From Parasphingorhabdus sp. (GTDB taxonomy: Bacteria; Pseudomonadota; Alphaproteobacteria; Sphingomonadales; Sphingomonadaceae), in NCBI GenBank assembly GCA_030373505.1, contig JAUCYS010000006.1, forward strand, positions 62,001 to 126,000: 64,000 bases of DNA. The letters run 5' to 3'. The notes beneath the pieces are model-generated. The model saw only the letters and a program-made list of their open reading frames with translations. It had not been told where the DNA came from and searched no databases. Of this stretch, positions 1 through 64,000 are shown in pieces; within the stretch, counting starts at the first letter, position 1; each line of letters begins with the position of its first letter. The translations under genes and the position numbers were made by a program.

Positions 1-1433
1 GAACGCTTGCCGGTGCTGCGGCTGAAAGCAGAAGCCGAAGCACCACCGAGGCCGAAGCCCATGGTCGTGTTGCCGATGTTGAACGGCGGCAGGATGGAGA
101 AGAGATGGCAGCCGATATCGGCAGAAACATGATGTTCACCCAGTTCCTGGTCAATCATCTTCATCGCCGCGAAAATAGGCCGCTCGGGGCAGCCGGTACA
201 CAGTCCTGGCGGCCGCGCAGGCACAACGGACTTTAATTTCTTGACGGCCGGTTGGGCCAGCACCGGAGTTGCGTCCGGACGGGGCGGGCGATTGCCCATG
301 ATATGGGGGTCCGTCTCCTCGAGAAAGGCCTCGAGCCCGTGCATGATGGCTTCGACCGAATAGTCGCCGCCCATCGGCAGGACATTCTTGCCATAGATAG
401 TTGCTGATGCACCACTGCGCCGAAGAACGGTGTTGAGCGCCTGCTCCAGATATTCCGGTTGGCCTTCTTCCACCATCAGGATGGCATCTTTGCCTTTTGC
501 AAATTCCTCCATCTCGCTGTCGATCACGGGATAGGTGACATTCATCACATAAAGCGGAATCTGGGTGTTCCCATAAGCATCGGACAGTCCGAGATATTGC
601 AAGGCACGGATCACATTATTGTACATCCCGCCCTGCAACATGATGCCGACCTTGCCGGTTTCCGGTCCGAAAAATTCATTCAGCCGGTTGCTGCGGATGA
701 AATCGATAGCGGCCGGGAGGCGATGGTGGATTTTCTCCTGTTCATGCTCATAGGCGGCGGGGGGCAGCACTATTCTGCCCAGGTCGCGTTTCGGGTTGTT
801 CAATGCATCGTCGATCGAGAAAGGGGGTTTGACATTGTCCTTGGCTATGAAACTGCCATGCATATGGCAGGTGCGCACGCGCACTTCGAGCATCACCGGG
901 GTGTTCGATGCCTCCGACAATTCAAAGCTTTTTTCGATCAGGTCTACGATCTGGCCATGATCGGGGCGCGGGTCCACGAGCCATATTTGTGATTTCATGG
1001 CAAAGGCATGGGTGCGTTCCTGCATGATCGAGGAACCCTCGCCATAGTCTTCGCCAATGATCACCAGCGTGCCGCCGGTTACGCCGCCCGAGGCAAGATT
1101 GGCCAGGGCATCCGAGGCGACATTTGTGCCAACCGTCGATTTCCACGCGACTGCGCCCCGCAAGGGATACATGACCGAAGCGGAAAGCATTGCGGCTGCG
1201 GTGGATTCATTGGCAGAGCTCTGGAAATTCACCCCCAGTTCACCGAGGATATCTTGCGCGTCCGACAGCACGTCCATCAGGTGGGATATGGGCGAGCCCT
1301 GATATCCGCCAACATAAGAAACGCCAGCCTGCAGCAAGCCCTTGGTGATCGCCAGAATTGCCTCTCCCTTGAAGACATCGCCATCTCCAAGGCGCAAATG
1401 CTCAACTTCTTTGGCGAACGATCTTTCTGCCAT
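1..1433 (-). CDS. Indolepyruvate ferredoxin oxidoreductase, alpha subunit (partial, C-terminus beyond window edge)
   Basis: I translated this open frame from the ATG at 1433; it runs without a stop to base 1, giving about 477 residues. The family oxidatively decarboxylates aryl-pyruvates to aryl-acetyl-CoA with thiamine diphosphate and passes electrons to ferredoxin. The N-terminal part (GYQGSPISHLMDVL near residue 43) is the pyrimidine-binding half typical of IorA. The CTGCPERP motif near residue 410 and the ADIGCHLF and TMGFGLGGASA stretches after it mark the start of the TPP-binding half. The Fe-S C-terminal domain or a fused beta subunit would lie outside the window. It is last in a minus-strand run of four genes with gaps of 60-72 bases, so probably an operon. 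The substrate is inferred only from family; another arylpyruvate or 2-oxoacid is possible in this aromatic island. Confidence 0.85.
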   Translation of the reverse strand, partial: MAERSFAKEVEHLRLGDGDVFKGEAILAITKGLLQAGVSYVGGYQGSPISHLMDVLSDAQDILGELGVNFQSSANESTAAAMLSASVMYPLRGAVAWKSTVGTNVASDALANLASGGVTGGTLVIIGEDYGEGSSIMQERTHAFAMKSQIWLVDPRPDHGQIVDLIEKSFELSEASNTPVMLEVRVRTCHMHGSFIAKDNVKPPFSIDDALNNPKRDLGRIVLPPAAYEHEQEKIHHRLPAAIDFIRSNRLNEFFGPETGKVGIMLQGGMYNNVIRALQYLGLSDAYGNTQIPLYVMNVTYPVIDSEMEEFAKGKDAILMVEEGQPEYLEQALNTVLRRSGASATIYGKNVLPMGGDYSVEAIMHGLEAFLEETDPHIMGNRPPRPDATPVLAQPAVKKLKSVVPARPPGLCTGCPERPIFAAMKMIDQELGEHHVSADIGCHLFSILPPFNIGNTTMGFGLGGASASAFSRSTGKR

Positions 1434-1451
1434 AATTATCACCTTTCAATA

Positions 1452-1465
1452 TATGCAAATGCATA
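1452..1465. promoter_or_regulatory. Short palindrome upstream of the IorA-like gene
   Basis: The 14-base sequence is TATGCA-AA-TGCATA, a perfect inverted repeat with 6-base arms, about 19 bases before the start codon at 1433. Its position fits an operator over a promoter or leader. No second copy was found by eye, so the regulatory role is a guess. Confidence 0.3.
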
Positions 1466-1500
1466 GATATAGAGGTGAGGCGAGTCAATCAGGAAAGAAC

Positions 1501-2832
1501 TCAGTCCAGCTTCAACTCCACCCTTTGGGCATTCATCGAAAAGCCGGGCATGTAGCGGCGGAGAATTTCCGCCTCTATCATGGTGCGTTCGCTGGCGTCG
1601 CTGGCCTTGGCCATTTCCGCATCGACCAGCGCTTCATCTCTGCCAAATTCGCGGATACCCGCCAGGTCAGCCCAGACCAGCCAGAAGGATTTTCCGTCGG
1701 GTGCAATCCAGCCCGGAGCGATCTGCGGTGCATATGCGCGAGCGCCCTGATCATCGCCGGGCGTCCATGCGGAATCTTCGTGAATTTGCCGCCAAGGTCC
1801 CCACGGATTTTTCGATACCCATAAGCCGAGATAGCTTGGCTTGCCAAACTCGGTACCATCGGGCGCGCTGCCAATCCCGGCGCTCGCCATCATATATATG
1901 CCAAGGGGTGCGTTATAAACCACGCTGGGCAACCAGGATTCGACGACAAGATCGCCGGGGAACAAATTGGTATAGTTGACCCAGCCAAGAGGAAAATTAT
2001 GCACCGGCTGGCGATCGGCAATATCCGCTGACCAGCGCGCTGTGCCATTGTGGCCATGGCCAGCAAAGAAGCGATAGGCAGAGCGGTCGAGCAGCTTGTT
2101 CTGGGGGACGCGGAACATCACGAGTTGATTCATGAGTCCGTCGACGCTGCCGTTTAGACCATAAACATAAACATAGCCGTCCCGGTTCGCGGCATAAGCC
2201 TTGCCCTGCTGCAAGAATGCAAGCAGCGAAAAGCAGCCATCCGGCTCATTGAAGAAAGGGAAACTGGCAGAGCTCTGCTGCTTCCAGTCTTCCCATATTA
2301 TCGGGCTTGAGCCATTCTGGTTGTGCCAGGTTGCGCCATTATCTGCGGAATAGATAAGCTTGGCACCGGTCCAGCGGCGCGGCCGGTCTTCGGCATCGTC
2401 CAGCGTGGCAAGAAACTGGTACATGTTGGAGCCGATGGCGATGACGCCGTGGCCGTAATAATGCGGCGCGCCTTCTGGATGGGCTGCGCGATCGACATTG
2501 GGATAGCCGTCAAGCATCTGAAAACGCGCCGTCTCTGGCTCGCCTTCCACTTCCCATAATTTTGTACTGTAAAAAGTAGCCGGTGGCGGTGCCCAGCCTG
2601 GTCCGTCATTGACCACGACGATTTGCTTGCCGTTCGCTGCGATGGTCATCTTGTATCCATCGCCCAGGCCGCCGAGCCGCATGATCGAACTGTCAACGGG
2701 CATGGCACCCTTGACAGCCATGGCCGGGTTCGACTGAGGGCGGCGGGCAAGCACGGGCGACAAGGACCCCCCGCAAAAGGTTGCCAGCCCGATCGTCAGC
2801 GACTTTTCCAGAAATTCACGTCTGTGAGTCAT
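1501..2832 (-). CDS. Tat-exported DUF4185-like beta-propeller protein
   Basis: The 443-residue product starts with a twin-arginine signal (RREFLEKSLTIGLATF, residues 4-19), so it is probably exported folded to the periplasm. The body is rich in aromatic residues and contains the YSADNGATW blade-like motif near residue 160 and the segment LGLWVSKNPWGPWRQI near residue 340. Both resemble DUF4185 / sialidase-like propellers that bind or trim carbohydrates or related ligands. The catalytic activity is unknown. It lies 60 bases after the lipoprotein gene and 67 bases before the IorA-like gene, which suggests one transcript. The start is supported by a GGGG tract six bases upstream. The exact domain family is assigned from memory of the motif pattern and is less certain than the export signal. 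Confidence 0.65.
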   Translation of the reverse strand: MTHRREFLEKSLTIGLATFCGGSLSPVLARRPQSNPAMAVKGAMPVDSSIMRLGGLGDGYKMTIAANGKQIVVVNDGPGWAPPPATFYSTKLWEVEGEPETARFQMLDGYPNVDRAAHPEGAPHYYGHGVIAIGSNMYQFLATLDDAEDRPRRWTGAKLIYSADNGATWHNQNGSSPIIWEDWKQQSSASFPFFNEPDGCFSLLAFLQQGKAYAANRDGYVYVYGLNGSVDGLMNQLVMFRVPQNKLLDRSAYRFFAGHGHNGTARWSADIADRQPVHNFPLGWVNYTNLFPGDLVVESWLPSVVYNAPLGIYMMASAGIGSAPDGTEFGKPSYLGLWVSKNPWGPWRQIHEDSAWTPGDDQGARAYAPQIAPGWIAPDGKSFWLVWADLAGIREFGRDEALVDAEMAKASDASERTMIEAEILRRYMPGFSMNAQRVELKLD

Positions 2833-2892
2833 CGAATCCCCCCGGTCTGGCTGGATCGGAGCGGCCTGTGCTCCGATCCGAGAGCCAGTTGT

Positions 2893-3705
2893 TCATTCAA
2901 GCTCGTCAGCGGTCTTCATTTCGACCGTGCCATCTTCGGTGACCTTGAAAAGCGGGTCGGTTCGCTCGCAGTAATATTCCATCATTTCATATTCGGGATT
3001 GCGCCGGTAGCCGTAAGTAAATGTATAGGGCTCTTCAAGCATGACAGGATCTTCGATGGTGATGACATTTTCCATCAGGTCAGGGCCTGTCAGCCGCATC
3101 CGTTCGGTGATCACCATTTCACGGCTGTGCGGGATTTCAAAGAAACGCGTGTCTTCCTTAACGCCCTTGGTGGTTACGACCAGCGTATCGCCTTCCCATT
3201 TCGCCGACGAAAATCCATAAAATGACGGATTAATATCATCAAGCGCGCGCATCGGCTTGTCGAGATAGATGCGCCGTGTCTGGGTCAGGAACTCTGCCAG
3301 AACAGTGATCTGACCGGGGGTCTGCAAAATCTCCAACGGGAAGATCGCGCCCATGATCATCGGCATGCCTTCGGGCAGGCACTGGGTGCTGGGGTCCACC
3401 CGAGGCGTACCCGCCTTGATCAGCGCATCCCGCTCGTCCCGAAGTTTCTTCCACTGCGTGGCATAGGGCTCTTTCAGTTTAGGGCCGTCGCCGGGAACAG
3501 GAAGCTCAAGAAAGGTGTTTTCGTCACCGGCAAAGGGGTCGGGATAAATTTCCCACACGCCCGTAATGTTTGGCTCCGTCACCTGGTCTCCAGACGTGGC
3601 CGCAGGAGCGGCCTGTGCTGCCGACGGGGCCTTGGCATTGACTGCAGCGCAGGCGCCCAGGGAAAGCGCCACCGCTGTCAGCATGGTGAACTTGTGTAAT
3701 ACCAT
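2893..3705 (-). CDS. Predicted lipoprotein of unknown function
   Basis: This 270-residue protein has an N-terminal lipobox (LSLGAC, Cys near residue 19), so it is predicted to be lipid-anchored in the envelope. A low-complexity Ala/Pro/Ser linker follows, then a globular part with the WEIYPDPFAG, STQCLPEGMP and EYYCERTDP segments, the Cys residues of which could pair. A good ribosome-binding site (AGGAGA, five bases before ATG) supports the start. I do not recognise a characterised family. It resembles envelope proteins that accompany TonB receptors and degradation genes in sphingomonads, often next to a DUF6152 gene, as here. A substrate-binding or periplasmic processing role is a guess from context. 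Confidence 0.7.
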   Translation of the reverse strand: MVLHKFTMLTAVALSLGACAAVNAKAPSAAQAAPAATSGDQVTEPNITGVWEIYPDPFAGDENTFLELPVPGDGPKLKEPYATQWKKLRDERDALIKAGTPRVDPSTQCLPEGMPMIMGAIFPLEILQTPGQITVLAEFLTQTRRIYLDKPMRALDDINPSFYGFSSAKWEGDTLVVTTKGVKEDTRFFEIPHSREMVITERMRLTGPDLMENVITIEDPVMLEEPYTFTYGYRRNPEYEMMEYYCERTDPLFKVTEDGTVEMKTADELE

Positions 3706-3777
3706 CTCTATCTCCTTGCAGACCGGATGTGCGGTCAGATGCCCATTATGTTCTTGATTTTTATATGGTCGAAATGA

Positions 3778-4164
3778 TCACCAGGCGTTCAGGGTGCGAC
3801 CATCCGGGATCTTGATGGTTTTGAGCATACCGCCTGGCTTGCCATTGCGCAGCGGATAGTATGTGACATCCACCTTGTCGCCGGCCTTGATCGTGTTGAA
3901 CTTCCATCCGGCACGGCCCATCATGTTAATGCTGTTGCATTCAAACACATAGCGCTTCATTTTTCCGTTTTCCTGCACGTTCACCACGACAAATGAATGC
4001 GGATTGGTGTAGCGAAACTCGGAAACGGTTACATTTGCCTTCTTTGTGATCTGGGTCTGATCAAACATGGCAAAGGAATGGTGAGCGAAGGCCGGTGTGG
4101 CCAGAGCGGAAGCGAGCAGGCAAAAGCCTCCAAGCGGTCCTGCAATTTTTTTGGATATGGTCAT
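3778..4164 (-). CDS. DUF6152 family periplasmic protein
   Basis: The 128-residue product has a Sec signal peptide ending near AFA (residue 27), followed at once by the characteristic HHSFAMFD segment. That segment and a compact beta-rich domain (YTNPHSFVVVNV, GDKVDVTYYPLRNG) are typical of DUF6152. The function of the family is not established. The fold looks like a small OB or beta-barrel domain, and the two adjacent His residues could bind metal. It is the first gene of the four-gene minus-strand operon and would be transcribed from the 392-base divergent region shared with the membrane regulator at 4557. Confidence 0.75.
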   Translation of the reverse strand: MTISKKIAGPLGGFCLLASALATPAFAHHSFAMFDQTQITKKANVTVSEFRYTNPHSFVVVNVQENGKMKRYVFECNSINMMGRAGWKFNTIKAGDKVDVTYYPLRNGKPGGMLKTIKIPDGRTLNAW

Positions 4165-4556
4165 TTCAGTCTCTCCTTTAGTAGCAACGCTCGCAGTCCT
4201 TCGTCCAGGCGGGTTCGTACCGCCTGGGACATCAATCTTTGCGATATCGGAGGGGGCTCTGCTGCGACAGGCGTTCTGCCCGTTACCGCCGCGTTTCTGC
4301 CCTGTCCTCTGCGAACCGGTTCCCCATTACATACGGGAATCCGGGCCGGGAGCACAGCTGATTAGCGTTGTGTAACCGTTACGAAGTGGCTGAAACGCGC
4401 GGTTTCCGGGCGACTGGTCCGGGGATAGCGCGAACATCTCCGGTTTTGTTCGTGGCCCTTGCGGAAGCACAAGAATCACACCGTAGTTTTTTGCCTTGTG
4501 TTACGTCTTAGCCATCAATTGTTGCATTAGTGGGTCATTGTTGTAATTTGTGAACT
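4165..4556. promoter_or_regulatory. Divergent intergenic region between DUF6152 operon and membrane regulator
   Basis: This 392-base gap contains no convincing gene. It should hold both divergent promoters. It includes the 11-base palindrome GTAAC-C-GTTAC at 4372-4382 and two related nonamers, TTGTGTAAC (4368-4376) and TTGTGTTAC (4496-4504). These could be half-sites for the winged-helix regulator encoded next door, but this is an inference from position only. Confidence 0.45.
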
Positions 4557-5903
4557 ATGAATATGGACCAGAAGCAGCCGGATCGAGCAGGCATTGACCG
4601 GCACCATGAGCGAATAATCGATGTTGCATCAGATGTTCGAAGCGTTCTGGAAGGCAACCGTTCGGATAAACTGCTGCGTTTGTTCGACTATCTGCTTGAA
4701 AAATCTCTATGCGGCGAAACTCCCTCAGAACAGCAGATTGCTGACGAGGCTTTCGCTGATGACTCCGGTACGGACGGATCACAGGATGCCAACGTCCGGG
4801 TCTATGTATATCGGCTTCGCAAGCTGATCGATTCAACGTTCGCGGGCAAGTCCGGCCCCAGAATAGAAATTCCCGTTGGCAGCTACTGTATCAATCTGGT
4901 TGATCGCGACGAACCCAATTCCCTGCTCCGCGTGGCAAGATGGGCGTCCGGATCTTCCCTGTCTCTGCCGGTTCGGGTCGCGCTATTGGGGCTGGCGGTC
5001 ATGACAATCGGCGGACTGGCGCTGGTCTGGACCAGTCGCGATACCGATCCGCTGGCGAAAACCGTGGCATGGCAGCCTTTTGAGGGCAATGTACGGCCGC
5101 TGATGATCGTTATTGGTGATTATTATCTTTTCGCCAGATTGGATGCAAACAGGAGCAATGCAGATGCTGCGCCGCAACTGGTCTGGGACCGGTCCGTTCC
5201 GACGCGGGAAGATCTTACCATCTTCCAGATGCTCAATCCGACAAAGGTCGAGGATTCTGTCGACTATAATCAGCAGTTTGTCAGCGGCGGCACGATCGAG
5301 GCCTTGTCCAATATCCGGGCTACGATAGCGAAGGTACCTGCGTTTCAGGGCAGATCCTTGCGATTGACGGCTGCATCTCAGCTGACGCCGGAAATGCTGA
5401 CAAATTCTGACATAATCTATGTCGGGCAGTTCAGCGGCATGCCGCTATTGCTGCGGGATCCTCTGGTGCAGGCCTCCGGCTTTGAACTGAGCAAGGGGAA
5501 TGACGCATTGATTGATGCAGGCAATGGGGAACGCTATCAGTCAGATGGCATGATATTGACGGACGAGCGGATTGCCAGGCGCGATTTCGCCTATATCGCT
5601 GGGTTTTCCGGACCTGCGAATAACCGGATTTTGATTGTTGCAGCTCTGGGGGATGCAGGGCTGAAAGAAGCGGCGGAGCTCGCTGGCGACCCGGATCAGC
5701 TGCTGGCAATCAAGGCTGACGCAAAAAGCACAGAAAACGGGTTCGAGGCGCTTTATCGAGTGCGCACCATGAAGAATGTCAATATTGGCGCAACGCTGAT
5801 CCTCGACCGGGTTCTCCGGGCCAGCGGCATTTGGGACAATTCTGAAAATATGCCAGTCTATCGACCGATTGAGGCCTTCAAACTGCAGCAGGCTAATCCA
5901 TGA
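4557..5903 (+). CDS. ToxR/CadC-like membrane-anchored winged-helix regulator (paralogue 1)
   Basis: The 448-residue protein has three parts: a cytoplasmic OmpR/ToxR-type winged helix (about residues 35-117, with VRVYVYRLRKL at 80-90 and KSGPRIEIPVGSY as the wing), one transmembrane helix (about 138-159), and a C-terminal region of about 290 residues, predicted periplasmic. The last contains LMIVIGDYYLFAR, DIIYVGQFSG and RILIVAALGD, which look like beta strands of a Rossmann-like domain. There is no receiver or kinase domain, so it would be a one-component sensor binding DNA from the membrane. It is divergent from the DUF6152/IorA operon and 87 bases upstream of the pseudo-serine hydrolase. 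A clear paralogue lies at 14482-15717. Ligand and targets are unknown. Confidence 0.8.
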   Translation: MNMDQKQPDRAGIDRHHERIIDVASDVRSVLEGNRSDKLLRLFDYLLEKSLCGETPSEQQIADEAFADDSGTDGSQDANVRVYVYRLRKLIDSTFAGKSGPRIEIPVGSYCINLVDRDEPNSLLRVARWASGSSLSLPVRVALLGLAVMTIGGLALVWTSRDTDPLAKTVAWQPFEGNVRPLMIVIGDYYLFARLDANRSNADAAPQLVWDRSVPTREDLTIFQMLNPTKVEDSVDYNQQFVSGGTIEALSNIRATIAKVPAFQGRSLRLTAASQLTPEMLTNSDIIYVGQFSGMPLLLRDPLVQASGFELSKGNDALIDAGNGERYQSDGMILTDERIARRDFAYIAGFSGPANNRILIVAALGDAGLKEAAELAGDPDQLLAIKADAKSTENGFEALYRVRTMKNVNIGATLILDRVLRASGIWDNSENMPVYRPIEAFKLQQANP

Positions 5904-5990
5904 GCCGCCAGCGGGTCATTGTCCGGGACTAGAAATATTCTGGTCTTTCTCGCAATGTTCGAATGCGATATTCTGCGCCACTGATCTGGC

Positions 5991-7385
5991 ATGATATCAA
6001 TTTCTCGCACTTTTTGTATCGCTCTGTGTCTCACTGTCATGCCGCAGGTCGCGCATGCCGATCCGGTCGACGATCTGGTTCAGGCCGAGATGGCAGCAAG
6101 CAACACGCCGGGCGTGGCGATTTCTATCATGCAAGAAGGCAGGCTTTTGCGCGCACAAGGCTTCGGTCAGGCGGATATCGAACTGGGCGTCCCGGTCCAC
6201 AGCGATACGCTCTTCAAAGCCGGCGCGACCGGCATGCAATTGACGGCTGCGGCGATCATGCTGCTGGTGGAAGATGGAAAATTAAGCCTGGATGCGCCGG
6301 TCACCCAATATTTGAAGGGCGCGCCGCAAAAATGGCACAAGGTGACGATCCGCCAACTGCTGGATCACACCTCCGGACTCCCGGCGACGCCAAACGGCGA
6401 TTTTCGGACAGACTATACCACTGATCAGCTGCTTGCGATTATCGCGGCGGAGGATCTGAACTTTCCTGCGGGATCGCGTTGGCGCTTCAGCTACGCCGGA
6501 TATATCGTATTGGGCTTCGTGATCGAGGAAATAACCGGAGAGCATTGGACGAAATTCTTCCAGCAGCGATTGTTTGACCCACTGGGCATGCATTCCGCTC
6601 GCGGGATCGACGAATTGGCGATCATTCCCAACCGGAGCTCCGGATATGAGGTTCGGGAAGGGAAGTTGCGGAACGCGGAATGGATCTCGCAGACCGCAAA
6701 TTCAACCGCCGATGGCTCAATGTATCTGTCGGTGCTGGATTACGCGGCCTGGGCTCATGCGGTTTCGCAGCGACAGTTGCTTCTCCCCGGCTCCTGGAAG
6801 GAATTGACGCAGCCCGCAAAACTCAATGACGGATCGACCTGTGCTTATTCTCCCGGATGGTTTCTTGCACCAGCGACACGGTCATGGTGGCATTCGGGTA
6901 GCTGGCAGGGCTTTCAGACCTATGCCCTGCGTTATCCCGACAAGGACCTGACCGTAGCCGTTTTTGTCAATGGCGAGGGCGCTGATGTGCAGCATCTTGC
7001 GCGGGGGCTGGCAGCTCTGGTTGATCCTGCGCTCGCTCGCGACCGCTCTGCTCCCATGCCGGAGGCCGATCCCGCCGCAACGGCAAGAGTTCGTGTCCTG
7101 CTTGAAGCTATCGCTTCAGGGCAGTCAAACTATGCGGATTATGCTGATTTCGCCCAGCTCGATTTTGATGAACTGACGGCTCTCTATGGCGGGATGGTCA
7201 GCGAACTGGGTGGGCTCGAAGAGGTTGCCCTGTTCGACAAGCGGAAAGGGTGCGCTGAAACCGCCTCTCGCTATCGGGCGCGCTACAAGGGCGGCATTAT
7301 GGAGGTGCGCATCGGATTGACCGACACTGGTAAGGTCAGCAATCTGGAGATCCTGCCCGTTCGTGATTGGAACGAACCGCTTTAG
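5991..7385 (+). CDS. Beta-lactamase/serine hydrolase-fold protein lacking catalytic residues (pseudoenzyme)
   Basis: The 464-residue product has a Sec signal peptide (cleavage near AHA, residue 23) and the class C beta-lactamase / EstB-like fold, with TLFKAG before and QLTAAAIMLLVEDGKL after the active-site position. The nucleophile motif SxxK is replaced by ATGM (residues 79-82). The second motif YxN is replaced by FSY (166-168). Only the third motif HSG (301-303) is kept. The DNA around 6226-6240 reads in frame with no sign of a frameshift, so the protein is probably made but cannot act as a serine hydrolase. Residues beyond about 345 form an extra C-terminal domain. It follows the membrane regulator, so a ligand-binding or signalling role in the periplasm is possible. 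Confidence 0.8.
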   Translation: MISISRTFCIALCLTVMPQVAHADPVDDLVQAEMAASNTPGVAISIMQEGRLLRAQGFGQADIELGVPVHSDTLFKAGATGMQLTAAAIMLLVEDGKLSLDAPVTQYLKGAPQKWHKVTIRQLLDHTSGLPATPNGDFRTDYTTDQLLAIIAAEDLNFPAGSRWRFSYAGYIVLGFVIEEITGEHWTKFFQQRLFDPLGMHSARGIDELAIIPNRSSGYEVREGKLRNAEWISQTANSTADGSMYLSVLDYAAWAHAVSQRQLLLPGSWKELTQPAKLNDGSTCAYSPGWFLAPATRSWWHSGSWQGFQTYALRYPDKDLTVAVFVNGEGADVQHLARGLAALVDPALARDRSAPMPEADPAATARVRVLLEAIASGQSNYADYADFAQLDFDELTALYGGMVSELGGLEEVALFDKRKGCAETASRYRARYKGGIMEVRIGLTDTGKVSNLEILPVRDWNEPL

Positions 7386-7394
7386 GTCTGAATC

Positions 7395-8024
7395 CTATTT
7401 CTGTGTCTTGATCCACTCGGCATATTCCGGGCGGCGCAACTGAAGCAAATCCTTGCAGCGTGTGTACCAGCCGGCCCCGTGCATGCGCGCCACGAGGTTC
7501 ATGGCCAAACTATCGACATGCAGCCGGTCCGCATCGACCAGATCATCGTGAATGTGGAAGCGCAAGACTTCACCCAGCACGACCGTTGTCAGGCCAGCCT
7601 CGACGCTCTGATAGAGCCGGCACTCCATCGATACCGGCGCCGATGCGATCCGGGGTGGAGCGATTAGGCTGGATGGTTCGGTGGCAAGGTTCGCAGCCTC
7701 CAATTCGTCGAAATCGGGCGGGGCATCAATGCAGGTCAAATTCATGTCCGGTGCGTCGCTTTCACTGACCAGATTGACCACAAATTCGCCGGTATCGAGA
7801 ATATTGCGCGCGCTGTCCTTGTAACTGCCATCCGGACGGCGCATCAGTCCAACCGCAACCAGCGGCGGTTCCGATCCCATCATGTTGAAGAAACTGTAGG
7901 GGGCAGCGTTACGCACACCATCCGGGGATACTGTAGTGATCCAGGCGATCGGTCGTGGAGTGATCGATGCGCTCATCAGCTTGTAACGATCCGCTGTTGC
8001 CACCTTGGCAAAGTCGAATTCCAT
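7395..8024 (-). CDS. Flavin reductase-like FMN-binding protein
   Basis: The 209-residue product matches the flavin reductase-like (DIM6/NTAB) split-barrel family. The N-terminal segment SASITPRPIAWITTVSPDG is the classic FMN-binding start, followed by AAPYSFFNMMGSEPP and RNILDTGEFVVNLV. Such proteins reduce FMN or FAD with NAD(P)H for monooxygenases, or act as flavoenzymes themselves. Its start codon overlaps the nitrilase stop by one base (TGATG), which indicates translational coupling. It may supply reduced flavin to an oxygenase of the island, but the only hydroxylase seen here (12109-14409) is of a type that reduces its own flavin. The gene converges on the pseudo-hydrolase with a 9-base gap. 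Confidence 0.85.
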   Translation of the reverse strand: MEFDFAKVATADRYKLMSASITPRPIAWITTVSPDGVRNAAPYSFFNMMGSEPPLVAVGLMRRPDGSYKDSARNILDTGEFVVNLVSESDAPDMNLTCIDAPPDFDELEAANLATEPSSLIAPPRIASAPVSMECRLYQSVEAGLTTVVLGEVLRFHIHDDLVDADRLHVDSLAMNLVARMHGAGWYTRCKDLLQLRRPEYAEWIKTQK

Positions 8025-8962
8025 CAGCTTTCCTCTGTGCGACGGACGGCGCGCTTTGGAGCGACGTCGACCGTCAGGTTGAATATATCGGGCCGGGCAT
8101 AATGGCCTGTGACGTCAAAGTCATATTTTCCGCGTACCACTTCGTCCGGATCGATCTGGGCATAGAGAATCGTTTCGCCTGAAAAGTCCGGTCCGGCGAG
8201 AACGTCGCCCAGGGGTGCCACGATCATGCTGCCGCCGCGCAGCAGCACTGTGTCGGGATCATCGCCCAGAGCGCAGTCGAAATCATCCGGATAGGCGCCG
8301 CGGGTAATATGCTGACAGGCGGAGAGAACAAAGCACCGCCCTTCCAAAGCGACATGCCGCATGGAACCCGCCCATGCATCGCGGTCGTCCGCCGTGGGCG
8401 CGCAATACAGGGTGACGCCCTGATCATACATCGTCATGCGCAGCATCGGCATGTAATTTTCCCAGCAGATGACTGCCCCTATGCGACCAAGCGGCGTATC
8501 GATCACGGGCAGGGTGGAGCCATCCCCAAAGCCCCAGATCAGGCGTTCCGCGCCTGTAGGCATCAATTTGCGGTGTTTGGCGACAAGTCCGTTCTCGCCG
8601 TCAAAAAACAGCGCTGTGCAATAGACGGTGCCGCCCTCGCGTTCGATCACGCCGATCACGACAAAAGCTCCGGTAGCGGCAGTGGCTTCCGACAGCAGAT
8701 CGACTTCAGGACCATCAAGATCGATCGCCGATTCGTGGTAAATTCGATAATCCTCGCGCCCTTCCGGCTTGCGCAGGCCGACCGGTGTGCCAAACGACGC
8801 GCCCTTGGGATAGCCACCCAAAAAGGCTTCCGGAAACACCATCAGTCTTGCGCCCTTGGCGGCAGCCTCGTGGATCAGGCCGACCGCTTTCTCGGCGGAG
8901 GCAAGCGAGTCCTGCGGAAAAGAAGCCGCCTGGATCACGGCTGCGGTAAATGATTCTGACAT
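8024..8962 (-). CDS. Nitrilase (carbon-nitrogen hydrolase family)
   Basis: The product of 312 residues is a nitrilase-superfamily enzyme that converts a nitrile to a carboxylic acid and ammonia. The catalytic triad is complete: Glu45 in FPEAFLGGYPKG, Lys132 in HRKLMPTGAER and Cys166 in VICWENYMP. The CWENYMP form and the GGYPKG segment are those of true nitrilases acting on aliphatic, aryl or arylacetonitriles rather than amidases. I chose the ATG at 8962 because AAGGGG stands five bases upstream; an in-frame start at 9016 would add 18 weakly conserved residues. It is divergent from the dioxygenase gene and shares with it the palindromic promoter region. An aromatic or indolic nitrile as substrate is inferred from context. 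Confidence 0.88.
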   Translation of the reverse strand: MSESFTAAVIQAASFPQDSLASAEKAVGLIHEAAAKGARLMVFPEAFLGGYPKGASFGTPVGLRKPEGREDYRIYHESAIDLDGPEVDLLSEATAATGAFVVIGVIEREGGTVYCTALFFDGENGLVAKHRKLMPTGAERLIWGFGDGSTLPVIDTPLGRIGAVICWENYMPMLRMTMYDQGVTLYCAPTADDRDAWAGSMRHVALEGRCFVLSACQHITRGAYPDDFDCALGDDPDTVLLRGGSMIVAPLGDVLAGPDFSGETILYAQIDPDEVVRGKYDFDVTGHYARPDIFNLTVDVAPKRAVRRTEES

Positions 8963-9021
8963 GATACCCCTTAAATGATCGATTTCGTTGCGATCCACCA
9001 TAGTTCCATTTGACATCTGTG

Positions 9022-9049
9022 CAATTTATTTTAAGCTTATAATAAATTG
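9022..9049. promoter_or_regulatory. 28-bp palindrome over divergent promoter, candidate MarR operator
   Basis: The site has perfect 9-base arms, CAATTTATT and AATAAATTG, around a centre TTAAGCTTAT that is itself almost symmetric; 26 of 28 positions match the reverse complement. A perfect TATAAT (9038-9043) lies inside it and the dioxygenase ribosome-binding site GGAGG (9051-9055) begins just after it. A bound dimer would therefore block transcription. The MarR gene at 11591 is the obvious candidate binder. A partial half-site (AATCAATTG, 8 of 9) occurs upstream of the hydroxylase gene at 14444-14452. Confidence 0.6.
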
Positions 9050-9062
9050 AGGAGGCGTTCCA

Positions 9063-10190
9063 ATGTCTGACACCAGTTATGATCAATATCGAGAGGATAT
9101 GGCGGGCCGCGCCAATGTGACCGACACGCCAGATCGCGTGGCTTATTATAAACGCTTGTCCGAACTCGGGACCGGGGCGTTGTGGACGGTCGCCAACAAG
9201 ATCGAACCATGGGAGCCGGTGTCGACCTCGGTGCCTATGCTTTGGCGATATCAAGATCTCCGCGAGGACGTGCTGAAGGCACTTGATCTCGTAACCCCCG
9301 AAGAGGCGGGACGGCGCGTGGTCTATCTGGAGAACCCCGGGCGCAAGGACGTCATGGCTGCGGTCGGCTGGCTCTATTCCGGGTTGCAGGTGATGAAGCC
9401 GGGCGAATGCGCCTATTCCCACCGGCACAGTGCTTCCGCTTTGCGCTTCATCATGGAGGGGTCCGGAGCTTTTACCAATGTCGACGGCCACAAGATGACG
9501 CTCGGCGCTAACGATTTTGTGCTTACCCCTAACGGGACGTGGCACGAGCATGGCATCGCAGAGGACGGATCGATTTGTATCTGGCAGGACGGCCTCGACA
9601 TTCCGATGATGAATGCACTCGAGGCGAACTTTTATGAGGTGCACCCCGATCTCAGCCATGCCGTCACCTATCCGGTGGATGATGCGGTTGCCACCTGGGC
9701 GAACCCTGGCCTGCGTCCTTGGGGAGACACGTGGGACAAACGATATTCTCCGCTACTGAAATATGAATGGGCGCCGACTTATGAAGCGCTGCAAAAATAT
9801 GCGCAGGTCACCGACGGCTCGCCCTATGACGGTGTGCTGATGGAATATGTCAATCCCCAGACCGGGGGTCCGGTGATGATGACGATCGGGGCTCATATGC
9901 AGATGCTGCGCCCGGGTGAGCACACCCAGGCCCATCGGCAGACAGGCAGCTTTGTCTATCAGTGTTGCAAGGGCAAGGGCTGGTCCATTATCAACGGAAA
10001 GCGCTTCGACTGGCAGGAACGCGACATTTTCGTCGTCCCGGCATGGATGTATCATGAACATGTCAATGCATCGGAGACGGAGGACGCGTGCCTTTTTGCT
10101 TTTCACGACCTGCCGGTGATGCGTGCTCTGGGACTCTATCGCGAAGAAGCCTTCGGTGACAATGGGGGGCACCAGCCGATACTATCCTGA
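9063..10190 (+). CDS. Gentisate 1,2-dioxygenase-type bicupin ring-cleavage enzyme
   Basis: The 375-residue protein has the length and double-cupin layout of gentisate 1,2-dioxygenase, an Fe(II) enzyme that opens gentisate to maleylpyruvate. The first cupin carries the expected metal ligands in SHRHSASALRFIMEG (His120, His122) and PNGTWHEHG (His161). The second cupin (about 277-360, HTQAHRQTGSFVYQCCKG and VPAWMYHEHVN) is the non-metal-binding partner type. Close relatives cleave salicylate, 1-hydroxy-2-naphthoate or 5-substituted salicylates, so the exact substrate is open. The gene has a strong GGAGG site seven bases before ATG and is followed 21 bases later by the FAH hydrolase, which acts on the expected product. 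Confidence 0.87.
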   Translation: MSDTSYDQYREDMAGRANVTDTPDRVAYYKRLSELGTGALWTVANKIEPWEPVSTSVPMLWRYQDLREDVLKALDLVTPEEAGRRVVYLENPGRKDVMAAVGWLYSGLQVMKPGECAYSHRHSASALRFIMEGSGAFTNVDGHKMTLGANDFVLTPNGTWHEHGIAEDGSICIWQDGLDIPMMNALEANFYEVHPDLSHAVTYPVDDAVATWANPGLRPWGDTWDKRYSPLLKYEWAPTYEALQKYAQVTDGSPYDGVLMEYVNPQTGGPVMMTIGAHMQMLRPGEHTQAHRQTGSFVYQCCKGKGWSIINGKRFDWQERDIFVVPAWMYHEHVNASETEDACLFAFHDLPVMRALGLYREEAFGDNGGHQPILS

Positions 10191-10211
10191 TTTTCAAACC
10201 AAGGAACTATA

Positions 10212-11123
10212 ATGAAACTTGTTACTTACCGGGCCTCGGTTGAGGCTGAAGCGCGTCTGGGAGCCATTGTTGGCGATAATGTTTTGGATCTGGCCCGTTT
10301 CGGGGTCGCAAAGGGCGTCGAACTGCCGGCGTCCATGCTGGAATTTATTGATCTTGGGCCTGCCGCGGTTGCCGCGGTTTCGTCGCTGATTACAGATTGC
10401 GGAGAGACATTGCCGTTGGGCAGTACGATACCGCTGGGCAATGTGAAGCTGCTCGCTCCGATCCCGCGTCCGCGCAAGAACGTGTTCGGCATTGGTCTCA
10501 ACTATACGGAACATGTAGCGGAAAGCGCAAAGTCACTGGACAGCTCCCCCGATCTCCCGCGCGAGCCGGTCATCTTTTCGAAGCCCCCCACTACGGTGAT
10601 CGGCCCGAATGAACCGATCCTGCACAATAGCGAGATCACGCAGCAACTCGATTGGGAAGTGGAACTGGCCGCCATCATCGGCAGTCGCGCTAAGGAGGTC
10701 TCCCGCGAAGAGGCGCTCGGCTATATCTTCGGCTATACGGTTTGCATCGATATGAGCGCGCGCGATTGCCGTCGCGCCGGCCAGTGGATCTATTCCAAGG
10801 GGCAGGACAGCTATTGCCCGATGGGCCCGGTTGTGGTGACCGCCGACGAAATTTCCGACCCCCAGACTCTTGATCTCTGGCTGACCGTTAACGGTGTCGA
10901 AAAACAGCGCAGCAATACCAGCCATATGCTCTTCAAGGTCGACGAACTTGTTGCCGATATCAGCAAGGGCATTACGCTTGAGCCAGGCGATATCATCGCC
11001 ACCGGAACGCCGGCCGGCGTCGGTGCCGGGCGTGATCCCCAGGAATTTCTCTGGCCGGGTGATACGATTGTCGCTTGCGTCGAGGGGATTGGAACCTTGC
11101 GGCACCCTGTCGTTGCCGCCTGA
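10212..11123 (+). CDS. Fumarylacetoacetate hydrolase family protein (maleyl-/fumarylpyruvate hydrolase candidate)
   Basis: The 303-residue protein has an FAH N-terminal domain (about 1-75) and a catalytic domain with the metal-binding set Glu149 and Glu151 in DWEVELAAIIG and Asp180 in VCIDMSARD. The active-site region GIGLNYTEHVAES and the signature SKPPTTVIGPNEPI are typical of fumarylpyruvate hydrolase and related acylpyruvases. These split the ring-cleavage product of gentisate into pyruvate plus fumarate or maleate. It lies 21 bases after the dioxygenase in the same direction and presumably shares its promoter. No maleylpyruvate isomerase is visible, so either this enzyme hydrolyses maleylpyruvate directly or the isomerase is elsewhere. 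Confidence 0.88.
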   Translation: MKLVTYRASVEAEARLGAIVGDNVLDLARFGVAKGVELPASMLEFIDLGPAAVAAVSSLITDCGETLPLGSTIPLGNVKLLAPIPRPRKNVFGIGLNYTEHVAESAKSLDSSPDLPREPVIFSKPPTTVIGPNEPILHNSEITQQLDWEVELAAIIGSRAKEVSREEALGYIFGYTVCIDMSARDCRRAGQWIYSKGQDSYCPMGPVVVTADEISDPQTLDLWLTVNGVEKQRSNTSHMLFKVDELVADISKGITLEPGDIIATGTPAGVGAGRDPQEFLWPGDTIVACVEGIGTLRHPVVAA

Positions 11124-11134
11124 TCGATAATAAG

Positions 11135-11168
11135 CGCGCTTGCACCGCTTCAAGGCGGTGCAAGCGCG
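11135..11168. terminator. Bidirectional terminator hairpin
   Basis: A perfect 14-bp stem (CGCGCTTGCACCGC paired with its complement) encloses the loop TTCAAG. It lies between the converging FAH hydrolase and thioesterase genes. The T-rich tract is weak on the plus side and modest on the minus side. Confidence 0.7.
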
Positions 11169-11171
11169 GCT

Positions 11172-11588
11172 TCAGTCGGCCGGAACCAGATCGTCGACCA
11201 TGCGTAGGCGGATGTCGTCAGGCCAGGGAATGGCTTTCTGCGAGGCCATGTCCATGCACACAAGGGTGGCATTGGCTTTCATCCGGTCCGTCCCGTCTGC
11301 GGCGAAAACGGCTTCGTAGGAACAGCTGCTTCGACCGACCCGCGTCGGCGTTATCTCGATAGTCAGCACGTCGCCAAGCATACTGGGCGCCAAAAATTCT
11401 GCCTCGACCTGCACGGAAGGGACGCCGATACCCCGATTAAGATGCATGCTCCGGAAATCGCTGCCCAGTGCGAGCGCGAACCAGTCCTCCACTGCACCGT
11501 TCAGCATTTCAAAATAGCGCGGATAAAACACGATACCCGCGCCATCAACATGGGCAAAGCGAACCTGGGTAGAAGTCTGAAATGCCAT
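11172..11588 (-). CDS. 4-hydroxybenzoyl-CoA thioesterase-like hotdog protein
   Basis: The 138-residue hotdog-fold protein begins with RFAHVDGAGIVFYPRYFEML, which includes the Asp that acts in Pseudomonas-type 4-hydroxybenzoyl-CoA thioesterases and the long helix that follows. It would hydrolyse an aryl-CoA to the free acid. It starts two bases after the MarR stop and is the third gene of the hydroxylase-MarR-thioesterase run, so it is probably co-translated. In this setting the natural substrate would be the hydroxylated aryl-CoA (gentisyl-CoA or 5-hydroxyanthraniloyl-CoA), releasing the acid for the ring-cleaving dioxygenase. Confidence 0.85.
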   Translation of the reverse strand: MAFQTSTQVRFAHVDGAGIVFYPRYFEMLNGAVEDWFALALGSDFRSMHLNRGIGVPSVQVEAEFLAPSMLGDVLTIEITPTRVGRSSCSYEAVFAADGTDRMKANATLVCMDMASQKAIPWPDDIRLRMVDDLVPAD

Positions 11589-11590
11589 GT

Positions 11591-12112
11591 TCAGTGATCC
11601 CCGCTCAGTTCAGATCGGACGCGACCGAGCAGTTGCGCCAACATATCCATGTCGGATTCCGATACGCCATCGAATATCTCGGAAATCCAGCGATGATGCG
11701 CCTCTGCCAGAATCATGAACCGCTGCTTTCCGGCGGCGGTCAGGGATACGATGGCGGAACGGGCATCTTTGGGGTTGATGTGCGTTTCAACCAGGCCGTT
11801 TTCCTGCAATTGCCTGACAACGAGCGTCACATTCCCGTTTGATACGAGCAGAGCACGCGACAAGGCGCTCATCCGCAAGCCCTCTGGCGCGCGGTGAAGT
11901 GCGGCCAGTACATCAAAGCGTGGCAGGGTGGTCTTGAACTCGTCCTCGAATCTCCGGCGCAACTGTTTTTCGCCGATCTTGGCGCAGGCCAGCAGCCTGA
12001 CCCACATCCGCAGCTCGGAAGACCCTGCTCCGGCAGGGAGAGCTTCTTCGTTAGACGTATTTGACAATGTAATGGCCTCATCTTCGGTTGGAGCGGTATT
12101 TTTTCCCGTCAT
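11591..12112 (-). CDS. MarR family transcriptional regulator
   Basis: The 173-residue protein is a MarR-type winged-helix dimer. About 30 N-terminal residues precede the conserved core, with LPRFDVLAALHRAPEGLRMS leading into the DNA-binding helices, the recognition region VSNGNVTLVVRQLQENGLVE and the wing NPKDARSAIVSLT. MarR proteins commonly repress catabolic genes and are released by an aromatic acid or its CoA ester. Its start overlaps the hydroxylase stop by four bases (ATGA) and its stop is two bases from the thioesterase start, so it is made with the pathway enzymes. The palindrome at 9022-9049 is its most likely operator. Confidence 0.9.
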   Translation of the reverse strand: MTGKNTAPTEDEAITLSNTSNEEALPAGAGSSELRMWVRLLACAKIGEKQLRRRFEDEFKTTLPRFDVLAALHRAPEGLRMSALSRALLVSNGNVTLVVRQLQENGLVETHINPKDARSAIVSLTAAGKQRFMILAEAHHRWISEIFDGVSESDMDMLAQLLGRVRSELSGDH

Positions 12113-14409
12113 TGTGCGCCTTTTGCTTTTTCGGCAAGCCTGCGCGCCTGTTCCTGTCCCAAGATATAGGCGGGAGGAACAAACTGCGTGTGGTCGTTGG
12201 CCGCAGCCGATGCGCGCAGTGTCCAGACCGGATCGGCAAGATGGGGCCGGCCCAGCGCCACAAGATCAGCGCGGCCTGCCGTGACGATGGAGTTGACCTG
12301 ATCGGCTTCGAATATGTTACCAACCGCGATGACGGAAATTCCTGCTTCGTTGCGGATCTGGTCTGCAAAGGGAGTCTGGAACATCCGTCCGTATACCGGT
12401 TTCGCGTCAGGGCTCGTTTCGCCCGCGGACACATCGATCAGGTCCACCCCGGCATTTTTAAACGCGCGCGCGGTGACAACTGCATCGGCAGGTGTCATGC
12501 CCTGTTCCCCAAGCCAGTCGTTCGCCGAGAAACGCACGGCCAGCGGTTTCGAGGAAGGCCACACCTGGCGTACGGCTTCAATGATCCGGAGCGGATAGCG
12601 CAGACGATTCTCCAGACTTCCGCCAGGGTTGTCGGTCCGCGCGTTGAGTGCGGGCGACAGGAAGCTGGCCAGCAACGTTCCATGGCCGGCATGGATCTCG
12701 ATCATGTCGAACCCGGCCTTTTCTGCACGCTGCGCAGCGGCAACGAAATCCTCACAGATTCGGTCGAGATCCGCATTGTCCGCTGCCTTGGGCACGAGAC
12801 CTCCTGTCCGCCAGGGTTGGGCGGATGCAGCGATCAGGGGCCATGGTTCTTCCAGGGGCACATCCATGCCCTTGGCTCCCTGGGGAATCTGGCAACTTCC
12901 GCGCGGTCCGGCATGGCTGAGCTGTGCGCACATTCGTGCCTTGCTGTGTTGATGAGCGAAGGCCACCATCTCTTGCCAGCTGTCCAGCTGCTCATCAGCA
13001 TAAAGTCCGGGGCAGGCCGGGGTAGTCCGCCCTTCAGAGGAAACGGCCAGCGATTCCGTGATGATCAGCCCCGCTCCGCCCAATGCCCGCGCGCCATAGT
13101 GCACGGCGTGAAAAGGGGTGGTGCATCCCCGCTCGTCGGCGCTGTAGGTCAGCATTGCAGGAACAACCACCCGGTTGGCCAGGTGCATTTCGCCCAGAGT
13201 GAAGGGGGTGAACATGGGCTGTGGCGGACTATGGTCCTGCGAGGCTCCGCCCGAAAACCAGCGTTCAACGCCGCTCAGCCAATCGGGATCGCGGACCCTG
13301 AGATTTTCATGGCTGACCCGCTGACTGCGGGTCATCAGCGAATAGGCGAATTGTGGCAGCTCGAACCCGATATAGCGATCCAGCGTTTCGAACCACTCGG
13401 TCGAATTGCGGGCGCTGTTCTGGATTTTGAGAACCTCGATATGCCGTTGATCGCGATAGTCACTCAGCGCGTCTTTTAGCGCTGCACGGTCATCAAGTCC
13501 CGGTCGATCAAGGACTTCGGCAAGCTTGATCGCGTCCTCAAGAGCCAGTTTTGTTCCCGACCCGATGGAAAAATGCGCGGTATGCGCGGCGTCGCCCAGC
13601 AGGACAACATTGTCAAAGGACCAGTTTTCGCAAACCACGCGACGAAAATTGATCCAGGCGGCTGACCCGCGCAGATGCGTTGCATTCGTGATGAGGGGAT
13701 TGCCATCCAGGTGCCGCGCGAAAATCTTTTCACACAAGGCGATCGATTCAGGCTGCTCCATGTTTTGAAAGCCAAGGCCTTCCCAGGTTTCCGGTGAGCA
13801 TTCGACGATGAAGGTGGAGTGAGTTTCGTCAAAGCGATAGGCATGCGCCCATATCCAGCCTGCATCTGTCTTTTCAAAAAGAAATGCAAAGGCATCGAAC
13901 TGCTTTGTGGTTCCCAACCAGCAAAATTTGTTGGTTCGCTGGTCGACCGTAACCCCCAGTTTTTCAGCATTGGCCGTCCGCACTTCGCTGTTGATGCCAT
14001 CGGCCGCTACGACCAGATCAAAATCGGCAAAGCGGGACAGGTCGGCATCGAACGGAAATTCGTTATGAATGGTGACGCCTAGCGCCTTCGCGCGATCGCT
14101 CAATATTTCAAGCAATCGCTTGCGGCCAATGCCGATGAAGCCATGGCCGGAAGATATCACGGATTGGCCGGAAACCTGCACCTCGATATCATCCCAATGG
14201 GCAAGGCTGCTGGCCATTTCCTCCGCGCTCACCGAATCATTTTGCATCAGATTCGTCATGGTCTGGTCGGAAAAAACCACGCCCCAGCCAAAAGTCTCGC
14301 CCGACCGGTTCCGCTCGAATACATGAATATCATGTGCGGGATCGCGCAATTTGGCCGAGATGGCGAAATATAACCCGGCAGGTCCTCCGCCCAAGCATGC
14401 TATACGCAT
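12109..14409 (-). CDS. Fused FAD monooxygenase / Old Yellow Enzyme: salicylyl-CoA 5-hydroxylase or 2-aminobenzoyl-CoA monooxygenase/reductase family
   Basis: The 766-residue protein joins an N-terminal p-hydroxybenzoate hydroxylase-like FAD domain (CLGGGPAGLYFAI at 6-18, GDAAHTAHFSIGSGTKLALE near 275) to a C-terminal FMN-binding OYE domain starting near residue 399. This architecture is shared by salicylyl-CoA 5-hydroxylase, which makes gentisyl-CoA, and 2-aminobenzoyl-CoA monooxygenase/reductase. The neighbouring thioesterase and gentisate-type dioxygenase favour the first. In the OYE domain the usual HGYL segment reads HGTL: the expected proton-donor Tyr is Thr578 (codon at 12676-12678). 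Thus ring-reducing activity may be altered or lost while His573 and His576 remain. It overlaps the MarR gene by four bases and has ATTCTCC-complement AGGAG before its ATG. Confidence 0.85.
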   Translation of the reverse strand: MRIACLGGGPAGLYFAISAKLRDPAHDIHVFERNRSGETFGWGVVFSDQTMTNLMQNDSVSAEEMASSLAHWDDIEVQVSGQSVISSGHGFIGIGRKRLLEILSDRAKALGVTIHNEFPFDADLSRFADFDLVVAADGINSEVRTANAEKLGVTVDQRTNKFCWLGTTKQFDAFAFLFEKTDAGWIWAHAYRFDETHSTFIVECSPETWEGLGFQNMEQPESIALCEKIFARHLDGNPLITNATHLRGSAAWINFRRVVCENWSFDNVVLLGDAAHTAHFSIGSGTKLALEDAIKLAEVLDRPGLDDRAALKDALSDYRDQRHIEVLKIQNSARNSTEWFETLDRYIGFELPQFAYSLMTRSQRVSHENLRVRDPDWLSGVERWFSGGASQDHSPPQPMFTPFTLGEMHLANRVVVPAMLTYSADERGCTTPFHAVHYGARALGGAGLIITESLAVSSEGRTTPACPGLYADEQLDSWQEMVAFAHQHSKARMCAQLSHAGPRGSCQIPQGAKGMDVPLEEPWPLIAASAQPWRTGGLVPKAADNADLDRICEDFVAAAQRAEKAGFDMIEIHAGHGTLLASFLSPALNARTDNPGGSLENRLRYPLRIIEAVRQVWPSSKPLAVRFSANDWLGEQGMTPADAVVTARAFKNAGVDLIDVSAGETSPDAKPVYGRMFQTPFADQIRNEAGISVIAVGNIFEADQVNSIVTAGRADLVALGRPHLADPVWTLRASAAANDHTQFVPPAYILGQEQARRLAEKAKGAQ

Positions 14410-14481
14410 CTCATCATTCTCCTTTGTTTCAAACTTAAAGGAAAATCAATTGCGCGCCAAGCGATAATATGCAGCTTATTG

Positions 14482-15717
14482 TCAGGGTAGCGGATTCAGC
14501 AGAACCAGGCGACGGCTTGCCGGGCGGCTCGGCAGAGTTGTGACTTCGAACAAGGCTTCGAAATGGCGGGCTGAACCCAGTTGCTTTTTCAAAGATGCCA
14601 GGGCTTTGGGCGAGTGCAGCAGATCGGCGATTGCTGCGGTTCCCCGATCACCCAGTCCGGCCATAATCATCAATGTGCGGCCTGCGGGCCTCGCCTGTAT
14701 AGAGAGATAGCCGTAATCGGGCTCGGGCTTCGACTGACTTTCGACATAGACCTGACCCTTGAACACTGTTCCGCTTTGTCTATCGATAAGGCGATCATAT
14801 GCTGTCAGTCGCAAGCGGGAACGAGAGAAAGCATATTGATGCAGCATGCCCAGCTGCGACAACCTGCCGACATAAATAATATCGTGGGACTGCAGCTCTT
14901 CGGTACGGATCGATGAGACCGGCATCATTGCCGCGTCTTTTCCTTTGCCACTGGCCGATGCTGTCAGCGCTTCCTGCACTTTCCAGGCAATCTCGACTGT
15001 TTCTATGGGTGCAAATCTGAGGCTGAAATCGTAGAGTTCATAGAATTTTTCCGGATGAGCTATCAAAAAGCGGCCAAATTCTTCGCGTGTCTGGACTTCG
15101 GGATCCAGTATCATGCGCTGCGTAACGAGCTGGTCTTCCGTTTCGGCCAGCAGCAAATTATCCCCTATGGCGAACAATGGATCGTGCCAAGCGTTGGTCC
15201 CCGCAAACAGGTCCGGTCGCGCATTCACCGCGCCCGATGTCCGATAACGGTCGGTCGGCCATATCTGCCAGCTCACAAAAAACAGGCCAGCGCACAGAAT
15301 GAACGACAGTCCGATGCTGAGCGTCGGATTTATCATCAGGAGCCGGGTGATACGGGCCAGCGGGCCAAGGGGCGGCTCTGGAGCATCCACCTCCTCCAGC
15401 ACAATCCGATATTCACCCTTGGGGATGACCAGGCGGGTGCCCGATTTTCCGCGGTAATAATCATCAATGCGTTTGCGGAGGCGATGAACATAAACGCGGA
15501 CGCCCGAATCTGTATTGGTGTCGAGAGATGCCTTGTTCCCAAATAGCGCCAGGGCGATCTCGATTTCTTTTGGCGACCTTTCATCCATAGATCGTTCAAC
15601 AAGCAAATCGAACAGCGCCACTTGATTGGATGAACGGCCCTTCGCCAGAACCGCGCGAAACTTGGCTGTTTCGCTCTCGAAACGGGCTAGAAGATTTTTC
15701 TCCAGTTTCGGTTTCAT
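14482..15717 (-). CDS. ToxR/CadC-like membrane-anchored winged-helix regulator (paralogue 2)
   Basis: The 411-residue protein repeats the plan of the regulator at 4557: winged helix (VRVYVHRLRKR at 73-83, KSGTRLVIPKGEYRI as wing), one transmembrane helix (about 131-152) and a long C-terminal domain with PLFAIGDNLLLAE, DIIYVGRLSQLG and TLMIMAGLGDRG. The matching strands show that the two share a sensor-domain fold, though overall identity is low. The N-terminus also has PKEIEIALALFG in place of a longer acidic linker. It stands 72 bases upstream of the hydroxylase operon on the same strand and is divergent from the TonB receptor, so it could control uptake and the first enzymatic step. Ligand unknown. 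Confidence 0.8.
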   Translation of the reverse strand: MKPKLEKNLLARFESETAKFRAVLAKGRSSNQVALFDLLVERSMDERSPKEIEIALALFGNKASLDTNTDSGVRVYVHRLRKRIDDYYRGKSGTRLVIPKGEYRIVLEEVDAPEPPLGPLARITRLLMINPTLSIGLSFILCAGLFFVSWQIWPTDRYRTSGAVNARPDLFAGTNAWHDPLFAIGDNLLLAETEDQLVTQRMILDPEVQTREEFGRFLIAHPEKFYELYDFSLRFAPIETVEIAWKVQEALTASASGKGKDAAMMPVSSIRTEELQSHDIIYVGRLSQLGMLHQYAFSRSRLRLTAYDRLIDRQSGTVFKGQVYVESQSKPEPDYGYLSIQARPAGRTLMIMAGLGDRGTAAIADLLHSPKALASLKKQLGSARHFEALFEVTTLPSRPASRRLVLLNPLP

Positions 15718-16057
15718 CTATCCATTCACCCAACTCCAGTTACATTCTTCCAAATCCGTCTGCAGGCCCGCGGATCGGATCGCTGGCCTTTGCCATGGTA
15801 GTCACGCTGAGCCATCCGGCAATGGCCTTTGGTTAAATGCTTGCCACAGGCCCGGAATCGTTTCGGGTCGACCGGTCAGCATAAAAATAGCGCGACTTGC
15901 ATTTATTTTAAACCTGAAATATGTATATTCATACAATGATTCGGTGTTTTCTCATTGTTGGGTGCTGTCATCAGGGAGGTGGCACATCGTTTTTGACCGT
16001 CCTGTAATATGAAAATTGACGGCATTTTTGATGTTAAATTAAAGAGGGAGATTTATT
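15718..16057. promoter_or_regulatory. Divergent intergenic region of regulator 2 and TonB receptor
   Basis: This 340-base gap has no convincing gene. An A+T-rich part (15895-15960) contains the inverted repeat TGTAT-ATTC-ATACA at 15922-15935, a possible regulator site. The receptor's ribosome-binding site GAGGGAG is at 16044-16050. Confidence 0.45.
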
Positions 16058-18484
16058 TTGAACGGGAACCACACCAACAGCCGCGCGCTGTTTATGAGAG
16101 CCTTTATGATATCGAGCGCGGTTATTCCGCTCTCCATGGCGATGCCCGCATATGGACAGGACGCGCAGGGCGACACCGTTCAAAATTCCGATAGTGAAGC
16201 GGCATTCCCGGGGGAAATCGTTGTCACGGCAACCCGCAAATCTACGGTGCTCAGCCGGACGCCGGCAAGCATCGTCGCCAAGGGTCAGGAAGAACTGGAC
16301 GTTCAGGGTGTCCGTTCGATTGCTGACCTTGCCTCTATAACGCCGGGCATCACCTTCGGGCAAAGTGCGACGGTGTACGGCACCGGCCAGACCACGATTG
16401 CTATCCGCGGGGTCGATTCCCAGTCAGGAATCCCCACCACCGGCATTTATATTGATGACACGCCGGTACAGACCCGTGTTGGCGTCAGCCCGTCGCTCGG
16501 CAATGTCTACCCGCAAGTCTTCGACCTCGAGCGCGTAGAAGTGTTGCGCGGACCGCAGGGCACATTGTTCGGCAGCGGTTCGGTCGGCGGCGCAATCCGC
16601 TTCATCATGCCCAAGCCCAATTACGACGACCTTAGCGTCTATGCGCGTTCCGAACTGGCGACTACCAAACATGGTGCGGCCAGTTACGAAGGCGGCGTGG
16701 CCGTGGGGGCGCCGATCGTACAGGACAAGATCGCGTTCAGGGCCAGTGCCTGGCTCAGGCGCGATGGCGGCTATATCGACCGGCTTGATCCGTATACCAA
16801 GCAACTGGTCCGGAAGGACAGCAACAGCCAGGACAGTTTTTCCGCAAGACTGGCCTTGGGTTTCCGCTTGGGAGACATGCTGACGCTGACTCCATCGGTC
16901 TACCATCAAGATCTCAAAATCAACGACGGATCCCGGTTCGAATTGGCGACTTCCAACCCTGAATCGGGCGATCTGCGCCTGAGCCTTAACCAGCGTGCGG
17001 AGCCGCGCAAGGACAAGTTCACCTTGCCTGCCCTCAAGGCAGAGCTCGATCTTGGCGGCGTATCGCTGATTTCCGATACGTCCTATTTCCATCGCACGAC
17101 GGAAACGATCAACGACGACACGTCGCTCAGCTACGTCTTCTCGGGCGGCTTCAGCGGAGGTCCGTTCCCGGCAGGCTTCGAGGATTATGCGCCGAGCACA
17201 TTGAACCTCACCAAACAGACGGCGTTCACTCAAGAGCTTCGTCTGCAGGACAATAACCAGTCTGATCGCCTCAACTGGATCGCAGGCTTGTTCTACCAGA
17301 AGTCCTACGTGCGTGATCAGTATGCGGCCAGGGATGAGCGTTTGCTCGATGTCATCAATCTGTTCCAGGAATCGATCGGCGAAGCGCCGTTTGACAGTCT
17401 TACCGATTCGTTTTTCGGAACCGAACTCTATCAGGGGCTGTATTCAAATTTTGTCCGCAACGAGCACCGCGACCGGCAATATGCTGCCTATGCCCAGGCT
17501 GACTACGAAGTTATTGACCGGCTCAAGCTGACAGCGGGTGCGCGTTACACGATTGCGAAATACGAATTTACCGGATTTGGAGCAGGGCCGGTCCTTTCCA
17601 GTGAAGGTCAGACCGACAGGGCCGATACGACCAGCAAGACTTTTACGCCAAAGTTCGGCGTCTCGTTCCAGGCCGATCAGAACAATCTATTCTATGCAAG
17701 TGCCAGCAAGGGTGTCCGCGGATCCGGTGTTGCGTCGCCGGTCGGCGGCAACTGCGTTGACGATGCTGCGGCGATCGGTATCGATCCCTACGCTACGCTC
17801 GACGTGAAACCCGATTCCATCTGGAGCTATGAAATCGGCAGCAAAAACCGGCTGTTTGATGGCAAGCTGGCGGTTGACCTTTCGGCCTACCGCGTTGACT
17901 GGAAAAACGTACAGACCCTGATCGTCTTGCCCCAGTGCACGATCCAGACCACGCTCAACCTCGGAACCGCCAAGATTGACGGTGTCGATCTGGCGCTTTC
18001 GATCAGGCCGGTTACGGGACTGACCTTGGGTGCTTCGGCTTCCTACGTGAATGCCCGGTATACCTCTTCGATCCCCGGACCGGGCAATACTGTGGTCAGA
18101 AAAGCAGGCGAGCCGTTCCCCGGAGTGGCACCCTGGACGATCCAGCTCAACGGCGAATATGTCCAGCCTGTGGGCGACGCGGAAGTCTATGGCCGGGCGG
18201 ATTTCAGCTACAGCAGCCGGATCAAGAAACCTCTCGATCTCAACTCGCCGCTGACCGATCCGAACTTGCCACGGCCGCCTGCCACCTCGCAGCTCGACCT
18301 GCGTCTCGGAAGCAAATTTGATCTTTCCGATGATACGAGCCTGGATGTCAGCATATTCATGAATAACGTCACCAACAGTCAGCCTCTGCTGGCGCTGTTC
18401 CATGAAACTCCAGGCTCGACATATTATCGTGCCGGTACGTTCCGTCCGCGCACGATTGGCCTGACGGTTTCGCTCAGAAAATAG
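16058..18484 (+). CDS. TonB-dependent outer-membrane receptor
   Basis: The 808-residue protein has a signal peptide (cleavage near AYG, residue 33), a plug domain beginning EIVVTATRK (the region serves as TonB box), the plug segment VEVLRGPQGTLFGSGSVGGA, and a 22-strand-type barrel ending in the aromatic-poor LTVSLRK. It would import a scarce or bulky substrate at the expense of TonB energy. The chosen start is TTG at 16058 because GAGGGAG lies seven bases upstream; the next in-frame ATG (16094) lacks such a site and would shorten the N-region. The receptor closes the aromatic island, is divergent from membrane regulator 2 and ends at a strong terminator, so the aromatic substrate or its conjugate is the likely cargo. 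Confidence 0.92.
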   Translation: MNGNHTNSRALFMRAFMISSAVIPLSMAMPAYGQDAQGDTVQNSDSEAAFPGEIVVTATRKSTVLSRTPASIVAKGQEELDVQGVRSIADLASITPGITFGQSATVYGTGQTTIAIRGVDSQSGIPTTGIYIDDTPVQTRVGVSPSLGNVYPQVFDLERVEVLRGPQGTLFGSGSVGGAIRFIMPKPNYDDLSVYARSELATTKHGAASYEGGVAVGAPIVQDKIAFRASAWLRRDGGYIDRLDPYTKQLVRKDSNSQDSFSARLALGFRLGDMLTLTPSVYHQDLKINDGSRFELATSNPESGDLRLSLNQRAEPRKDKFTLPALKAELDLGGVSLISDTSYFHRTTETINDDTSLSYVFSGGFSGGPFPAGFEDYAPSTLNLTKQTAFTQELRLQDNNQSDRLNWIAGLFYQKSYVRDQYAARDERLLDVINLFQESIGEAPFDSLTDSFFGTELYQGLYSNFVRNEHRDRQYAAYAQADYEVIDRLKLTAGARYTIAKYEFTGFGAGPVLSSEGQTDRADTTSKTFTPKFGVSFQADQNNLFYASASKGVRGSGVASPVGGNCVDDAAAIGIDPYATLDVKPDSIWSYEIGSKNRLFDGKLAVDLSAYRVDWKNVQTLIVLPQCTIQTTLNLGTAKIDGVDLALSIRPVTGLTLGASASYVNARYTSSIPGPGNTVVRKAGEPFPGVAPWTIQLNGEYVQPVGDAEVYGRADFSYSSRIKKPLDLNSPLTDPNLPRPPATSQLDLRLGSKFDLSDDTSLDVSIFMNNVTNSQPLLALFHETPGSTYYRAGTFRPRTIGLTVSLRK

Positions 18485-18539
18485 TCCGAGGCAAAATATG
18501 CAGCGAAATTCCTTCTGCTTGGAACTTCGCATAATTTCC

Positions 18540-18577
18540 GCTCCGGGGCTGCATTAGCGGCTCCGGAGCTTTTTTTT
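18540..18577 (+). terminator. Rho-independent terminator after TonB receptor
   Basis: Stem arms GCTCCGGGGC (18540-18549) and GCTCCGGAGC (18560-18569) pair with one G-T, loop TGCATTAGCG, followed by eight T residues (18570-18577). It lies 55 bases after the receptor stop. Confidence 0.88.
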
Positions 18578-18614
18578 GAAGAGCGGAATGGCGCAGTGTC
18601 ATACACCGCTTTCG

Positions 18615-19070
18615 TCAGCCGACAGGATATCCGCTCCAGTTCTTGATTGTGCGGATGGCGAAACTGGATCGCATTGCGCTGACCCCTGGCAGCCGGGACA
18701 GGCAATCGCGATGGATACGGTCGAACTGTTCCAGATCGCGTGCTGCAATGCGCAGGATATAATCTGCATTTCCCGACATTAGATGGCACTCCAGAATATC
18801 GCTGAACTCGCCGACGGCCTGCTCGAAACAGTCCATCGCTTCGCGGCTTTGGCTGGTCAGCGTGATTTCGACAAATGCCTGCAGGTTGAGCCCCAGTCGA
18901 TGCGGGTCGAGCACGGCGGAGTAGCGAAGGATAACGCCAGCCGATTCCAGCGACTTGATCCGGCGATGGCAGGCCGACGTGGAAGCGCCGACAAACTCAG
19001 CCAGCTCCGCAATGGAACGTGCTGAGTCGTCCTGAAGGGCACAAAGCAGTGATTGGTCGACCTGATCCAT
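18615..19070 (-). CDS. Lrp/AsnC family transcriptional regulator
   Basis: The product of 151 residues begins MDQVDQSLLCALQDD, the standard Lrp start, with a helix-turn-helix (SIAELAEFVGASTSACHRRI, about 20-40) and an RAM ligand-binding domain from about residue 70. I chose the ATG at 19070 rather than an upstream in-frame start at 19184, because the extra 38 residues are unlike the family and run into the shared promoter region. It is divergent from alanine dehydrogenase with 133 bases between, the classic AldR-ald arrangement. It probably activates ald in response to alanine or another amino acid. Confidence 0.9.
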   Translation of the reverse strand: MDQVDQSLLCALQDDSARSIAELAEFVGASTSACHRRIKSLESAGVILRYSAVLDPHRLGLNLQAFVEITLTSQSREAMDCFEQAVGEFSDILECHLMSGNADYILRIAARDLEQFDRIHRDCLSRLPGVSAMRSSFAIRTIKNWSGYPVG

Positions 19071-19071
19071 A

Positions 19072-19153
19072 TAATATATCCCGTTAGAACCCGCTCTTGT
19101 GGGATATATTACCATTTTTCGCCGAAATGGCCACTGCTTTGGTAAGAATATCC
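19072..19153. promoter_or_regulatory. Inverted repeats between lrp-like gene and ald
   Basis: A perfect 11-base inverted repeat, TAATATATCCC (19072-19082) and GGGATATATTA (19101-19111), flanks 18 bases. A third, looser copy in the same orientation as the first arm, TGGTAAGAATATCC (19140-19153), pairs with GGATATATTACCA. Several spaced copies across a divergent promoter fit cooperative Lrp-type binding. Confidence 0.55.
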
Positions 19154-19203
19154 ACGCCGAAAGCTCTATATATTTCTCTATCATTTATGAGGGAGAATTT
19201 TCG

Positions 19204-20319
19204 ATGCGTGTTGGTACAGTCAAGGAAATCAAGAACCATGAATATCGCGTCGGCCTGACGCCAGAAAGCGTTCATGAACTGACCGCCAATGGGCATGAGG
19301 TCTGGGTCGAATCCGGTGCCGGCGAAGGCATTGGTGCCGACGACGACGAGTATATCGCCGCTGGTGCAGCGATAAAGGCGACCGCCTCCGAAATTTTCGC
19401 CGAATGTGAAATGGTGGTCAAGGTGAAGGAGCCACAGCCCGTCGAACGCGCGCAGCTTCGCAAGGGACAGATATTGTACACCTATCTGCACCTGGCACCC
19501 GATGCCGATCAGACTGCCGACCTCATCAAATCCGGGGTGACCGCGATTGCTTATGAAACCGTCACAGGTGTCGATAATTCCCTGCCGCTGCTGAAGCCGA
19601 TGAGCCAGGTCGCTGGTCGCATGTCGATCCAGGCAGGCGCCACGGCGCTGGAAAAGGCCCATGGCGGCCGTGGCGTGCTGCTGGGCGGTGTCCCGGGTGT
19701 GCTGCCGGCCAAGGTCGTCGTTATCGGTGGCGGCGTCGTGGGTTTCAATGCCGCGCAAATGGCGGTTGGTCTGGGAGCGAATGTTACCATTCTGGACCGT
19801 GATCCGGCGGTGCTTGAACGGCTCGACAGCCATTTTGAAGGCCGTGCGCGCACCCTGTTTTCCGGCCGTGCAGCGCTGGCTGCTGAAGTCGCGCAAGCTG
19901 ATCTGGTGATCGGCGCGGTACTCGTGCCCGGCGCCGCGGCACCGAAGCTGGTGACTCGCGACATGCTGTCCACGATGCAGCCCGGCGCGGTTCTGGTTGA
20001 CGTCGCGATCGATCAGGGCGGCTGTTTCGAAACCGCACGCGCAACGACTCACGCTGACCCGACCTATGTCGTCGACGGCATCGTTCACTATTGTGTCGCC
20101 AACATGCCGGGCGCGGTTGCTCGTACCAGCACCTATGCGCTGAACAACGTTACTCTGCCGCACGCATTGCGTATCGCCAATCTGGGGTGGAAGGCAGCCC
20201 TGAAAGCCAACCCCCATCTGGCCGCCGGACTGAATGTCCACGAAGGCAAGGTGACCTACGAGGCGGTCGCGCAAGATCTGGGCTATGAATATGTCCCGGT
20301 CCAGACCTTGATCGCCTAG
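19204..20319 (+). CDS. ald: Alanine dehydrogenase
   Basis: The 371-residue protein matches NAD-dependent L-alanine dehydrogenase over its full length, converting alanine to pyruvate and ammonia. The start [20 protein letters not shown] holds the substrate-binding Arg, VKVKEPQP carries the Lys, and [15 protein letters not shown] (about 168-182) is the NAD-binding loop. [19 protein letters not shown] is the conserved C-terminal helix region. I placed the start at 19204, with GAGGGAGA a suitable distance upstream, rather than at the in-frame ATG at 19099 that lies in the regulatory repeats. Control by the divergent Lrp-type protein is likely. Confidence 0.95.
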
Positions 20320-20368
20320 CCGGAACGCATGTTCGTGCCGTCACGCCCCGGACGCCACGACTGATATA

Positions 20369-20411
20369 GGCCAGTTCATGCCGCCTGACCCAAGATGGCA
20401 TTGAACTGGCC
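20369..20411. terminator. Hairpin between ald and PQQ-type dehydrogenase
   Basis: GGCCAGTTCA-TGCC pairs with GGCA-T-TGAACTGGCC, a 14-bp stem with one bulged T and a 14-base loop. No clear T tract follows, so termination is likely but not certain. Confidence 0.5.
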
Positions 20412-20492
20412 GGTTCTGCAATTACCGTTCGTTCTGCGCGTCGACTAGTCTAAGCTGCGCGGAGAATTCGTGCAGGGACAGGGGAGAAGGCG

Positions 20493-21779
20493 TTGGTAAA
20501 GTTTCCGGAAGAATATTGGGGGCGGAAGACGCTTCGAGGTGCCGCCCTGGGTGTGGCCGCTACACTTGCATCGGTCATGCCAGCCCCGGCATATTCCTCT
20601 GATGTGAAAGAAGTGGGCGTGCCTTCCCAGCTGCCGGGTCCGGGGCCATTTATCTTCGCCTCCGCAGAAGAAGCCAAGGTCAAGGTTGAAATCATAGCGA
20701 GCGGACTTTCGCATGCCTATAGCCTGGCTTTTCTTCCTGACGGCGATGCCTTGATCGTCGAGAGGGGGATGCGGCTGCGTCTGTTGCGCGGGGCAACCGG
20801 GGCCGATCCCAAGCTGATCGCCCAGCCGATCGCAAATATCCCGACCTATGTCGATCTCCCGCACCTTCATCCGGACGATGTCCTGGGCATTCAGGCTGTA
20901 GCCCTCGATCCGGACTTTGCGGCCAATCGGCAGATTTTCTTCACATATAACAAGCCGATCGGCCTGGATCCGGCGACCCAGCGGATTACGGCGGCGACCG
21001 TTCTGGCGCGCGGTGAGCTGGATGGAATGCGCTTGACCAAGATGAAAGACCTGCTGCAAGGGGAGGCCGTGGTCGGAGCCGGAGGATCGCGTATCCTGTT
21101 TGGCAAGGGCAATGAAGTTTTCGTGTCAGTGGGTGCCTTGAGCGTAGGCGATATCGACTCGGCCCAGCGGACCGACAATATTTACGGAAAGATTCTGCGG
21201 ATATCGCGGGACGGAACGATCCCGCCTGATAATCCTTTTGTCAAAACAGCAGGCGCGCGACCAGAAATCTGGACCTATGGGCACCGCGATCCGCTCGGTC
21301 TGGCCATGGACCCGCGCTCCGGCCGGATCGTTGCGTCGGAACATGGTCCCCAGGGCGGAGATGAACTCAACGAAATCAGGCCGGGAGGTAATTACGGCTG
21401 GCCCCGCTTTACCTTCGGGACTGATTACGGCGGCTCCAGCTTGCCCGCCAATCCGGTTGGTGCCGACATCCAGGCGCCGCTGATGTTCTGGTCGCCATCT
21501 GTCGCGCCCAATGGCATCGCCTTCTACACCGGTAAAATCCTGCCGGAATGGAAGAATAACCTGTTCGTAACCAGTGCCAGGCGAGGGCAGATCAACGGAA
21601 CCGGTGCGCTGCTGCGGATTGTGTTAAACGATAATTTGCAAGAAGTCCGGCAGGAGATATTGCTGGACAGTCTGCACCAGCGTCTCAAGGATGTGGGGCA
21701 GGGGCCGGATGGCAAGCTCTATGTCGTGACCGACGAGGATCAGAGTGTGGTGATGAGGATCGGACCAGCCGCGCCCTAG
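20493..21779 (+). CDS. PQQ-dependent sugar dehydrogenase (soluble aldose dehydrogenase family), exported
   Basis: The 428-residue product is a six-bladed propeller of the soluble glucose/aldose sugar dehydrogenase family (YliI-like), which oxidises aldoses or other alcohols with PQQ. Typical segments are LPDGDALIVERGMRLRLL, YGKILRISRDGTIPPDNPF, WTYGHRDPLGLAMDP and EHGPQGGDELNEIRPGGNYG. An N-terminal RKTLRGAALGVAATLASVM stretch resembles a signal peptide. The start is a TTG at 20493, preceded by GGGGAGAAGG; no ATG is available without losing the signal. No PQQ biosynthesis genes are in the window. The substrate cannot be assigned. Confidence 0.85.
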   Translation: MVKFPEEYWGRKTLRGAALGVAATLASVMPAPAYSSDVKEVGVPSQLPGPGPFIFASAEEAKVKVEIIASGLSHAYSLAFLPDGDALIVERGMRLRLLRGATGADPKLIAQPIANIPTYVDLPHLHPDDVLGIQAVALDPDFAANRQIFFTYNKPIGLDPATQRITAATVLARGELDGMRLTKMKDLLQGEAVVGAGGSRILFGKGNEVFVSVGALSVGDIDSAQRTDNIYGKILRISRDGTIPPDNPFVKTAGARPEIWTYGHRDPLGLAMDPRSGRIVASEHGPQGGDELNEIRPGGNYGWPRFTFGTDYGGSSLPANPVGADIQAPLMFWSPSVAPNGIAFYTGKILPEWKNNLFVTSARRGQINGTGALLRIVLNDNLQEVRQEILLDSLHQRLKDVGQGPDGKLYVVTDEDQSVVMRIGPAAP

Positions 21780-21899
21780 GCACGCCCAATCCGCGCGCAT
21801 CTGTCTCCGACCCGCTTCGATAGCAGCGGCGGAAGGGCATCTGACCTAGACCTTCTCATCGGGCAGGCTGGCCGGTGCCCGTCATGACCATCGGGTAAT

Positions 21900-22553
21900 T
21901 TACCGGCCGCCTGCCGCCCGTTCAGTCGACAATCCCCCAAGGAAGTGAAGAGCTTCTTCTTCGCTGACGACGTCGGCATATTTGGCGTTCATATCAAACA
22001 GATTGGCCTCATGGGGGGCTTCGTGCCGGTCACCGCAGGCATCGGCAATGACCGCCGTGCGAAAGCCGTGCGACATGGCATCGACGCAGCTCGCCCGGAC
22101 ACAGCCGCTCGTGGTCAGGCCGGCCAGCAATACGCTGTCTGCCCCGATGGCGGTAAGGGTGGAGGCAAGCGAGGTGCCAAAAAAGGCGCTGGGATATTGC
22201 TTGGTAACCACCAGTTCCTCTGCGCGCGGCTCTAGCCCCTTGGCAAAGGCCGCCATCGGATTGCCCTCGATAAAATAGCGCAGTGGTGACGCCTTTTCGA
22301 AGAAACGGCCACCGTCTATCGCGCTGGGATGATAGGAAACGTTGGTCAGGATAACCGGAATTTTCGCCGATTGCGCAGCTTCGCGTACCCGCAAGGCCGA
22401 GGCCAGCGCGTCTTCCACGTCGGCGTAGAGATCGCAATCGGGATCGAAATAGCCTTGGCAGAAGTCGATCATGATCAGGGCCGGTCTGCGGCCGAAGCCG
22501 ACCTTGTTATCGAAGGCACGGCGATAATTTTCGAGCAGATCGTCCTGGCTCAT
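21900..22553 (-). CDS. Isochorismatase-fold cysteine hydrolase
   Basis: The 217-residue protein has the cysteine hydrolase triad of the isochorismatase superfamily: Asp in LIMIDFCQGYFD (near 30), Lys in VVTKQYPSAFFGT (near 118) and Cys in LLAGLTTSGCVRASCVDAM (near 151). The TSGCVRASC form is that of N-carbamoylsarcosine amidohydrolase and related amidases rather than of true isochorismatase. It would hydrolyse an amide or carbamoyl bond. It is a lone gene between the sugar dehydrogenase and the methyltransferase operon, with 133 bases of unremarkable sequence upstream. The substrate is unknown. Confidence 0.88.
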   Translation of the reverse strand: MSQDDLLENYRRAFDNKVGFGRRPALIMIDFCQGYFDPDCDLYADVEDALASALRVREAAQSAKIPVILTNVSYHPSAIDGGRFFEKASPLRYFIEGNPMAAFAKGLEPRAEELVVTKQYPSAFFGTSLASTLTAIGADSVLLAGLTTSGCVRASCVDAMSHGFRTAVIADACGDRHEAPHEANLFDMNAKYADVVSEEEALHFLGGLSTERAAGGR

Positions 22554-22686
22554 GGCGCTATTTTCCTTTCATAAAGCCCGGGCCAGTCTGGTCCTGCTTC
22601 TGTCATCCGTCGGGGGTACATGTCCCGGCAAGATGACGGGCGGACCTGCGTTTCGCAAGCGATTTGATCCCGGTCTGATTGCCGGA

Positions 22687-23526
22687 TCAGCCCGCCTTGG
22701 TGGCGATGATCAGGCAATAGCGCAGGACCGACCGGCGATGGGCCCATTCCAGAAACCTGCCCGTCAGCCGGTATTTGAGCAGTCCCAGCCATCCAGGCCT
22801 TTTGCTGACCCCGGCTGCCACTTTGTCCTGCCGCAGCCTCCGGATGAACTGCGCCAGTCCCGGCATCACATATGCGCTGATATCGATCATCCGAATGTCG
22901 GCAAAACCGGATTGCTCGAGCTCAAGCCGATAGCGGTCCCGGTCGACGATATTGGCCTCGGGGATACGCGATACTTTCAGCATCCAGCGCAGCAAGTGAC
23001 GGGCGAGACCATCGCTATCATGGCGGTCCGACAACATGAAGTCGGTCAGAGCCAGCTGGCCTGACGGCGCAAGATGCCATTGCGCCACGGCGAAAAATTC
23101 CGCCCGGCTGGGAAAATGATAGGCACAATCGAGGGCCAGAACATGGCTAGGCTGGTTCCGTCCCAGAACCGCGTCCCAGAGCCCGGGATCGTTGATATCG
23201 CCTTGGCTTATCGCGGCGGCGCTGTCCGCATGGCCGGCTTCTTCCAGTTTTCTTTTGGCGTAAGCGGTCTGGCTTCGCGACAGGTTGACGCCGCAGATCC
23301 GGCCGACATGAAAATGGTCGAGCCAGAGCAGCAGCTGGTCGCCGCAACCGAAACCGGCGTCAAAAACGGACGAGCTGTGATCGAGACCGGCCTGTTCCCC
23401 GAGCAACAGGGCGAGCGCGCGGCAGGCGTCGGAATAGTTCGTTGCGTTTGGCCAATATCCCAGATTTCCCCAGGACTGGCCATCACTGTTGAGCGCCAGT
23501 TCTGCAAGATCGTGAAATTCCGCCAT
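22687..23526 (-). CDS. SAM-dependent class I methyltransferase
   Basis: The 279-residue protein contains the SAM-binding motif VFDAGFGCGDQLLLWL (near residue 53), with a GxGxxD-like acidic loop, and DCAYHFPSRAEFF after motif IV. It resembles small-molecule or lipid C-methyltransferases such as cyclopropane synthase relatives and tocopherol-type enzymes. The C-terminus is Arg-rich and may contact membrane. It starts three bases after the flavoprotein stop and is the last gene of a three-gene operon with a thioesterase. Modification of an acyl chain is the simplest context-based guess. Confidence 0.8.
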   Translation of the reverse strand: MAEFHDLAELALNSDGQSWGNLGYWPNATNYSDACRALALLLGEQAGLDHSSSVFDAGFGCGDQLLLWLDHFHVGRICGVNLSRSQTAYAKRKLEEAGHADSAAAISQGDINDPGLWDAVLGRNQPSHVLALDCAYHFPSRAEFFAVAQWHLAPSGQLALTDFMLSDRHDSDGLARHLLRWMLKVSRIPEANIVDRDRYRLELEQSGFADIRMIDISAYVMPGLAQFIRRLRQDKVAAGVSKRPGWLGLLKYRLTGRFLEWAHRRSVLRYCLIIATKAG

Positions 23527-23529
23527 GCT

Positions 23530-24840
23530 TCAGTTCGCCGCTGCGGTGCCGGCTCTCCAGGGTATAGCGGCGCCCAGCTGTTCAGCCACGGCGACAGAGG
23601 AATCCACCGCAGCCTCCAGCAGCGGAATTTTCTCCGCCATATAGGATCCGCACAGCCACAGCCGGTTGCCCGGCTGGCTCTGGCTTGCCTGCAAGGCCCT
23701 GACCGCCTCCCGGCTGTCCCGGGTAACGGTCGGCCGGGTGAAGTCGACCCTCGCCAGCTCCCGGTTGGGGGCGATCCGGCGCATCGGATTCCAGGTCTGG
23801 AACACGGTTTCCTGACCGGAGAGGCGAGCGATCGCCTTGGTCAGGTCGACCGACACCTCGGCCCGGCTGCTGCCATGCGGGACATGATAGCTGACCGGTG
23901 AAAGGCCCTTGGCCGGCGCAGGGAGAATCTGCTGATCGGTATGGACGCTCATGCTGGACCGCTCGAACGGAATGCGGTTGAGCAAGGCCCGGCGCTCATC
24001 AAATCCCGAAACCATCGCAGCGGCCTGCTGCGCCTGGGCGGCAACCACAACCTGGTCGAAACACTGGTCCGCACCCGATCTGGTTACAACCCGCAATTGC
24101 TCGCCGGCCGGTTCAATGGTGGCGATCGGACTGTTGGTCCGCAGGTCGACGTCGACCAACATGCGCGGGACAATGTCTTCCACTCCCTTGGCGGCGCTCA
24201 TGATCCCGAGCTCGTGAATCCCGCAGGTCAGATATTCCAGCATGATATCGGCCGGATAGGCCAGCACTGCGCTATAGTCGCAGGTGCAGGTGACCGACAA
24301 CATGGGTAGCAGAATAGTGCCCACAAAAGCCTGGCCGGGGTCCGATTGCTGCAGATATTCACCGAAAGATATCTGGGCCAGACCGACCTGGCCGGTATCC
24401 CGTTTCGCCCGGGCAAAGAACCGCCGACTCTGCAGAGCCAGTGTCCAGGCCGCAGGGCGCAGCCAGCTGCGGCCTTTCAGATAGGAGATTTGCGATTCTC
24501 CCCATTGGATATTGCCGTAATGCAGCATGACCCTGCCAGCCTCGTCGGCAAATATTCCGCTATGGTCGCTGGTGACGATTTCGACGCCGATATGGTTGTA
24601 GAGCGCGAACAGATTCTCATAATAGCCGCGGCAGAAGATGCGCAGCGGGATATCGATCCGGCGGCTTATGCCGTTGCTGACATAATCCACGCTGTGCGCC
24701 CCCATCCCGGCACGTGCCTGGCTTTCAAAGACGGTGACCCGATAGAGGTCTTTCAGCAGATAGGCGGCGGAGAGGCCGGCAATACCCGTGCCGATCACGG
24801 CGAGACTGGGTTTTTGCCGCCGGTTCTCCTCCGCTCCCAT
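23530..24840 (-). CDS. NAD/FAD-binding amine oxidase-like flavoprotein (COG2907 type)
   Basis: The product of 436 residues begins with a dinucleotide-binding fold, SLAVIGTGIAGLSAAYLL, and VTVFESQARAGMGAHSVDY, as in the predicted NAD/FAD-binding COG2907 group. These often sit beside cyclopropane-type methyltransferases in lipid modification operons. Its C-terminal RLWLCGSYMAEKIPLLEAAV closes the FAD site. I chose the ATG at 24840, which overlaps the thioesterase stop by one base (TGATG), over an upstream in-frame start whose first 79 residues are low-quality and lie inside the thioesterase gene. The reaction is unknown; desaturation or oxidation of an acyl chain is an inference. Confidence 0.82.
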   Translation of the reverse strand: MGAEENRRQKPSLAVIGTGIAGLSAAYLLKDLYRVTVFESQARAGMGAHSVDYVSNGISRRIDIPLRIFCRGYYENLFALYNHIGVEIVTSDHSGIFADEAGRVMLHYGNIQWGESQISYLKGRSWLRPAAWTLALQSRRFFARAKRDTGQVGLAQISFGEYLQQSDPGQAFVGTILLPMLSVTCTCDYSAVLAYPADIMLEYLTCGIHELGIMSAAKGVEDIVPRMLVDVDLRTNSPIATIEPAGEQLRVVTRSGADQCFDQVVVAAQAQQAAAMVSGFDERRALLNRIPFERSSMSVHTDQQILPAPAKGLSPVSYHVPHGSSRAEVSVDLTKAIARLSGQETVFQTWNPMRRIAPNRELARVDFTRPTVTRDSREAVRALQASQSQPGNRLWLCGSYMAEKIPLLEAAVDSSVAVAEQLGAAIPWRAGTAAAN

Positions 24841-25637
24841 CAGGCGTAATAGGCCACGCTCTGCATCGCCGTGGCCATCAGTTCGCGGCGGCTGTTCCAG
24901 ATGCTCATATACTGGCTGCTCGCCCCATGGTCGGCGTGGTGGGTATGGGAATCGATCAGCCACCAGCCATCGTCCGTTGCCAGCGTTTCCGCTATGATAT
25001 TGACCTGCCAGTTCATCGAGCTGACCATTGCATTCTGGTCGAGCAAACCCATGACCGAGGGCGGTAGACTGTCGCACATGCAGAGGATCTCCGCGACCGG
25101 GTCCAGGCCGGCACGCTGTTTCAGCCGCATCCAGCGAGTCAGGCGGTTGGTCTTGGTGCTGGTGTCGATCCGCTTGCCGACATATTCCATGTTCGAGGTG
25201 AAAAATTGCGGCGGGCCGCTGTGCAGGCCTTCTTCGCCGGGCATCGGCGGGAAATCGGGATCGTCAATGTCCGATATTTTCACCTCGGTCGCACGGGGCG
25301 CGGCAAAGATGAAATTGCAGTGCAGCCCCATACCCTTGTCGCCAAAAATTTCCGACTGCACAAAAGCGGTGCTCTTGCCGCGGCGCAACATGGCGGTTTC
25401 CGCGGTCAATGTTCCGAACAGCGGACCAGTGAAGGCAATCTGTGCCGACCGCAGCGGGGGCAGGTCGTTCTCGATATGGCTGGCGGCGTGATAGGCTAGC
25501 GCGCCCGACAGTCCGCCAAAGGCGGTGCGCCCCTGGGTCCAGCTTTGCGGCAAATCAACGGGATGGTTGGATCCGCCGGGTCCGCATTGATCAAGCAGTT
25601 CGGACAGGGCGACAGGTTGAGGATATGTTTCAGTCAT
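24840..25637 (-). CDS. TesB-like acyl-CoA thioesterase
   Basis: The 265-residue protein is a double-hotdog thioesterase of the TesB/4HBT_3 type. The first hotdog shows QGRTAFGGLSGALAYHAA and the second contains NAMVSSMNWQVNIIAETL and WWLIDSHTHHADHGASSQYM, with the Asp/Ser/Gln active-site pattern. It would hydrolyse medium- or long-chain acyl-CoA. It is the first gene of the operon with the COG2907 flavoprotein and the methyltransferase, to which it is translationally coupled. Together they suggest release or remodelling of an unusual fatty acid. Confidence 0.85.
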   Translation of the reverse strand: MTETYPQPVALSELLDQCGPGGSNHPVDLPQSWTQGRTAFGGLSGALAYHAASHIENDLPPLRSAQIAFTGPLFGTLTAETAMLRRGKSTAFVQSEIFGDKGMGLHCNFIFAAPRATEVKISDIDDPDFPPMPGEEGLHSGPPQFFTSNMEYVGKRIDTSTKTNRLTRWMRLKQRAGLDPVAEILCMCDSLPPSVMGLLDQNAMVSSMNWQVNIIAETLATDDGWWLIDSHTHHADHGASSQYMSIWNSRRELMATAMQSVAYYA

Positions 25638-25759
25638 CCATTCCGCTTATCGGGCTAGTCGGCTGAAATCTACTCGTAATTTTGCGGCCGACATTTACAA
25701 AAGTGAGTATCTGCATTATAGCCTGATTGTTTTTCAGTCTCTTAATGGAAGATATTGTG

Positions 25760-26059
25760 ATGAGCTACACGAACACTCTGACTCGTGCTGATCTTGCCGA
25801 TACAATGAATCGGCAGGTGGGTCTTTCCCGAGCCGATAGCGCGGTCATGGTGGAATCGATTTTGGACCATATGATCGAAGCTCTGGTCGACGGCGAAAAT
25901 GTGAAGATTTCGGGTTTCGGGACATTCGTTCTGCGCGACAAGGGTGAACGCACCGGCCGTAATCCCAAGACCGGAATTGAAGTGCCGATCGCGCCGCGGC
26001 GGGTGCTGACCTTCCGTGCCAGCCAGACGATGCGTGATCGGATTATTGCCGCAGGTTAA
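25760..26059 (+). CDS. ihfA: Integration host factor subunit alpha
   Basis: The 99-residue protein carries the full IHF/HU fold: [19 protein letters not shown] at the N-terminus, [22 protein letters not shown] with the DNA-intercalating arm, and the alpha-type C-terminus [17 protein letters not shown] bends DNA at recombination sites, origins and promoters. The ATG at 25760 gives the standard N-terminus; an upstream ATG at 25745 would add five residues. It is 28 bases upstream of a MerR gene, the usual alphaproteobacterial arrangement. Confidence 0.95.
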
Positions 26060-26087
26060 TGGACCCGGTGCACCGGGGGAGTAGAGT

Positions 26088-26474
26088 ATGACCAAGGAAC
26101 AAGGGGCTTTCCGGACCATCGGAGAGTTGTCCAAAGAGCTCAAGATCAAGCCCCATATCCTGCGCTATTGGGAAGATCAGTTTGCCATGCTGACTCCGCT
26201 CAAGCGGGCGGGTGCGCGGCGCCATTATCGCCCCGAAGATGTTGAAACGGTCAAGCTGATCAACCGGTTGCTCAACGAAGAAGGCTATACGATCAAGGGG
26301 GCACGAAAATTTCTCACCTCACGGCGCAAAAGGCCGGAAATGGTAGAAAATGTGCCGCAATCGGTGGCAGAATCCGCTCCTTCGGCAGAGGATGGTCTGG
26401 AGGATAACGGGCTGGTTCTCGCGGAGCTGAAATCGATCCGCGACCAGCTTTCACAGGCGCTCAGTCAGGCCTAG
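26088..26474 (+). CDS. MerR family regulator
   Basis: The 128-residue protein has an N-terminal MerR helix-turn-helix (FRTIGELSKELKIKPHILRY, about 8-27) and wing (KRAGARRHYRPEDVETV), followed by a short acidic C-terminal tail with LAELKSIRDQLSQAL, a likely dimer helix. No Cys-based metal site is present. The ihfA-merR order is conserved in alphaproteobacteria, but the role of this regulator is not known. Confidence 0.92.
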   Translation: MTKEQGAFRTIGELSKELKIKPHILRYWEDQFAMLTPLKRAGARRHYRPEDVETVKLINRLLNEEGYTIKGARKFLTSRRKRPEMVENVPQSVAESAPSAEDGLEDNGLVLAELKSIRDQLSQALSQA

Positions 26475-26482
26475 CGCAGGGA

Positions 26483-26908
26483 TCATTTTTCCGCACGGTC
26501 GATATTGCGCTGGGCAAACCAGTCGCGCAACATGTCCGCCTGACAACCCGTAAAGCCGTTGCTGCCCACCGGTGAACAGCTGTTCGGTCGCCCCAGCCGC
26601 GCCTCATCCTCGTGATTCTGGAACTGCGCTGTCCAGGACGCGGCATAATGCGCCTCCTCTTCCTTTTCCTTGTCCCGGACGGCCTTGGGTATCCGGTATC
26701 GTTCTTCTTCGGGACGGTTCGCGCACACCACGATCTCCCCTTCGGCGGATTCAGGACATTTGTCTTCGCCATAGGTGACCAGGATCGACCATCGTTCGGG
26801 TTCGGCAGCCGCAGTGCCTTCTTCTGCCTTTGCCGGCGACAGGGTCAAGAGCAATGGAATGGCCGCAAGGGCGAGGAAAGCGCGGGCCGAAAAATGGGCG
26901 ATAGCAAT
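26483..26908 (-). CDS. Small secreted protein of unknown function; possible ATT start codon
   Basis: The safely translated part (TTG at 26854 to stop at 26483) is 123 residues with GEIVVCANRPEEERYRIP and a C-terminal CSPVGSNGFTGCQADMLRDW. It is a type of small secreted protein seen in sphingomonads, with no known function. The TTG start would leave only a fragment of a signal peptide. Reading upstream in the same frame gives AIAHFSARAFLALAAIPLLL before LTLSPAKA, a complete signal peptide. No ATG, GTG or CTG is available. An ATT at 26908 (or ATC at 26911) lies just after AGGAGCAAGG. A rare start codon or a sequence error are the two explanations. Confidence 0.6.
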   Translation of the reverse strand: MAIAHFSARAFLALAAIPLLLTLSPAKAEEGTAAAEPERWSILVTYGEDKCPESAEGEIVVCANRPEEERYRIPKAVRDKEKEEEAHYAASWTAQFQNHEDEARLGRPNSCSPVGSNGFTGCQADMLRDWFAQRNIDRAEK

Positions 26909-27076
26909 GATCCTTGCTCCTGTTGCGGGAAGAGGCCTTCACTCCCTATCGCACCAAATATTTCCATTGTCTGAACCCGTATCCGGACAGGGAGGCGAAT
27001 CTGTCGGGGGATCAGTGACGCAGGCTGGAAAGAGCAGGATTAGCCGGTGTCGGCGGGAGATTTTCGTTCAGCCGTT

Positions 27077-27619
27077 CTAGTTGTAATCCGGCCCCAGTTC
27101 CGGGTCGAGATCCCTTGGCCGGGTGAAACGGTCGAGCTTGCCGCATTTTTCGTTGATATCGGCCCAGCTGTTAATCGCGAGCGTCATCTCGGCCAGTGCA
27201 GCCGTTGGATATTTGGTTTCAACCTCGTCGCGGGCCGGAGAGGTGCCATCGTCCGGGATCAGATCGAAGATCAGATCTTCGAGGCCGGGATTATGGCCAA
27301 CCATGAGTATATGATCAGCATCTCGATTGGCACCGCGCAGCACGTCCAGCAAGGTAGCCGACGAGGCTAGGTAGATTTTGCGGTCCCATGTCGGTTCCAG
27401 CGCCAGGCCGCTGGCCTCCTCGAAATTTTCCAGTGTCTCGATCACCCGGACAGCGGGAGAGGCGAGGACTTGATCGAAGCTCAGCGCCTTGCTCCGGACA
27501 AAACGGCCCATTACTGCGGCCGCGCGCTTGCCCTTGTCGTTGAGGGGGCGATCAAAATCGCGTTCGACCGGGTCGTCCCAGCTGGATTTGGCGTGGCGCA
27601 GGAGCGTGAGTTTTTTCAT
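27077..27619 (-). CDS. Histidine phosphatase (SixA-like)
   Basis: The 180-residue protein begins with LTLLRHAKSSWDDP, the RHG motif form of SixA-type phosphohistidine phosphatases, followed by RPLNDKGKRAA and a second catalytic His in ILMVGHNPGLEDL. It would remove phosphate from a phosphohistidine protein or a small molecule. Its start overlaps the helicase stop by four bases (ATGA), so the two are translated together. The partner phosphorelay protein is not in the window. Confidence 0.88.
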   Translation of the reverse strand: MKKLTLLRHAKSSWDDPVERDFDRPLNDKGKRAAAVMGRFVRSKALSFDQVLASPAVRVIETLENFEEASGLALEPTWDRKIYLASSATLLDVLRGANRDADHILMVGHNPGLEDLIFDLIPDDGTSPARDEVETKYPTAALAEMTLAINSWADINEKCGKLDRFTRPRDLDPELGPDYN

Positions 27620-30354
27620 TGCCGATTGTCATGCATCAAACTTGTTTCAGTTGAAAGACCGGATTGCGGGATTTCGGATTTGGCCTTGCGGATCTCCGCC
27701 AGCGCCTGGTCGAGCGGCATCCGTTCGATTGGTGTGCCCTGGGGAAAGGCGGAGAGGAGACGCGAGGGAAAGGCCGAGGAGAGGATCACGAAATGGCCAT
27801 GATCATCGGCGCGGCGGATGATCCGGCCAAAGGCCTGGGCCAGCCGGGCGCGGATGATCCGGTCGTCATAAGCGCTGCCGCCACCCGCCAGCTTTCTGGC
27901 GCGGTGCAGAATGGTGGGACGGGGCCAGGGCACCGACTCCATGATCACCAGCCGCAGGCTCTGACCCGGCACATCGACGCCGTCGCGCAACGCGTCGGTG
28001 CCGAGCAGGCTGGCCTTGGGATCGTCGCGGAAAATATCGACCAGCGTCCCGGTGTCGATCGGATCGACATGCTGGGCATAGATCGGCAGCCCGCTTTGCG
28101 CCATGCGGTCGGCGATGCGGGCATAGACCGTACGCAGGCGGCGAATGGCGGTAAACAGGCCAAGAGTGCCGCCGCCCGACGCCTCAATCAGCTGGGCATA
28201 GGCGCCGGCCAGCCCTGCCATGTCGCCGCGTTTCACATCGGTGACGATGATCACCTTGGCCTGGTTGGGATAGTCAAACGGACTGGCGACCTCGAATTCC
28301 TGCGGCGCATGATCGAGATGCACGGCTCCGCTCAGCGCCCGCGCGGTTTCCCAGCCGCCACCGCCTTTCAGCGTCGCCGAGGTAACCAATATGCCGTGCG
28401 CCGGTTTGGTGACGACTTCCGTGACCGGTATGGTCGGGTCCAGCCAGTGGCGGCAGATGCCGATATCATATTCGCGGCCCTCGAACCGGTCGATCATCAG
28501 CCAGTCGACAAAATCGGGATCGGCGGGTCCACCGATGCGCGACAGCAGCGAGAGCCAGCCGGACAGGGTATCGCAGCGCCAGCCGAGGCTCGCCAGCGCC
28601 CCTTCCATGCGCGCTTTGGCCGGTGCATCCATCCAGTCCGGCCCTTCCTCGATCAGATGTTCGATGCGCTGGCCAAGCCGGACCAGCGGCCGGAGCAAGG
28701 CGTCCATCGCCTCGGCGGCGGTGGCGACGGCGTCGATCATCGGACCCTCGACATCGGAAAGCTCGGTCTCCAGGCCATAGCCGGCATCGGCGCTCTGGCT
28801 CTCGTCGCGGGCAAAGACCATGGCCCGGACTTCCTGGAGCAGCGCTTCGATCGGGCCATAGGGTTCTCCCTCGCCCAGGCGCTGGAGCCAGCCGTCGCTC
28901 GGCATCGCCTCGGCAGCAAGGCGAGCGCTTTCGATCGCCCGACCGCCTTCCTCGTCATAGGAAGCGATATCGGCGAGGCGCGCAGCAAGCCCGCGCCGCC
29001 GGCCGCGACTTTTTGATTCCGGTCCGATCACCCAGCGGCGAATCTCGATCGCTTCCTGCCCCGAAAGGCGCGCAGCGAACATCGAATCGGCGGCGTCGAA
29101 CAGATGATGGCCTTCGTCAAAAATCAGGCGCGTCGGCCGGTTCTGCTGCTCGCGCCCGCGCGCCGCGTTGACCATCACCAGCGCATGGTTGGCGATGACG
29201 ATATCGGCCTGTTGGCTCGCCCGGGCGGCCTTCTCGATGAAACATTTGCGGTAATGCGGACAGCCGGCATAGACGCATTCGCCGCGCCGGTCGGTCAGCG
29301 CGGTGGCGCCGTTGCGCCGAAACAGGGTGGTGAGCCAGCCGGGCAGGTCGCCGCCGATCATGTCGCCATCCTTGCTGTAGGCGGCCCAGCGCGCGACCAG
29401 ATGGGCAAGGATCGCCGCCCGGCCGGTAAAGCCGCCCTGCAGGGCATCTTCCAGATTGAGCAGGCAGAGATAATTTTCCCGGCCCTTGCGCACCACCACC
29501 TTCTTGCGGAAGGTTTCCTCGTCCGGGTAGATGCGCCGGGTCTCGCGGTCGAGCTGGCGCTGCAGCGCCTTGGTAAAGGTGGATATCCACACCGCACCGC
29601 CAGCCTGGCTGGACCAGAGCGAGGCCGGAGCCAGATAGCCGAGCGTCTTGCCAATCCCCGTGCCCGCTTCGGCGAGCAGCATATTCGGCGCGCCCTTGAT
29701 CTTGCGCGGGTTGAAAATTCCGGTGACCGCTGCGGCGTAGCTTTTCTGACCCTTGCGGTCTTCCGCTCCCTGACCGGTCAGCGCTTCCAGTCGCGCCAGC
29801 GTCGCCTGCTCGTCCATAGCAATCGAGCGCGGCGCTGGTCGCGCCGGCTCTTCTTCCCATTCCCACAGTTTGGAGAACAGCCAGCGCTCGGCTTCGATCG
29901 GTTTTTGGAGTCGTTTCCCGACTTCCCCGGCCCATGGCCAGCGCAACCGGTAGAGCGCCTGGGCGCTGCTCCACGCCCCCTCCCGCTCTTTCCAATAAGG
30001 TGCTTCCAGTCCATCCAGTAACAGGCTTGCGGCCTGCCGATAGAGGCTGGCGATATCGGCCTCCTGCTCAGGCGGATTCAGGCCGAGCGCCTTGGCAAGC
30101 CCAGCCGGGGTCGGAACGATGAACTGCGCCGGATGGATGAAAGCGAAGAGTTCCAGAAGATCGAGACCCGAGAGATCGGGGTAGCCCAGCCTCTGTCCCA
30201 GCAGCGGCGCATTGAGCAGGATATGCGGTGTTTCCGCGACGCGGCCGATTGCTTCACCCTTGCCGACCGCGCGCGTCTCGCCCTCGATGGAACAAATCCA
30301 GATGCCGCTATGGCTGGCGTGCAGCGCCGGATAGGGGAGGGCATTTTCGGTCAA
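27616..30354 (-). CDS. DinG/YoaA-like ATP-dependent DNA helicase (Fe-S superfamily 2)
   Basis: The 912-residue protein has an N-terminal domain of about 200 residues typical of alphaproteobacterial forms, then the helicase core: Walker A EAGTGIGKTLGYLAP (near 245), a four-Cys Fe-S insertion (ENYLCLLN, ECVYAGCPHYRKC) and the Walker B box DEGHHLFDAADS. Motif VI is seen as AQAFGRIIRRADDHG near the C-terminus. XPD-like helicases of this group unwind DNA ahead of repair or R-loop removal. It is upstream of and overlaps the SixA-like gene. The NnrU gene is 15 bases from its start and on the same strand. Confidence 0.92.
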   Translation of the reverse strand: MTENALPYPALHASHSGIWICSIEGETRAVGKGEAIGRVAETPHILLNAPLLGQRLGYPDLSGLDLLELFAFIHPAQFIVPTPAGLAKALGLNPPEQEADIASLYRQAASLLLDGLEAPYWKEREGAWSSAQALYRLRWPWAGEVGKRLQKPIEAERWLFSKLWEWEEEPARPAPRSIAMDEQATLARLEALTGQGAEDRKGQKSYAAAVTGIFNPRKIKGAPNMLLAEAGTGIGKTLGYLAPASLWSSQAGGAVWISTFTKALQRQLDRETRRIYPDEETFRKKVVVRKGRENYLCLLNLEDALQGGFTGRAAILAHLVARWAAYSKDGDMIGGDLPGWLTTLFRRNGATALTDRRGECVYAGCPHYRKCFIEKAARASQQADIVIANHALVMVNAARGREQQNRPTRLIFDEGHHLFDAADSMFAARLSGQEAIEIRRWVIGPESKSRGRRRGLAARLADIASYDEEGGRAIESARLAAEAMPSDGWLQRLGEGEPYGPIEALLQEVRAMVFARDESQSADAGYGLETELSDVEGPMIDAVATAAEAMDALLRPLVRLGQRIEHLIEEGPDWMDAPAKARMEGALASLGWRCDTLSGWLSLLSRIGGPADPDFVDWLMIDRFEGREYDIGICRHWLDPTIPVTEVVTKPAHGILVTSATLKGGGGWETARALSGAVHLDHAPQEFEVASPFDYPNQAKVIIVTDVKRGDMAGLAGAYAQLIEASGGGTLGLFTAIRRLRTVYARIADRMAQSGLPIYAQHVDPIDTGTLVDIFRDDPKASLLGTDALRDGVDVPGQSLRLVIMESVPWPRPTILHRARKLAGGGSAYDDRIIRARLAQAFGRIIRRADDHGHFVILSSAFPSRLLSAFPQGTPIERMPLDQALAEIRKAKSEIPQSGLSTETSLMHDNRQ

Positions 30355-30369
30355 GACGTTGCGATGCGA

Positions 30370-30942
30370 TCAGGTAGCACCGACGAGCGGTACGCCGGCA
30401 AAATATGGATGAGCCGCGAACAGAATCGCATAGAGGATGAGCGCGATGACGATGCTGAGTATTTCCCGGCCCGGTGTCGCCACTTCCGACGGCTTGACCC
30501 ATGCACCCTCGTGTCGCGACACGGTGATGATCGAGATCAGCGCCCAGAGGCCGAGACCACCGAACAGCACCAGCGACTTGTTGTCGCCATTGGCAAGCAG
30601 ATGACCGATAGCCCAGATCACAACGCCGGTCAGCATCGGATGCCGAATCCATTGCTTCACCCGGGATTTGCCCTGCGCGACGCCGATCAGATAGATGGCG
30701 AAGATCATCAGCAGCATGTTGAGATGGCGGCCCCAGCCGGGCGGGTCGTAGACAAATTCCGGCGGAGTCGTGCGCCAGCCGTAGATCATTAATCCTATCG
30801 ACGCGAGCAGCAGCAAGGCCGCCAGTCCCTTGTGCGGTCCCTCGCCGATGGCACCCTGAATCGAGGCGCGCAGACCGGGCGTGATCGATTTCATAAGATG
30901 AACGATGCTCCAGAGGAGCACCCCCGCAACCAAATATGACAT
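30370..30942 (-). CDS. NnrU family membrane protein
   Basis: The 190-residue protein has about six hydrophobic helices and the NnrU signatures HLMKSITPGLRASI and IRHPMLTGVVIWAIGHLLANGD. NnrU relatives are also linked to isoprenylcysteine methyltransferase-like folds. The name comes from a nitric-oxide related gene cluster, but no denitrification genes are near, so the role here is unclear. I chose the ATG at 30942, seven bases after AGGAG; TTG and GTG codons just upstream are less likely. Confidence 0.85.
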   Translation of the reverse strand: MSYLVAGVLLWSIVHLMKSITPGLRASIQGAIGEGPHKGLAALLLLASIGLMIYGWRTTPPEFVYDPPGWGRHLNMLLMIFAIYLIGVAQGKSRVKQWIRHPMLTGVVIWAIGHLLANGDNKSLVLFGGLGLWALISIITVSRHEGAWVKPSEVATPGREILSIVIALILYAILFAAHPYFAGVPLVGAT

Positions 30943-31032
30943 CACCAATCTCCTGCTTTTGTCCTATTCTAACTTGCTATACAGGCTAAGGCCACTATTT
31001 GCGCAGCATACAGAGAAAAACAGGACAAATTC

Positions 31033-32613
31033 GTGACCGATTATCGTGAAGCAGCAGAGAATTCCAAAGCGTGGCCGTTCGAGGAAGCCCGCAAGCTGCT
31101 CAAACGCTATCGCGGCGAGCGCGGCGCGCCTGCTGCAAAACCCGGTGGCGAACCGATGCTGTTCGAAACCGGCTATGGCCCATCGGGCCTGCCGCATATC
31201 GGCACGTTCAACGAGGTGCTGCGCACGACCATGGTGCGCCGGGCCTATGAAACGCTGACCGGAAACCCGACTAGGCTGATCGCTTTCAGCGATGATATGG
31301 ACGGCTTTCGCAAGGTGCCGACCAATGTGCCCAACCAGGAGATGCTGGCCGAGCATCTGCACAAGCCGCTGACCCAGGTGCCGGACCCGTTCGAGAAGTT
31401 CGAGAGTTTCGCCGCGCACAACAATGCCATGCTGCGCGACTTTCTCGACCAATTTGGTTTCGACTATGAGTTCGTCTCGTCGACCGAGCAATATCAGAGC
31501 GGCGCCTTTGACGAGACGCTGAAGCTGGTGCTGGCGCGCAACCAGCAGATACTGGACATCATGCTGCCGACGCTCGGCAAGGAACGCCAGGCAACCTATT
31601 CGCCGATATTGCCGATCAGCCCGAAGACCGGCCACGTGCTGCAGGTGCCGGTCGAGGTGGTGGACGCGGACGCCGGAATCGTGCGGTTCGAGGATGATGG
31701 CGAGTTGATTGAGCATAATATCCTGTCCGGCGGGGCCAAGCTGCAATGGAAGGTCGACTGGGCGATGCGCTGGACCGCGCTGGGCGTCGACTATGAGATG
31801 TACGGCAAGGATCTGACCGACAGCGGCGTGCAGTCGGGCAAGATCGCCAAGGTGCTGGGCGCGCGCAAGCCCGAGGGCCTGATCTACGAGATGTTTCTCG
31901 ACGAGAAGGGCGAGAAGATCTCCAAGTCCAAGGGCAATGGCCTGAGCCTCGATGAATGGCTGCGCTACGGGTCCGAGAACAGTCTGGCCTTCTATATCTA
32001 TCGCGAGCCCAAGTCGGCGAAGCAGCTGCACATGGGCGTGATCCCGCGTGCGGTCGACGAATATTTCCAGTTCCGGGCCCAGTGGCACGAGCAGACGCCG
32101 GACAAGCGGCTCGGCAATCCGGTGCATCATGTCCACAATGGCGATGTGCCGACCGACACGATCCCGGTCACTTTCGGCCTGTTGCTCAATCTCGTCGGCG
32201 TGATGGGCGATGCGGAGAAGGACCAGATCTGGGGCTATCTGCGCCAATATGCACCGGATGCGACAGCGGAGCGCTATCCCGATCTGGACGGGCTGATCGA
32301 CAATGCGATGGCCTATCACAAGGATTTCATCGCGCCGACCCTGCACCGGCGCAAACCGGAAGGCGTCGAGGTGGCGGCGCTGGAGCGGCTCGACCAGGAA
32401 CTGGCCGGACTGCCTGAACATGCACCGGCGGAGGATATCCAGACGATCATCTACACGATCGGCAAGGAAGGCGGTTTCGACAATCTGCGCGACTGGTTCA
32501 AGGCGCTCTACGAGACGCTGCTCGGTTCCTCGCAGGGACCGCGAATGGGCAGCTTCATCGCGCTTTACGGCGTCGAGAACAGCCGCAAACTGATCGCCGA
32601 AGCGCTGGCATGA
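31033..32613 (+). CDS. lysK: Lysyl-tRNA synthetase, class I
   Basis: The 526-residue enzyme is the class I (archaeal-type) LysRS found in many alphaproteobacteria. It has the HIGH-type motif GLPHIGTFNEV (near 53), the KMSKS-type motif KISKSKGNG (near 295) and a C-terminal helical domain. It charges tRNA-Lys. The start is GTG at 31033. No class II LysRS appears in the window. It overlaps the following asparaginase-like gene by four bases (ATGA). Confidence 0.95.
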   Translation: MTDYREAAENSKAWPFEEARKLLKRYRGERGAPAAKPGGEPMLFETGYGPSGLPHIGTFNEVLRTTMVRRAYETLTGNPTRLIAFSDDMDGFRKVPTNVPNQEMLAEHLHKPLTQVPDPFEKFESFAAHNNAMLRDFLDQFGFDYEFVSSTEQYQSGAFDETLKLVLARNQQILDIMLPTLGKERQATYSPILPISPKTGHVLQVPVEVVDADAGIVRFEDDGELIEHNILSGGAKLQWKVDWAMRWTALGVDYEMYGKDLTDSGVQSGKIAKVLGARKPEGLIYEMFLDEKGEKISKSKGNGLSLDEWLRYGSENSLAFYIYREPKSAKQLHMGVIPRAVDEYFQFRAQWHEQTPDKRLGNPVHHVHNGDVPTDTIPVTFGLLLNLVGVMGDAEKDQIWGYLRQYAPDATAERYPDLDGLIDNAMAYHKDFIAPTLHRRKPEGVEVAALERLDQELAGLPEHAPAEDIQTIIYTIGKEGGFDNLRDWFKALYETLLGSSQGPRMGSFIALYGVENSRKLIAEALA

Positions 32614-33095
32614 TTGATATCTTCACCACTGGCGGAACGATCGACAAGGTCTATTTCGATGCTCTTTCCGAGTATAAGATCGGTGCGACCGGGCTTCCCG
32701 ACATGCTGGCCGAGAACAATGTGTTCGTTCCGCACCGGGTGACCCAGCTGATGCGCAAGGACAGTCTCGAGCTGACCGACGCGGATCGGCAAGCCATTCA
32801 TGACGCGGTCGCGGCCAGCGATGCGGACAAGATCCTCGTCACCCACGGTACCGACACGATGGTCGATACTGCGCGCGTGCTGGCAGACATTGCGGGCAAG
32901 ACGATCGTGCTGACCGGCGCGATGCAGCCGGCGACGCTGCGCAACAGCGATGCCGAGTTCAATGTCGGCTTTGCTCTTGCGGCAACCCAGACGCTGCCGC
33001 CGGGTGTCTATATCGCGATGAACGGCGAGGTTTTCGATCCGGCGGAAACGCGGAAGGACCGCTCGGCACATCGTTTCATCAGGAAGCGGGACTAG
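32610..33095 (+). CDS. Short asparaginase-like protein (N-terminal domain only)
   Basis: The 161-residue protein matches the N-terminal catalytic domain of type I/II L-asparaginases: IFTTGGTIDKVYF holds the first active-site Thr and VTHGTDTMVDTARVL the second Thr-Asp pair. AMQPATLRNSDAEFN continues the fold. It ends where the usual enzyme would begin its C-terminal domain (full length about 330). The last residues, AHRFIRKRD, give a clean end, so it seems a real short form rather than a broken gene. It overlaps lysK by four bases and is likely co-translated. Confidence 0.85.
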   Translation: MIDIFTTGGTIDKVYFDALSEYKIGATGLPDMLAENNVFVPHRVTQLMRKDSLELTDADRQAIHDAVAASDADKILVTHGTDTMVDTARVLADIAGKTIVLTGAMQPATLRNSDAEFNVGFALAATQTLPPGVYIAMNGEVFDPAETRKDRSAHRFIRKRD

Positions 33096-33129
33096 ACGGC
33101 AGGCAGCATAGCAGCGACGGAGGGTGGAG

Positions 33130-33669
33130 ATGGCAAAGCGGACGGTCGAGCAACTGAGCGAGCAGCTGCTGCACAAGCCGGTCGGCGCGCTGACGCCGGA
33201 AGAGCGGGGTGTGCTCGAGGCGATTGTCTCCCGCCAGATTGTCGCCGATGATGCCGGCGAACTGGCGGCTGAACGGGCGAGCTTCGGCGAGCGCCTGTCC
33301 GACCGGGTCGCTGCGATCGGTGGCTCCTGGGCCTTCATCATCGCCTTTGCTCTGGTGCTGTTCGCCTGGATGCTGATCAACTCCAAGATCCTGGGCAAGT
33401 TCGATGCCGCCTTTGACCCCTATCCCTTCATCTTTCTCAACCTGATGCTGTCGACGCTGGCAGCGATCCAGGCACCGATCATCATGATGAGCCAGAACCG
33501 GGCCTCCAACAAGGACCGGATCGCGGCGGCGCATGACTATGAGGTCAACCTCAGGGCCGAGATCGATATCATCCGGCTGCACGAAAAAATCGATCTGCTG
33601 ATGCTCGAGAAGATCGCCAAGCTGGAAGCGGACCTCGGCGCAATCAAGGCCGCGGTTCAGAAGGTCTAG
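33130..33669 (+). CDS. DUF1003 family membrane protein
   Basis: The 179-residue protein has a cytoplasmic N-terminus, two transmembrane helices separated by FDAAFDPYPFIFLNL (the DUF1003 hallmark), and a helical C-terminal tail EIDIIRLHEKIDLLMLEKI. The family function is unknown. I preferred the ATG at 33130 because GGAGG lies six bases upstream; a GTG six bases earlier has no usable spacing. The stop codon overlaps that of the converging desaturase. Confidence 0.85.
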   Translation: MAKRTVEQLSEQLLHKPVGALTPEERGVLEAIVSRQIVADDAGELAAERASFGERLSDRVAAIGGSWAFIIAFALVLFAWMLINSKILGKFDAAFDPYPFIFLNLMLSTLAAIQAPIIMMSQNRASNKDRIAAAHDYEVNLRAEIDIIRLHEKIDLLMLEKIAKLEADLGAIKAAVQKV

Positions 33670-34778
33670 GCCGCTGCCGGGCTGGTGACCGTCCGCAACA
33701 CTTCCGCATAGCTGTTGGCGATCGTCATCCGCGCGCCATAGCCCTTGGCAATCAGCAGCTTGTGGGCCTCCGGCAGATTGTAGCAGGGCACGCCCATGAA
33801 CAGATGATGCTCGCTGTGATAATTGACCCAATAGGGCGCCAGCGTCATCCGCATCAGCATATCGGCCTTCGTCGTTCGCGCATGGCTGAACGGGTCATCG
33901 CCGCCGGTGGTGGTGCAGGCATGTTCGGCGATGTTGCGGATCCGCAGGATCAGCTGGAAGGTGGTGGCGAGCGCGGCAAGCCAGATCAGGAAGGGGATGA
34001 TTCCGAGCGTCGCCAGGCTGACCAGCAGCACGACCAGCTGGAGCAGCAGGAAGCGGCCGACGGTGCGGGTGGTCCGTTTCGCGCCTTCGAGATCAGTCAC
34101 CGGAGCGGCCACGCCGGCTGCGCCATTGCGGTTGAGGGGGGTTCCGGCCGAATGGTCGCGCTTTCCGTTCCCGTTCGTGCTGAGCTTGTCGAAGTACGAA
34201 CGGCGCGCATCCTGGTCCTTCGACAGGCTCAGGACGAACGGAGTGAGCATCGCTTTTAGCCCTTTCCAGGCCACCGCGAACTGGCTGCCGCGCTGCTTCA
34301 GAAAGGTCTGGCCGGTGAGGTCGCGGATCACCTTGCGCCGCATGCTCGCCTTGCTGGTCGGAAAGGCGGCGGAGAGGCCGAGGTCGGGATCCTCGGTCTG
34401 CTGGGTGAAGCGGTGATGGGTCAGATGATAGGCGCGATAGCTGTGCAGGTCGCTGCCGGTCGCGGCACCGGTCAGCCACTGGCCGACGAAATTGTTGATC
34501 TTGCGTTTCGGGTGCAGCAGACCGTGGGCGGCCTCGTGCATCAGGATCGACAGGCCCAGTTGCCGTCCGCCGACCAGCACCAGCGCGATCGGCGTTGCGA
34601 CCAGCCCGGCCAGCCAGTGCCATTGCCAGAGCAGCGCGGTGCTGCCGGTGACCAGCGCCACCATCAGCCAGCCGTGCGCCGCCAGCCATAGGCCGTGCCA
34701 TCGCGAGACGCGAGTCAGTGCGGCCCATTCTTCGCGGGCGAAAATCTCGTTGGGTTTTGCAGCTTTTACAGCAGGCAT
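33666..34778 (-). CDS. Fatty acid desaturase with in-frame REP insertion
   Basis: The 370-residue membrane enzyme has the three His boxes of fatty acid desaturases: HEAAHG (near 81), HLTHHRF (near 118) and HSEHH (near 321). It would introduce a double bond using a di-iron centre. The region PFVLSLSKDQDARRSYF followed by DKLSTNGNG (about 181-205) is not part of the family; it is translated from a REP-type inverted repeat at 34171-34241. The frame stays open through it, so the loop between the second and third boxes is lengthened by about 24 residues plus a further Gly/Ala-rich stretch. Its stop overlaps the DUF1003 gene's stop. Confidence 0.9.
   Translation of the reverse strand: MPAVKAAKPNEIFAREEWAALTRVSRWHGLWLAAHGWLMVALVTGSTALLWQWHWLAGLVATPIALVLVGGRQLGLSILMHEAAHGLLHPKRKINNFVGQWLTGAATGSDLHSYRAYHLTHHRFTQQTEDPDLGLSAAFPTSKASMRRKVIRDLTGQTFLKQRGSQFAVAWKGLKAMLTPFVLSLSKDQDARRSYFDKLSTNGNGKRDHSAGTPLNRNGAAGVAAPVTDLEGAKRTTRTVGRFLLLQLVVLLVSLATLGIIPFLIWLAALATTFQLILRIRNIAEHACTTTGGDDPFSHARTTKADMLMRMTLAPYWVNYHSEHHLFMGVPCYNLPEAHKLLIAKGYGARMTIANSYAEVLRTVTSPAAA
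34171..34241. repeat. REP element inside desaturase coding sequence
   Basis: The arms at 34171-34196 and 34216-34241 are inverted copies matching at 23 of 26 positions, beginning CCGTTCGT and ending ACGAACGG, with a 19-base centre. The same element appears four more times in the window, in intergenic DNA. Here it is read through in frame. Confidence 0.88.
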
Positions 34779-34870
34779 GATGCGATCCTTTTCTCCCCCT
34801 AATATAGCTGTTTTCTGCGGCTTTTACAAATATTGCCGATGCCGTAGCGTTATCCCGGATTGCCAGTGAT

Positions 34871-34937
34871 CCGTTCGGGTGAGCCCGTCGAACCACGACT
34901 ACGCGCGCTCGCCCTTCGACAGGCTCAGGACGAACGG
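34871..34937. repeat. REP element between argE and desaturase
   Basis: Inverted arms start CCGTTCGGGTGAGCC and end GGCTCAGGACGAACGG, sharing the GTCGAA / TTCGAC core. It lies between the argE stop and the desaturase start. Confidence 0.85.
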
Positions 34938-34952
34938 GAAATTGGTCTCCCT

Positions 34953-36107
34953 TCAGGCCAGCGCCTCCGCCAGCCGCTGCATGAAGTCAGCACCGCGTTC
35001 AAACTGTTCGACCGCCAGATATTCGTCCGGCTGGTGCGCCTGTTCGATCGAGCCGGGGCCGCAGATGACGGTGGCGAAGCCGGCCTGCTGAAACTGGCCA
35101 GCCTCGGCAGCATAGGAAACCACTCCCGCCGGACCATTGTCGCCGGTCAGCCGGCGGACAAAGGCCTCCGCTTCCTGCGATCCGGCGGGTGTCATCGGCG
35201 GGGCGTTGGACAGCCGGGTGATCGTTGCTCCGGCTTCCGCAAAGGCCTGCTTCATTTCGCTATCGAGCGCCGCGATCTTTGCCTTGAACGGGGCCAGTAT
35301 CGTTTCCGGATCGACATCGGGCGGGCAGCGCAGATCAAAGACAAAATGCGCCCGGCGCGCCAGGATATTGGCGGCGGTGCCGCCCTCCATCCTGCCGATG
35401 GTCAGCGTCGCATGGGGCGGTACGAAGGGCGAGGCGGGATCGGCATTGGTCCAGAGACCGCGCGCCAGTTCGGCAAGATCGTGCATCAGCTCGACCGCCA
35501 CCATATTGGCGGACAGGCCTAGATGGGTCAGGCTGGAATGGGCTTCGTGTCCCAATATCTCGACTTCGTGGACGGTGATGCCCTTGTGACCGGTAATCAC
35601 CTTCATCATCGTCGGCTCGCCGATAATTGCCAGGGCCGGCTTCGGCAGTTTCACGGCCATTGCCTCGATCATTGCCGGGGCGCCGAGGCAACCGACTTCC
35701 TCGTCATAGCTGAACGCCAGATGCACCGGCTTCGTACCGTCCTTGAACAAGGGCACGGCAGCCAGCGCCAGCGCCAGAAAGCCCTTCATATCGCAGGTCC
35801 CCCGCCCGTGCAGCAGGCCATCCCGCTCGGTCACGATCCACGGGTCGCTATGCCAGTTCTGCCCGTCGACCGGAACAACATCGCTGTGGCCGGACAGGAT
35901 GATGCCGCCTTCGCGCATCGGGCCGACGGTGGCGTAGAGATTGGCCTTGGACGCATCGTCGTTGACGACGCGCGTAGAGGCGACGCCGTGCTGCTCAAGA
36001 TAATCCGCGACCCAGGCGATCAGCTCCAGATTGCTGTTCCGCGAAGTGGTGTCGAATGCGATCAGCCTGGCGAGAATATCGCGGGCCGTTGTCGCGAGAT
36101 CAGGCAT
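34953..36107 (-). CDS. argE: Acetylornithine deacetylase
   Basis: The 384-residue enzyme is an M20 metallopeptidase-fold hydrolase. Visible motifs are LSGHSDVVPVDGQNW (metal His and Asp), LHGRGTCDMKGFLA (bridging Asp) and FSYDEEVGCLG (catalytic Glu-Glu), typical of ArgE, which deacetylates N-acetylornithine in arginine synthesis. The start MPDLATTARDIL at 36107 has AAGGGG about ten bases upstream; an ATG at 36140 adds eleven residues of doubtful value. Other M20 amidases cannot be wholly excluded. Confidence 0.88.
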   Translation of the reverse strand: MPDLATTARDILARLIAFDTTSRNSNLELIAWVADYLEQHGVASTRVVNDDASKANLYATVGPMREGGIILSGHSDVVPVDGQNWHSDPWIVTERDGLLHGRGTCDMKGFLALALAAVPLFKDGTKPVHLAFSYDEEVGCLGAPAMIEAMAVKLPKPALAIIGEPTMMKVITGHKGITVHEVEILGHEAHSSLTHLGLSANMVAVELMHDLAELARGLWTNADPASPFVPPHATLTIGRMEGGTAANILARRAHFVFDLRCPPDVDPETILAPFKAKIAALDSEMKQAFAEAGATITRLSNAPPMTPAGSQEAEAFVRRLTGDNGPAGVVSYAAEAGQFQQAGFATVICGPGSIEQAHQPDEYLAVEQFERGADFMQRLAEALA

Positions 36108-36311
36108 CGCAATTTCGCCCCTTCCGAACGCGAGGGTCACACAGGGTCACACCCCCTAAAGGAGAAAAAGATTTCACCCCGTAAGGGGACAAAATGGGCA
36201 GGTTTTCGGAAGGATGTGGGAAGGGCCGCATGCGAGATGCGTATCACAACCCCTGCGCTGTAGGACAGGCTTTTATTGACGCACTCTTTCCCCGACGGGA
36301 AAAGGGAAAGG

Positions 36312-36923
36312 TTATTCAGCCGCGCGCCGGCCCGGATGCTTCCTCAGCTTGAATGCCAGCCAGCCGAGCATGAAACCGAAGCACAGGGCGAAGCCACCGA
36401 TCAGCCAGCCGACCGACAATATGGTCGCGGCGGGATCGGCATACATGATATAGATCAGAGCCATACCAAACAGGATCGAGATGAGGCCGCTCAGCATCAT
36501 CAACCATTCACTGTCAATCTCCTTGCGCAGGCGGATGGCGGCACCGATTTCCATCACGCCCGTCAATATCGCCCAGACGGAGATCATTGCGACCGCGACA
36601 AAGGCATAGCTGACGGTCATCATCAGCGGCATGAGAACGAAAATCACGGCAATGGCGATACCGGCAAGGCCGCGCAGGATCAGCCAGCCCCAGCGATCGG
36701 TCTTTTCTTTCGCTCCCTTCACCGCGCCGATGATCGAGGCGACGCCGTCCACACCGGCGACAATGGCGAACAAGAAGGTGAAAGCGAAGAGCGCCGAGAT
36801 CGGATAGAGAATGGCGATGACGCCGAGCCCTATCCACAATATGGACCGGATCAGGAAGGCGATCCAATTGTGCGCGGGAAGAAGCAGCCTGTCGAATGGC
36901 TGGTTTACAGTTTTATCGGTCAT
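36312..36923 (-). CDS. hdeD: HdeD family acid-resistance membrane protein
   Basis: The 203-residue protein has six hydrophobic helices arranged as three pairs, the HdeD/DUF308 layout, with conserved FAIVAGVDGVASIIGAVKG and VAMISVWAILTGVMEIGAAI. HdeD proteins are linked to acid or general stress resistance. The C-terminus is basic. It lies 74 bases downstream of hsp20 on the same strand, so a shared stress-responsive transcript is likely. Confidence 0.9.
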   Translation of the reverse strand: MTDKTVNQPFDRLLLPAHNWIAFLIRSILWIGLGVIAILYPISALFAFTFLFAIVAGVDGVASIIGAVKGAKEKTDRWGWLILRGLAGIAIAVIFVLMPLMMTVSYAFVAVAMISVWAILTGVMEIGAAIRLRKEIDSEWLMMLSGLISILFGMALIYIMYADPAATILSVGWLIGGFALCFGFMLGWLAFKLRKHPGRRAAE

Positions 36924-36997
36924 GGTCTCTCATCTCCTGATTTTGGCGGAACGGATGCGAGAAGGAGCTGGCCGCGAGGGACCAGCTCCTCGACCGG

Positions 36998-37495
36998 TCA
37001 ATGGCGGCTACCGCCGTTGATCGGTATTTTGTGGCCCAATGTGCCCTCGCCCGAATAGGGAATGGTCACAGTCAGCATGCCATTGTGGAATTCGGCACTG
37101 GCCTTGTCTTCCTCGGCTCCCTGCGGCAACGCGATATGCCGCTCAAACCGGCCGTAGAAGCGTTCGGAATAGCCGCCCTTCTGTTCTTCCTCGTGGCGGC
37201 GCTCTCCCTTCATGGTCAGGATACCATCCTTGACCGTCAGTTCGATGTCGTCTTCGGACAGGCCGGGAATTTCGGCGACCAGTTTCACCTCATTGTCTTT
37301 TTCTGACAATTCGATCGACGGCCAGCTGAAGTTCTGGCCAACGGCCGAACCGCTGCCAAAGCCGCGAAAGGCGTCGTCAAACAGCCGGTCCATTTCCCGG
37401 CGAAAGCTGGTAATCGGGCTGTTGTCGCTGTCCCTCATGATCGCCGGCAAGCGATCGTCCTGCCGGCTCCAGGGGATCAGATTGCTCATATTCAT
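36998..37495 (-). CDS. Small heat shock protein, Hsp20/alpha-crystallin
   Basis: The 165-residue chaperone has an N-terminal amphipathic arm with the RREMDRLFDDAFRGFG motif, an alpha-crystallin domain (about 50-150: NEVKLVAEIPGLSEDDIEL, GILTMKGERRHEEE) and the C-terminal anchor GHKIPIN. It holds unfolding proteins during stress. It precedes hdeD by 74 bases. No CIRCE or ROSE-type thermometer was recognised in the 168 bases upstream. Confidence 0.95.
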   Translation of the reverse strand: MNMSNLIPWSRQDDRLPAIMRDSDNSPITSFRREMDRLFDDAFRGFGSGSAVGQNFSWPSIELSEKDNEVKLVAEIPGLSEDDIELTVKDGILTMKGERRHEEEQKGGYSERFYGRFERHIALPQGAEEDKASAEFHNGMLTVTIPYSGEGTLGHKIPINGGSRH

Positions 37496-37663
37496 ATCTC
37501 ATCTCCTTTTGCTACTGGATTGAACACAGGCCCGCACCAGAAGAGCCGGTCCGGACCTATTGGAGATAATTGGTTCTCAGAAAGCAAATTTCAAGGTCAC
37601 GGACCCGGGAAAGCTCTGTCTGTTTTCAAAGCGATACTGAAAAATATCGGTGGGAGCCCGGAG

Positions 37664-39238
37664 CTATTCCTGAACGGCCTCGGCTTCCGTATTCGCCATT
37701 CCGGCCGCGGAGACGGAGGCTGGCTGACCTTCGACGGGGCTTCCGACTTTGCGCGCCTCCTCGGCCTTCTCGGCGCGTTTCAGGAGTTGCTCTGCAGCCT
37801 CGGTAGCACCGCTGCGATGAGGGTTGTAGGCAAGCGGTCGCAAGGTGAGGGCGGCCTCGGCATATTGTTTTTCCTGCATAAATTGAGCAGCGAGACTCAT
37901 TCGCAGATTGTGATCGAAAGGCGCCAGTTGCAGGGCGCGTTTCAAGCCATCGACGGCTATTTTGGGCGGTGCGACACCGGTCCATCGATAAGAGCGATAA
38001 TATTCCATGAGCGGCACCGGATTATTGGGTTCCAACCGGTTGGCGGCAACGATCTGCCTGCGCACCTCTTTCCAGGCTTTGTCCTGATCCGCAGCCGATT
38101 CAGCCCGATGGGCATAGGCATAGACTTTCTGGATTTGCGCGCGGATACGCTTGGAATCCAGTGCCAGTGCGCGGTCGGCGGCAGCGATGGCTTCGGCATC
38201 ATAGCCGGCGTCGAATTCGGCCTCTGCCAAAGCTTCCTGCACCGCCGGATCGTCCGGATATTCAGCAGCGACCCGGCGGGCATCCAGCAAGATTTCGGCG
38301 GCCTGCTCTTCATCGACGCCAGTCCGCGATTCCATGAGGATCGGCATCATTTTTGCCTCGCCCTCGGGCAATCGACGTACGGTCACCCGGCTGGTCTTTA
38401 ACATCTGCGGGGGAAGGCCAACCGCTGAAATTCTTCTTTGAGAAGCATAGCGATCAAGATCCCTGTCCAGTTCGTCGAGGTCGCCGAACGCCTTCCGGGC
38501 CGCTTCGATGTCCGTCGACCCGTAGGCCATCAGTCTCTGAAACTCGGCCATCTGGCCCTGTCGCGATTCGTCAAACGTCATATAATGATAGAGCAGCCAG
38601 CTGCGTCCGTAAAATTGATCATAGCCTGAGGACTTGTTGGCCAGATAATTTTCGGTATCCAGCAGACGCTCGATCGGCACTTCTCTGGACGCCGCAAGCT
38701 CGTAGGCCCGATGATTGGCTGCGCCGCCCAACACGGTGGTGCCATCGCGCTCTTCCCGGCCGGAGGCAAAAAACTCGGCAAACCCCTCCTGAAACCAGAG
38801 CGGAAAGGTCCGGTTGGTGATGTTGAACAGAAAATGATGGGCATATTCATGCTTCAGGATCGTTTCCGGAGAGAGGTCAAATTTGCCACCTCCGCTACGC
38901 AATCTCGGTACGATCGCGACTATGTTCCCGGCCCGGGGCATATAGATGCCGGCTGTATATTTTCCCTTCAGGTCTGCGAGCTTGCGGACGTTGGCAGTAT
39001 TGCTGACGACGAATACGGTGACCCGGTTCGAAGGGCTGGGCGATTCCGGTTCCTGCTTCAGCATGAAGGCCATGGCGGCGTGGAATTTTTCAAGCCGTTC
39101 AGCAAAAAGCTGAACCGTGCTGGCCGACTGATCGGCGCGAATGACAAAATGCTCGCTGCTTGCCTCGTGCCAGGCGGCCCGAGCGGGGGTTCCAGTCAGC
39201 CAAAAAATACCACAGAAAAGCAGGAGAAATCTGAACAT
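37664..39238 (-). CDS. Secreted gluzincin-like metallopeptidase with TPR-like repeats
   Basis: The 524-residue protein has a signal peptide (cleavage near ARA, residue 21) and a zinc motif HEYAHH (130-135) followed by GFAEFFAS about 25 residues later, the HExxH...E pattern of peptidase MA-like (DUF1570) enzymes. The C-terminal half (about 300-500) is helical, with EAIAAADRALALDS and AVDGLKRALQLAPFD, typical of tetratricopeptide repeats. It is probably periplasmic. Substrate unknown. Confidence 0.82.
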   Translation of the reverse strand: MFRFLLLFCGIFWLTGTPARAAWHEASSEHFVIRADQSASTVQLFAERLEKFHAAMAFMLKQEPESPSPSNRVTVFVVSNTANVRKLADLKGKYTAGIYMPRAGNIVAIVPRLRSGGGKFDLSPETILKHEYAHHFLFNITNRTFPLWFQEGFAEFFASGREERDGTTVLGGAANHRAYELAASREVPIERLLDTENYLANKSSGYDQFYGRSWLLYHYMTFDESRQGQMAEFQRLMAYGSTDIEAARKAFGDLDELDRDLDRYASQRRISAVGLPPQMLKTSRVTVRRLPEGEAKMMPILMESRTGVDEEQAAEILLDARRVAAEYPDDPAVQEALAEAEFDAGYDAEAIAAADRALALDSKRIRAQIQKVYAYAHRAESAADQDKAWKEVRRQIVAANRLEPNNPVPLMEYYRSYRWTGVAPPKIAVDGLKRALQLAPFDHNLRMSLAAQFMQEKQYAEAALTLRPLAYNPHRSGATEAAEQLLKRAEKAEEARKVGSPVEGQPASVSAAGMANTEAEAVQE

Positions 39239-39414
39239 GGAAGAGCCCCTCTATTTTGATCCTGTCTAAATCACCAACCGGCATAGAGGCAAGGCAGAGA
39301 TCTATAAAGCGGTCCCGGTAGACAAATGCGGCCAGCGGCGCGTTGGCATCGGCACGGCTGGATGCCAACGGCGAGCGCGGGCTGCCCTTGCACAGATGGG
39401 CCTTCAGCCCTTCT

Positions 39415-39449
39415 GCCTCTCCCCTAGCATTGCGGAAAAGGGAAGAGGC
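39415..39449. terminator. Possible hairpin between two peptidase genes
   Basis: GCCTCT-C-CCC pairs imperfectly with GGG-A-AGAGGC around a 16-base loop, just downstream of the DUF885 gene stop on the minus strand. There is no strong T tract. Confidence 0.35.
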
Positions 39450-39456
39450 CAGATTC

Positions 39457-41289
39457 CTAAGCTTTGGACAGGATCCAGTCGCGGATTTTCGTTTCCAGCA
39501 CGGTCATCGGCAGCGCGCCGGTGTTCAGCACCTGGTTGTGGAATTCGCGCGGGTCGAACTTGTCGCCCAGCGCGTCCTGCGCTTCCTTCTTCAGCCGCTG
39601 GATGGTCAGCGCGCCGATCTTGTAGGCCAGGGCCTGCGACGGGATCGCAATATAGCGTTCGACTTCGGCGGTGGCGTCGGTCTTGCCCATGCTGCTGTTG
39701 TCGAGCATATACTGGATCGCCTGGTCGCGCGTCCAGCCCTTGCTGTGCAGGCCGGTATCGACGACCAGCCGCATCGCGCGGAGCATCTCGTCGTCGAAGT
39801 GGCCCATCCGCTGATAGGGGTCGTCATAGAGGCCCATCGGGAAGCCCAGCTTCTCGGCATAGAGCGCCCAGCCCTCGACAAAGGCGGTGTTGCCGCCAAA
39901 GCGCATGAAGTTCGGCAGGTCGGTATTTTCCTGGGCCAGCGAAATCTGGAAATGGTGGCCCGGCGCGCCTTCGTGCAGATAGAGGGTGGTGATACCCGAG
40001 GTGCTGCGCGAGGGCAGGTCATAGGCGTTGAAATAGAAGACGCCGGGACGCGAGCCGTCTGGCGTGCCGCTCTGGTAGGAGCCGCCGGCCTGGAATTTCT
40101 CTACCGATTCGTCATAGGGACGGATTTCCAGCGGCGATTTCGGCAGGACCTTGAACTGCTCGCCGATTTTCGCGTCGACCTTCTTGCCCATGTCATAATA
40201 GGCCTGGGTCAGCGCCTCGCGCGATTCCGGGTGGAATTTCGGATCGGTGCGAAGATATTCGAAAAATTCGGGCAGCGTGCCGTCATAGCCGACTTCCTGC
40301 TTGATCGCTTCCATTTCGGTCTTGATCCGGCTCACTTCGCTGAGGCCGAGATTGTGGATATAGTCGGCCTTGAGCGGCAAGGTTGTCGTGTTCTCGATCA
40401 GATTTTCATAGAGGACGTCGCCGCCCTTCATCGCACTGAGGCCAACCCCTTCGCGAGCGACCGGCAGATATTCGTTTTTCAGGAAATCGTGCATGCGCTG
40501 ATAGCCCGCGAAAATCTCCTGGGTGGCCGCGGCATATTCCCTGGTCAGCCGGGCCTTGTCGGCTTCGCTGAAATCCTCGGGGAAATTTTTCGTCGGCGCC
40601 ATGAACGGGCTGTCCTCCAGACCGAGGCCGATCTGGGTGGCGAGCTGTTCGATGACATTGTTGATCGTCAGCTTGGTCTCGACCACGCCGCTTTTCATGC
40701 CCTCGCGGAACCGTTCAATCGACCGGTCGCCGATCACGATGAACTGCTTGTGGCGTTTCAGATTGTCGTCGTAATTCTTGACCGTCTTGAACGGTGCGGC
40801 GCCCTTGCCCGAGGCAAAATCGGGATAGAAGGTGTGGAAGCCGCTGAAATGGTTGACCGGCCGGACGACGGTCAGCGCCATCATCTCGTCGGAATAGCCT
40901 TTCAGCGCCTGCTGCTTGTCGCGCTTGAACACGTCATAGGCGATCTTGTCGGTGGCGCTGAGCTTGTTGCGGTCGATTTTCATCAGCGCGGCCAGTTCGG
41001 CGGTCTCGGCGGCCTTTTCCTTCGCGAAATATTCATCCGAAATATAGTCGCCGAGCTGGTCGGCATAGCGTTCGTCGCCGCGGAACAGCGCGCCGATCGG
41101 GTTGCGCTTCAGACTGTCCTCGTCGCTCTTCGCGAACAGGGCCTTGAGCTTCTCGGCCTCGGTCATCTCCGCCTTGTCGTGATGCTCGATCGCCGCTGCG
41201 CTGGTGGCGGCAAGCGGCTGGGCACTGGCGATGCTGCCGATGGCGAGCAGGCTGGTGCCGACGAGAAGGGCGAGTGGTTTCTTGATCAT
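39457..41289 (-). CDS. DUF885 family secreted peptidase
   Basis: The product of 610 residues has a signal peptide (LLVGTSLLAIGSIASA) and the DUF885 signature LYLHEGAPGHHFQIS (around residue 425) with downstream EGWALYAEKLG and QAIQYMLDNS. These are thought to form a zinc site in a carboxypeptidase-like helical fold. The ATG at 41289 is preferred, with AGGGA six bases upstream, over an ATG 18 bases earlier. Many sphingomonads hold several copies; the natural substrate is unknown. Confidence 0.9.
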   Translation of the reverse strand: MIKKPLALLVGTSLLAIGSIASAQPLAATSAAAIEHHDKAEMTEAEKLKALFAKSDEDSLKRNPIGALFRGDERYADQLGDYISDEYFAKEKAAETAELAALMKIDRNKLSATDKIAYDVFKRDKQQALKGYSDEMMALTVVRPVNHFSGFHTFYPDFASGKGAAPFKTVKNYDDNLKRHKQFIVIGDRSIERFREGMKSGVVETKLTINNVIEQLATQIGLGLEDSPFMAPTKNFPEDFSEADKARLTREYAAATQEIFAGYQRMHDFLKNEYLPVAREGVGLSAMKGGDVLYENLIENTTTLPLKADYIHNLGLSEVSRIKTEMEAIKQEVGYDGTLPEFFEYLRTDPKFHPESREALTQAYYDMGKKVDAKIGEQFKVLPKSPLEIRPYDESVEKFQAGGSYQSGTPDGSRPGVFYFNAYDLPSRSTSGITTLYLHEGAPGHHFQISLAQENTDLPNFMRFGGNTAFVEGWALYAEKLGFPMGLYDDPYQRMGHFDDEMLRAMRLVVDTGLHSKGWTRDQAIQYMLDNSSMGKTDATAEVERYIAIPSQALAYKIGALTIQRLKKEAQDALGDKFDPREFHNQVLNTGALPMTVLETKIRDWILSKA

Positions 41290-41414
41290 GTGAGGTTCCC
41301 TGTGCAAAGCTGTTGTGGCGGGCTAACACGGCAAAGTATCGTCTGCAACGAATTCCCCGTGGCGCTGATGTCGTTGGTCGAAACCGGTCGTGCGTTGGTC
41401 GGGGCGACGGCGGT

Positions 41415-42116
41415 TCAGCGCTGCGATTCCGGTTGCCAGCGGTTGAGCCGGAACCATTTGGTGATGATATATTTGGTGCCCTTTTCGACCGGTCTGCCGG
41501 CGTGCAGCGTGTCGATATTGGGGGTGCCGTCGAGGCGCATATTGTTCCACATCAACAGCATGCCGCGGCGCGGTTCGACCTGATATTGGAGCTGCGGAAA
41601 GGCGGTCGCGCCACCCTGTTCCGGCTCGTTGAGATAGGCCATGGCGGTCCAGCTGCGCTGGCCGCCATTGGGGCCTTCATATTGCCAATATTTCTCGCCT
41701 TCGTGGAAATAGTCGTGATGGTCCTTGAACTGCTGGCCGGGCCGGTAGCGCTGGCCCTGCAGGATTTCGCTGTGCGACCGGGGCAGGCCCATGAGGTCGC
41801 AGATCGACTGGTCGATGCGGCGGATATCGGGATCGGCGGGATCGACATTGCAGCTGTAGCTCGTCCGATAGCCCTCGCGCTGGGTGCCCTCGTACAGGGT
41901 CGAGGGCTGGCTGTCGCTGTCGATCATATCGATCAGCAGGTCGCAATCGGCATCGCTGAGGAAATTCTGGTGAACATAAAGCTGCATATACGGGCTTTCC
42001 AGCCACTGCACCCGGGGATGGGCGTTCAGTGTCTCGGTCACAAGCCGGCCGGCGGCCGCCATCCGCCGCGGACTTGCATAAAGCTCGTTCTGCTTTTTCG
42101 AAAATGTCCTGGCCAT
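41415..42116 (-). CDS. 2-oxoglutarate/Fe(II) dioxygenase, prolyl 4-hydroxylase-like
   Basis: The 233-residue protein has the P4H fold. The iron ligands are His133 and Asp135 in KDHHDYFHEG and His205 in TLHAGRPVEKGTKYIITKWF, in which a Lys should bind 2-oxoglutarate. The conserved GGATAFPQL and GMLLMWNN segments agree. It would hydroxylate proline or another residue in a protein or peptide. It stops about 125 bases from the DUF885 gene and lies nine bases after the amidohydrolase stop, so they may share a transcript. Confidence 0.9.
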   Translation of the reverse strand: MARTFSKKQNELYASPRRMAAAGRLVTETLNAHPRVQWLESPYMQLYVHQNFLSDADCDLLIDMIDSDSQPSTLYEGTQREGYRTSYSCNVDPADPDIRRIDQSICDLMGLPRSHSEILQGQRYRPGQQFKDHHDYFHEGEKYWQYEGPNGGQRSWTAMAYLNEPEQGGATAFPQLQYQVEPRRGMLLMWNNMRLDGTPNIDTLHAGRPVEKGTKYIITKWFRLNRWQPESQR

Positions 42117-42125
42117 GGCTGCAGC

Positions 42126-43406
42126 CTAGTCGATGACGCGGCCGCGCACCATCACCCAGTCAACTTCCTCGAGCTTGCGGACATCGTCCAGCGGATTGCC
42201 GTCGAGCGCGATCAGGTCGGCGGAATAGCCGACCGCGATCCGGCCGATCTGATTGTCCATGTCGAGCAGCTTTGCCGCGCCGGTGGTGGCGCTGGCGACG
42301 GCTTCGCGCGGGGTCAGGCCGGCATCGACCATCAGCTGCAGTTCCTCGGCATTGCGGCCGTGGTTGAAGACACCGGCGTCGGTGCCAAAGGCGATCGGAA
42401 CGCCCATCTGCTTGGCCATGGCCACCGCCTTGCCCACCTTGCCCAGGGTCATCCGGATCTTGTCCTCGACCACCGGCGTATAGACGCCCTTGCCGAGCCG
42501 TTCGCTGACGCCCTTGAATGCCATCAGCGTCGGTATCATCGCCGTGCCATTGGCCTTCATGACTTTCAGCGCCGCCTCGTCGGCGAATGTGCCATGCTCG
42601 ATCGTGTCGATGCCGGCCCGCGAGGCGGCCTCGATGCCGCGCGCGCCATGGGCATGCGCCATGACCTTGAGGCCGAGCGCATGGGCAGTGTCGGCGATCG
42701 ACCGCATTTCCTCGCTGGTAAATTGCGCGTCCAGCCCGCGGCCCTGTTGCGACAGGACGCCGCCGGTGGCGGTAATCTTGATCACGTCCGCCCCGGCACG
42801 CGACGCCTTGCGAACCTTGGCGGCGCATTCCACCGCGCCGGTGCAGCTGTATCCGCTGGTCAGCAGGTCGTTGATATCCTCGGTAAAGCCGGAGACATCG
42901 CCATGGCCGCCGATGATCGCCAGCGCGGGACCGGCGGCGATGATGCGCGGGCCGGGAATGATTCCCTCGGCTGTGCCCCGGCGCAGCGCAAAGGCGCTAT
43001 ATTGCGAGGAACCCGCTTCGCGTACCGTCGTGAAGCCGGCTTTCGCCGTCAGCAGGGCATTTTTGGCGCCGACGACCACGCCCCATTCGGCGGGCTCGGT
43101 GGTTTCCTTCCAGAAATCACCGCCGGGATCGCCGGTCAGATGAACGTGCAGGTCGATCAGGCCGGGCATCACGGTCTTGGTGCCGAGATCGATGATCGTG
43201 GCATTGGCGTCGGAAACCGGTTCCGAACCCTGCCGGATTTCGGCAATCTTGCCGTCGCGGACGATGATGGTCGCTGGCCCGCTGGGAGAAGAGGCGGCAT
43301 GGGTCAGCAGATTGCCGACGCGAATGATCTGGTCCTCGGCCATGGCAGTGGCGGGGACCATCGCCAGCGCCAGAGTGGATAGGGTCAGGCTGAGCGAGCG
43401 TATCAT
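42126..43406 (-). CDS. Secreted metal-dependent amidohydrolase
   Basis: The 426-residue enzyme has a signal peptide (LTLSTLALAMVPATAMA) and the amidohydrolase-superfamily metal site: MPGLIDLHVHLTGDPG, Lys in DVIKITATGGV, His pairs in AHAHGARGIEAA and EHGTFAD, and Asp in AFGTDAGVF. The set is that of Xaa-Arg/Xaa-Pro dipeptidases of the imidazolonepropionase-like group. The ATG at 43406 has AGGAGA six bases before it; an upstream start would spoil the signal peptide. It probably cleaves N-acyl amino acids or dipeptides in the periplasm. Confidence 0.9.
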   Translation of the reverse strand: MIRSLSLTLSTLALAMVPATAMAEDQIIRVGNLLTHAASSPSGPATIIVRDGKIAEIRQGSEPVSDANATIIDLGTKTVMPGLIDLHVHLTGDPGGDFWKETTEPAEWGVVVGAKNALLTAKAGFTTVREAGSSQYSAFALRRGTAEGIIPGPRIIAAGPALAIIGGHGDVSGFTEDINDLLTSGYSCTGAVECAAKVRKASRAGADVIKITATGGVLSQQGRGLDAQFTSEEMRSIADTAHALGLKVMAHAHGARGIEAASRAGIDTIEHGTFADEAALKVMKANGTAMIPTLMAFKGVSERLGKGVYTPVVEDKIRMTLGKVGKAVAMAKQMGVPIAFGTDAGVFNHGRNAEELQLMVDAGLTPREAVASATTGAAKLLDMDNQIGRIAVGYSADLIALDGNPLDDVRKLEEVDWVMVRGRVID

Positions 43407-43682
43407 CAAGATTCTCCTGTTATTTCCGCGCACTTTTGTCTTCAGCGGGGGAAAGTTGCAACCGCAAAGGCGCGCGCCGCGCACCAAATTTTAATGTCGC
43501 GAAGACGGGACGGTCATGGCGGCCATGGGCAAAGCCGGCTTCAGGCCGAAACGCTTCTCCATGCGGGCGGGGCGCATCAATTGACAAAGCGCGCCAATTC
43601 CACGATGATTTAGCCAGACGCTTCCCCTCTGCCTTCTCAAGCCATGTTCCAATCGTGGCTCTCGTTTCAAGGAGACTATATC

Positions 43683-44309
43683 ATGCGCTACCCCCTCATT
43701 CTGGTCGCACTGGCCGCAACGGCTCCCCTTTTCGCGCAGTCCACTCCCCAGATACCGGGGCAAGTGGACGCGACACGGGTGGTCGCCGGAAGTTATGCCG
43801 CCGATCCCGCCCATTCGCTGATCGCATGGGAAGTCAATCATTTTGGATTCAGCGATTATATCGGATTGTTTGGCGATGTAACCGGGACATTGACGATTGA
43901 CCCCGCCAATCTTTCCGCAGCCAGCGTCGATGTGACGATACCGGTTGCGAAGGTGACCACGGCCAGCGCCGGTCTGACCGATCATCTGTTGCGCGCTGGC
44001 AAAGACGGCGCCAAGCCGGATTTCTTTGGCCCCGAACCCGGCGATGCCCGTTTCGTGTCGACCAGCGTGACTCCGGCCGGCAATAGCGCCAAAATCGCCG
44101 GCAATCTGACACTGAACGGCATTACCAAGCCGGTCACGCTGGATGCCGAATTTACCGGAGCCGGGACCAATCCCTTTAGCGAAAAGGGCACGGTGGGATT
44201 CTCCGCCACAACGATGATCAAGCGCAGTGATTTTGGCGTCGACGGTTTCATTCCGCTGGTATCGGATGAGGTCGATCTCGAAATTCATGTCGCCTTTGAA
44301 AAGAACTGA
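43683..44309 (+). CDS. YceI family periplasmic lipid-binding protein
   Basis: The 208-residue protein has a signal peptide ending near LFA and the YceI lipocalin-like barrel: YAADPAHSLIAWEVNHFGFS, GNLTLNGITKPVTLDAEF and VGFSATTMIKRSDFGV. YceI proteins bind polyisoprenoids such as ubiquinone precursors. The ATG at 43683 follows AAGGAGACTATATC. The gene is monocistronic and ends before a strong bidirectional terminator. Confidence 0.93.
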   Translation: MRYPLILVALAATAPLFAQSTPQIPGQVDATRVVAGSYAADPAHSLIAWEVNHFGFSDYIGLFGDVTGTLTIDPANLSAASVDVTIPVAKVTTASAGLTDHLLRAGKDGAKPDFFGPEPGDARFVSTSVTPAGNSAKIAGNLTLNGITKPVTLDAEFTGAGTNPFSEKGTVGFSATTMIKRSDFGVDGFIPLVSDEVDLEIHVAFEKN

Positions 44310-44408
44310 ATGAACGGATGATCATGGCGGGCCGGGCCAATCCGCCCGGCGACCAGCCTCTCCATCCGCGTCGGGATCACAAGCGATGTGTGGTGAAATC
44401 TGCATAAA

Positions 44409-44443
44409 AAACCCGCTGCCTCACCAGGCAGCGGGTTTCTTTC
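44409..44443. terminator. Bidirectional rho-independent terminator
   Basis: A perfect 13-bp stem, AAACCCGCTGCCT (44409-44421) with its complement (44426-44438), loop CACC, has T-rich sequence on one side and A-rich on the other. It serves the converging yceI and RcnB-like genes. Confidence 0.92.
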
Positions 44444-44456
44444 AACTTCCGCGATT

Positions 44457-45401
44457 TTACCAGAAGAAGTCGTAGATCACGTCGATGACTTCGCCGCTAT
44501 AGGTATCGATCAGCAGAACATCGTCATAATAGCGGATCCAGCGGGTTCCGGGATAGGCCGCCGGCAGCCGGTAATAGCTCGGATTGTTGATCCAGTAGCG
44601 CGAGCCGTAGAAAGCGGACCCCAGCGAGATTCCGATGCTCAGACGGCGGTAGCGGTAATCGCGATATGGTGCATAATAGCGGCCCAGCCGGTAATAGTTG
44701 CGGTGTGTCTGACGGTGGCCGCGCCAGTCATAGCGGCGGTCGTTGCGCCAGTTGTGGTTCCAGTTGCGGCTGTAGCGATTATAGTCGCGATTGCCGCTAT
44801 ATTGACGCTGATCGCGATAGCGCCGGTCAATCCGGCCATCCCGATTGCGGTCTACCCGGCGGTCGACACGATTGTCATTGTTGCGGTCATAGCGGCGGTC
44901 GACCTGACCATCGCGGTTGCGGTCCCAGCGGCGATCGACCCTGCCGTCGCTATTGCGATCCCCGCGCCTGATATCCCGGCGCCAGTCCTGGCGGCTGGCG
45001 ACATTCCGGTCCACGCGCTGGTTGCGCTGGTCCCGGACCTCCCGGCGTTGCCGCTCGGCCGCGAGATTGACATTGCGGTCCGGGCGTACCGTCCGCTGAG
45101 CGGGGCCCGGGGCAGGATTGTAGTTGCGTTCGGCGCGATCGGCCCGGCGGTTCTGCCGCATTTCAGCGCGATCGCCCCGGGTTCGCCAGTCAATATTGGC
45201 CTGTCCGCGATTATCACGATTGGCGCGGCGTTCTGCACGCCGCTCACTGCTACCGTCGCGCTGCAAGGCGGCGCTGCCGTTGAGGTCCACCTGAACGATA
45301 CCCGGCGCGCCATTGATACTGGGGGCGATTTCGGCAGCCGATGCGGCGGCGGGCGTCAACATCGTGGCAGCCATCAGGCCGGGGATAAGAAATATACGCA
45401 T
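44457..45401 (-). CDS. RcnB-like envelope protein with Arg/Asp-rich repeats
   Basis: The 314-residue protein has a signal peptide (to about residue 22) and a C-terminal RcnB-like domain (PAAYPGTRWIRYYDDVLLID, followed by TYSGEVIDVIYDFF). Between them lies a very basic, Asn/Asp-rich stretch. Residues 148-195 form four tandem 12-residue repeats of the type DRNRDGxVDRRx. Their DxNxDGxxD spacing resembles calcium-binding loops of thrombospondin type 3 or dockerin repeats, but with Arg at the variable sites. RcnB proteins are linked to nickel/cobalt homeostasis. Metal binding here is a hypothesis. Confidence 0.82.
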   Translation of the reverse strand: MRIFLIPGLMAATMLTPAAASAAEIAPSINGAPGIVQVDLNGSAALQRDGSSERRAERRANRDNRGQANIDWRTRGDRAEMRQNRRADRAERNYNPAPGPAQRTVRPDRNVNLAAERQRREVRDQRNQRVDRNVASRQDWRRDIRRGDRNSDGRVDRRWDRNRDGQVDRRYDRNNDNRVDRRVDRNRDGRIDRRYRDQRQYSGNRDYNRYSRNWNHNWRNDRRYDWRGHRQTHRNYYRLGRYYAPYRDYRYRRLSIGISLGSAFYGSRYWINNPSYYRLPAAYPGTRWIRYYDDVLLIDTYSGEVIDVIYDFFW

Positions 45402-45735
45402 GGCTTACTCCTGTTGCTGGCGACTCCATTTGCCGCATCTGTGCAACGGGTAGTAGTTTATTAACCCTGTCAGATCTCTGAACTGACTTGTTATGTTCAG
45501 GAAAGGTGGAATGAACCTGAACGAAGTTCCGGTTCATTCCATCCCCGCGCAGGCGGGGATCCATCTAGTACAGAGATTGGTGACGGGCTGTATGGCTGGT
45601 GCGCGGAGGGCGAGGGCGCGCAACAGTTGCCAAACTAATACAGGAGGGGTCGGGAGATGGACCCCCGCCTACGCGGGGGAACAAGATCGGTTTTGCATTC
45701 CTAGTAGAGGAACCCCCGCCTTTGCAGGTGAACGG
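45402..45735. repeat. Intergenic region with three short GC-rich palindromes
   Basis: No gene is supported in this 334-base gap. It has ATCCCCGC-GCAG-GCGGGGAT (45541-45560), CCCCCGC-CTAC-GCGGGGG (45662-45679) and a decayed copy CCCCCGC-CTTT-GCAGGTG (45713-45730). These are short repeats of a second family, distinct from the TTCGACA-type REP. Confidence 0.8.
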
Positions 45736-47091
45736 CTAATCCTTCAGATTGTCCTTTTCCAGCCATTCCTCCAGCCATTTGATCGTATATTCACCGGACT
45801 GGAATTCCGGGTCATAGACCAGCTTCTGGTGCAGCGGGATGGTGGTCTGGACACCCTCGATGACAAATTCGTCGAGCGCGCGCGCCAGCCGCATCATGCA
45901 GCCGTCGCGGGTGCGGCCATAGACGATCAGCTTGGCGATCATGCTGTCATAGTAAGGCGGGATCGAATAGCCGGCATAGAGGCCACTGTCGACGCGGACA
46001 TGCATGCCGCCTGGCGGATGATAGCCGGTGACCTTGCCGGGCGACGGCGCCCAGGTCTTCGGATTTTCGGCGTTGATCCGGCATTCGATGGCGTGGCCGC
46101 TGAACACCAGATCTTCCTGGGCGACCGACAGGTCACGGCCATCGGCGATGCGAATCTGTTCGCGCACCAGATCAAAACCGGTGATCATTTCGGTCACCGG
46201 ATGTTCCACCTGCAGACGGGTGTTCATCTCGATAAAGTAGAACTCGCCATTTTCGTAGAGAAACTCGATCGTGCCGGCACCGCGATATTGCATGCCCTTC
46301 ATCGCGTCGACACAGACCTTGCCCATGGTTTCGCGCTGTTCGGCGCTGATCACCGGCGAGGGTGCTTCCTCGAGCACTTTCTGGTGGCGGCGCTGCAGCG
46401 AACAGTCGCGCTCGCCGAGATGGATCGCGTTGCCGCGACCGTCGCCGAACACCTGGAATTCGATATGGCGCGGATCGCCGAGATATTTCTCGATATAGAC
46501 GGTGGCGTCGCCGAAGGCCGCCTTGGCCTCGGTGCCGGCCTGTTTCATCTGGGTTTCCAGCTCGGCTTCGCTGTTGACCACCTTCATGCCGCGACCGCCG
46601 CCACCGGAGGCCGCCTTGATGATCACCGGATAGCCGACGTCCGCCGCGACGCGTTTCGCTTCCTCGATCTCGCTGACGGCGCCGTCGGAGCCGGGAACGA
46701 GAGGAATGCCGAGATCGCCCGCGGTCTTCTTGGCCGCGACCTTGTCACCCATGATCTTGATATGTTCGGGCTTGGGGCCGATCCACTTGATATCATGCGC
46801 TTCAACGACTTCGGCGAAATGAGCATTTTCGGAAAGGAAACCATAGCCGGGATGGATCGCGTCGGCGCCGCTGATTTCAGCGGCCGAGATGATCGCCGGG
46901 ATCGACAGATAGCTGTCGGCGGCCGCCGGTGGGCCGATACAGACGGCCTGATCGGCGAGCCGCACATGCATCGCGTCTGAATCGGCGGTGCTGTGCACCG
47001 CGACCGTCTCGATGCCGAGTTCCTTGGCCGCGCGCAAAATTCGCAGCGCGATTTCGCCGCGATTGGCAATCAGGATTTTTTCAATGGTCAT
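45736..47091 (-). CDS. accC: Acetyl-CoA carboxylase, biotin carboxylase subunit
   Basis: The 451-residue subunit carries the biotin carboxylase motifs: [19 protein letters not shown], the ATP-grasp Gly loop [31 protein letters not shown] and [15 protein letters not shown]. It carboxylates biotin on AccB with ATP and bicarbonate, the first step of fatty acid synthesis. It lies 83 bases after accB. The gap contains a small inverted repeat TCTCGA-CGTCGC-TCGAGA (47133-47150), perhaps a remnant of a third repeat family. Confidence 0.97.
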
Positions 47092-47174
47092 AGGGCGACG
47101 CCCCCGCGCCGTAATTGCTGGAGAGCATTGTCTCTCGACGTCGCTCGAGACGAACGGAGTGACTCAACCATCAT

Positions 47175-47633
47175 CTATGCGATCACCACGAGAGGCTGGT
47201 CAAATTCAATCGGCTGGCCGTTTTCGACCAGAATGGCCTTGACCGTTCCGGCCGTTTCCGCGGTAATTGGGTTCATCACTTTCATCGCCTCGACGATCAG
47301 CAATGTGTCGCCAACCGCGACCTTGTCACCGACGCTGATGAAATTGTCCGCGCCGGGTTCTGCAGCAAGATAGGCAGTGCCGACCATCGGCGATTTCTGC
47401 GCGCCGGCGTGATCGTCAACCGGTGCGGCCGCTGGTGCCGCAGGAGCGGGAACCGGAGCCATGGGGGCAGGGGCCGAAACAAAGGTGCCGCCGCCGCGCG
47501 CGACCTTGATCTTGCGGTGGCCATCCTCGACTTCAATCTCGGTCAGGCCGGCTTTTTCGAGTATGGCGGCGAGATCGCGCACCAGCTTGATATCTACATT
47601 CATGCCTTCACCCGTTTCTTTCTTTGCAGGCAT
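47175..47633 (-). CDS. accB: Biotin carboxyl carrier protein
   Basis: The 152-residue protein has an N-terminal helical region ([20 protein letters not shown]), a Pro/Ala linker (about 60-82) and a biotinyl domain with the modified Lys in EAMKVMN. It carries biotin between AccC and the carboxyltransferase. The ATG at 47633 has AGGA six bases before it; a second start at 47603 is possible. It stands 20 bases after aroQ, in the common aroQ-accB-accC order. Confidence 0.96.
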
Positions 47634-47653
47634 ATTGTGTCCTTATGCAGTCG

Positions 47654-48091
47654 TTAAAATTTGCTGGCAGCGTCGAGCGCCAGTTGATAGCCGAAAGCAC
47701 CAAAGCCGCAAATCGTTCCTTTTGCAACCGGCGCAATGAAACTCTTGTGCCGAAACGCCTCGCGCGCGGCGGGATTGGAAAGATGCACTTCGATCACCGG
47801 CGTGTCGATCGCCTTGATCGCGTCATACAGGGCGATCGATGTATGGGTGAGCGCGCCGGCGTTGAGGATGACCGCGTGGGCTTTCTCCGCCGCCGCTTCG
47901 TGCAGCCAGTCGATCAGATGGCCTTCATGATTGCTCTGGCGGATGTCGACATCGAAACCCAGCGTCTGCGCATGGTCTTCCGCTTGTCCGGCAATTTCGT
48001 CGAGCGTTTCCGATCCGTAGATTTCGGGTTCGCGCATGCCCAGCAGGTTGAGATTGGGTCCGTTCAATATATAGATGGTCTTGGCCGCCAA
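47654..48091 (-). CDS. aroQ: 3-dehydroquinate dehydratase, type II
   Basis: The 145-residue enzyme has the type II dehydroquinase signature [19 protein letters not shown] with the catalytic Tyr, [15 protein letters not shown], the Asn-His region [17 protein letters not shown] and [17 protein letters not shown]. It converts 3-dehydroquinate to 3-dehydroshikimate in aromatic amino acid synthesis. It heads the aroQ-accB-accC operon and is divergent from thiSG with 84 bases between. Confidence 0.96.
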
Positions 48092-48175
48092 GATATTGGT
48101 TCCTCCCCAAGGCTTTTGGTTGCGACTGAAGCGCCCTCTTTATATGGCTCGTTTTTGAAAAGCGAGATCAAAGAC

Positions 48176-49171
48176 ATGAAAGTTACCGAAATGGCTGAAA
48201 TTCAGATCCGGTTGAACGGCGATGACCACAAATTTGCAGAGGGCGGATCGATCGCCGATCTGGTGCGCTCGCTGGACCTGGACCCGGCCAAGGTGGCGGT
48301 CGAGCGCAACCGGGAGATCGTTACCCGGTCGACGCTGGAAGATGTCATGGTCGAACCGGGCGATGAACTGGAAATCGTGCATTTTGTCGGCGGCGGGTCC
48401 GGCGACGACAGCTGGACGGTGGCAGGCCGGACCTTCCGGTCGCGGCTGATCGTCGGTACCGGCAAGTACAAGGATTTCGCCGAAAACGCAGCAGCAGTCG
48501 AAGCCTCGGGCGCGGAAATGGTCACCGTCGCCGTTCGCCGGGTCAATGTCACCGACCGCAACCAGCCGGTGCTGATGGACTTTATCGATCCGAAGAAAGT
48601 CACCTATCTGCCGAACACCGCCGGCTGTTTCAATGCCGAAGACGCGATCCGCACCCTGCGGCTGGCGCGCGAGGCCGGCGGCTGGGATCTGGTCAAGCTG
48701 GAAGTGCTGGGCGAGGCGAAGACGCTCTATCCGAATATGCGCGAAACGCTCGAGGCGACCGAGGTGCTGGCGAAGGAAGGGTTCAAGCCGATGGTCTATT
48801 GCGTCGACGATCCGATCGCGGCGAAACAGCTGGAAGATGCCGGGGCAGTGGCGATCATGCCGCTGGGCGCGCCGATCGGGTCGGGGCTTGGCATCCAGAA
48901 CCGGGTCACGATCCGGCTGATCGTCGAGGGCGCCAGCGTACCGGTGCTGGTCGATGCCGGGGTCGGCACCGCCAGCGATGCAGCGGTGGCGATGGAGCTC
49001 GGCTGCGACGGCGTGCTGATGAACACCGCCATTGCCGAGGCCAAGGAACCGGTGCGGATGGCGCGTGCGATGCGGCTCGCGGTCGAGGCCGGGCGCGAGG
49101 CCTATCTGTCCGGGCGGATGGGGCGGCGGATGTATGCAGACCCGTCGAGTCCCCTCTCCGGACTGATTTAG
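48176..49171 (+). CDS. thiG: Fused ThiS-ThiG: sulfur carrier/thiazole synthase
   Basis: The 331-residue protein fuses a ThiS ubiquitin-like domain (about residues 6-74) to ThiG (about 80-331). ThiG makes the thiazole ring of thiamine; its active-site Lys is in [16 protein letters not shown] and phosphate sites are in [11 protein letters not shown] and [13 protein letters not shown]. ThiS normally ends in Gly-Gly, which becomes a thiocarboxylate. Here the segment [12 protein letters not shown] places the Gly residues (72-74) inside the chain. Thus either cleavage frees the end or sulfur is delivered another way. I use the ATG at 48176; one at 48191 is equally possible. No TPP riboswitch was recognised upstream. 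Confidence 0.93.
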
Positions 49172-49490
49172 TGTCCTAATACGGTATGATTCGGTGTCAT
49201 CTGTAACCAACTGAATCGTAACAAAAGTTACATGATGATAGCTTTGTCGACGGGCGATTGCCGTTCGTCGAAGACGATCGGCGTTTGCCGATCAAAATGG
49301 CGGTCTGTCGAACGCCGGCTGCTCGATCCGCTTCGCTCCGCTACCTAGGAATGCGAGGCGGGAGCATAACCCACGTCTCTCCAGACAGCCCCTTCCCCGG
49401 CTAAGGATATTGCGCTCCCGCCTTACCCTGGCGGGTAGTGCTGGCCCCCGTTTTGGCACCGCCCCGAACAAATTTTTGAGGAGTGAGAAA
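49172..49490. promoter_or_regulatory. Intergenic region between thiSG and urcA
   Basis: This 319-base gap shows no gene. It contains the hairpin GATCGGC-GTTT-GCCGATC (49276-49293), followed by AAAA, and the near-repeat GGCGATTGCCG just upstream. A promoter for urcA is expected; its ribosome-binding site GAGGAG is at 49478-49483. Confidence 0.4.
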
Positions 49491-49844
49491 ATGTCGAATA
49501 GCATCTTTACCAAGGCCCTGTGTACCGCCGCCGCGATCGCCGTAACCGCGACCGGATTTTCTGCCAGCGCCAATGCCCAGAGCCGGATCGTGCGCACCGC
49601 TGCTGTCGAATATGCTGATCTGGACCTGAACAGCGAGGATGGCCAAGCCACGCTGCAGGGTCGGCTGAAAGGCGCAGTGCGCAAGGTGTGCGGCGCCTAT
49701 GATTCGAAAAACCTGTCCGATATGCAGGACCACCGCATCTGCATGAGCGAGGCCAACAGCTCGGCCCAGCGTGCCAGTGTAACAATTATGGCCGCTGCAA
49801 GATCAGGAAAGCCCTCCGAAACTGCTATGATGATCAGTAACTGA
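49491..49844 (+). CDS. UrcA family periplasmic protein
   Basis: The 117-residue protein has a signal peptide (cleavage near ANA, residue 28) followed by the UrcA domain: RIVRTAAVEYADLDLNSEDG, then two conserved Cys in VRKVCGAYDSKNL and HRICMSEANSSA, which probably pair. UrcA proteins are abundant in sphingomonads and caulobacters and have no firm function. The gene has a strong GAGGAG site and ends 65 bases before a strong terminator. Confidence 0.92.
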   Translation: MSNSIFTKALCTAAAIAVTATGFSASANAQSRIVRTAAVEYADLDLNSEDGQATLQGRLKGAVRKVCGAYDSKNLSDMQDHRICMSEANSSAQRASVTIMAAARSGKPSETAMMISN

Positions 49845-49908
49845 CCACTATTCCAAGAGCCGCAAGTCCCCAACAAGCGGCCGCATTTTGGCCAAACCAG
49901 CCTTCCAA

Positions 49909-49942
49909 AAACCCCGGTGTCCCTTACACCGGGGTTTCTTTT
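49909..49942 (+). terminator. Rho-independent terminator after urcA
   Basis: A perfect 12-bp stem, AAACCCCGGTGT (49909-49920) and complement (49926-49937), loop CCCTT, followed by CTTTT. Confidence 0.92.
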
Positions 49943-50217
49943 GGCCTTCGGGCTTGTCAAGATCTGAAAATAATTATCAAAGTATCTGTGATAAATAAAT
50001 TAATTAATACTATAATAACGTAAAATGATCGGAAAAGAATAAATATTTATATTTTACATCTATTTATAGGACAAGTATTTATGCCGTATTAACCAGATAT
50101 AATAACGGATTATTTACAGTTTCTGATGCATATGTAAATCACTGTAAAGGGAAATCCCTTTAGGGTCACTTCTTTGCAACTTGCATCGGCGGTGTAACCC
50201 GATCTCTGGGAGGTGAT
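49943..50217. promoter_or_regulatory. A+T-rich control region upstream of sciP
   Basis: The 275 bases before sciP are strikingly A+T-rich (about 49970-50140) against the G+C-rich surroundings. They contain TTAACC at 50089-50094, a CtrA-like half-site, and AAAGGGA-AA-TCCCTTT (50146-50161), a 16-base palindrome. CtrA control of sciP is known in Caulobacter, so this region may hold a similar circuit. Confidence 0.45.
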
Positions 50218-50568
50218 ATGGAAATTGGTCGGCAACGAAGGCCCGAGAGAGTCATTGGCCCTTTCGGCGAGGCGCTTAGCCTCAAGGACCTGCCGAAGAA
50301 TAATATGACCAGATGGGTGATCCGGCGCAAAGCCGCGGTGGTTGCCGCTGTGAACGGTGGCTTGCTGACTTTGGAGGAGGCTTGCGACCGATATAATCTC
50401 TCGCTGGAAGAATTTATCTCCTGGCAGGAAACGATCGACAAGGCGGGCCTGCCCGGCTTGAGGATAAGCTATCTTACGCAATATCGTACAGAGGATCGGG
50501 CCAAGCAAGACGTGTCCGAGAAAACCGGGGCGCAACCACCTAAGGATCCATTGCCGGATCTTCACTGA
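50218..50568 (+). CDS. sciP: SciP-like CtrA inhibitor (DUF1153)
   Basis: The 116-residue protein matches the SciP family: VIGPFGEALSLKDLP, TRWVIRRKAAVVAAVNGGLL and LTLEEACDRYNLSLEEFISW form the helix-turn-helix that binds CtrA in Caulobacter. SciP blocks CtrA-dependent transcription in the swarmer stage. Compared with the roughly 90-residue core, it has a charged C-terminal tail (EDRAKQDVSEKTGAQPP). The start at 50218 has GGGAGG nearby. It is followed after 15 bases by the REC-EAL gene. Confidence 0.9.
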   Translation: MEIGRQRRPERVIGPFGEALSLKDLPKNNMTRWVIRRKAAVVAAVNGGLLTLEEACDRYNLSLEEFISWQETIDKAGLPGLRISYLTQYRTEDRAKQDVSEKTGAQPPKDPLPDLH

Positions 50569-50583
50569 TCGAAAGCCCCAATC

Positions 50584-51735
50584 ATGTCTAATAAACGGGT
50601 CCTCGTCATTGACGAAGAGAGTGCCTTCACGCGTTTCTTGCAGGACGATCTTGAGCAGCGCGAAATTTCCGTGGCCTGCGTTTTTTCGCCCGGCGACGAG
50701 AATGGCGCCACCGCCTTTGCTCCGAATGTCATTGTCGCGGACAAGGAAAGACTTTCCCAGAACAGCGCCGGATTATTGACCGGATTTGATTCGGTCGATC
50801 GCAAATTGCCGCTTGTCCTGATGACCGGAACGGACAGAAAATTATATCATGGCAGCGCCCCGTCGCTGCAAGCGGGCAGCCCGCAAATCGTTGCGACCCT
50901 CGCCAAGCCGTTTGAACCCAACATGCTGGTGCAGCTGATTGATCAATATGCCGACGATTGCGAGAAGATCGACCGGGATGCGGAATATATCAGGGCGCTG
51001 ATTGCAAGCGACAGGTTGCTCGACAATCTCGTCGTGGAATTTCAGTCAAAACATGCATTGGCCGATGGTCAGGTCGTCGGTTATGAAGCGCTTTCGCGCC
51101 TCAAAACCAGGCGGGCGATCAGCCCGGCGACGATTTTCTCGGCCGCGACCGAAATGTCTCTGGAAATCGAAGCGACCATCAATGTTTTCGATCAGGTGAT
51201 GAATCTCGCCCGCTCCCTGCGCAAATCCCGCAGGGGTGCGCCGGTCTCTTTCAACTGCAGCGCGATATTGCTGACCCAGCCCGATTTTGTTGACGCGCTG
51301 TTTGCACGATTGCGGCAGATCGGGACGGTCAGCAATATGGTGATCATGGAGATTACCGAGGAAAACCGGGTTGCCAATATCAAGGTGGTTGCGGAAATCT
51401 GCCGGATGCTGGCGGACTATGGGCTGACCGTATCGATTGACGACTATGGTACCGGCCAGAGCAATCTCGACCGGATCGCCGAAATTCCCTTTGCCGAGCT
51501 GAAACTGGACAAGGAAATTTTCTGGGCCTTTTGCAACAATCGCGTACCAATCGGGGTCCTGAGCTCGATCATTGATTTTTGCCATATGCGCGGCGCCAAG
51601 ACGGTCGTCGAAGGTATTGAAACACCCTTTCATCTGGAAAAGGCGCGGCTGCTGGGCGCCGATCATGGCCAGGGTTTTTACTGGGGCCGGGCCGTCCCGC
51701 CGCAATATCTGGTGAAGAACTGGCGCCCCGTTTGA
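50584..51735 (+). CDS. REC-EAL c-di-GMP phosphodiesterase
   Basis: The 383-residue protein joins a receiver domain (about 1-125; acidic pair in VIDEES, phospho-acceptor candidate Asp53 in VIVADKER, Lys108 in LAKPFEP) to an EAL domain (about 145-383). The EAL residues are largely kept: GYEALSRL (168-170), Asn in FNCSAILL, EITEEN, the Asp pair in IDDYGTGQSNLDRI, KLDKEIF and VVEGIET. It is thus predicted to hydrolyse c-di-GMP when phosphorylated or otherwise triggered. It lies 15 bases after sciP and is probably co-transcribed, linking CtrA inhibition with second-messenger level. No cognate kinase is in the window. Confidence 0.9.
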   Translation: MSNKRVLVIDEESAFTRFLQDDLEQREISVACVFSPGDENGATAFAPNVIVADKERLSQNSAGLLTGFDSVDRKLPLVLMTGTDRKLYHGSAPSLQAGSPQIVATLAKPFEPNMLVQLIDQYADDCEKIDRDAEYIRALIASDRLLDNLVVEFQSKHALADGQVVGYEALSRLKTRRAISPATIFSAATEMSLEIEATINVFDQVMNLARSLRKSRRGAPVSFNCSAILLTQPDFVDALFARLRQIGTVSNMVIMEITEENRVANIKVVAEICRMLADYGLTVSIDDYGTGQSNLDRIAEIPFAELKLDKEIFWAFCNNRVPIGVLSSIIDFCHMRGAKTVVEGIETPFHLEKARLLGADHGQGFYWGRAVPPQYLVKNWRPV

Positions 51736-51856
51736 TCTGCGGCTGTACCGTCGCTGGCGGTGCCGAGATGCGCGGAATTTCGAGTCTGAACGGAGTCGCT
51801 TATTGAATCGAATTGAATTATGCTTGGCGCGATAATGGCGAAATGAGAGGATTGCG

Positions 51857-53398
51857 ATGAAGCAGCTGAGCGCGCTGGATGCGATGTTTGCCTATACAGA
51901 AACGCCGAATACGCCGATGCATATCGGGCAGCTGCTGATTTACGATCCCTCGACCGCGCCGGGCGGCCAGGTCGGGTTCAAGGACATCTTGCGCTATATC
52001 GAGGGGCGCCTCGACGGGGCGCGGATTTTCCGCCAGAAACTGGTGCGGGTGCCGCTCGATCTCGACCATCCCTATTGGGTCGATGACGCAAATTTCGACC
52101 TTGAATATCACGTCCGCCATATCGCGCTGCCGAAGCCGGGCGACTGGCGGCAATTGTGCATCCAGGTGGCCCGTATCTACGCGCGGCCGATGGACATGAA
52201 CAAGCCGCTCTGGGAATATACGGTGATCGAGGGACTGGACAATGTCGAGGGCGTGCCGAAGGGCAGCTTTGCCATGCTGCACAAGATGCACCATGCAGCG
52301 ATCGACGGCCAGTCCGGGCTGCAGATGACGCTGGCCCTGCACGATCTTGACGCCGAGATGAAGCCGCGCACGTTCGACATGCAGTTCGAGCCGGAAAAGG
52401 ATCCCAATCCGCTCGCCCTGCTCGCCAAGGCGCAGTTCAACAATATCGCCAATCCGGTTCGCGGCCTCCAGAATTTGCAGAAACTGATCCCGATGCCGAA
52501 GCGGCTGCTGGAAGTGCAACGGGAGTTTCGCCAGCGCGATGATGCGAAGGGCGGCATTCCCAAGACCAGGTTCAACAAGAAGCTCAGCCCGCACCGCGTG
52601 TTCGACGGGCGCGAATTCGCGCTGTCGGACATCAAGGAAATTCGCGCGGCTTTTCCCGGTGCGACGGTGAACGACGTGATGATCGCGGTGGTCAGCGGCG
52701 CGATGCGCGCCTATCTGAAAGCCAAGAATGACCTGCCGCAAAAGACCATGAAAATCGGCGCGCCGGTATCGGTCCGGTCCGACGATGACAGGGATAGCGC
52801 CGGCAATCAGGTCACCATGATGCAGGTCGGGGTGGGAACCCATCTCGCCGACGCCGGAGAACGGTTAACGTTCATCATGGAAGAAACCCGGCGATCGAAG
52901 GCGATGACCCAGGCGCTGGGTGCCAAGACGCTGATGGAATTGTCGGGTGCGATGCCAGCCGGCCTGACCGCAGCGGGGACCAAGATGATGATCCGTGCGG
53001 GCATGGTCGAGCGGCTCAATCCGGCGGTGAACAGCGTGGTCACCAATGTTCCGGGGCCGATGGTGCCGATGTATTTTGCCGGGGCCAAGCTGGTCAAAAG
53101 TTTCGGCATGGGAATCCTCGCGGAGGGGCAGGGCCTGTTCCATGTGGTGACCAGCTATAATGGCAATGTCATCCTGACATTCCTCGCGGATCGCAACATC
53201 ATGCCGGATCCGGAATTTTATGCGACCTGCATTTCGCGCAGCTTTTCCGACCTGATGGCGGCGGCCAAAAAGGAAAAGGCCGCGGCGGACAAAAAGACTA
53301 GGTCGAGGAAGGCCAAGCAGCCGAAAAAACCCAAAAAGCGCGTTTCCGCCTCTGCCGCTACGGCAGGCCGGGTTCGCGCCAAAACTGCCGCAAAATAG
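51857..53398 (+). CDS. Wax ester synthase/diacylglycerol acyltransferase (WS/DGAT)
   Basis: The 513-residue protein carries the acyltransferase motif HHAAIDG (145-151; HHxxxDG), the N-terminal MKQLSALDAMFAYTETP and the C-terminal NVPGPMVPMYFAGAK, all typical of bacterial WS/DGAT. Such enzymes esterify acyl-CoA with a fatty alcohol or diacylglycerol for storage lipids. The last 50 residues are very rich in Lys, Arg and Ala. It opens a block of lipid and beta-oxidation genes. Substrate preference is unknown. Confidence 0.92.
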   Translation: MKQLSALDAMFAYTETPNTPMHIGQLLIYDPSTAPGGQVGFKDILRYIEGRLDGARIFRQKLVRVPLDLDHPYWVDDANFDLEYHVRHIALPKPGDWRQLCIQVARIYARPMDMNKPLWEYTVIEGLDNVEGVPKGSFAMLHKMHHAAIDGQSGLQMTLALHDLDAEMKPRTFDMQFEPEKDPNPLALLAKAQFNNIANPVRGLQNLQKLIPMPKRLLEVQREFRQRDDAKGGIPKTRFNKKLSPHRVFDGREFALSDIKEIRAAFPGATVNDVMIAVVSGAMRAYLKAKNDLPQKTMKIGAPVSVRSDDDRDSAGNQVTMMQVGVGTHLADAGERLTFIMEETRRSKAMTQALGAKTLMELSGAMPAGLTAAGTKMMIRAGMVERLNPAVNSVVTNVPGPMVPMYFAGAKLVKSFGMGILAEGQGLFHVVTSYNGNVILTFLADRNIMPDPEFYATCISRSFSDLMAAAKKEKAAADKKTRSRKAKQPKKPKKRVSASAATAGRVRAKTAAK

Positions 53399-53473
53399 CG
53401 GTTTTGCCGCTTGACTCCCCGGATGTGATTGCGCATCGGTTCGGCCAATCGTTCAACCAGAGAGGAACTTGCC

Positions 53474-54388
53474 ATGAGCACTGTAGAATTTAACGACCGC
53501 GTCGCCATCGTCACCGGCGCAGGCGCTGGTCTCGGACGCGAGCATGCCAAGGAACTGGCGCGGCGCGGTGTCAAGGTGGTGGTAAACGACTTTGGCGGCG
53601 CTCGCGATGGCACCGGCGGGTCCGCGACCGTGGCCGAACAGGTTGTTGCCGAAATCGAAGCCGAAGGCGGCGAAGCCATGGCAGCCGGCTGCAGCGTGAC
53701 CGATATGCCGGCGGTCGAAAAGATGGTCGCCGACGCGATCGCCAAATGGGGCCATGTCGACATTCTCGTCAACAATGCCGGTGTGCTCCGCGACAAGAGC
53801 TTCCACAAGATGACGATGGAAGATTTCCAGTTCGTCATGGATGTTCACCTGACCGGCAGCGCCAATTGCACCAAGGCGGTCTGGGACCATATGCGCGAAC
53901 GTCAATATGGCCGCATCGTGATGACGACCTCGTCGACCGGTCTCTATGGCAATTTCGGGCAGGTCAATTATGGCGCGGCGAAAATGGCGCTGGTCGGCAT
54001 GATGAACAGCCTGCACCAGGAAGGGGCCGGCAAAGGCATCCACACCAACTGCATTTCTCCCGTTGCGGCGACCCGCATGACCGAAGACATCATGCCGGAA
54101 GAAGCGCTGAAAATGCTGGTCCCCGAAGCGGTAACTCCGGCGGTGGTCTATCTGTGCAGCGATGGTGCACCATCGAAGACGATCCTGACCGCAGGCGCCG
54201 GTGGCTATGCGGCGGCGAAAATCTTCGAAACCGAAGGCATCTGGCTGCCGGAAGACAAGCGCTCTGCCGAAGCGATCGCAGACAATATCGACAAGATTCT
54301 CGATGAAACCGGCATGCAGGAATATGCCAATGGCGGCGGCCAGGGCGGCAAATTCTTCCGCCGGATGCAGGAAGTCATGAAGGGTTAG
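53474..54388 (+). CDS. Short-chain dehydrogenase (MFE-2/hydroxyacyl-CoA type)
   Basis: The 304-residue protein is an SDR: NAD-binding loop VTGAGAGLGREHAKEL, NNAGVLRDKSFHKMT, and the catalytic set with Ser in TTSSTGLYGNFG, Tyr in VNYGAAKMALVG. The VNDFGGARDGTG segment and overall length match the 3-hydroxyacyl-CoA dehydrogenase domain of peroxisomal multifunctional enzyme type 2, which oxidises 3-hydroxyacyl-CoA of branched or steroid side chains. The ATG at 53474 has AGAGAGGAA upstream. It is followed by a MaoC hydratase gene, a matching partner of that enzyme. Confidence 0.9.
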   Translation: MSTVEFNDRVAIVTGAGAGLGREHAKELARRGVKVVVNDFGGARDGTGGSATVAEQVVAEIEAEGGEAMAAGCSVTDMPAVEKMVADAIAKWGHVDILVNNAGVLRDKSFHKMTMEDFQFVMDVHLTGSANCTKAVWDHMRERQYGRIVMTTSSTGLYGNFGQVNYGAAKMALVGMMNSLHQEGAGKGIHTNCISPVAATRMTEDIMPEEALKMLVPEAVTPAVVYLCSDGAPSKTILTAGAGGYAAAKIFETEGIWLPEDKRSAEAIADNIDKILDETGMQEYANGGGQGGKFFRRMQEVMKG

Positions 54389-54410
54389 GCAAAACCGGGA
54401 TTTTTCAGTG

Positions 54411-54483
54411 TCCGTTCGTGGTAAGCCTGTCGAACCACGCCTCTCGTCGAGAAGCGCCCTTCGACAAGCTCAGGGCTAGCGGA
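54411..54483. repeat. REP element before maoC-like gene
   Basis: Inverted arms TCCGTTCGTGGTAAGCCTGT (from 54411) and its partner ending CTAGCGGA (54483) carry the TGTCGAA / TTCGACA core. It lies between the SDR stop and the ribosome-binding site of the MaoC gene. Confidence 0.85.
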
Positions 54484-54510
54484 AACTCGTAGCTATTTAG
54501 GAGACAATAT

Positions 54511-54969
54511 ATGCCAGTAATCAAGCCAAGCGAACTCGAATCCTGGAAGGGCAAGGAAGTCGGAGTGTCCGACTGGGTCGAAGTCGGCCAGGACCGGATC
54601 AACAAATTTGCCGATTGCACCGAGGATCACCAATTCATCCATATCGATGAAGAAAAAGCCAAAGCGACGCCCTTTGGCGGCACCATCGCCCACGGCCTGC
54701 TGACCCTCTCGCTGCTGCCCAAGCTTTCCTACGGCACGACGCTGGGCCTCGAAGGCACGGTGATGGGCATCAACTACGGCTTCGACAAGGTTCGCTTCCT
54801 CAATCCGGTCCGCGCGGGATCAAAAGTGCGTGGACGCCACACATTGGTCGACGCGGTCGAGAAACAGCCTGGCCGCTGGTTGCTGACCTATAATGTCGTT
54901 GTGGAAATTGAAGGCATCGAAACACCCGCCCTGATCGCGACATCGCTGGTGATGATCGTGGTCGGTTAG
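54511..54969 (+). CDS. MaoC-like (R)-enoyl-CoA hydratase
   Basis: The 152-residue hotdog protein has the MaoC hydratase-2 motif: FADCTEDHQFIHIDEEKAKA with the catalytic Asp-His pair, and FGGTIAHGLLTLSLLP. It hydrates trans-2-enoyl-CoA to (R)-3-hydroxyacyl-CoA. The SDR dehydrogenase 122 bases upstream is of the type that works with it. The ribosome-binding site TAGGAGAC directly follows a REP element. Confidence 0.92.
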   Translation: MPVIKPSELESWKGKEVGVSDWVEVGQDRINKFADCTEDHQFIHIDEEKAKATPFGGTIAHGLLTLSLLPKLSYGTTLGLEGTVMGINYGFDKVRFLNPVRAGSKVRGRHTLVDAVEKQPGRWLLTYNVVVEIEGIETPALIATSLVMIVVG

Positions 54970-55163
54970 GCCGCGGGCATTCAGTCTAATCGAGGGCTCC
55001 GGATCACTTCCGGGGCCCTTTTTATTGCCGAACGGATCGGGGGGACAGGCCTCCTGTCGATCATGGCGGCCCTCCATTGATATGACAGTGTCCGGCGTTG
55101 GCCAGATATGCGACCTTCGATCCGATTACGATTTTCCCAAAGCGATCGATGGAGAGACCCGTT

Positions 55164-56174
55164 ATGCGCACTGTCAAAGCTTATGCCGCGCCAAAGGCCG
55201 GCAGCGAATTTGAACCCTTTGAATATGAACTCGGGCCGCTGGGGTCCAACGATATCGACATAAAGGTCGAACATTGCGGACTGTGCCATACCGATCTCAG
55301 CCTGCGCGACAACGTCTGGGGAGCGACGCTATTTCCCTTTGTCGGCGGCCATGAAGCGACCGGCACGGTGATCGATATCGGTTCGGAAGTTTCGCACGTC
55401 AAGATCGGCGACCGGGTCGGGCTGGGTGGCCATTCGCATTATTGCATGACCTGCCGGCAATGCCTGGATGGCGACCATAATCTCTGCGAATCGGTGCAGT
55501 CGACGGTCTCACCCGGCCGCCACGGCGCCTTTGCCGATATCGTCCGAGCCACCGGGGTCAGCGTGATCAGGCTGCCGGACGATCTTGATGCCGCCGATGC
55601 CGGACCGCTGTTCTGCGCAGGAATCACCGTCTTCAATCCCTTCGTCAAATTCGGCATCAGGCCGACCGACCGGATCGCGGTGCTGGGCATTGGCGGGCTT
55701 GGCCATCTGGCGCTGCAGTTCGGCAAGGCCTGGGGCTGTCATGTTACTGCGCTGAGCTCGAGCAGCTCGAAAACGGAAGAGGCGATGGAATTGGGCGCGC
55801 ATGCGGTGATCAATTCCCGCGACCCGGAAGCTCTGGCGGAAGCAGCCGGCGGTTTCGATGTCATTCTGAGCACGGTCGATGTTGCGCTTGACTGGAATCA
55901 GATCATAGCCATGCTCAAGCCCAAGGGACGCCTCCATTTTCTGGGCGTCCAGGCGGTGCCGGCCGAGCTGCAGCTGATGCCGCTGATGTTTTCGCAACTG
56001 TCGCTGTCCTCGTCGCTGGTCGGCAGCCCGCACACCGTCGCCGACATGCTGGAATTCTGCGCGCGCCACGATATCAGGGTGGTTACCGAACATTTTCCGT
56101 TCGACCGGATCAACGAGGCGTTCGCGCATCTGGAGAGTGGCGAGGCGCGCTATCGTATCGTGCTCGATCACTGA
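55164..56174 (+). CDS. Zinc-dependent alcohol dehydrogenase
   Basis: The 336-residue enzyme is a medium-chain dehydrogenase of the cinnamyl alcohol/YahK group. It has the catalytic zinc site EHCGLCHTDLSL and GGHEATGTVID, structural-zinc Cys in HYCMTCRQCLDGDHNLC, and the NAD(P) loop VLGIGGLGHLALQ. It would interconvert an aldehyde and alcohol, perhaps a fatty alcohol for the neighbouring wax ester synthase. The ATG at 55164 follows GGAGAGACCCGTT. Confidence 0.92.
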   Translation: MRTVKAYAAPKAGSEFEPFEYELGPLGSNDIDIKVEHCGLCHTDLSLRDNVWGATLFPFVGGHEATGTVIDIGSEVSHVKIGDRVGLGGHSHYCMTCRQCLDGDHNLCESVQSTVSPGRHGAFADIVRATGVSVIRLPDDLDAADAGPLFCAGITVFNPFVKFGIRPTDRIAVLGIGGLGHLALQFGKAWGCHVTALSSSSSKTEEAMELGAHAVINSRDPEALAEAAGGFDVILSTVDVALDWNQIIAMLKPKGRLHFLGVQAVPAELQLMPLMFSQLSLSSSLVGSPHTVADMLEFCARHDIRVVTEHFPFDRINEAFAHLESGEARYRIVLDH

Positions 56175-56216
56175 AGCGACGAAGACTTGTCGATACAAGC
56201 CGGCAAGCTTCCCTTG

Positions 56217-56235
56217 CCTCTCCCTGTAGGAGAGG
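56217..56235. terminator. Small hairpin between converging genes
   Basis: CCTCTCC-CTGTA-GGAGAGG, a 7-bp perfect stem, lies between the Zn-dehydrogenase and the molybdoenzyme stops. No T tract is obvious. Confidence 0.45.
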
Positions 56236-56244
56236 GTGCTGTCG

Positions 56245-58473
56245 TTACTCCGCAGCTTCCAGATCTTTTTCCTTCGCCCTCACCCGGATCGGAATCGCGC
56301 TCATCAGGGGAATGCCGGTGCGCTCGTCATAGTCGCGGTCGTTGTAGGACAGTCGCCCGGTATTGCCGCCCTCGCCGAGCGGGTCCTCCTTCTCGTCCGG
56401 ATTGGTGCCCCAGCTGTGCGGGGTCGAAACGCAGCCCTGGCGCACGGACTTGTCCGCCTTGGCGACGCAGCTGATAAAGGCGCGGGCCGATTCCAGCTCG
56501 ACCGGCTGGTCCTCGGACAGGCCGAGGGCTTCCATATCTGCCGGGTTCATGAAGGCGGGATGGTGCGGCACGCGCTTGCGCTGCACCGGATCCTCGTGCC
56601 AGTTGCTGTTGTGGATCGCGGTCATCCGGCGCCCGATCATCCGGAAGGGGAAGTCGCCATCCTCAACCGGTTTGCCCAGTTTTGCCGCATATGCTTCCAA
56701 TTCTTCCATCATCGCTTCATTGCCGACCGACAATTTGCCTTCCCAGCCAGCCGGCTTGGGCTGCACCAGCAGCGCCTGCGCGTCGACAATCTTGCCCTTC
56801 TGCACCTCTTCGTCGGCATATAGTTCGGCGATATCCGCCGGGCAGCCGTTGAGCGAGGCTTTCCACGCGCTGATCGGATCGGGGGTTTCGCCGGGCGGGA
56901 TCAGCGTCGCCTTTTCCTCTCGCTCCTGGGGATGGGCGAGCAGCGCCCAGGACTTCACTTTCAGCGGCTTGCCGAGTTCGGAGGCGAGAGCGTGGATGAA
57001 CTGATATTCCTCGCACAGGTCGGAACCTTCCGGCACGTCCATGATCGGCAGGCTGGCCTGCGCGTAATTATTCTCGAAGCCCCAGCCGGCGCCGAAGCCG
57101 CCATAGACTTCGGGCGCTGCGGTGTTGCCGTGCACCTCATAATGCAGCTTGGGCGCAATCACATAGTCGGCCAGTTCGGCGGTCTTCGACATGCGCGGAT
57201 CGATGCAGACCAGCAGGTCGAGCGCCTTCATCGCCTCGAACGTCTTCAATTGGTCGGGCCAGGCGAGCATTGGATTGCCACCAAGGCAGATCAGTGCCTT
57301 CACCTGCTTGTCGCCCGGCGTCAGGATCTCGTCGGGCAGCGCCGCGGTCGGCATGCCGGAGATGCTCTGCTCGAGATCGCGGCTGTGCAGCTTGCGGCCG
57401 AAGCCCCAGGCTGGGATCGGGCCGGGCGTCGCGGCGATCGGGGGAGCGGGCTTGGTGAACACACCGGTGCGGCGGTTGAGATCGCCCTCGCGCAGCCAGT
57501 GGCCCATGATCGAGGTCAGGGCGAGATTGAGATATTCGGTGATATTGCCGCCGCCCGACATATTGGTGCCGGTGCCGCCGCTGATGCTGGCCTTCTTCCA
57601 GCTGCCGTACATGCGCGCGGCGCGGACGATATCGTCCGCCGCAACGCCGGCGCGATCGGCGGCCGGGCCGGCATCAAAGGGCTGCACGGCTTGCTTGAGC
57701 GCCTCGAAACCATCGACATCGCCGGCGACGAAATCCTTGTCGTACAATTCTTCATTGATCACGATCCTGGCAATCGCGCCGAGCAGGATCGGGTCCTGGC
57801 CGGGGCGGCATTGCAGATGGATATCGGCCTGCCGGGCGCTGTCGGTGACGCGCGGGTCGATGACGATCAGCTGCATCCCGCGCTTCTTGGCATCGTGCAG
57901 TTTCTTCGCCGGGTTCATGCCGAGGCCGCCGTTCATCGACACCACCGGATTGGTTCCGACCAGCATCAGTCCGTCCCAGTCGCCGACGCGCGGCGCCCCC
58001 GCCAGCCACGGCCCGATCAGGGCGCGAGCGATGCCCTTGCCCGGTTGGTCGATGGTGACGCTGTCATAGACCGAGGTCGATCCGATGGCGTCCATCAGCG
58101 CCAGCATGAAGGCATGGGCGTTGACATTATTATAGCCGAAGGTGCCGACATAGGAGGCGACCGCATCGGGGCCATGTTCGCCGATGATCCGTTCCAGCCG
58201 CGCCGCGATGTCGCGCGCCGCATCGCGCCAGTGCACCGGCTGTTTCTCGCCCTGCTTCATGCCGGAATAGCTGGTCAGCAGCCGCGTATCGAAACTGTGA
58301 TAATTGGCCAGCTGCCGGCCCTTGATGCAGCTATAGCCCTCGAACTCGGGATTGTCCTTGTCGCCATGGGTCTTGACCGGCACGCCATTCTCGAAATCGA
58401 CGATCAGTCCGCAATGGGCATGACAGGCCCGGCACATGACATGTTTTTGCCCGCTAAAATTGTCACTGGTCAT
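56245..58473 (-). CDS. Molybdopterin-dependent oxidoreductase (DMSO reductase family)
   Basis: The product of 742 residues has an N-terminal [4Fe-4S] motif: Cys14, Cys17, Cys21 and Cys49 (VMCRACHAHCGL and YSCIKGRQ). It is followed by molybdopterin-binding regions (MLVGTNPVVSMNGG, VIDPRVTDSARQADIHLQCR) and a C-terminal dinucleotide-binding barrel (PHSWGTNPDEKEDP). There is no Tat signal, so it should be cytoplasmic. The ATG at 58473 has GGAGA five bases upstream. It is divergent from the acyl-CoA dehydrogenase pair. The substrate and electron partner are unknown; an acyl or hydroxylated lipid intermediate is a guess. Confidence 0.9.
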   Translation of the reverse strand: MTSDNFSGQKHVMCRACHAHCGLIVDFENGVPVKTHGDKDNPEFEGYSCIKGRQLANYHSFDTRLLTSYSGMKQGEKQPVHWRDAARDIAARLERIIGEHGPDAVASYVGTFGYNNVNAHAFMLALMDAIGSTSVYDSVTIDQPGKGIARALIGPWLAGAPRVGDWDGLMLVGTNPVVSMNGGLGMNPAKKLHDAKKRGMQLIVIDPRVTDSARQADIHLQCRPGQDPILLGAIARIVINEELYDKDFVAGDVDGFEALKQAVQPFDAGPAADRAGVAADDIVRAARMYGSWKKASISGGTGTNMSGGGNITEYLNLALTSIMGHWLREGDLNRRTGVFTKPAPPIAATPGPIPAWGFGRKLHSRDLEQSISGMPTAALPDEILTPGDKQVKALICLGGNPMLAWPDQLKTFEAMKALDLLVCIDPRMSKTAELADYVIAPKLHYEVHGNTAAPEVYGGFGAGWGFENNYAQASLPIMDVPEGSDLCEEYQFIHALASELGKPLKVKSWALLAHPQEREEKATLIPPGETPDPISAWKASLNGCPADIAELYADEEVQKGKIVDAQALLVQPKPAGWEGKLSVGNEAMMEELEAYAAKLGKPVEDGDFPFRMIGRRMTAIHNSNWHEDPVQRKRVPHHPAFMNPADMEALGLSEDQPVELESARAFISCVAKADKSVRQGCVSTPHSWGTNPDEKEDPLGEGGNTGRLSYNDRDYDERTGIPLMSAIPIRVRAKEKDLEAAE

Positions 58474-58620
58474 ATTTTTCTCCACGGGTTCAATTAAGCA
58501 GGGTCCGACCATTGCTTTTTGCAATTTAATCGTTCAATTAACCGACTAGTGTTTTGAGCAATATCCTAGCCAATGGGGCCGTGCCACTGGCCCTATTGAT
58601 AAGAAACTGGAGAAGGACCT

Positions 58621-59835
58621 ATGGCCGACAAACCGAGTGCAGCCGAACTGAAGGACTATGCCGAGCAGGCGGACGCCTGGTTCAGGGAAAATACCGTGCG
58701 CGATCCGGGCTTCATGCTGCCGCTGACCTTCATGGAAGTGTCGACCGACCAGCAGTTCGATTTCCTGCGCGACTGGCAGCGTAAGGTCTATGAAGCGGGC
58801 TATCTTGGTGCCAGCTGGCCAAAGGAATATGGCGGCGGCGGGCTGCACAGCGATTATCAGCGAGCGGCCACGCGGGCGATGAAGAAATATGACGCGCCGA
58901 TCATGCTCAACGCGATCGGCAATGGCTGGGCCGGTCCGCTGATCCTCGATCTCGGCAGCGAGGAGCAGAAGCAGAAATATATCAAGCCGATGCTCAGCGC
59001 CGAGGATATCTGGTGCCAGGGTTTCTCCGAACCGGAAAACGGATCGGATCTTGGCAACGCGCAGCTGAAGGCGGTGAAGGACGGCGACGAATATGTCCTG
59101 AACGGCTCGAAAATCTGGACCTCGCTCGGCGACCGGGCGAAATATATGATCCTGCTCGCGCGCACCGATTTCGATGCGCCGAACAAATATGCCGGGCTGA
59201 GCTTCTTCCTCAACCCGATGGATGTCGACGGCATCACCACCAGCCGGATCAAGAAGCTGACCGGCGAATATGGCTTCGTCCAGACCTTCTTCACCGATGC
59301 CTGCATTTCCGCCGACTGCCTGTTCGGCGGCGAGGGCAATGGCTGGTCAATGGCGATGAAGACGCTGGAATATGAGCGCGGTGCCAAGGTCAAGCCGGTC
59401 GGCGGCTATTTCGTCAAGGAACTGGACGTGATGGAAATTGTCGAGCTGGCGAAAAAGTCGGTCCGCAACGGCAAGCCGCTGCTCGACGATCCGGTGATGC
59501 GCGACAGGATGACGCAATATATGATCGATATCCAGGCGCTCAATCTCAACAACACCCGCCGCCGGATGCCACAGCTGATGCAGGACCGGCCGATGGGCCT
59601 GCCGCTGATGAACAAGCTGGCCCGCACCGAGCTGATCCGCGAGTTGACCGAATTCTCGCTGGCCTTCCAGGGCACCAAGGCCGGCTATTATGTCGGCGAC
59701 GAGAATGCGGTCGACGATGGCTACTGGCATCGCAGCTATCTGAACAGCTTCTCGGCGACCATCGGTGGCGGCACGTCCGAGATCCAGCGCAATATCGTTG
59801 CGGAACATGCGCTCGGCCTGCCGAAAACGAGATAG
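58621..59835 (+). CDS. Acyl-CoA dehydrogenase (FAD-binding subunit type)
   Basis: The 404-residue protein has a complete acyl-CoA dehydrogenase fold: the substrate/FAD loop FSEPENGSDLGNAQLKAV, KIWTSLGDRAKYMILLARTD, the Arg-Glu region LEYERGAKV and the C-terminal ATIGGGTSEIQRNIVAEHAL. It oxidises acyl-CoA to the 2-enoyl-CoA. It is followed, after a REP element, by a second dehydrogenase with a degenerate FAD loop; such pairs often form a two-subunit enzyme in steroid and branched-lipid degradation. Confidence 0.93.
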   Translation: MADKPSAAELKDYAEQADAWFRENTVRDPGFMLPLTFMEVSTDQQFDFLRDWQRKVYEAGYLGASWPKEYGGGGLHSDYQRAATRAMKKYDAPIMLNAIGNGWAGPLILDLGSEEQKQKYIKPMLSAEDIWCQGFSEPENGSDLGNAQLKAVKDGDEYVLNGSKIWTSLGDRAKYMILLARTDFDAPNKYAGLSFFLNPMDVDGITTSRIKKLTGEYGFVQTFFTDACISADCLFGGEGNGWSMAMKTLEYERGAKVKPVGGYFVKELDVMEIVELAKKSVRNGKPLLDDPVMRDRMTQYMIDIQALNLNNTRRRMPQLMQDRPMGLPLMNKLARTELIRELTEFSLAFQGTKAGYYVGDENAVDDGYWHRSYLNSFSATIGGGTSEIQRNIVAEHALGLPKTR

Positions 59836-59852
59836 AATATTGATGATGGTCG

Positions 59853-59923
59853 CCGTTAGTCCTGAGCTTGTCGAAGGACGCCTGTCGGCGAGAAGCGTGG
59901 TTCGACAGGCTCACCACTAACGG
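59853..59923. repeat. REP element between the two acyl-CoA dehydrogenase genes
   Basis: Arms CCGTTAGTCCTGAGCTTGTC (from 59853) and its partner ending CACTAACGG (59923) are inverted copies with compensating changes relative to other REPs (TTAGT/ACTAA instead of TTCGT/ACGAA), which shows selection for pairing. Confidence 0.88.
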
Positions 59924-59952
59924 TATCAGCAATTTGGGAATTGAGGGAATAT

Positions 59953-61077
59953 ATGGATAATCTAGGCACAATCGGCACGACCGAAGAGCAGATCGAACTG
60001 ATGGACGTGGCGACCAATTTCTGTCGCGACAAGAGCCCGATCGACAAGGTGCGCGGGCTGATTGACGACGATCTCGGCTATGATCCGGCGATCTGGAAAG
60101 AGATTGGCGAGCTTGGCTGGCTGGCGATCGCGATTCCGGAAGCGCATGACGGCGTCGGCCTGTCGATGGCCGAGGTGGTGCCGATCGCCGAGCAGATGGG
60201 CCGCAATCTGATGAGCACACCTTTCGGTTCGACCACGCTGGCGGCACAGGCTTTGCTCGCGGGGGGCAGCGAGGCGCAGCAGGCCGAATGGCTGCCGAAA
60301 ATCGCGGCGGGTGCTGCGGCGACGCTGGCCCTGCGCGAAGATAATGGCGACTGGGATCTGGCCAATATCGAGTGCAGCGCGACCGAAAGTGGCGGCAAAG
60401 TGGCCCTGTCCGGCAAGAAGCAGCTGGTGCTGTGGGCGGACAGCGCCGAGCTGATCATCGCTTCGGTGAAGATGGACGGTGCGGTGCGCTTTGCCCTGAT
60501 CGAGCGTTCCCAGTTCGGTGAAGGAGCGCTGCGGCGCGAAACGGTGATCGACGAGACCGCGCGCAGCTATGAAGTGACGCTCGACGGCGTGACCGTTTCT
60601 TCCGAAGCCCTGTTTGACGCTTCGCGGACCCGAGAGACGCTGGAGAAGATCGAACTGGCAGCGGGCCTGATCCACGCTGCGGAGATGACCGGCGGCGCGC
60701 AGGCGGTGATCGACTATACGCTGGAATATCTCAAGACCCGCAAGCAGTTCGGCAAGATCATCGGCAGCTACCAAGCGCTGAAACACCCGACGGTCAACAA
60801 TTATGTCGAATATGAAAAGGCGCGCACGCACCTCTACAGCGCGGCGCACAGCTGGGGCGAACAGGGCCGCGGCGAGGTTGCCGTGCGGATGGCGGCGGCG
60901 CAGTCGCATGCGAGCTATTCCACCGCAGCGGATCGCGCGATCCAGTTCCACGGCGGCTTTGGCTTTACCCATGATTGCGATGCGCAGCTGCACCGGCGGA
61001 AAGCAATTTTGGCAGGGGCGCTGATCGGCGACGCGGCCTATCAACGGTCGAAACTGGCCGGCCTGTTGTTTGACTAA
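59953..61077 (+). CDS. Acyl-CoA dehydrogenase-like protein (partner subunit type)
   Basis: The 374-residue protein has the fold, but the usual FAD loop (TEPxxGSD) reads ALREDNGDWDLANIE, and the central domain is weakly conserved. The C-terminal part is strong (KTRKQFGKIIGSYQALKH, IQFHGGFGFTHDCDAQLHRR). This pattern suits the non-FAD or low-FAD subunit of heteromeric acyl-CoA dehydrogenases. The ATG at 59953 follows GAGGG; a TTG twelve bases upstream overlaps that site. It depends on the gene before it for function by inference. Confidence 0.88.
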   Translation: MDNLGTIGTTEEQIELMDVATNFCRDKSPIDKVRGLIDDDLGYDPAIWKEIGELGWLAIAIPEAHDGVGLSMAEVVPIAEQMGRNLMSTPFGSTTLAAQALLAGGSEAQQAEWLPKIAAGAAATLALREDNGDWDLANIECSATESGGKVALSGKKQLVLWADSAELIIASVKMDGAVRFALIERSQFGEGALRRETVIDETARSYEVTLDGVTVSSEALFDASRTRETLEKIELAAGLIHAAEMTGGAQAVIDYTLEYLKTRKQFGKIIGSYQALKHPTVNNYVEYEKARTHLYSAAHSWGEQGRGEVAVRMAAAQSHASYSTAADRAIQFHGGFGFTHDCDAQLHRRKAILAGALIGDAAYQRSKLAGLLFD

Positions 61078-61089
61078 GGATTAAATTTT

Positions 61090-61160
61090 CCGTTCGCACT
61101 GAGCTTGTCGAAGTGCGCCTCTCGGCTAGCGGTGTCCTTCGACAGGCTCAGGACGAACGG
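61090..61160. repeat. REP element before enoyl-CoA hydratase gene
   Basis: Arms CCGTTCGCACTGAGCTTGTC (from 61090) and its partner ending GGACGAACGG (61160) enclose the TGTCGAA / TTCGACA core. It ends ten bases before the AAGGAG of the next gene. Confidence 0.88.
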
Positions 61161-61181
61161 CTAAAAACAAGGAGAAAGAAC

Positions 61182-61940
61182 ATGTCAGAAGTACTTACCG
61201 AAATTCGTGACGGTTTCATCATCGTCACCATCAACCGGCCCGAAGCCAAGAACGCGATGACCAAGGCGGCGGCCGAGGGCATCCGGGCGGCGATGGAGCA
61301 GCTGGACAATGACAACAGCCTCAACGCCGGGATCATCACCGGTGCCGGCGGAACCTTCTGTTCCGGCATGGATCTCAAGGGCTTTCTGCGCGGCGAGACG
61401 CCATCGGTCAAAGGTTATGGCTTTGGCGGCATCACCGAAAAGGGCCCGGAAAAACCGCTGATCGCAGCGGTCGAGGGCTATGCACTGGCGGGCGGTCTGG
61501 AACTGGCGCTGGCCTGTGACCTGTGCGTTGCTAATGTGAACGCGAAATTCGGCATTCCGGAAGTGAAGCGCAGCCTGGTCGCGGCGGCGGGCGGCGTGAT
61601 CAAGCTGCAGCAGATCGTCGGCAAGCGGATCGCCATGGAATGGGCACTGACCGGTGATTTCTTCACCGCCCAGCGCGCCTATGAAGTGGGCTTCGTCAAC
61701 CGCGTGACCGAAGGCGCGGCGCTGGACGCAGCGATCGAGCTGGCGACGACCGTTGCCGCCAATGGCCCGCTGGCGCTGAAAGCGACGAAGAAGATCATCA
61801 ATGAAAGCTATGACTGGAGCAGCGAAGAAGCGTGGAAGAAACAGGCTGAAATTACCGGGCCGGTCTTCACCTCCAAGGATGCGCAGGAAGGCTCGCTTGC
61901 CTTCGCCCAGAAGCGCAAGCCCGACTGGAAGGGTGAATAA
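61182..61940 (+). CDS. Enoyl-CoA hydratase/isomerase (crotonase)
   Basis: The 252-residue protein is a crotonase: INRPEAKNAMTKAAAEG, oxyanion loops GGTFCSGMDLKGFL and VEGYALAGGLELALACDL, and the IPEVKRSLVAAAGGV region with one catalytic Glu. It hydrates or isomerises enoyl-CoA in beta-oxidation. An upstream in-frame start at 61113 would read through the REP element and has no good site, so ATG 61182 (AAGGAGAAAGAAC before it) is preferred. It is eight bases from the alpha/beta hydrolase. Confidence 0.93.
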   Translation: MSEVLTEIRDGFIIVTINRPEAKNAMTKAAAEGIRAAMEQLDNDNSLNAGIITGAGGTFCSGMDLKGFLRGETPSVKGYGFGGITEKGPEKPLIAAVEGYALAGGLELALACDLCVANVNAKFGIPEVKRSLVAAAGGVIKLQQIVGKRIAMEWALTGDFFTAQRAYEVGFVNRVTEGAALDAAIELATTVAANGPLALKATKKIINESYDWSSEEAWKKQAEITGPVFTSKDAQEGSLAFAQKRKPDWKGE

Positions 61941-61948
61941 GCTCTCCG

Positions 61949-62926
61949 ATGAATGAACATGTGAAAACGGCCAGCCCGGATATTGTCGATATCTGGGCTG
62001 GCGATCAGCAGTTGCCCGTCTGGTTCACCGACGCGATGGCGGTGCCGCGCGAGGACAGCTTTGTCGAAGTGAACGGGCACAAGGTCCATTATTTCCGCTG
62101 GGGCACGCGTGGCAAGCCGCCGCTGCTGATGACCCACGGCTTTCTCGCTCATGCGCGCTGCTTCGCCTTTATCGCGCCGTTTCTGGCCAAGGAATATGAC
62201 GTGATCGCCTATGATCTCGCCGGCATGGGCGACAGCGCCATGACGCCCGATTGCGACGGGGACAAGCGCGCCGCCGATATGGTGGCGCTCGCCGATGCCC
62301 TGGATATTTTTTCCGGTGACGTCAAACCGAAGCTCATCGCCCACAGCTTTGGTTCGGGTGTCGCGCTGACCGCCATGGAGATGGCGGGAGAGCGCTTTGG
62401 CGGGCTGATCATCTGCGACCTGATGGTGATGCGGCCGGCACGGCTGGCAGAGCATTTCAAAGGCGGCGGCGGACCCCCCGGTTCGGGCCGTTCCGACCGG
62501 CCGAACAAACTTTATCCGGATTATGAATCCGCCCATGCCCGCTTTGTCCTGTCGCCGCCACAGCCGGTGCAGCAGCCGTTCCTGTTTGAATATATGGCCT
62601 ATCATTCGCTGCGCCGGATCGACGACGGCGAACAGCAGGGCTGGTCGTGGAAGTTCGATCCGATGGTCTTCCATCGCAACGAGAATGACATGGCAAAATG
62701 GGCGCAGACGCCGCAGCGGATCGTCGATCTGCCGCACCGGCTGGCCATCGTCTATGGCGAGAAGAGCAAATTGTTCGATGATGACAGCGCCGATTATCTC
62801 CGCGAGCTCGGCGGCAGCCATATACCGATGATCGCGATTCCCGAGGCCGAACATCATCTGATGCTCGATCAGCCACTGGCGCTGGTGACGGCGCTCAGGG
62901 CAGTGCTGGCCTTGTGGGCGGAGTGA
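61949..62926 (+). CDS. Alpha/beta hydrolase
   Basis: The 325-residue protein has the alpha/beta hydrolase core: oxyanion MTHGFLAHARCF, nucleophile elbow LIAHSFGSGVALT with Ser, and the C-terminal His in IPEAEHHLMLDQPL. It begins eight bases after the enoyl-CoA hydratase stop and is probably in the same operon. It could be a thioesterase or esterase for the lipid pathway. An insertion with a Gly-Pro run (FKGGGGPPGSGRSDRP) forms part of the cap. Confidence 0.88.
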   Translation: MNEHVKTASPDIVDIWAGDQQLPVWFTDAMAVPREDSFVEVNGHKVHYFRWGTRGKPPLLMTHGFLAHARCFAFIAPFLAKEYDVIAYDLAGMGDSAMTPDCDGDKRAADMVALADALDIFSGDVKPKLIAHSFGSGVALTAMEMAGERFGGLIICDLMVMRPARLAEHFKGGGGPPGSGRSDRPNKLYPDYESAHARFVLSPPQPVQQPFLFEYMAYHSLRRIDDGEQQGWSWKFDPMVFHRNENDMAKWAQTPQRIVDLPHRLAIVYGEKSKLFDDDSADYLRELGGSHIPMIAIPEAEHHLMLDQPLALVTALRAVLALWAE

Positions 62927-63079
62927 ACATGGCCGTCAGCTGATCGCCAGATGAACCGGACAGGGTTTCCGCGACAATCTGCTACAAAAAACCGCAAATC
63001 TGACAAAGGCCTGCGACAGCTTGCCTCTATTTCTGTCTGTGACGCCGGAGTTGGCGCCGGATAGAAAAAGGAATGGAAG

Positions 63080-63514
63080 ATGAAGAAATTTCTGATGGCC
63101 TTGGCAGTCACGACCATGGCCGTATCGCCGATGGTCACCGCGCAGGCGCAGGCCGCCCAGTACAGAAGCGTCGAGAAGACCGTCAAAAACGGGCATGGCA
63201 AGCGCGTGGTCCAGAAGACGGTCACGCAGCGCAACGGCAAGCGCGTGGTCACGAAAACCACGACGAGAAAGAGCGCGCAGCGGGACCGCTATGATGGCCG
63301 GCGCTATGGCGCTGTTTCCCAGCGGCACTGGGCCAAGGGCCAGCGCTTTGACCGGCGCTATGCGACCAATTACCGGGTGATCCACAATCCCCGTGCCTAC
63401 CGGCTGTCCAATGCGCCACGCGGCTATCAGTGGGTGCGGTCCGGCAATGATGCGGTGCTGATCGCTATCACCAGCGGCCTGATCGGAGCGGTGATCGGCA
63501 ATGCGATCCGGTGA
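63080..63514 (+). CDS. RcnB family periplasmic protein
   Basis: The 144-residue protein has a signal peptide (cleavage near AQA, about residue 25), a short Lys/Thr-rich repeat (GKRVVQKTVTQRNGKRVVTK), and a C-terminal RcnB domain (RGYQWVRSGNDAVLIAITSG). RcnB proteins have been tied to nickel and cobalt balance in enterobacteria; in sphingomonads their role is unclear. The site AAAGGAATGGAAG precedes ATG. It is the second RcnB-like gene in the window, but has no Asp-rich repeats. Confidence 0.88.
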   Translation: MKKFLMALAVTTMAVSPMVTAQAQAAQYRSVEKTVKNGHGKRVVQKTVTQRNGKRVVTKTTTRKSAQRDRYDGRRYGAVSQRHWAKGQRFDRRYATNYRVIHNPRAYRLSNAPRGYQWVRSGNDAVLIAITSGLIGAVIGNAIR

Positions 63515-63538
63515 AACTGACCGATTTACTCAAGCAAT

Positions 63539-63564
63539 AGCCCCCGGAAGCGATTCCGGGGGCT
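63539..63564. terminator. Terminator hairpin between converging genes
   Basis: A perfect 11-bp stem AGCCCCCGGAA / TTCCGGGGGCT with loop GCGA lies between the RcnB-like gene and the nitronate monooxygenase. The T tract is weak. Confidence 0.75.
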
Positions 63565-63577
63565 GTGTTGTGTTCGC

Positions 63578-64000
63578 TCAGGCGGCCATGAAGCCCTTGA
63601 GCCGCTGGTTGATGATCTGGTCCGCCTCGGCCATGATCCGGTCGATCAGTTCCTTGCAGGTCGGGATATCGTTGATCAGGCCGGCGACCATGCCGCAGCT
63701 CCAAGCGCCCACATCCATGTCGCCTTCCATCATGATCTTCGGATAGACGCCGGCGACCTGTTCGATGACATCGGAAAACTGCAGGTCGTCGCCTTTTTCC
63801 TTCTCGATTTCGAGCAGCCGTTCGACGGCGGGATTGTTGAGCACGCGCTCGGTGTTGCGCAGCGGGCGCATGACGAGGCGGGTGTCGAGCTCGCTGGCGG
63901 CGACGATCGCGTCCTTCACATTCTGGTGCACCGGCGCTTCCTTGGTGGCGATAAAGCGGGTGCCCATGTTCATGCCTTCCGCGCCCATCGCCAGCGAGGC
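63578..64000 (-). CDS. Nitronate monooxygenase/NAD(P)H-dependent flavin oxidoreductase (partial, N-terminus beyond window)
   Basis: About 140 C-terminal residues are visible; the frame is open to the last base, so the start lies outside. The segment ASLAMGAEGMNMGTRFIAT is the FMN phosphate-binding loop of the 2-nitropropane dioxygenase family, followed by APVHQNVKDAIVAA and a helical C-terminus with SCGMVAGLINDIPTCKELID. The family oxidises nitronates, or acts as enoyl reductase-like flavoproteins in lipid pathways. The latter would suit the neighbouring acyl-CoA genes but is not proven. Confidence 0.85.
   Translation of the reverse strand, partial: ASLAMGAEGMNMGTRFIATKEAPVHQNVKDAIVAASELDTRLVMRPLRNTERVLNNPAVERLLEIEKEKGDDLQFSDVIEQVAGVYPKIMMEGDMDVGAWSCGMVAGLINDIPTCKELIDRIMAEADQIINQRLKGFMAA

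Follow-up and report, generated by a model that had tools for sequence, protein, structure and literature searches.

The plant hormone auxin and tryptamine are both built around an indole ring. Bacterial removal of auxin and indole is reported to affect root growth (PMC9613470). The iad loci of auxin degradation are marked by the genes iorB/iadB and iotA/iadA (PMC9613470), and in B. japonicum IAA was found to raise iotA expression 30.7-fold and that of iorB 7.6-fold (PMC3788728). Although IadA and IadB serve as markers of the loci and auxin induces them strongly, the available sections of these two reports assign them no role. Gentisate-type routes for anthranilate and indole were proposed by Cain in 1968 and by Claus and Kutzner in 1983 (PMC4539516, PMC6221969), and, according to the available part of a 2018 review (PMC6221969), no gene was known for the gentisate branch of indole degradation.

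In this study, we analysed a stretch of 64,000 nucleotides from Parasphingorhabdus sp., a relative of Sphingobium (the window), in which positions 1 to 18,484 carry the genes listed below. The conserved gene run resembles an almost complete indole-ring route, most of it uncharacterised. We lean towards the view that the island serves the catabolism of an indole-ring compound, working via isatin, 2-aminobenzoyl-CoA and 5-hydroxyanthranilate, and we infer every reaction of this route from gene families, neighbourhoods and residue changes. The island offers testable roles for IadA/IadB and for the gentisate-branch gene of indole degradation. All genes named in the initial annotation were found at or near the positions it gave. 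Together with further genes, they make up the following list:

1..1442, minus strand: IorA/IadA-type 2-oxoacid:ferredoxin oxidoreductase alpha subunit (TIGR03336, 288 bits for the whole protein; TPP-type motif, C-terminal CxxCxxC)
1501..2832, minus: DUF4185 protein (PF13810; 73/63% identity in two Sphingobium islands)
2893..3705, minus: 270-aa protein, no family match (76/69% in the two Sphingobium islands)
3778..4164, minus: DUF6152 protein (PF19649; 69/68% in the two Sphingobium islands)
4557..5903, plus: membrane-anchored regulator-like protein, ToxR-like by eye from the translation (52/41% in the Sphingobium islands; no Pfam/NCBIfam match)
5991..7385, plus: beta-lactamase-fold serine hydrolase (PF00144, 210 bits; 62/50% in the Sphingobium islands)
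7395..8024, minus: flavin-reductase-like split-barrel protein (PF01613; nearest solved chains 3bpk, 4z85)
8024..9016, minus: NIT4-like nitrilase-superfamily enzyme (PF00795; best solved match NIT4, 370 bits)
9063..10190, plus: gentisate-dioxygenase-family bicupin (TIGR02272, 317 bits; best solved match 3bu7, 571 bits)
10212..11123, plus: fumarylacetoacetate-hydrolase (FAH)-family enzyme, proposed acylpyruvase (PF01557, 248 bits; adjoins the cupin across loci)
11172..11588, minus: hotdog acyl-CoA thioesterase (PF13279)
11591..12112, minus: MarR regulator beside the fused hydroxylase (PF12802; nearest solved chain 3boq)
12109..14409, minus: fused FAD hydroxylase/old-yellow-enzyme protein (NF006101, 1111 bits, cut-off 1078)
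14482..15717, minus: second membrane-anchored regulator-like protein, from the translation (51/40% in the Sphingobium islands; no family match in profile searches)
16058..18484, plus: TonB-dependent receptor, probable uptake (PF00593, PF07715; 75/63% in the Sphingobium islands)

The left flank and the conservation of the island

The island extends ~28 kb leftward of base 1. The IorA-type gene, whose C-terminus is cut by the window edge, encodes 721 aa when entire (G000:C20:61277-63442). The initial annotation saw no acyl-CoA ligase and proposed to extend leftward for one and for iorB; the absence holds inside the window, but both IorB and a CoA ligase lie directly left of its edge. The left flank also carries a thiolase-like protein, zinc-ribbon/SDR proteins, two MarRs, an isatin hydrolase, an amine-oxidase trio, an aldehyde dehydrogenase and a permease.

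Genes of this flank resemble iadFGHI, iadAB and iadR of auxin degradation. Both iad marker genes are present, and the iadF, G, H, I and MarR set is 40–75% identical to those of Ruegeria, Sulfitobacter, Sagittula and Shinella. As in the iad loci of Variovorax, Bradyrhizobium, Achromobacter and Ruegeria pomeroyi, IorA/IorB and MarR occur with ligase, thiolase-like, SDR and cyclase genes in the order F-G-H-I. The closest solved chain of one left-flank MarR is 7kym, an entry deposited with an IAA-MarR study. The auxin- or tryptophan-type setting with MarR control, suggested in the initial annotation, is supported by these families and neighbourhoods. Unlike in the iad loci, no iadCDE oxygenase was found in the island; the amine-oxidase trio stands at its top, and the fused hydroxylase is linked to it along with the ring-cleaving cupin, the FAH enzyme and the nitrilase. 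For the iadD/iadE Rieske oxygenase, no IadD orthologue was found in this genome (assembly 88% complete), where the best match is 27% identical with 75 bits; among 11 related genomes, best matches were 29–36% identical in 10, and the eleventh had none at E 1e-20. The Ring_hydroxyl_B profile gave a match below cut-off, and these searches found no enzyme that first oxygenates the indole ring.

Most island genes recur in two Sphingobium genomes. A shorter core of IorAB, isatin hydrolase, fused hydroxylase, thioesterase, cupin, FAH and nitrilase is found in Novosphingobium-type loci and Caballeronia; at five loci (L048, L050, L053, L054, L055) IorA, IorB and all the others of this core lie within ~12 kb, together with the flavin reductase. 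Caballeronia SBC1 has the run IorA-IorB-thioesterase-fused enzyme-cupin-FAH-nitrilase-racemase, followed by MarR and cyclase. Recurring in Sphingobium, other sphingomonads and Caballeronia, the gene set is not a chance neighbourhood. The expected co-conservation was observed in the closest relatives but not throughout. The island cupin belongs to a clade set apart from other family members in our comparisons, and neither IorA nor the fused enzyme was found in the fetched stretch of 12 of the 29 loci with a clade cupin (L128, L130, L131, L140, L141, L144, L159-L164), which hold the cupin/FAH/nitrilase part without them; the cupin set therefore serves other settings too, or receives its substrate from elsewhere. 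In R. pomeroyi, which has the IorAB/cupin set, the fused enzyme keeps an intact reductase site and is encoded at another place on the megaplasmid, within a tryptophan/anthranilate-type cluster. No fused hydroxylase was found in the fetched stretches of the Sulfitobacter THAF37, Sagittula and Shinella clusters.

Isatin hydrolase, IorAB and the source of the CoA ester

The proposed route begins with an indolic amine, from which the amine-oxidase trio, the permease and the aldehyde dehydrogenase would produce an acid carrying an acetate side chain. Genes of the iadF, iadG and iadH type (ligase, thiolase-like, zinc-ribbon/SDR) would then remove this side chain as acetyl-CoA, so that isatin remains; a retro-aldol cut is probable here, with steroid side-chain removal as an analogy. 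The isatin hydrolase would convert isatin to isatinate (2-aminophenylglyoxylate), a 2-oxoacid that IorAB may oxidatively decarboxylate to 2-aminobenzoyl-CoA. Because IorAB would yield the CoA ester directly, no ligase would be needed at that stage. The IorA-type step as the source of CoA, one of the alternatives raised initially, is favoured because some compact relatives have no CoA ligase in their run; none is annotated in the Caballeronia SBC1 stretch.

The best solved matches of the island "cyclase" are isatin hydrolases (357 bits), with kynurenine formamidases at ≤26 bits. For the isatin hydrolase LaIHA, 11 residues were named as Mn ligands or pocket residues (PMC6117287), and a hand count on the alignment finds 10 of them kept, including all metal ligands, with Tyr204 replaced by Leu. 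The isatin hydrolase step is predicted from this close homology to characterised enzymes. Relatives of IorB and of the isatin hydrolase have 40 plasmid records in common, of 51 and 57, where 0.04 would be expected with kinship not corrected.

The island IorA is 87/82% identical to the copies in the two Sphingobium islands, and IorB scores 686 bits against NF006179, over the cut-off of 348. The family name, and the strong IAA induction of genes to which the available part of the report assigns no role (PMC3788728), would suit a canonical indolepyruvate oxidoreductase that turns tryptophan-derived indolepyruvate into indoleacetyl-CoA and feeds the pathway top. We regard this as very improbable, since the 288 bits of the entire IorA fall under the TIGR03336 cut-off of 651 (indolepyruvate ferredoxin oxidoreductase alpha), and the pairing of IorAB with isatin hydrolase is seen again in what appears to be an indole cluster holding a styrene/indole-monooxygenase gene. 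Moreover, another TPP enzyme and an AMP ligase adjoin the isatin hydrolase of Deinococcus, with no IorAB matched in that stretch.

One observation in Variovorax counts against the isatinate role of IadAB. An iadC-K2 construct in an iad-deletion strain fully restored anthranilate (PMC12633357); as iadA is gene 72 and iadC gene 70 (PMC9613470), iadA is absent from this construct, so IadAB is not needed for anthranilate formation. In favour of the isatinate role, the same strain strongly accumulated C8H7NO3 and C7H7NO (PMC12633357). C8H7NO3 is the formula of isatinate.

Ring hydroxylation, ring cleavage and the nitrilase

The fused flavoenzyme would next hydroxylate C5 of 2-aminobenzoyl-CoA, the hotdog thioesterase would free 5-hydroxyanthranilate, and the cupin would cut between the carboxyl-bearing and amino-bearing carbons. 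The amino carbon would thereby become an amide, giving maleamoylpyruvate, from which FAH and a nitrilase-type amidase would release pyruvate, a C4 acid and ammonia. The aryl-CoA order given in the initial annotation (5-hydroxylation, CoA removal, gentisate-type ring opening, FAH) is supported by families and neighbourhoods. This route would explain a nitrilase in a ring-cleavage cluster, and it predicts that a change of pathway went along with the inactivation of one half of the fusion enzyme.

At the reductase-site positions of old yellow enzymes, all 13 cupin-linked fused enzymes have lost active-site residues, versus 3 of 106 others. The window enzyme has Thr578 where 103 of the 106 relatives not linked to a cupin have Tyr, and Leu420 at the Cys-equivalent site; the intact reductase site of 2-aminobenzoyl-CoA monooxygenase/reductase is thus not present. 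The three unlinked enzymes with residue loss come from genomes that all carry the cupin elsewhere, versus 0 of 15 intact-site genomes. The loss maps to two clades of the fused-enzyme tree and therefore counts as about two events. With the reductase half decommissioned, the ring would stay aromatic. These data bear on whether the enzyme is instead a monooxygenase/reductase that dearomatises 2-aminobenzoyl-CoA for beta-oxidation-like steps, with the cupin acting on another substrate. Both reductase histidines are kept in the window enzyme, and the fused relatives of Azospirillum, Deinococcus and Ruegeria sit with SDR, enoyl-CoA hydratase and acyl-CoA dehydrogenase genes; nevertheless, the residue changes, their association with the cupin and the lack of an enoyl-CoA hydratase among the annotated island proteins make this quite improbable.

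The initial annotation held salicylate to be equally open. The right half would then run from salicylyl-CoA through gentisyl-CoA and gentisate to cleavage, with IorA, isatin hydrolase and nitrilase as unrelated neighbours. The fused protein indeed passes NF006101, the salicylyl-CoA 5-hydroxylase family, although the substrate cannot be read from that name. The cupin is under the TIGR02272 (gentisate 1,2-dioxygenase) cut-off of 442, yet its best solved match 3bu7 carries the gentisate dioxygenase label, and the 12 loci mentioned above have the cupin/FAH set without IorA and the fused enzyme. However, the window has no ligase beside the hydroxylase, and IorAB, isatin hydrolase and nitrilase recur together with hydroxylase and cupin. 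Gentisate cleavage gives no amide, yet a nitrilase-family gene is near 23 of the 29 clade cupins versus 0 of 34 other gentisate-dioxygenase-like cupins. The isatin hydrolase, the iadFGHI-type genes and this cupin-tied nitrilase point to an anthraniloyl substrate, and salicylate is disfavoured as rather improbable.

The catalytic triad of the nitrilase superfamily is Glu-Lys-Cys, and the corresponding strings FPE, RKL and CWEN are present in the island enzyme. To our knowledge, the NIT4-like group is not known to act as amidases. The true-nitrilase sequence type, with NIT4 as the best solved match and 189 bits for TIGR04048 (Nit6803; cut-off 503), would fit an enzyme that turns a nitrile into an acid at the pathway start, e.g. 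indole-3-acetonitrile, or one whose nitrile substrate is unrelated to the pathway. Of 15 alphaproteobacterial genomes with a close relative, 11 have no clade cupin, and 3 of 7 clade-cupin genomes lack such a nitrilase, so the nitrilase is not exclusive to the cupin setting. On the other hand, it travels with cupin and FAH even where the stretch shows no iad side-chain genes, and a second branch, ~35% identical, occupies the same place in other clusters. A nitrile substrate is therefore unlikely, and a downstream amidase is the more likely role.

Taken together, we tentatively put forward an undescribed indole-ring route as possible in all of its parts: entry of an indolic amine; IorAB as a CoA-acylating isatinate:ferredoxin oxidoreductase; the fused enzyme as a 2-aminobenzoyl-CoA 5-hydroxylase, derived from a monooxygenase/reductase whose reductase half was disabled at least twice in evolution; and the cupin as 5-hydroxyanthranilate dioxygenase with the nitrilase as amidase for its amide product. 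The Rhodobacterales/Shinella clusters without a local hydroxylase would take 5-hydroxyindoles, e.g. serotonin, as this ring already carries the hydroxyl group.

Comparison with described catabolic routes

The lower pathway of nicotinate and nicotine uses maleamate amidase and maleate isomerase, and the island would share its logic from a C4 amide via maleate to fumarate; the Caballeronia racemase matches maleate isomerase (343 bits). It differs in that the island amidase would belong to the nitrilase superfamily, its amide substrate would come from an aminophenol ring, and the window has no isomerase-like gene beside the cupin. Where other clusters have a maleate-isomerase-like gene, the island has a flavin-reductase gene, and the two were never matched together in the 29 clade-cupin loci.

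The Streptomyces sdg salicylyl-CoA/gentisate route presumably shares the aryl-CoA 5-hydroxylase, CoA removal and gentisate-type dioxygenase, whereas the island has IorAB and isatin hydrolase upstream and a nitrilase downstream, and its relatives also have maleate-isomerase-like genes. The Azoarcus evansii 2-aminobenzoyl-CoA monooxygenase/reductase has the same fused hydroxylase and old-yellow-enzyme architecture as the window enzyme. It acts on an aryl-CoA substrate (PMC4539516), as the window enzyme would, but the window has no adjacent ligase, changed reductase residues and a ring-cleaving dioxygenase instead of beta-oxidation genes. Finally, the routes of Cain and of Claus and Kutzner have 5-hydroxyanthranilate or isatin as intermediates, as the island route would; the latter differs by its proposed CoA esters and amide step, with free gentisate not required.

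Gene content and conservation of the island

The assembly (3.13 Mb, 88% complete) carries the window as bases 62001-126000 of contig C20, and ORF calls and family scans bore out the gene list of the initial annotation. The products of 4557-5903 and 14482-15717 had no family match, and their translations look like membrane-anchored DNA-binding regulators; their counterparts in the related stretch L047 group together. To the left of the window, IorB was found on the same strand as IorA (NF006179, 686 bits against a cut-off of 348), together with the genes below.

Genes of the left flank
Left of the window, IorA strand: two MarR regulators
Left of the window, IorA strand: AMP-forming CoA ligase
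Left of the window, IorA strand: thiolase-like lipid-transfer protein
Left of the window, IorA strand: ChsH2-type zinc ribbon fused to an SDR
Left of the window, IorA strand: "cyclase" (predicted isatin hydrolase)
Further left, IorA strand: amino-acid permease
Further left, IorA strand: phenylacetaldehyde-dehydrogenase-like ALDH
Further left: SnoaL-type protein
Further left: EamA transporter
Further left: DAO-family oxidase
Further left: Rid protein
Further left: tyramine oxidase subunit B (NF004848, 667 bits, cut-off 362)

PepSY_TM, HupE/UreJ, two DUF6644 genes and two genes without a family match are also conserved further left, and DUF4185, a 270-aa protein, DUF6152 and a serine hydrolase are co-conserved with the island. 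The DUF6152/270-aa/DUF4185 trio has a second copy on the same contig (G000:C20:7246-10177), near another TonB receptor. The amine-oxidase genes suggest, by inference, an amine such as tryptamine as the top substrate. A block left of the island (G000:C20:19532-33122; aminotransferase, ALDHs, TPP enzyme, hydrolase) is kept in Sphingobium HBC34; the CECT 9361 stretch gave matches to only a few of these genes. An Lrp regulator and alanine dehydrogenase (window 18615-20319) adjoin the island and are probably not part of it; both had matches in Sphingobium CECT 9361 and none in the stretch from HBC34.

Most island genes lie on one contig in Sphingobium CECT 9361 and Sphingobium HBC34, with respective identities of 86/79% for the isatin hydrolase, 87/82% for IorA, 84/81% for the nitrilase, 89/85% for the cupin, 76/73% for the fused hydroxylase and 84/83% for tyramine oxidase subunit B. 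The exceptions were one MarR and the EamA gene, each present in one of the two islands, and the SnoaL-type gene, which is absent from both and for which no relationship to NTF2-like genes from the Sagittula and Ruegeria clusters was detected. Since the Sphingobium blocks are rearranged, content and partial order are shared, but not full order. In five further loci (L048, L050, L053, L054, L055) nine consecutive genes fall inside about 12 kb, namely IorB, IorA, isatin hydrolase, fused enzyme, thioesterase, FAH hydrolase, cupin, nitrilase and flavin reductase; the order in L048 leaves no space for a CoA ligase. The betaproteobacterium Caballeronia SBC1 has IorA-IorB-thioesterase-fused enzyme-cupin-FAH-nitrilase-racemase, then MarR and the cyclase, and no CoA ligase is annotated in its fetched stretch. 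Isatin hydrolase and IorA were present in all 11 genomes searched, which were picked by their related loci and not at random. Plasmid records held an IorB relative in 51 cases, an isatin hydrolase in 57 and both in 40, against a chance expectation of 0.04 that ignores kinship.

The nearest plasmid relatives of the window IorB (about 60%) and isatin hydrolase (72-75%) come from Sulfitobacter THAF37, Sagittula, Ruegeria and Shinella. For the cupin and nitrilase, the nearest relatives are those of Sphingobium and Novosphingobium. IorAB, isatin hydrolase, the fused enzyme and a nitrilase-like gene of weak, partial similarity (22-27% identity) also occur in Tsukamurella, where the island cupin was unmatched. 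The Variovorax plasmid match to IorAB sits in a different cluster.

Isatin hydrolase, IorAB and the auxin-degradation loci

The "cyclase" is a predicted isatin hydrolase, as isatin hydrolases A (357 bits) and B (247 bits) top its matches among solved structures, against 26 bits for kynurenine formamidases. Isatinate (2-aminophenylglyoxylate) is a 2-oxoacid, and enzymes of the 2-oxoacid:ferredoxin oxidoreductase family yield acyl-CoA, as in the conversion of phenylglyoxylate to benzoyl-CoA. IorAB would therefore convert isatinate directly to 2-aminobenzoyl-CoA, an assignment that we did not find among the open-access literature matches listed. Counted along the alignment, 10 of 11 isatin hydrolase residues discussed in PMC6117287 are kept (Trp59, Trp61, His69, His73, Asp75, His79, Trp80, Asp193, His207, Gln219), and Tyr204 is replaced by Leu.

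Alloyangia has a styrene/indole-monooxygenase gene close to IorAB and isatin hydrolase. The Alloyangia pacifica stretch L137 (13498-30008), with this monooxygenase, the fused hydroxylase, isatin hydrolase, IorA and IorB, is an apparent indole-degradation cluster. In Azospirillum thermophilum, IorAB comes first in a run with a Rieske oxygenase, an AMP ligase and the fused enzyme. On a Deinococcus psychrotolerans plasmid (L136, 11986-22210), which also carries the fused hydroxylase, the isatin hydrolase has an AMP ligase and a TPP enzyme of another kind as neighbors; IorAB was unmatched in this stretch, and these two neighbors apparently take its position as a non-orthologous replacement.

In stretch L004 (12044-14427) the thiolase-like protein adjoins the zinc-ribbon/SDR fusion, a pair similar to the Ltp2-ChsH2 retro-aldolase of steroid breakdown. 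By this analogy, such a pair would fit the cutting of dioxindole-3-acetyl-CoA to isatin and acetyl-CoA. The order of ligase, thiolase-like protein, SDR and cyclase in the island agrees with the iadF, G, H and I annotations in PMC12633357, and iadA/iadB, corresponding to IorA/IorB, are described as markers of the iad locus in PMC9613470. The nearest solved chain of one left-flank MarR is 7kym (129 bits), whose entry was deposited with a study of IAA-binding MarRs. In B. japonicum, iotA rose 30.7-fold and iorB 7.6-fold under IAA, with no role given in the available text (PMC3788728).

The published Variovorax data bear on this reading in both directions. When a strain deleted for iad received only iadC to K2, it strongly accumulated C8H7NO3 and C7H7NO (PMC12633357). 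PMC9613470 numbers iadA as gene 72 and iadC as gene 70, so the construct lacks iadA and, by inference, iadB. Isatinate has the formula C8H7NO3, and a build-up of it would be expected if IadAB were lost. However, the same paper reports that anthranilate was restored in full (PMC12633357), so IadAB is not required to form it, which counts against our reading.

The fused hydroxylase, the cupin and the nitrilase

2-Aminobenzoyl-CoA monooxygenase/reductase reportedly has separate hydroxylating and reducing sites, going by a title of Langkau from 1995, and its reaction is described in PMC4539516. A pathway that goes on to cleave the ring should not reduce it. We compared 119 fused enzymes, the window one (12109-14409, minus strand) included, at four old-yellow-enzyme positions of the reductase half (YqjM numbering). 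At least one reductase residue was lost in all 13 cupin-linked enzymes versus 3 of 106 others, where linkage was decided from the fetched stretch. Among the 13, the first His is Gln in 10, the following Tyr is changed in 10 and the Tyr28 equivalent in one; the window enzyme keeps both histidines, but its Tyr site is occupied by Thr and its Cys-equivalent site by Leu. In a quick tree (SH-aLRT support, midpoint root) the altered enzymes split into two supported groups apart from each other, one of 14 sphingomonad rows and the other a Caballeronia/Cupriavidus pair, which implies about two loss events. All three genomes with altered but unlinked enzymes (L049, L051, L056) proved to carry the clade cupin elsewhere (75-83%), against none of the 15 genomes sampled from the 103 intact-site enzymes, one of which has a 40% relative.

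By sequence identity, the island cupin (9063-10190, plus strand), a proposed 5-hydroxyanthranilate dioxygenase, is in a set apart from ordinary gentisate dioxygenases. The plasmid search gave 17 matches of at least 58% identity, the others among the matches listed reaching at most 45%, and 385 alphaproteobacterial genomes gave 7 matches of 64-100% identity and another 67 that did not exceed 44%. Gentisate-type C1-C2 cleavage of 5-hydroxyanthranilate would, on chemical grounds, turn the amino carbon into an amide, and gentisate cleavage gives an acid, so that no amidase is required.

We assembled 29 clade cupins (the window, 8 from a further search, 14 from plasmid stretches, which account for all but 3 of the 17 plasmid clade matches, and 6 from the 385-genome search), and scored neighboring genes by tblastn (E 1e-8, over 40% of the query). 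A nitrilase-family gene was present in the fetched stretch of 23 of these 29, versus none of 34 lower-identity cupins, the best-scoring 34 of the 67 and some on short contigs. L130 and L164 are seemingly one Tistrella record; without L164 the count is 22/28 (Fisher p 1e-11, ignoring kinship). The six without nitrilase were L052, whose cupin is close to the stretch end, L127, L141, L159, L160 and L161. The initial annotation had left salicylate equally open; we rejected this, since a nitrilase accompanies the clade cupin and gentisate would not need one. The nitrilase as an entry step was likewise rejected, as it travels with cupin and FAH even where the iad side-chain genes are unmatched in the stretch.

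The nitrilase place is filled by two branches, about 35% identical, in different lineages. Of the 385 genomes, 15 carry a close relative of the window nitrilase, and 4 of these 15 have the clade cupin; such a nitrilase is absent from three of the seven clade-cupin genomes; some nitrilase relative is carried by 548 plasmid records. The nitrilase is thus more widely spread and not exclusive to this setting. A racemase-family gene occurs in 8 of the 29 loci (L126, L129, L131-L133, L138, L140, L144), and the Caballeronia protein matches maleate cis-trans isomerase (343 bits), which fits a route from maleamate to maleate and fumarate. A flavin-reductase-like gene occurs in 18 (window, L046-L048, L050, L053-L055, L128, L130, L141-L143, L159, L160, L162-L164), and no locus has both, as if the two replaced each other.

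A proposed indole-ring route and known pathways

The conserved catabolic island is real, and it is best read as an indole-ring route via isatinate, 2-aminobenzoyl-CoA and 5-hydroxyanthranilate, all activities being predicted. An IadD orthologue (R. pomeroyi query) was not found in this 88% complete genome (best-scoring match 27% identical), and in 10 of 11 related genomes selected by locus the best matches reached 29-36%, so the indole-ring oxygenation before IadF is unaccounted for. Profile searches for this first oxygenase gave two sub-threshold matches (Ring_hydroxyl_B) and 23 matches, none specific (Acyl-CoA_dh_2). The flavin reductase was considered as the partner of an IacA-type oxygenase, and no evidence for the pairing was found.

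IorA and the fused enzyme are both absent from the fetched stretch in 12 of the 29 clade-cupin loci, which means that cupin and FAH also occur as a set of their own; this and the wider spread of the nitrilase slightly lower our confidence. No fused hydroxylase was seen in the stretches fetched from Ruegeria, Sulfitobacter THAF37, Sagittula and Shinella, which do contain IorAB, thioesterase, nitrilase, cupin, FAH and the racemase-family gene. IadD is present in Ruegeria and Sulfitobacter, and the Ruegeria fused enzyme, whose reductase site is intact, is encoded at a remote position within a tryptophan/anthranilate-type cluster. As a bold idea, these four clusters might take 5-hydroxyindoles as candidate substrates. 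With steps that we did not find assigned in the literature searched, the island is a variant of the known auxin and indole degradation pathways.
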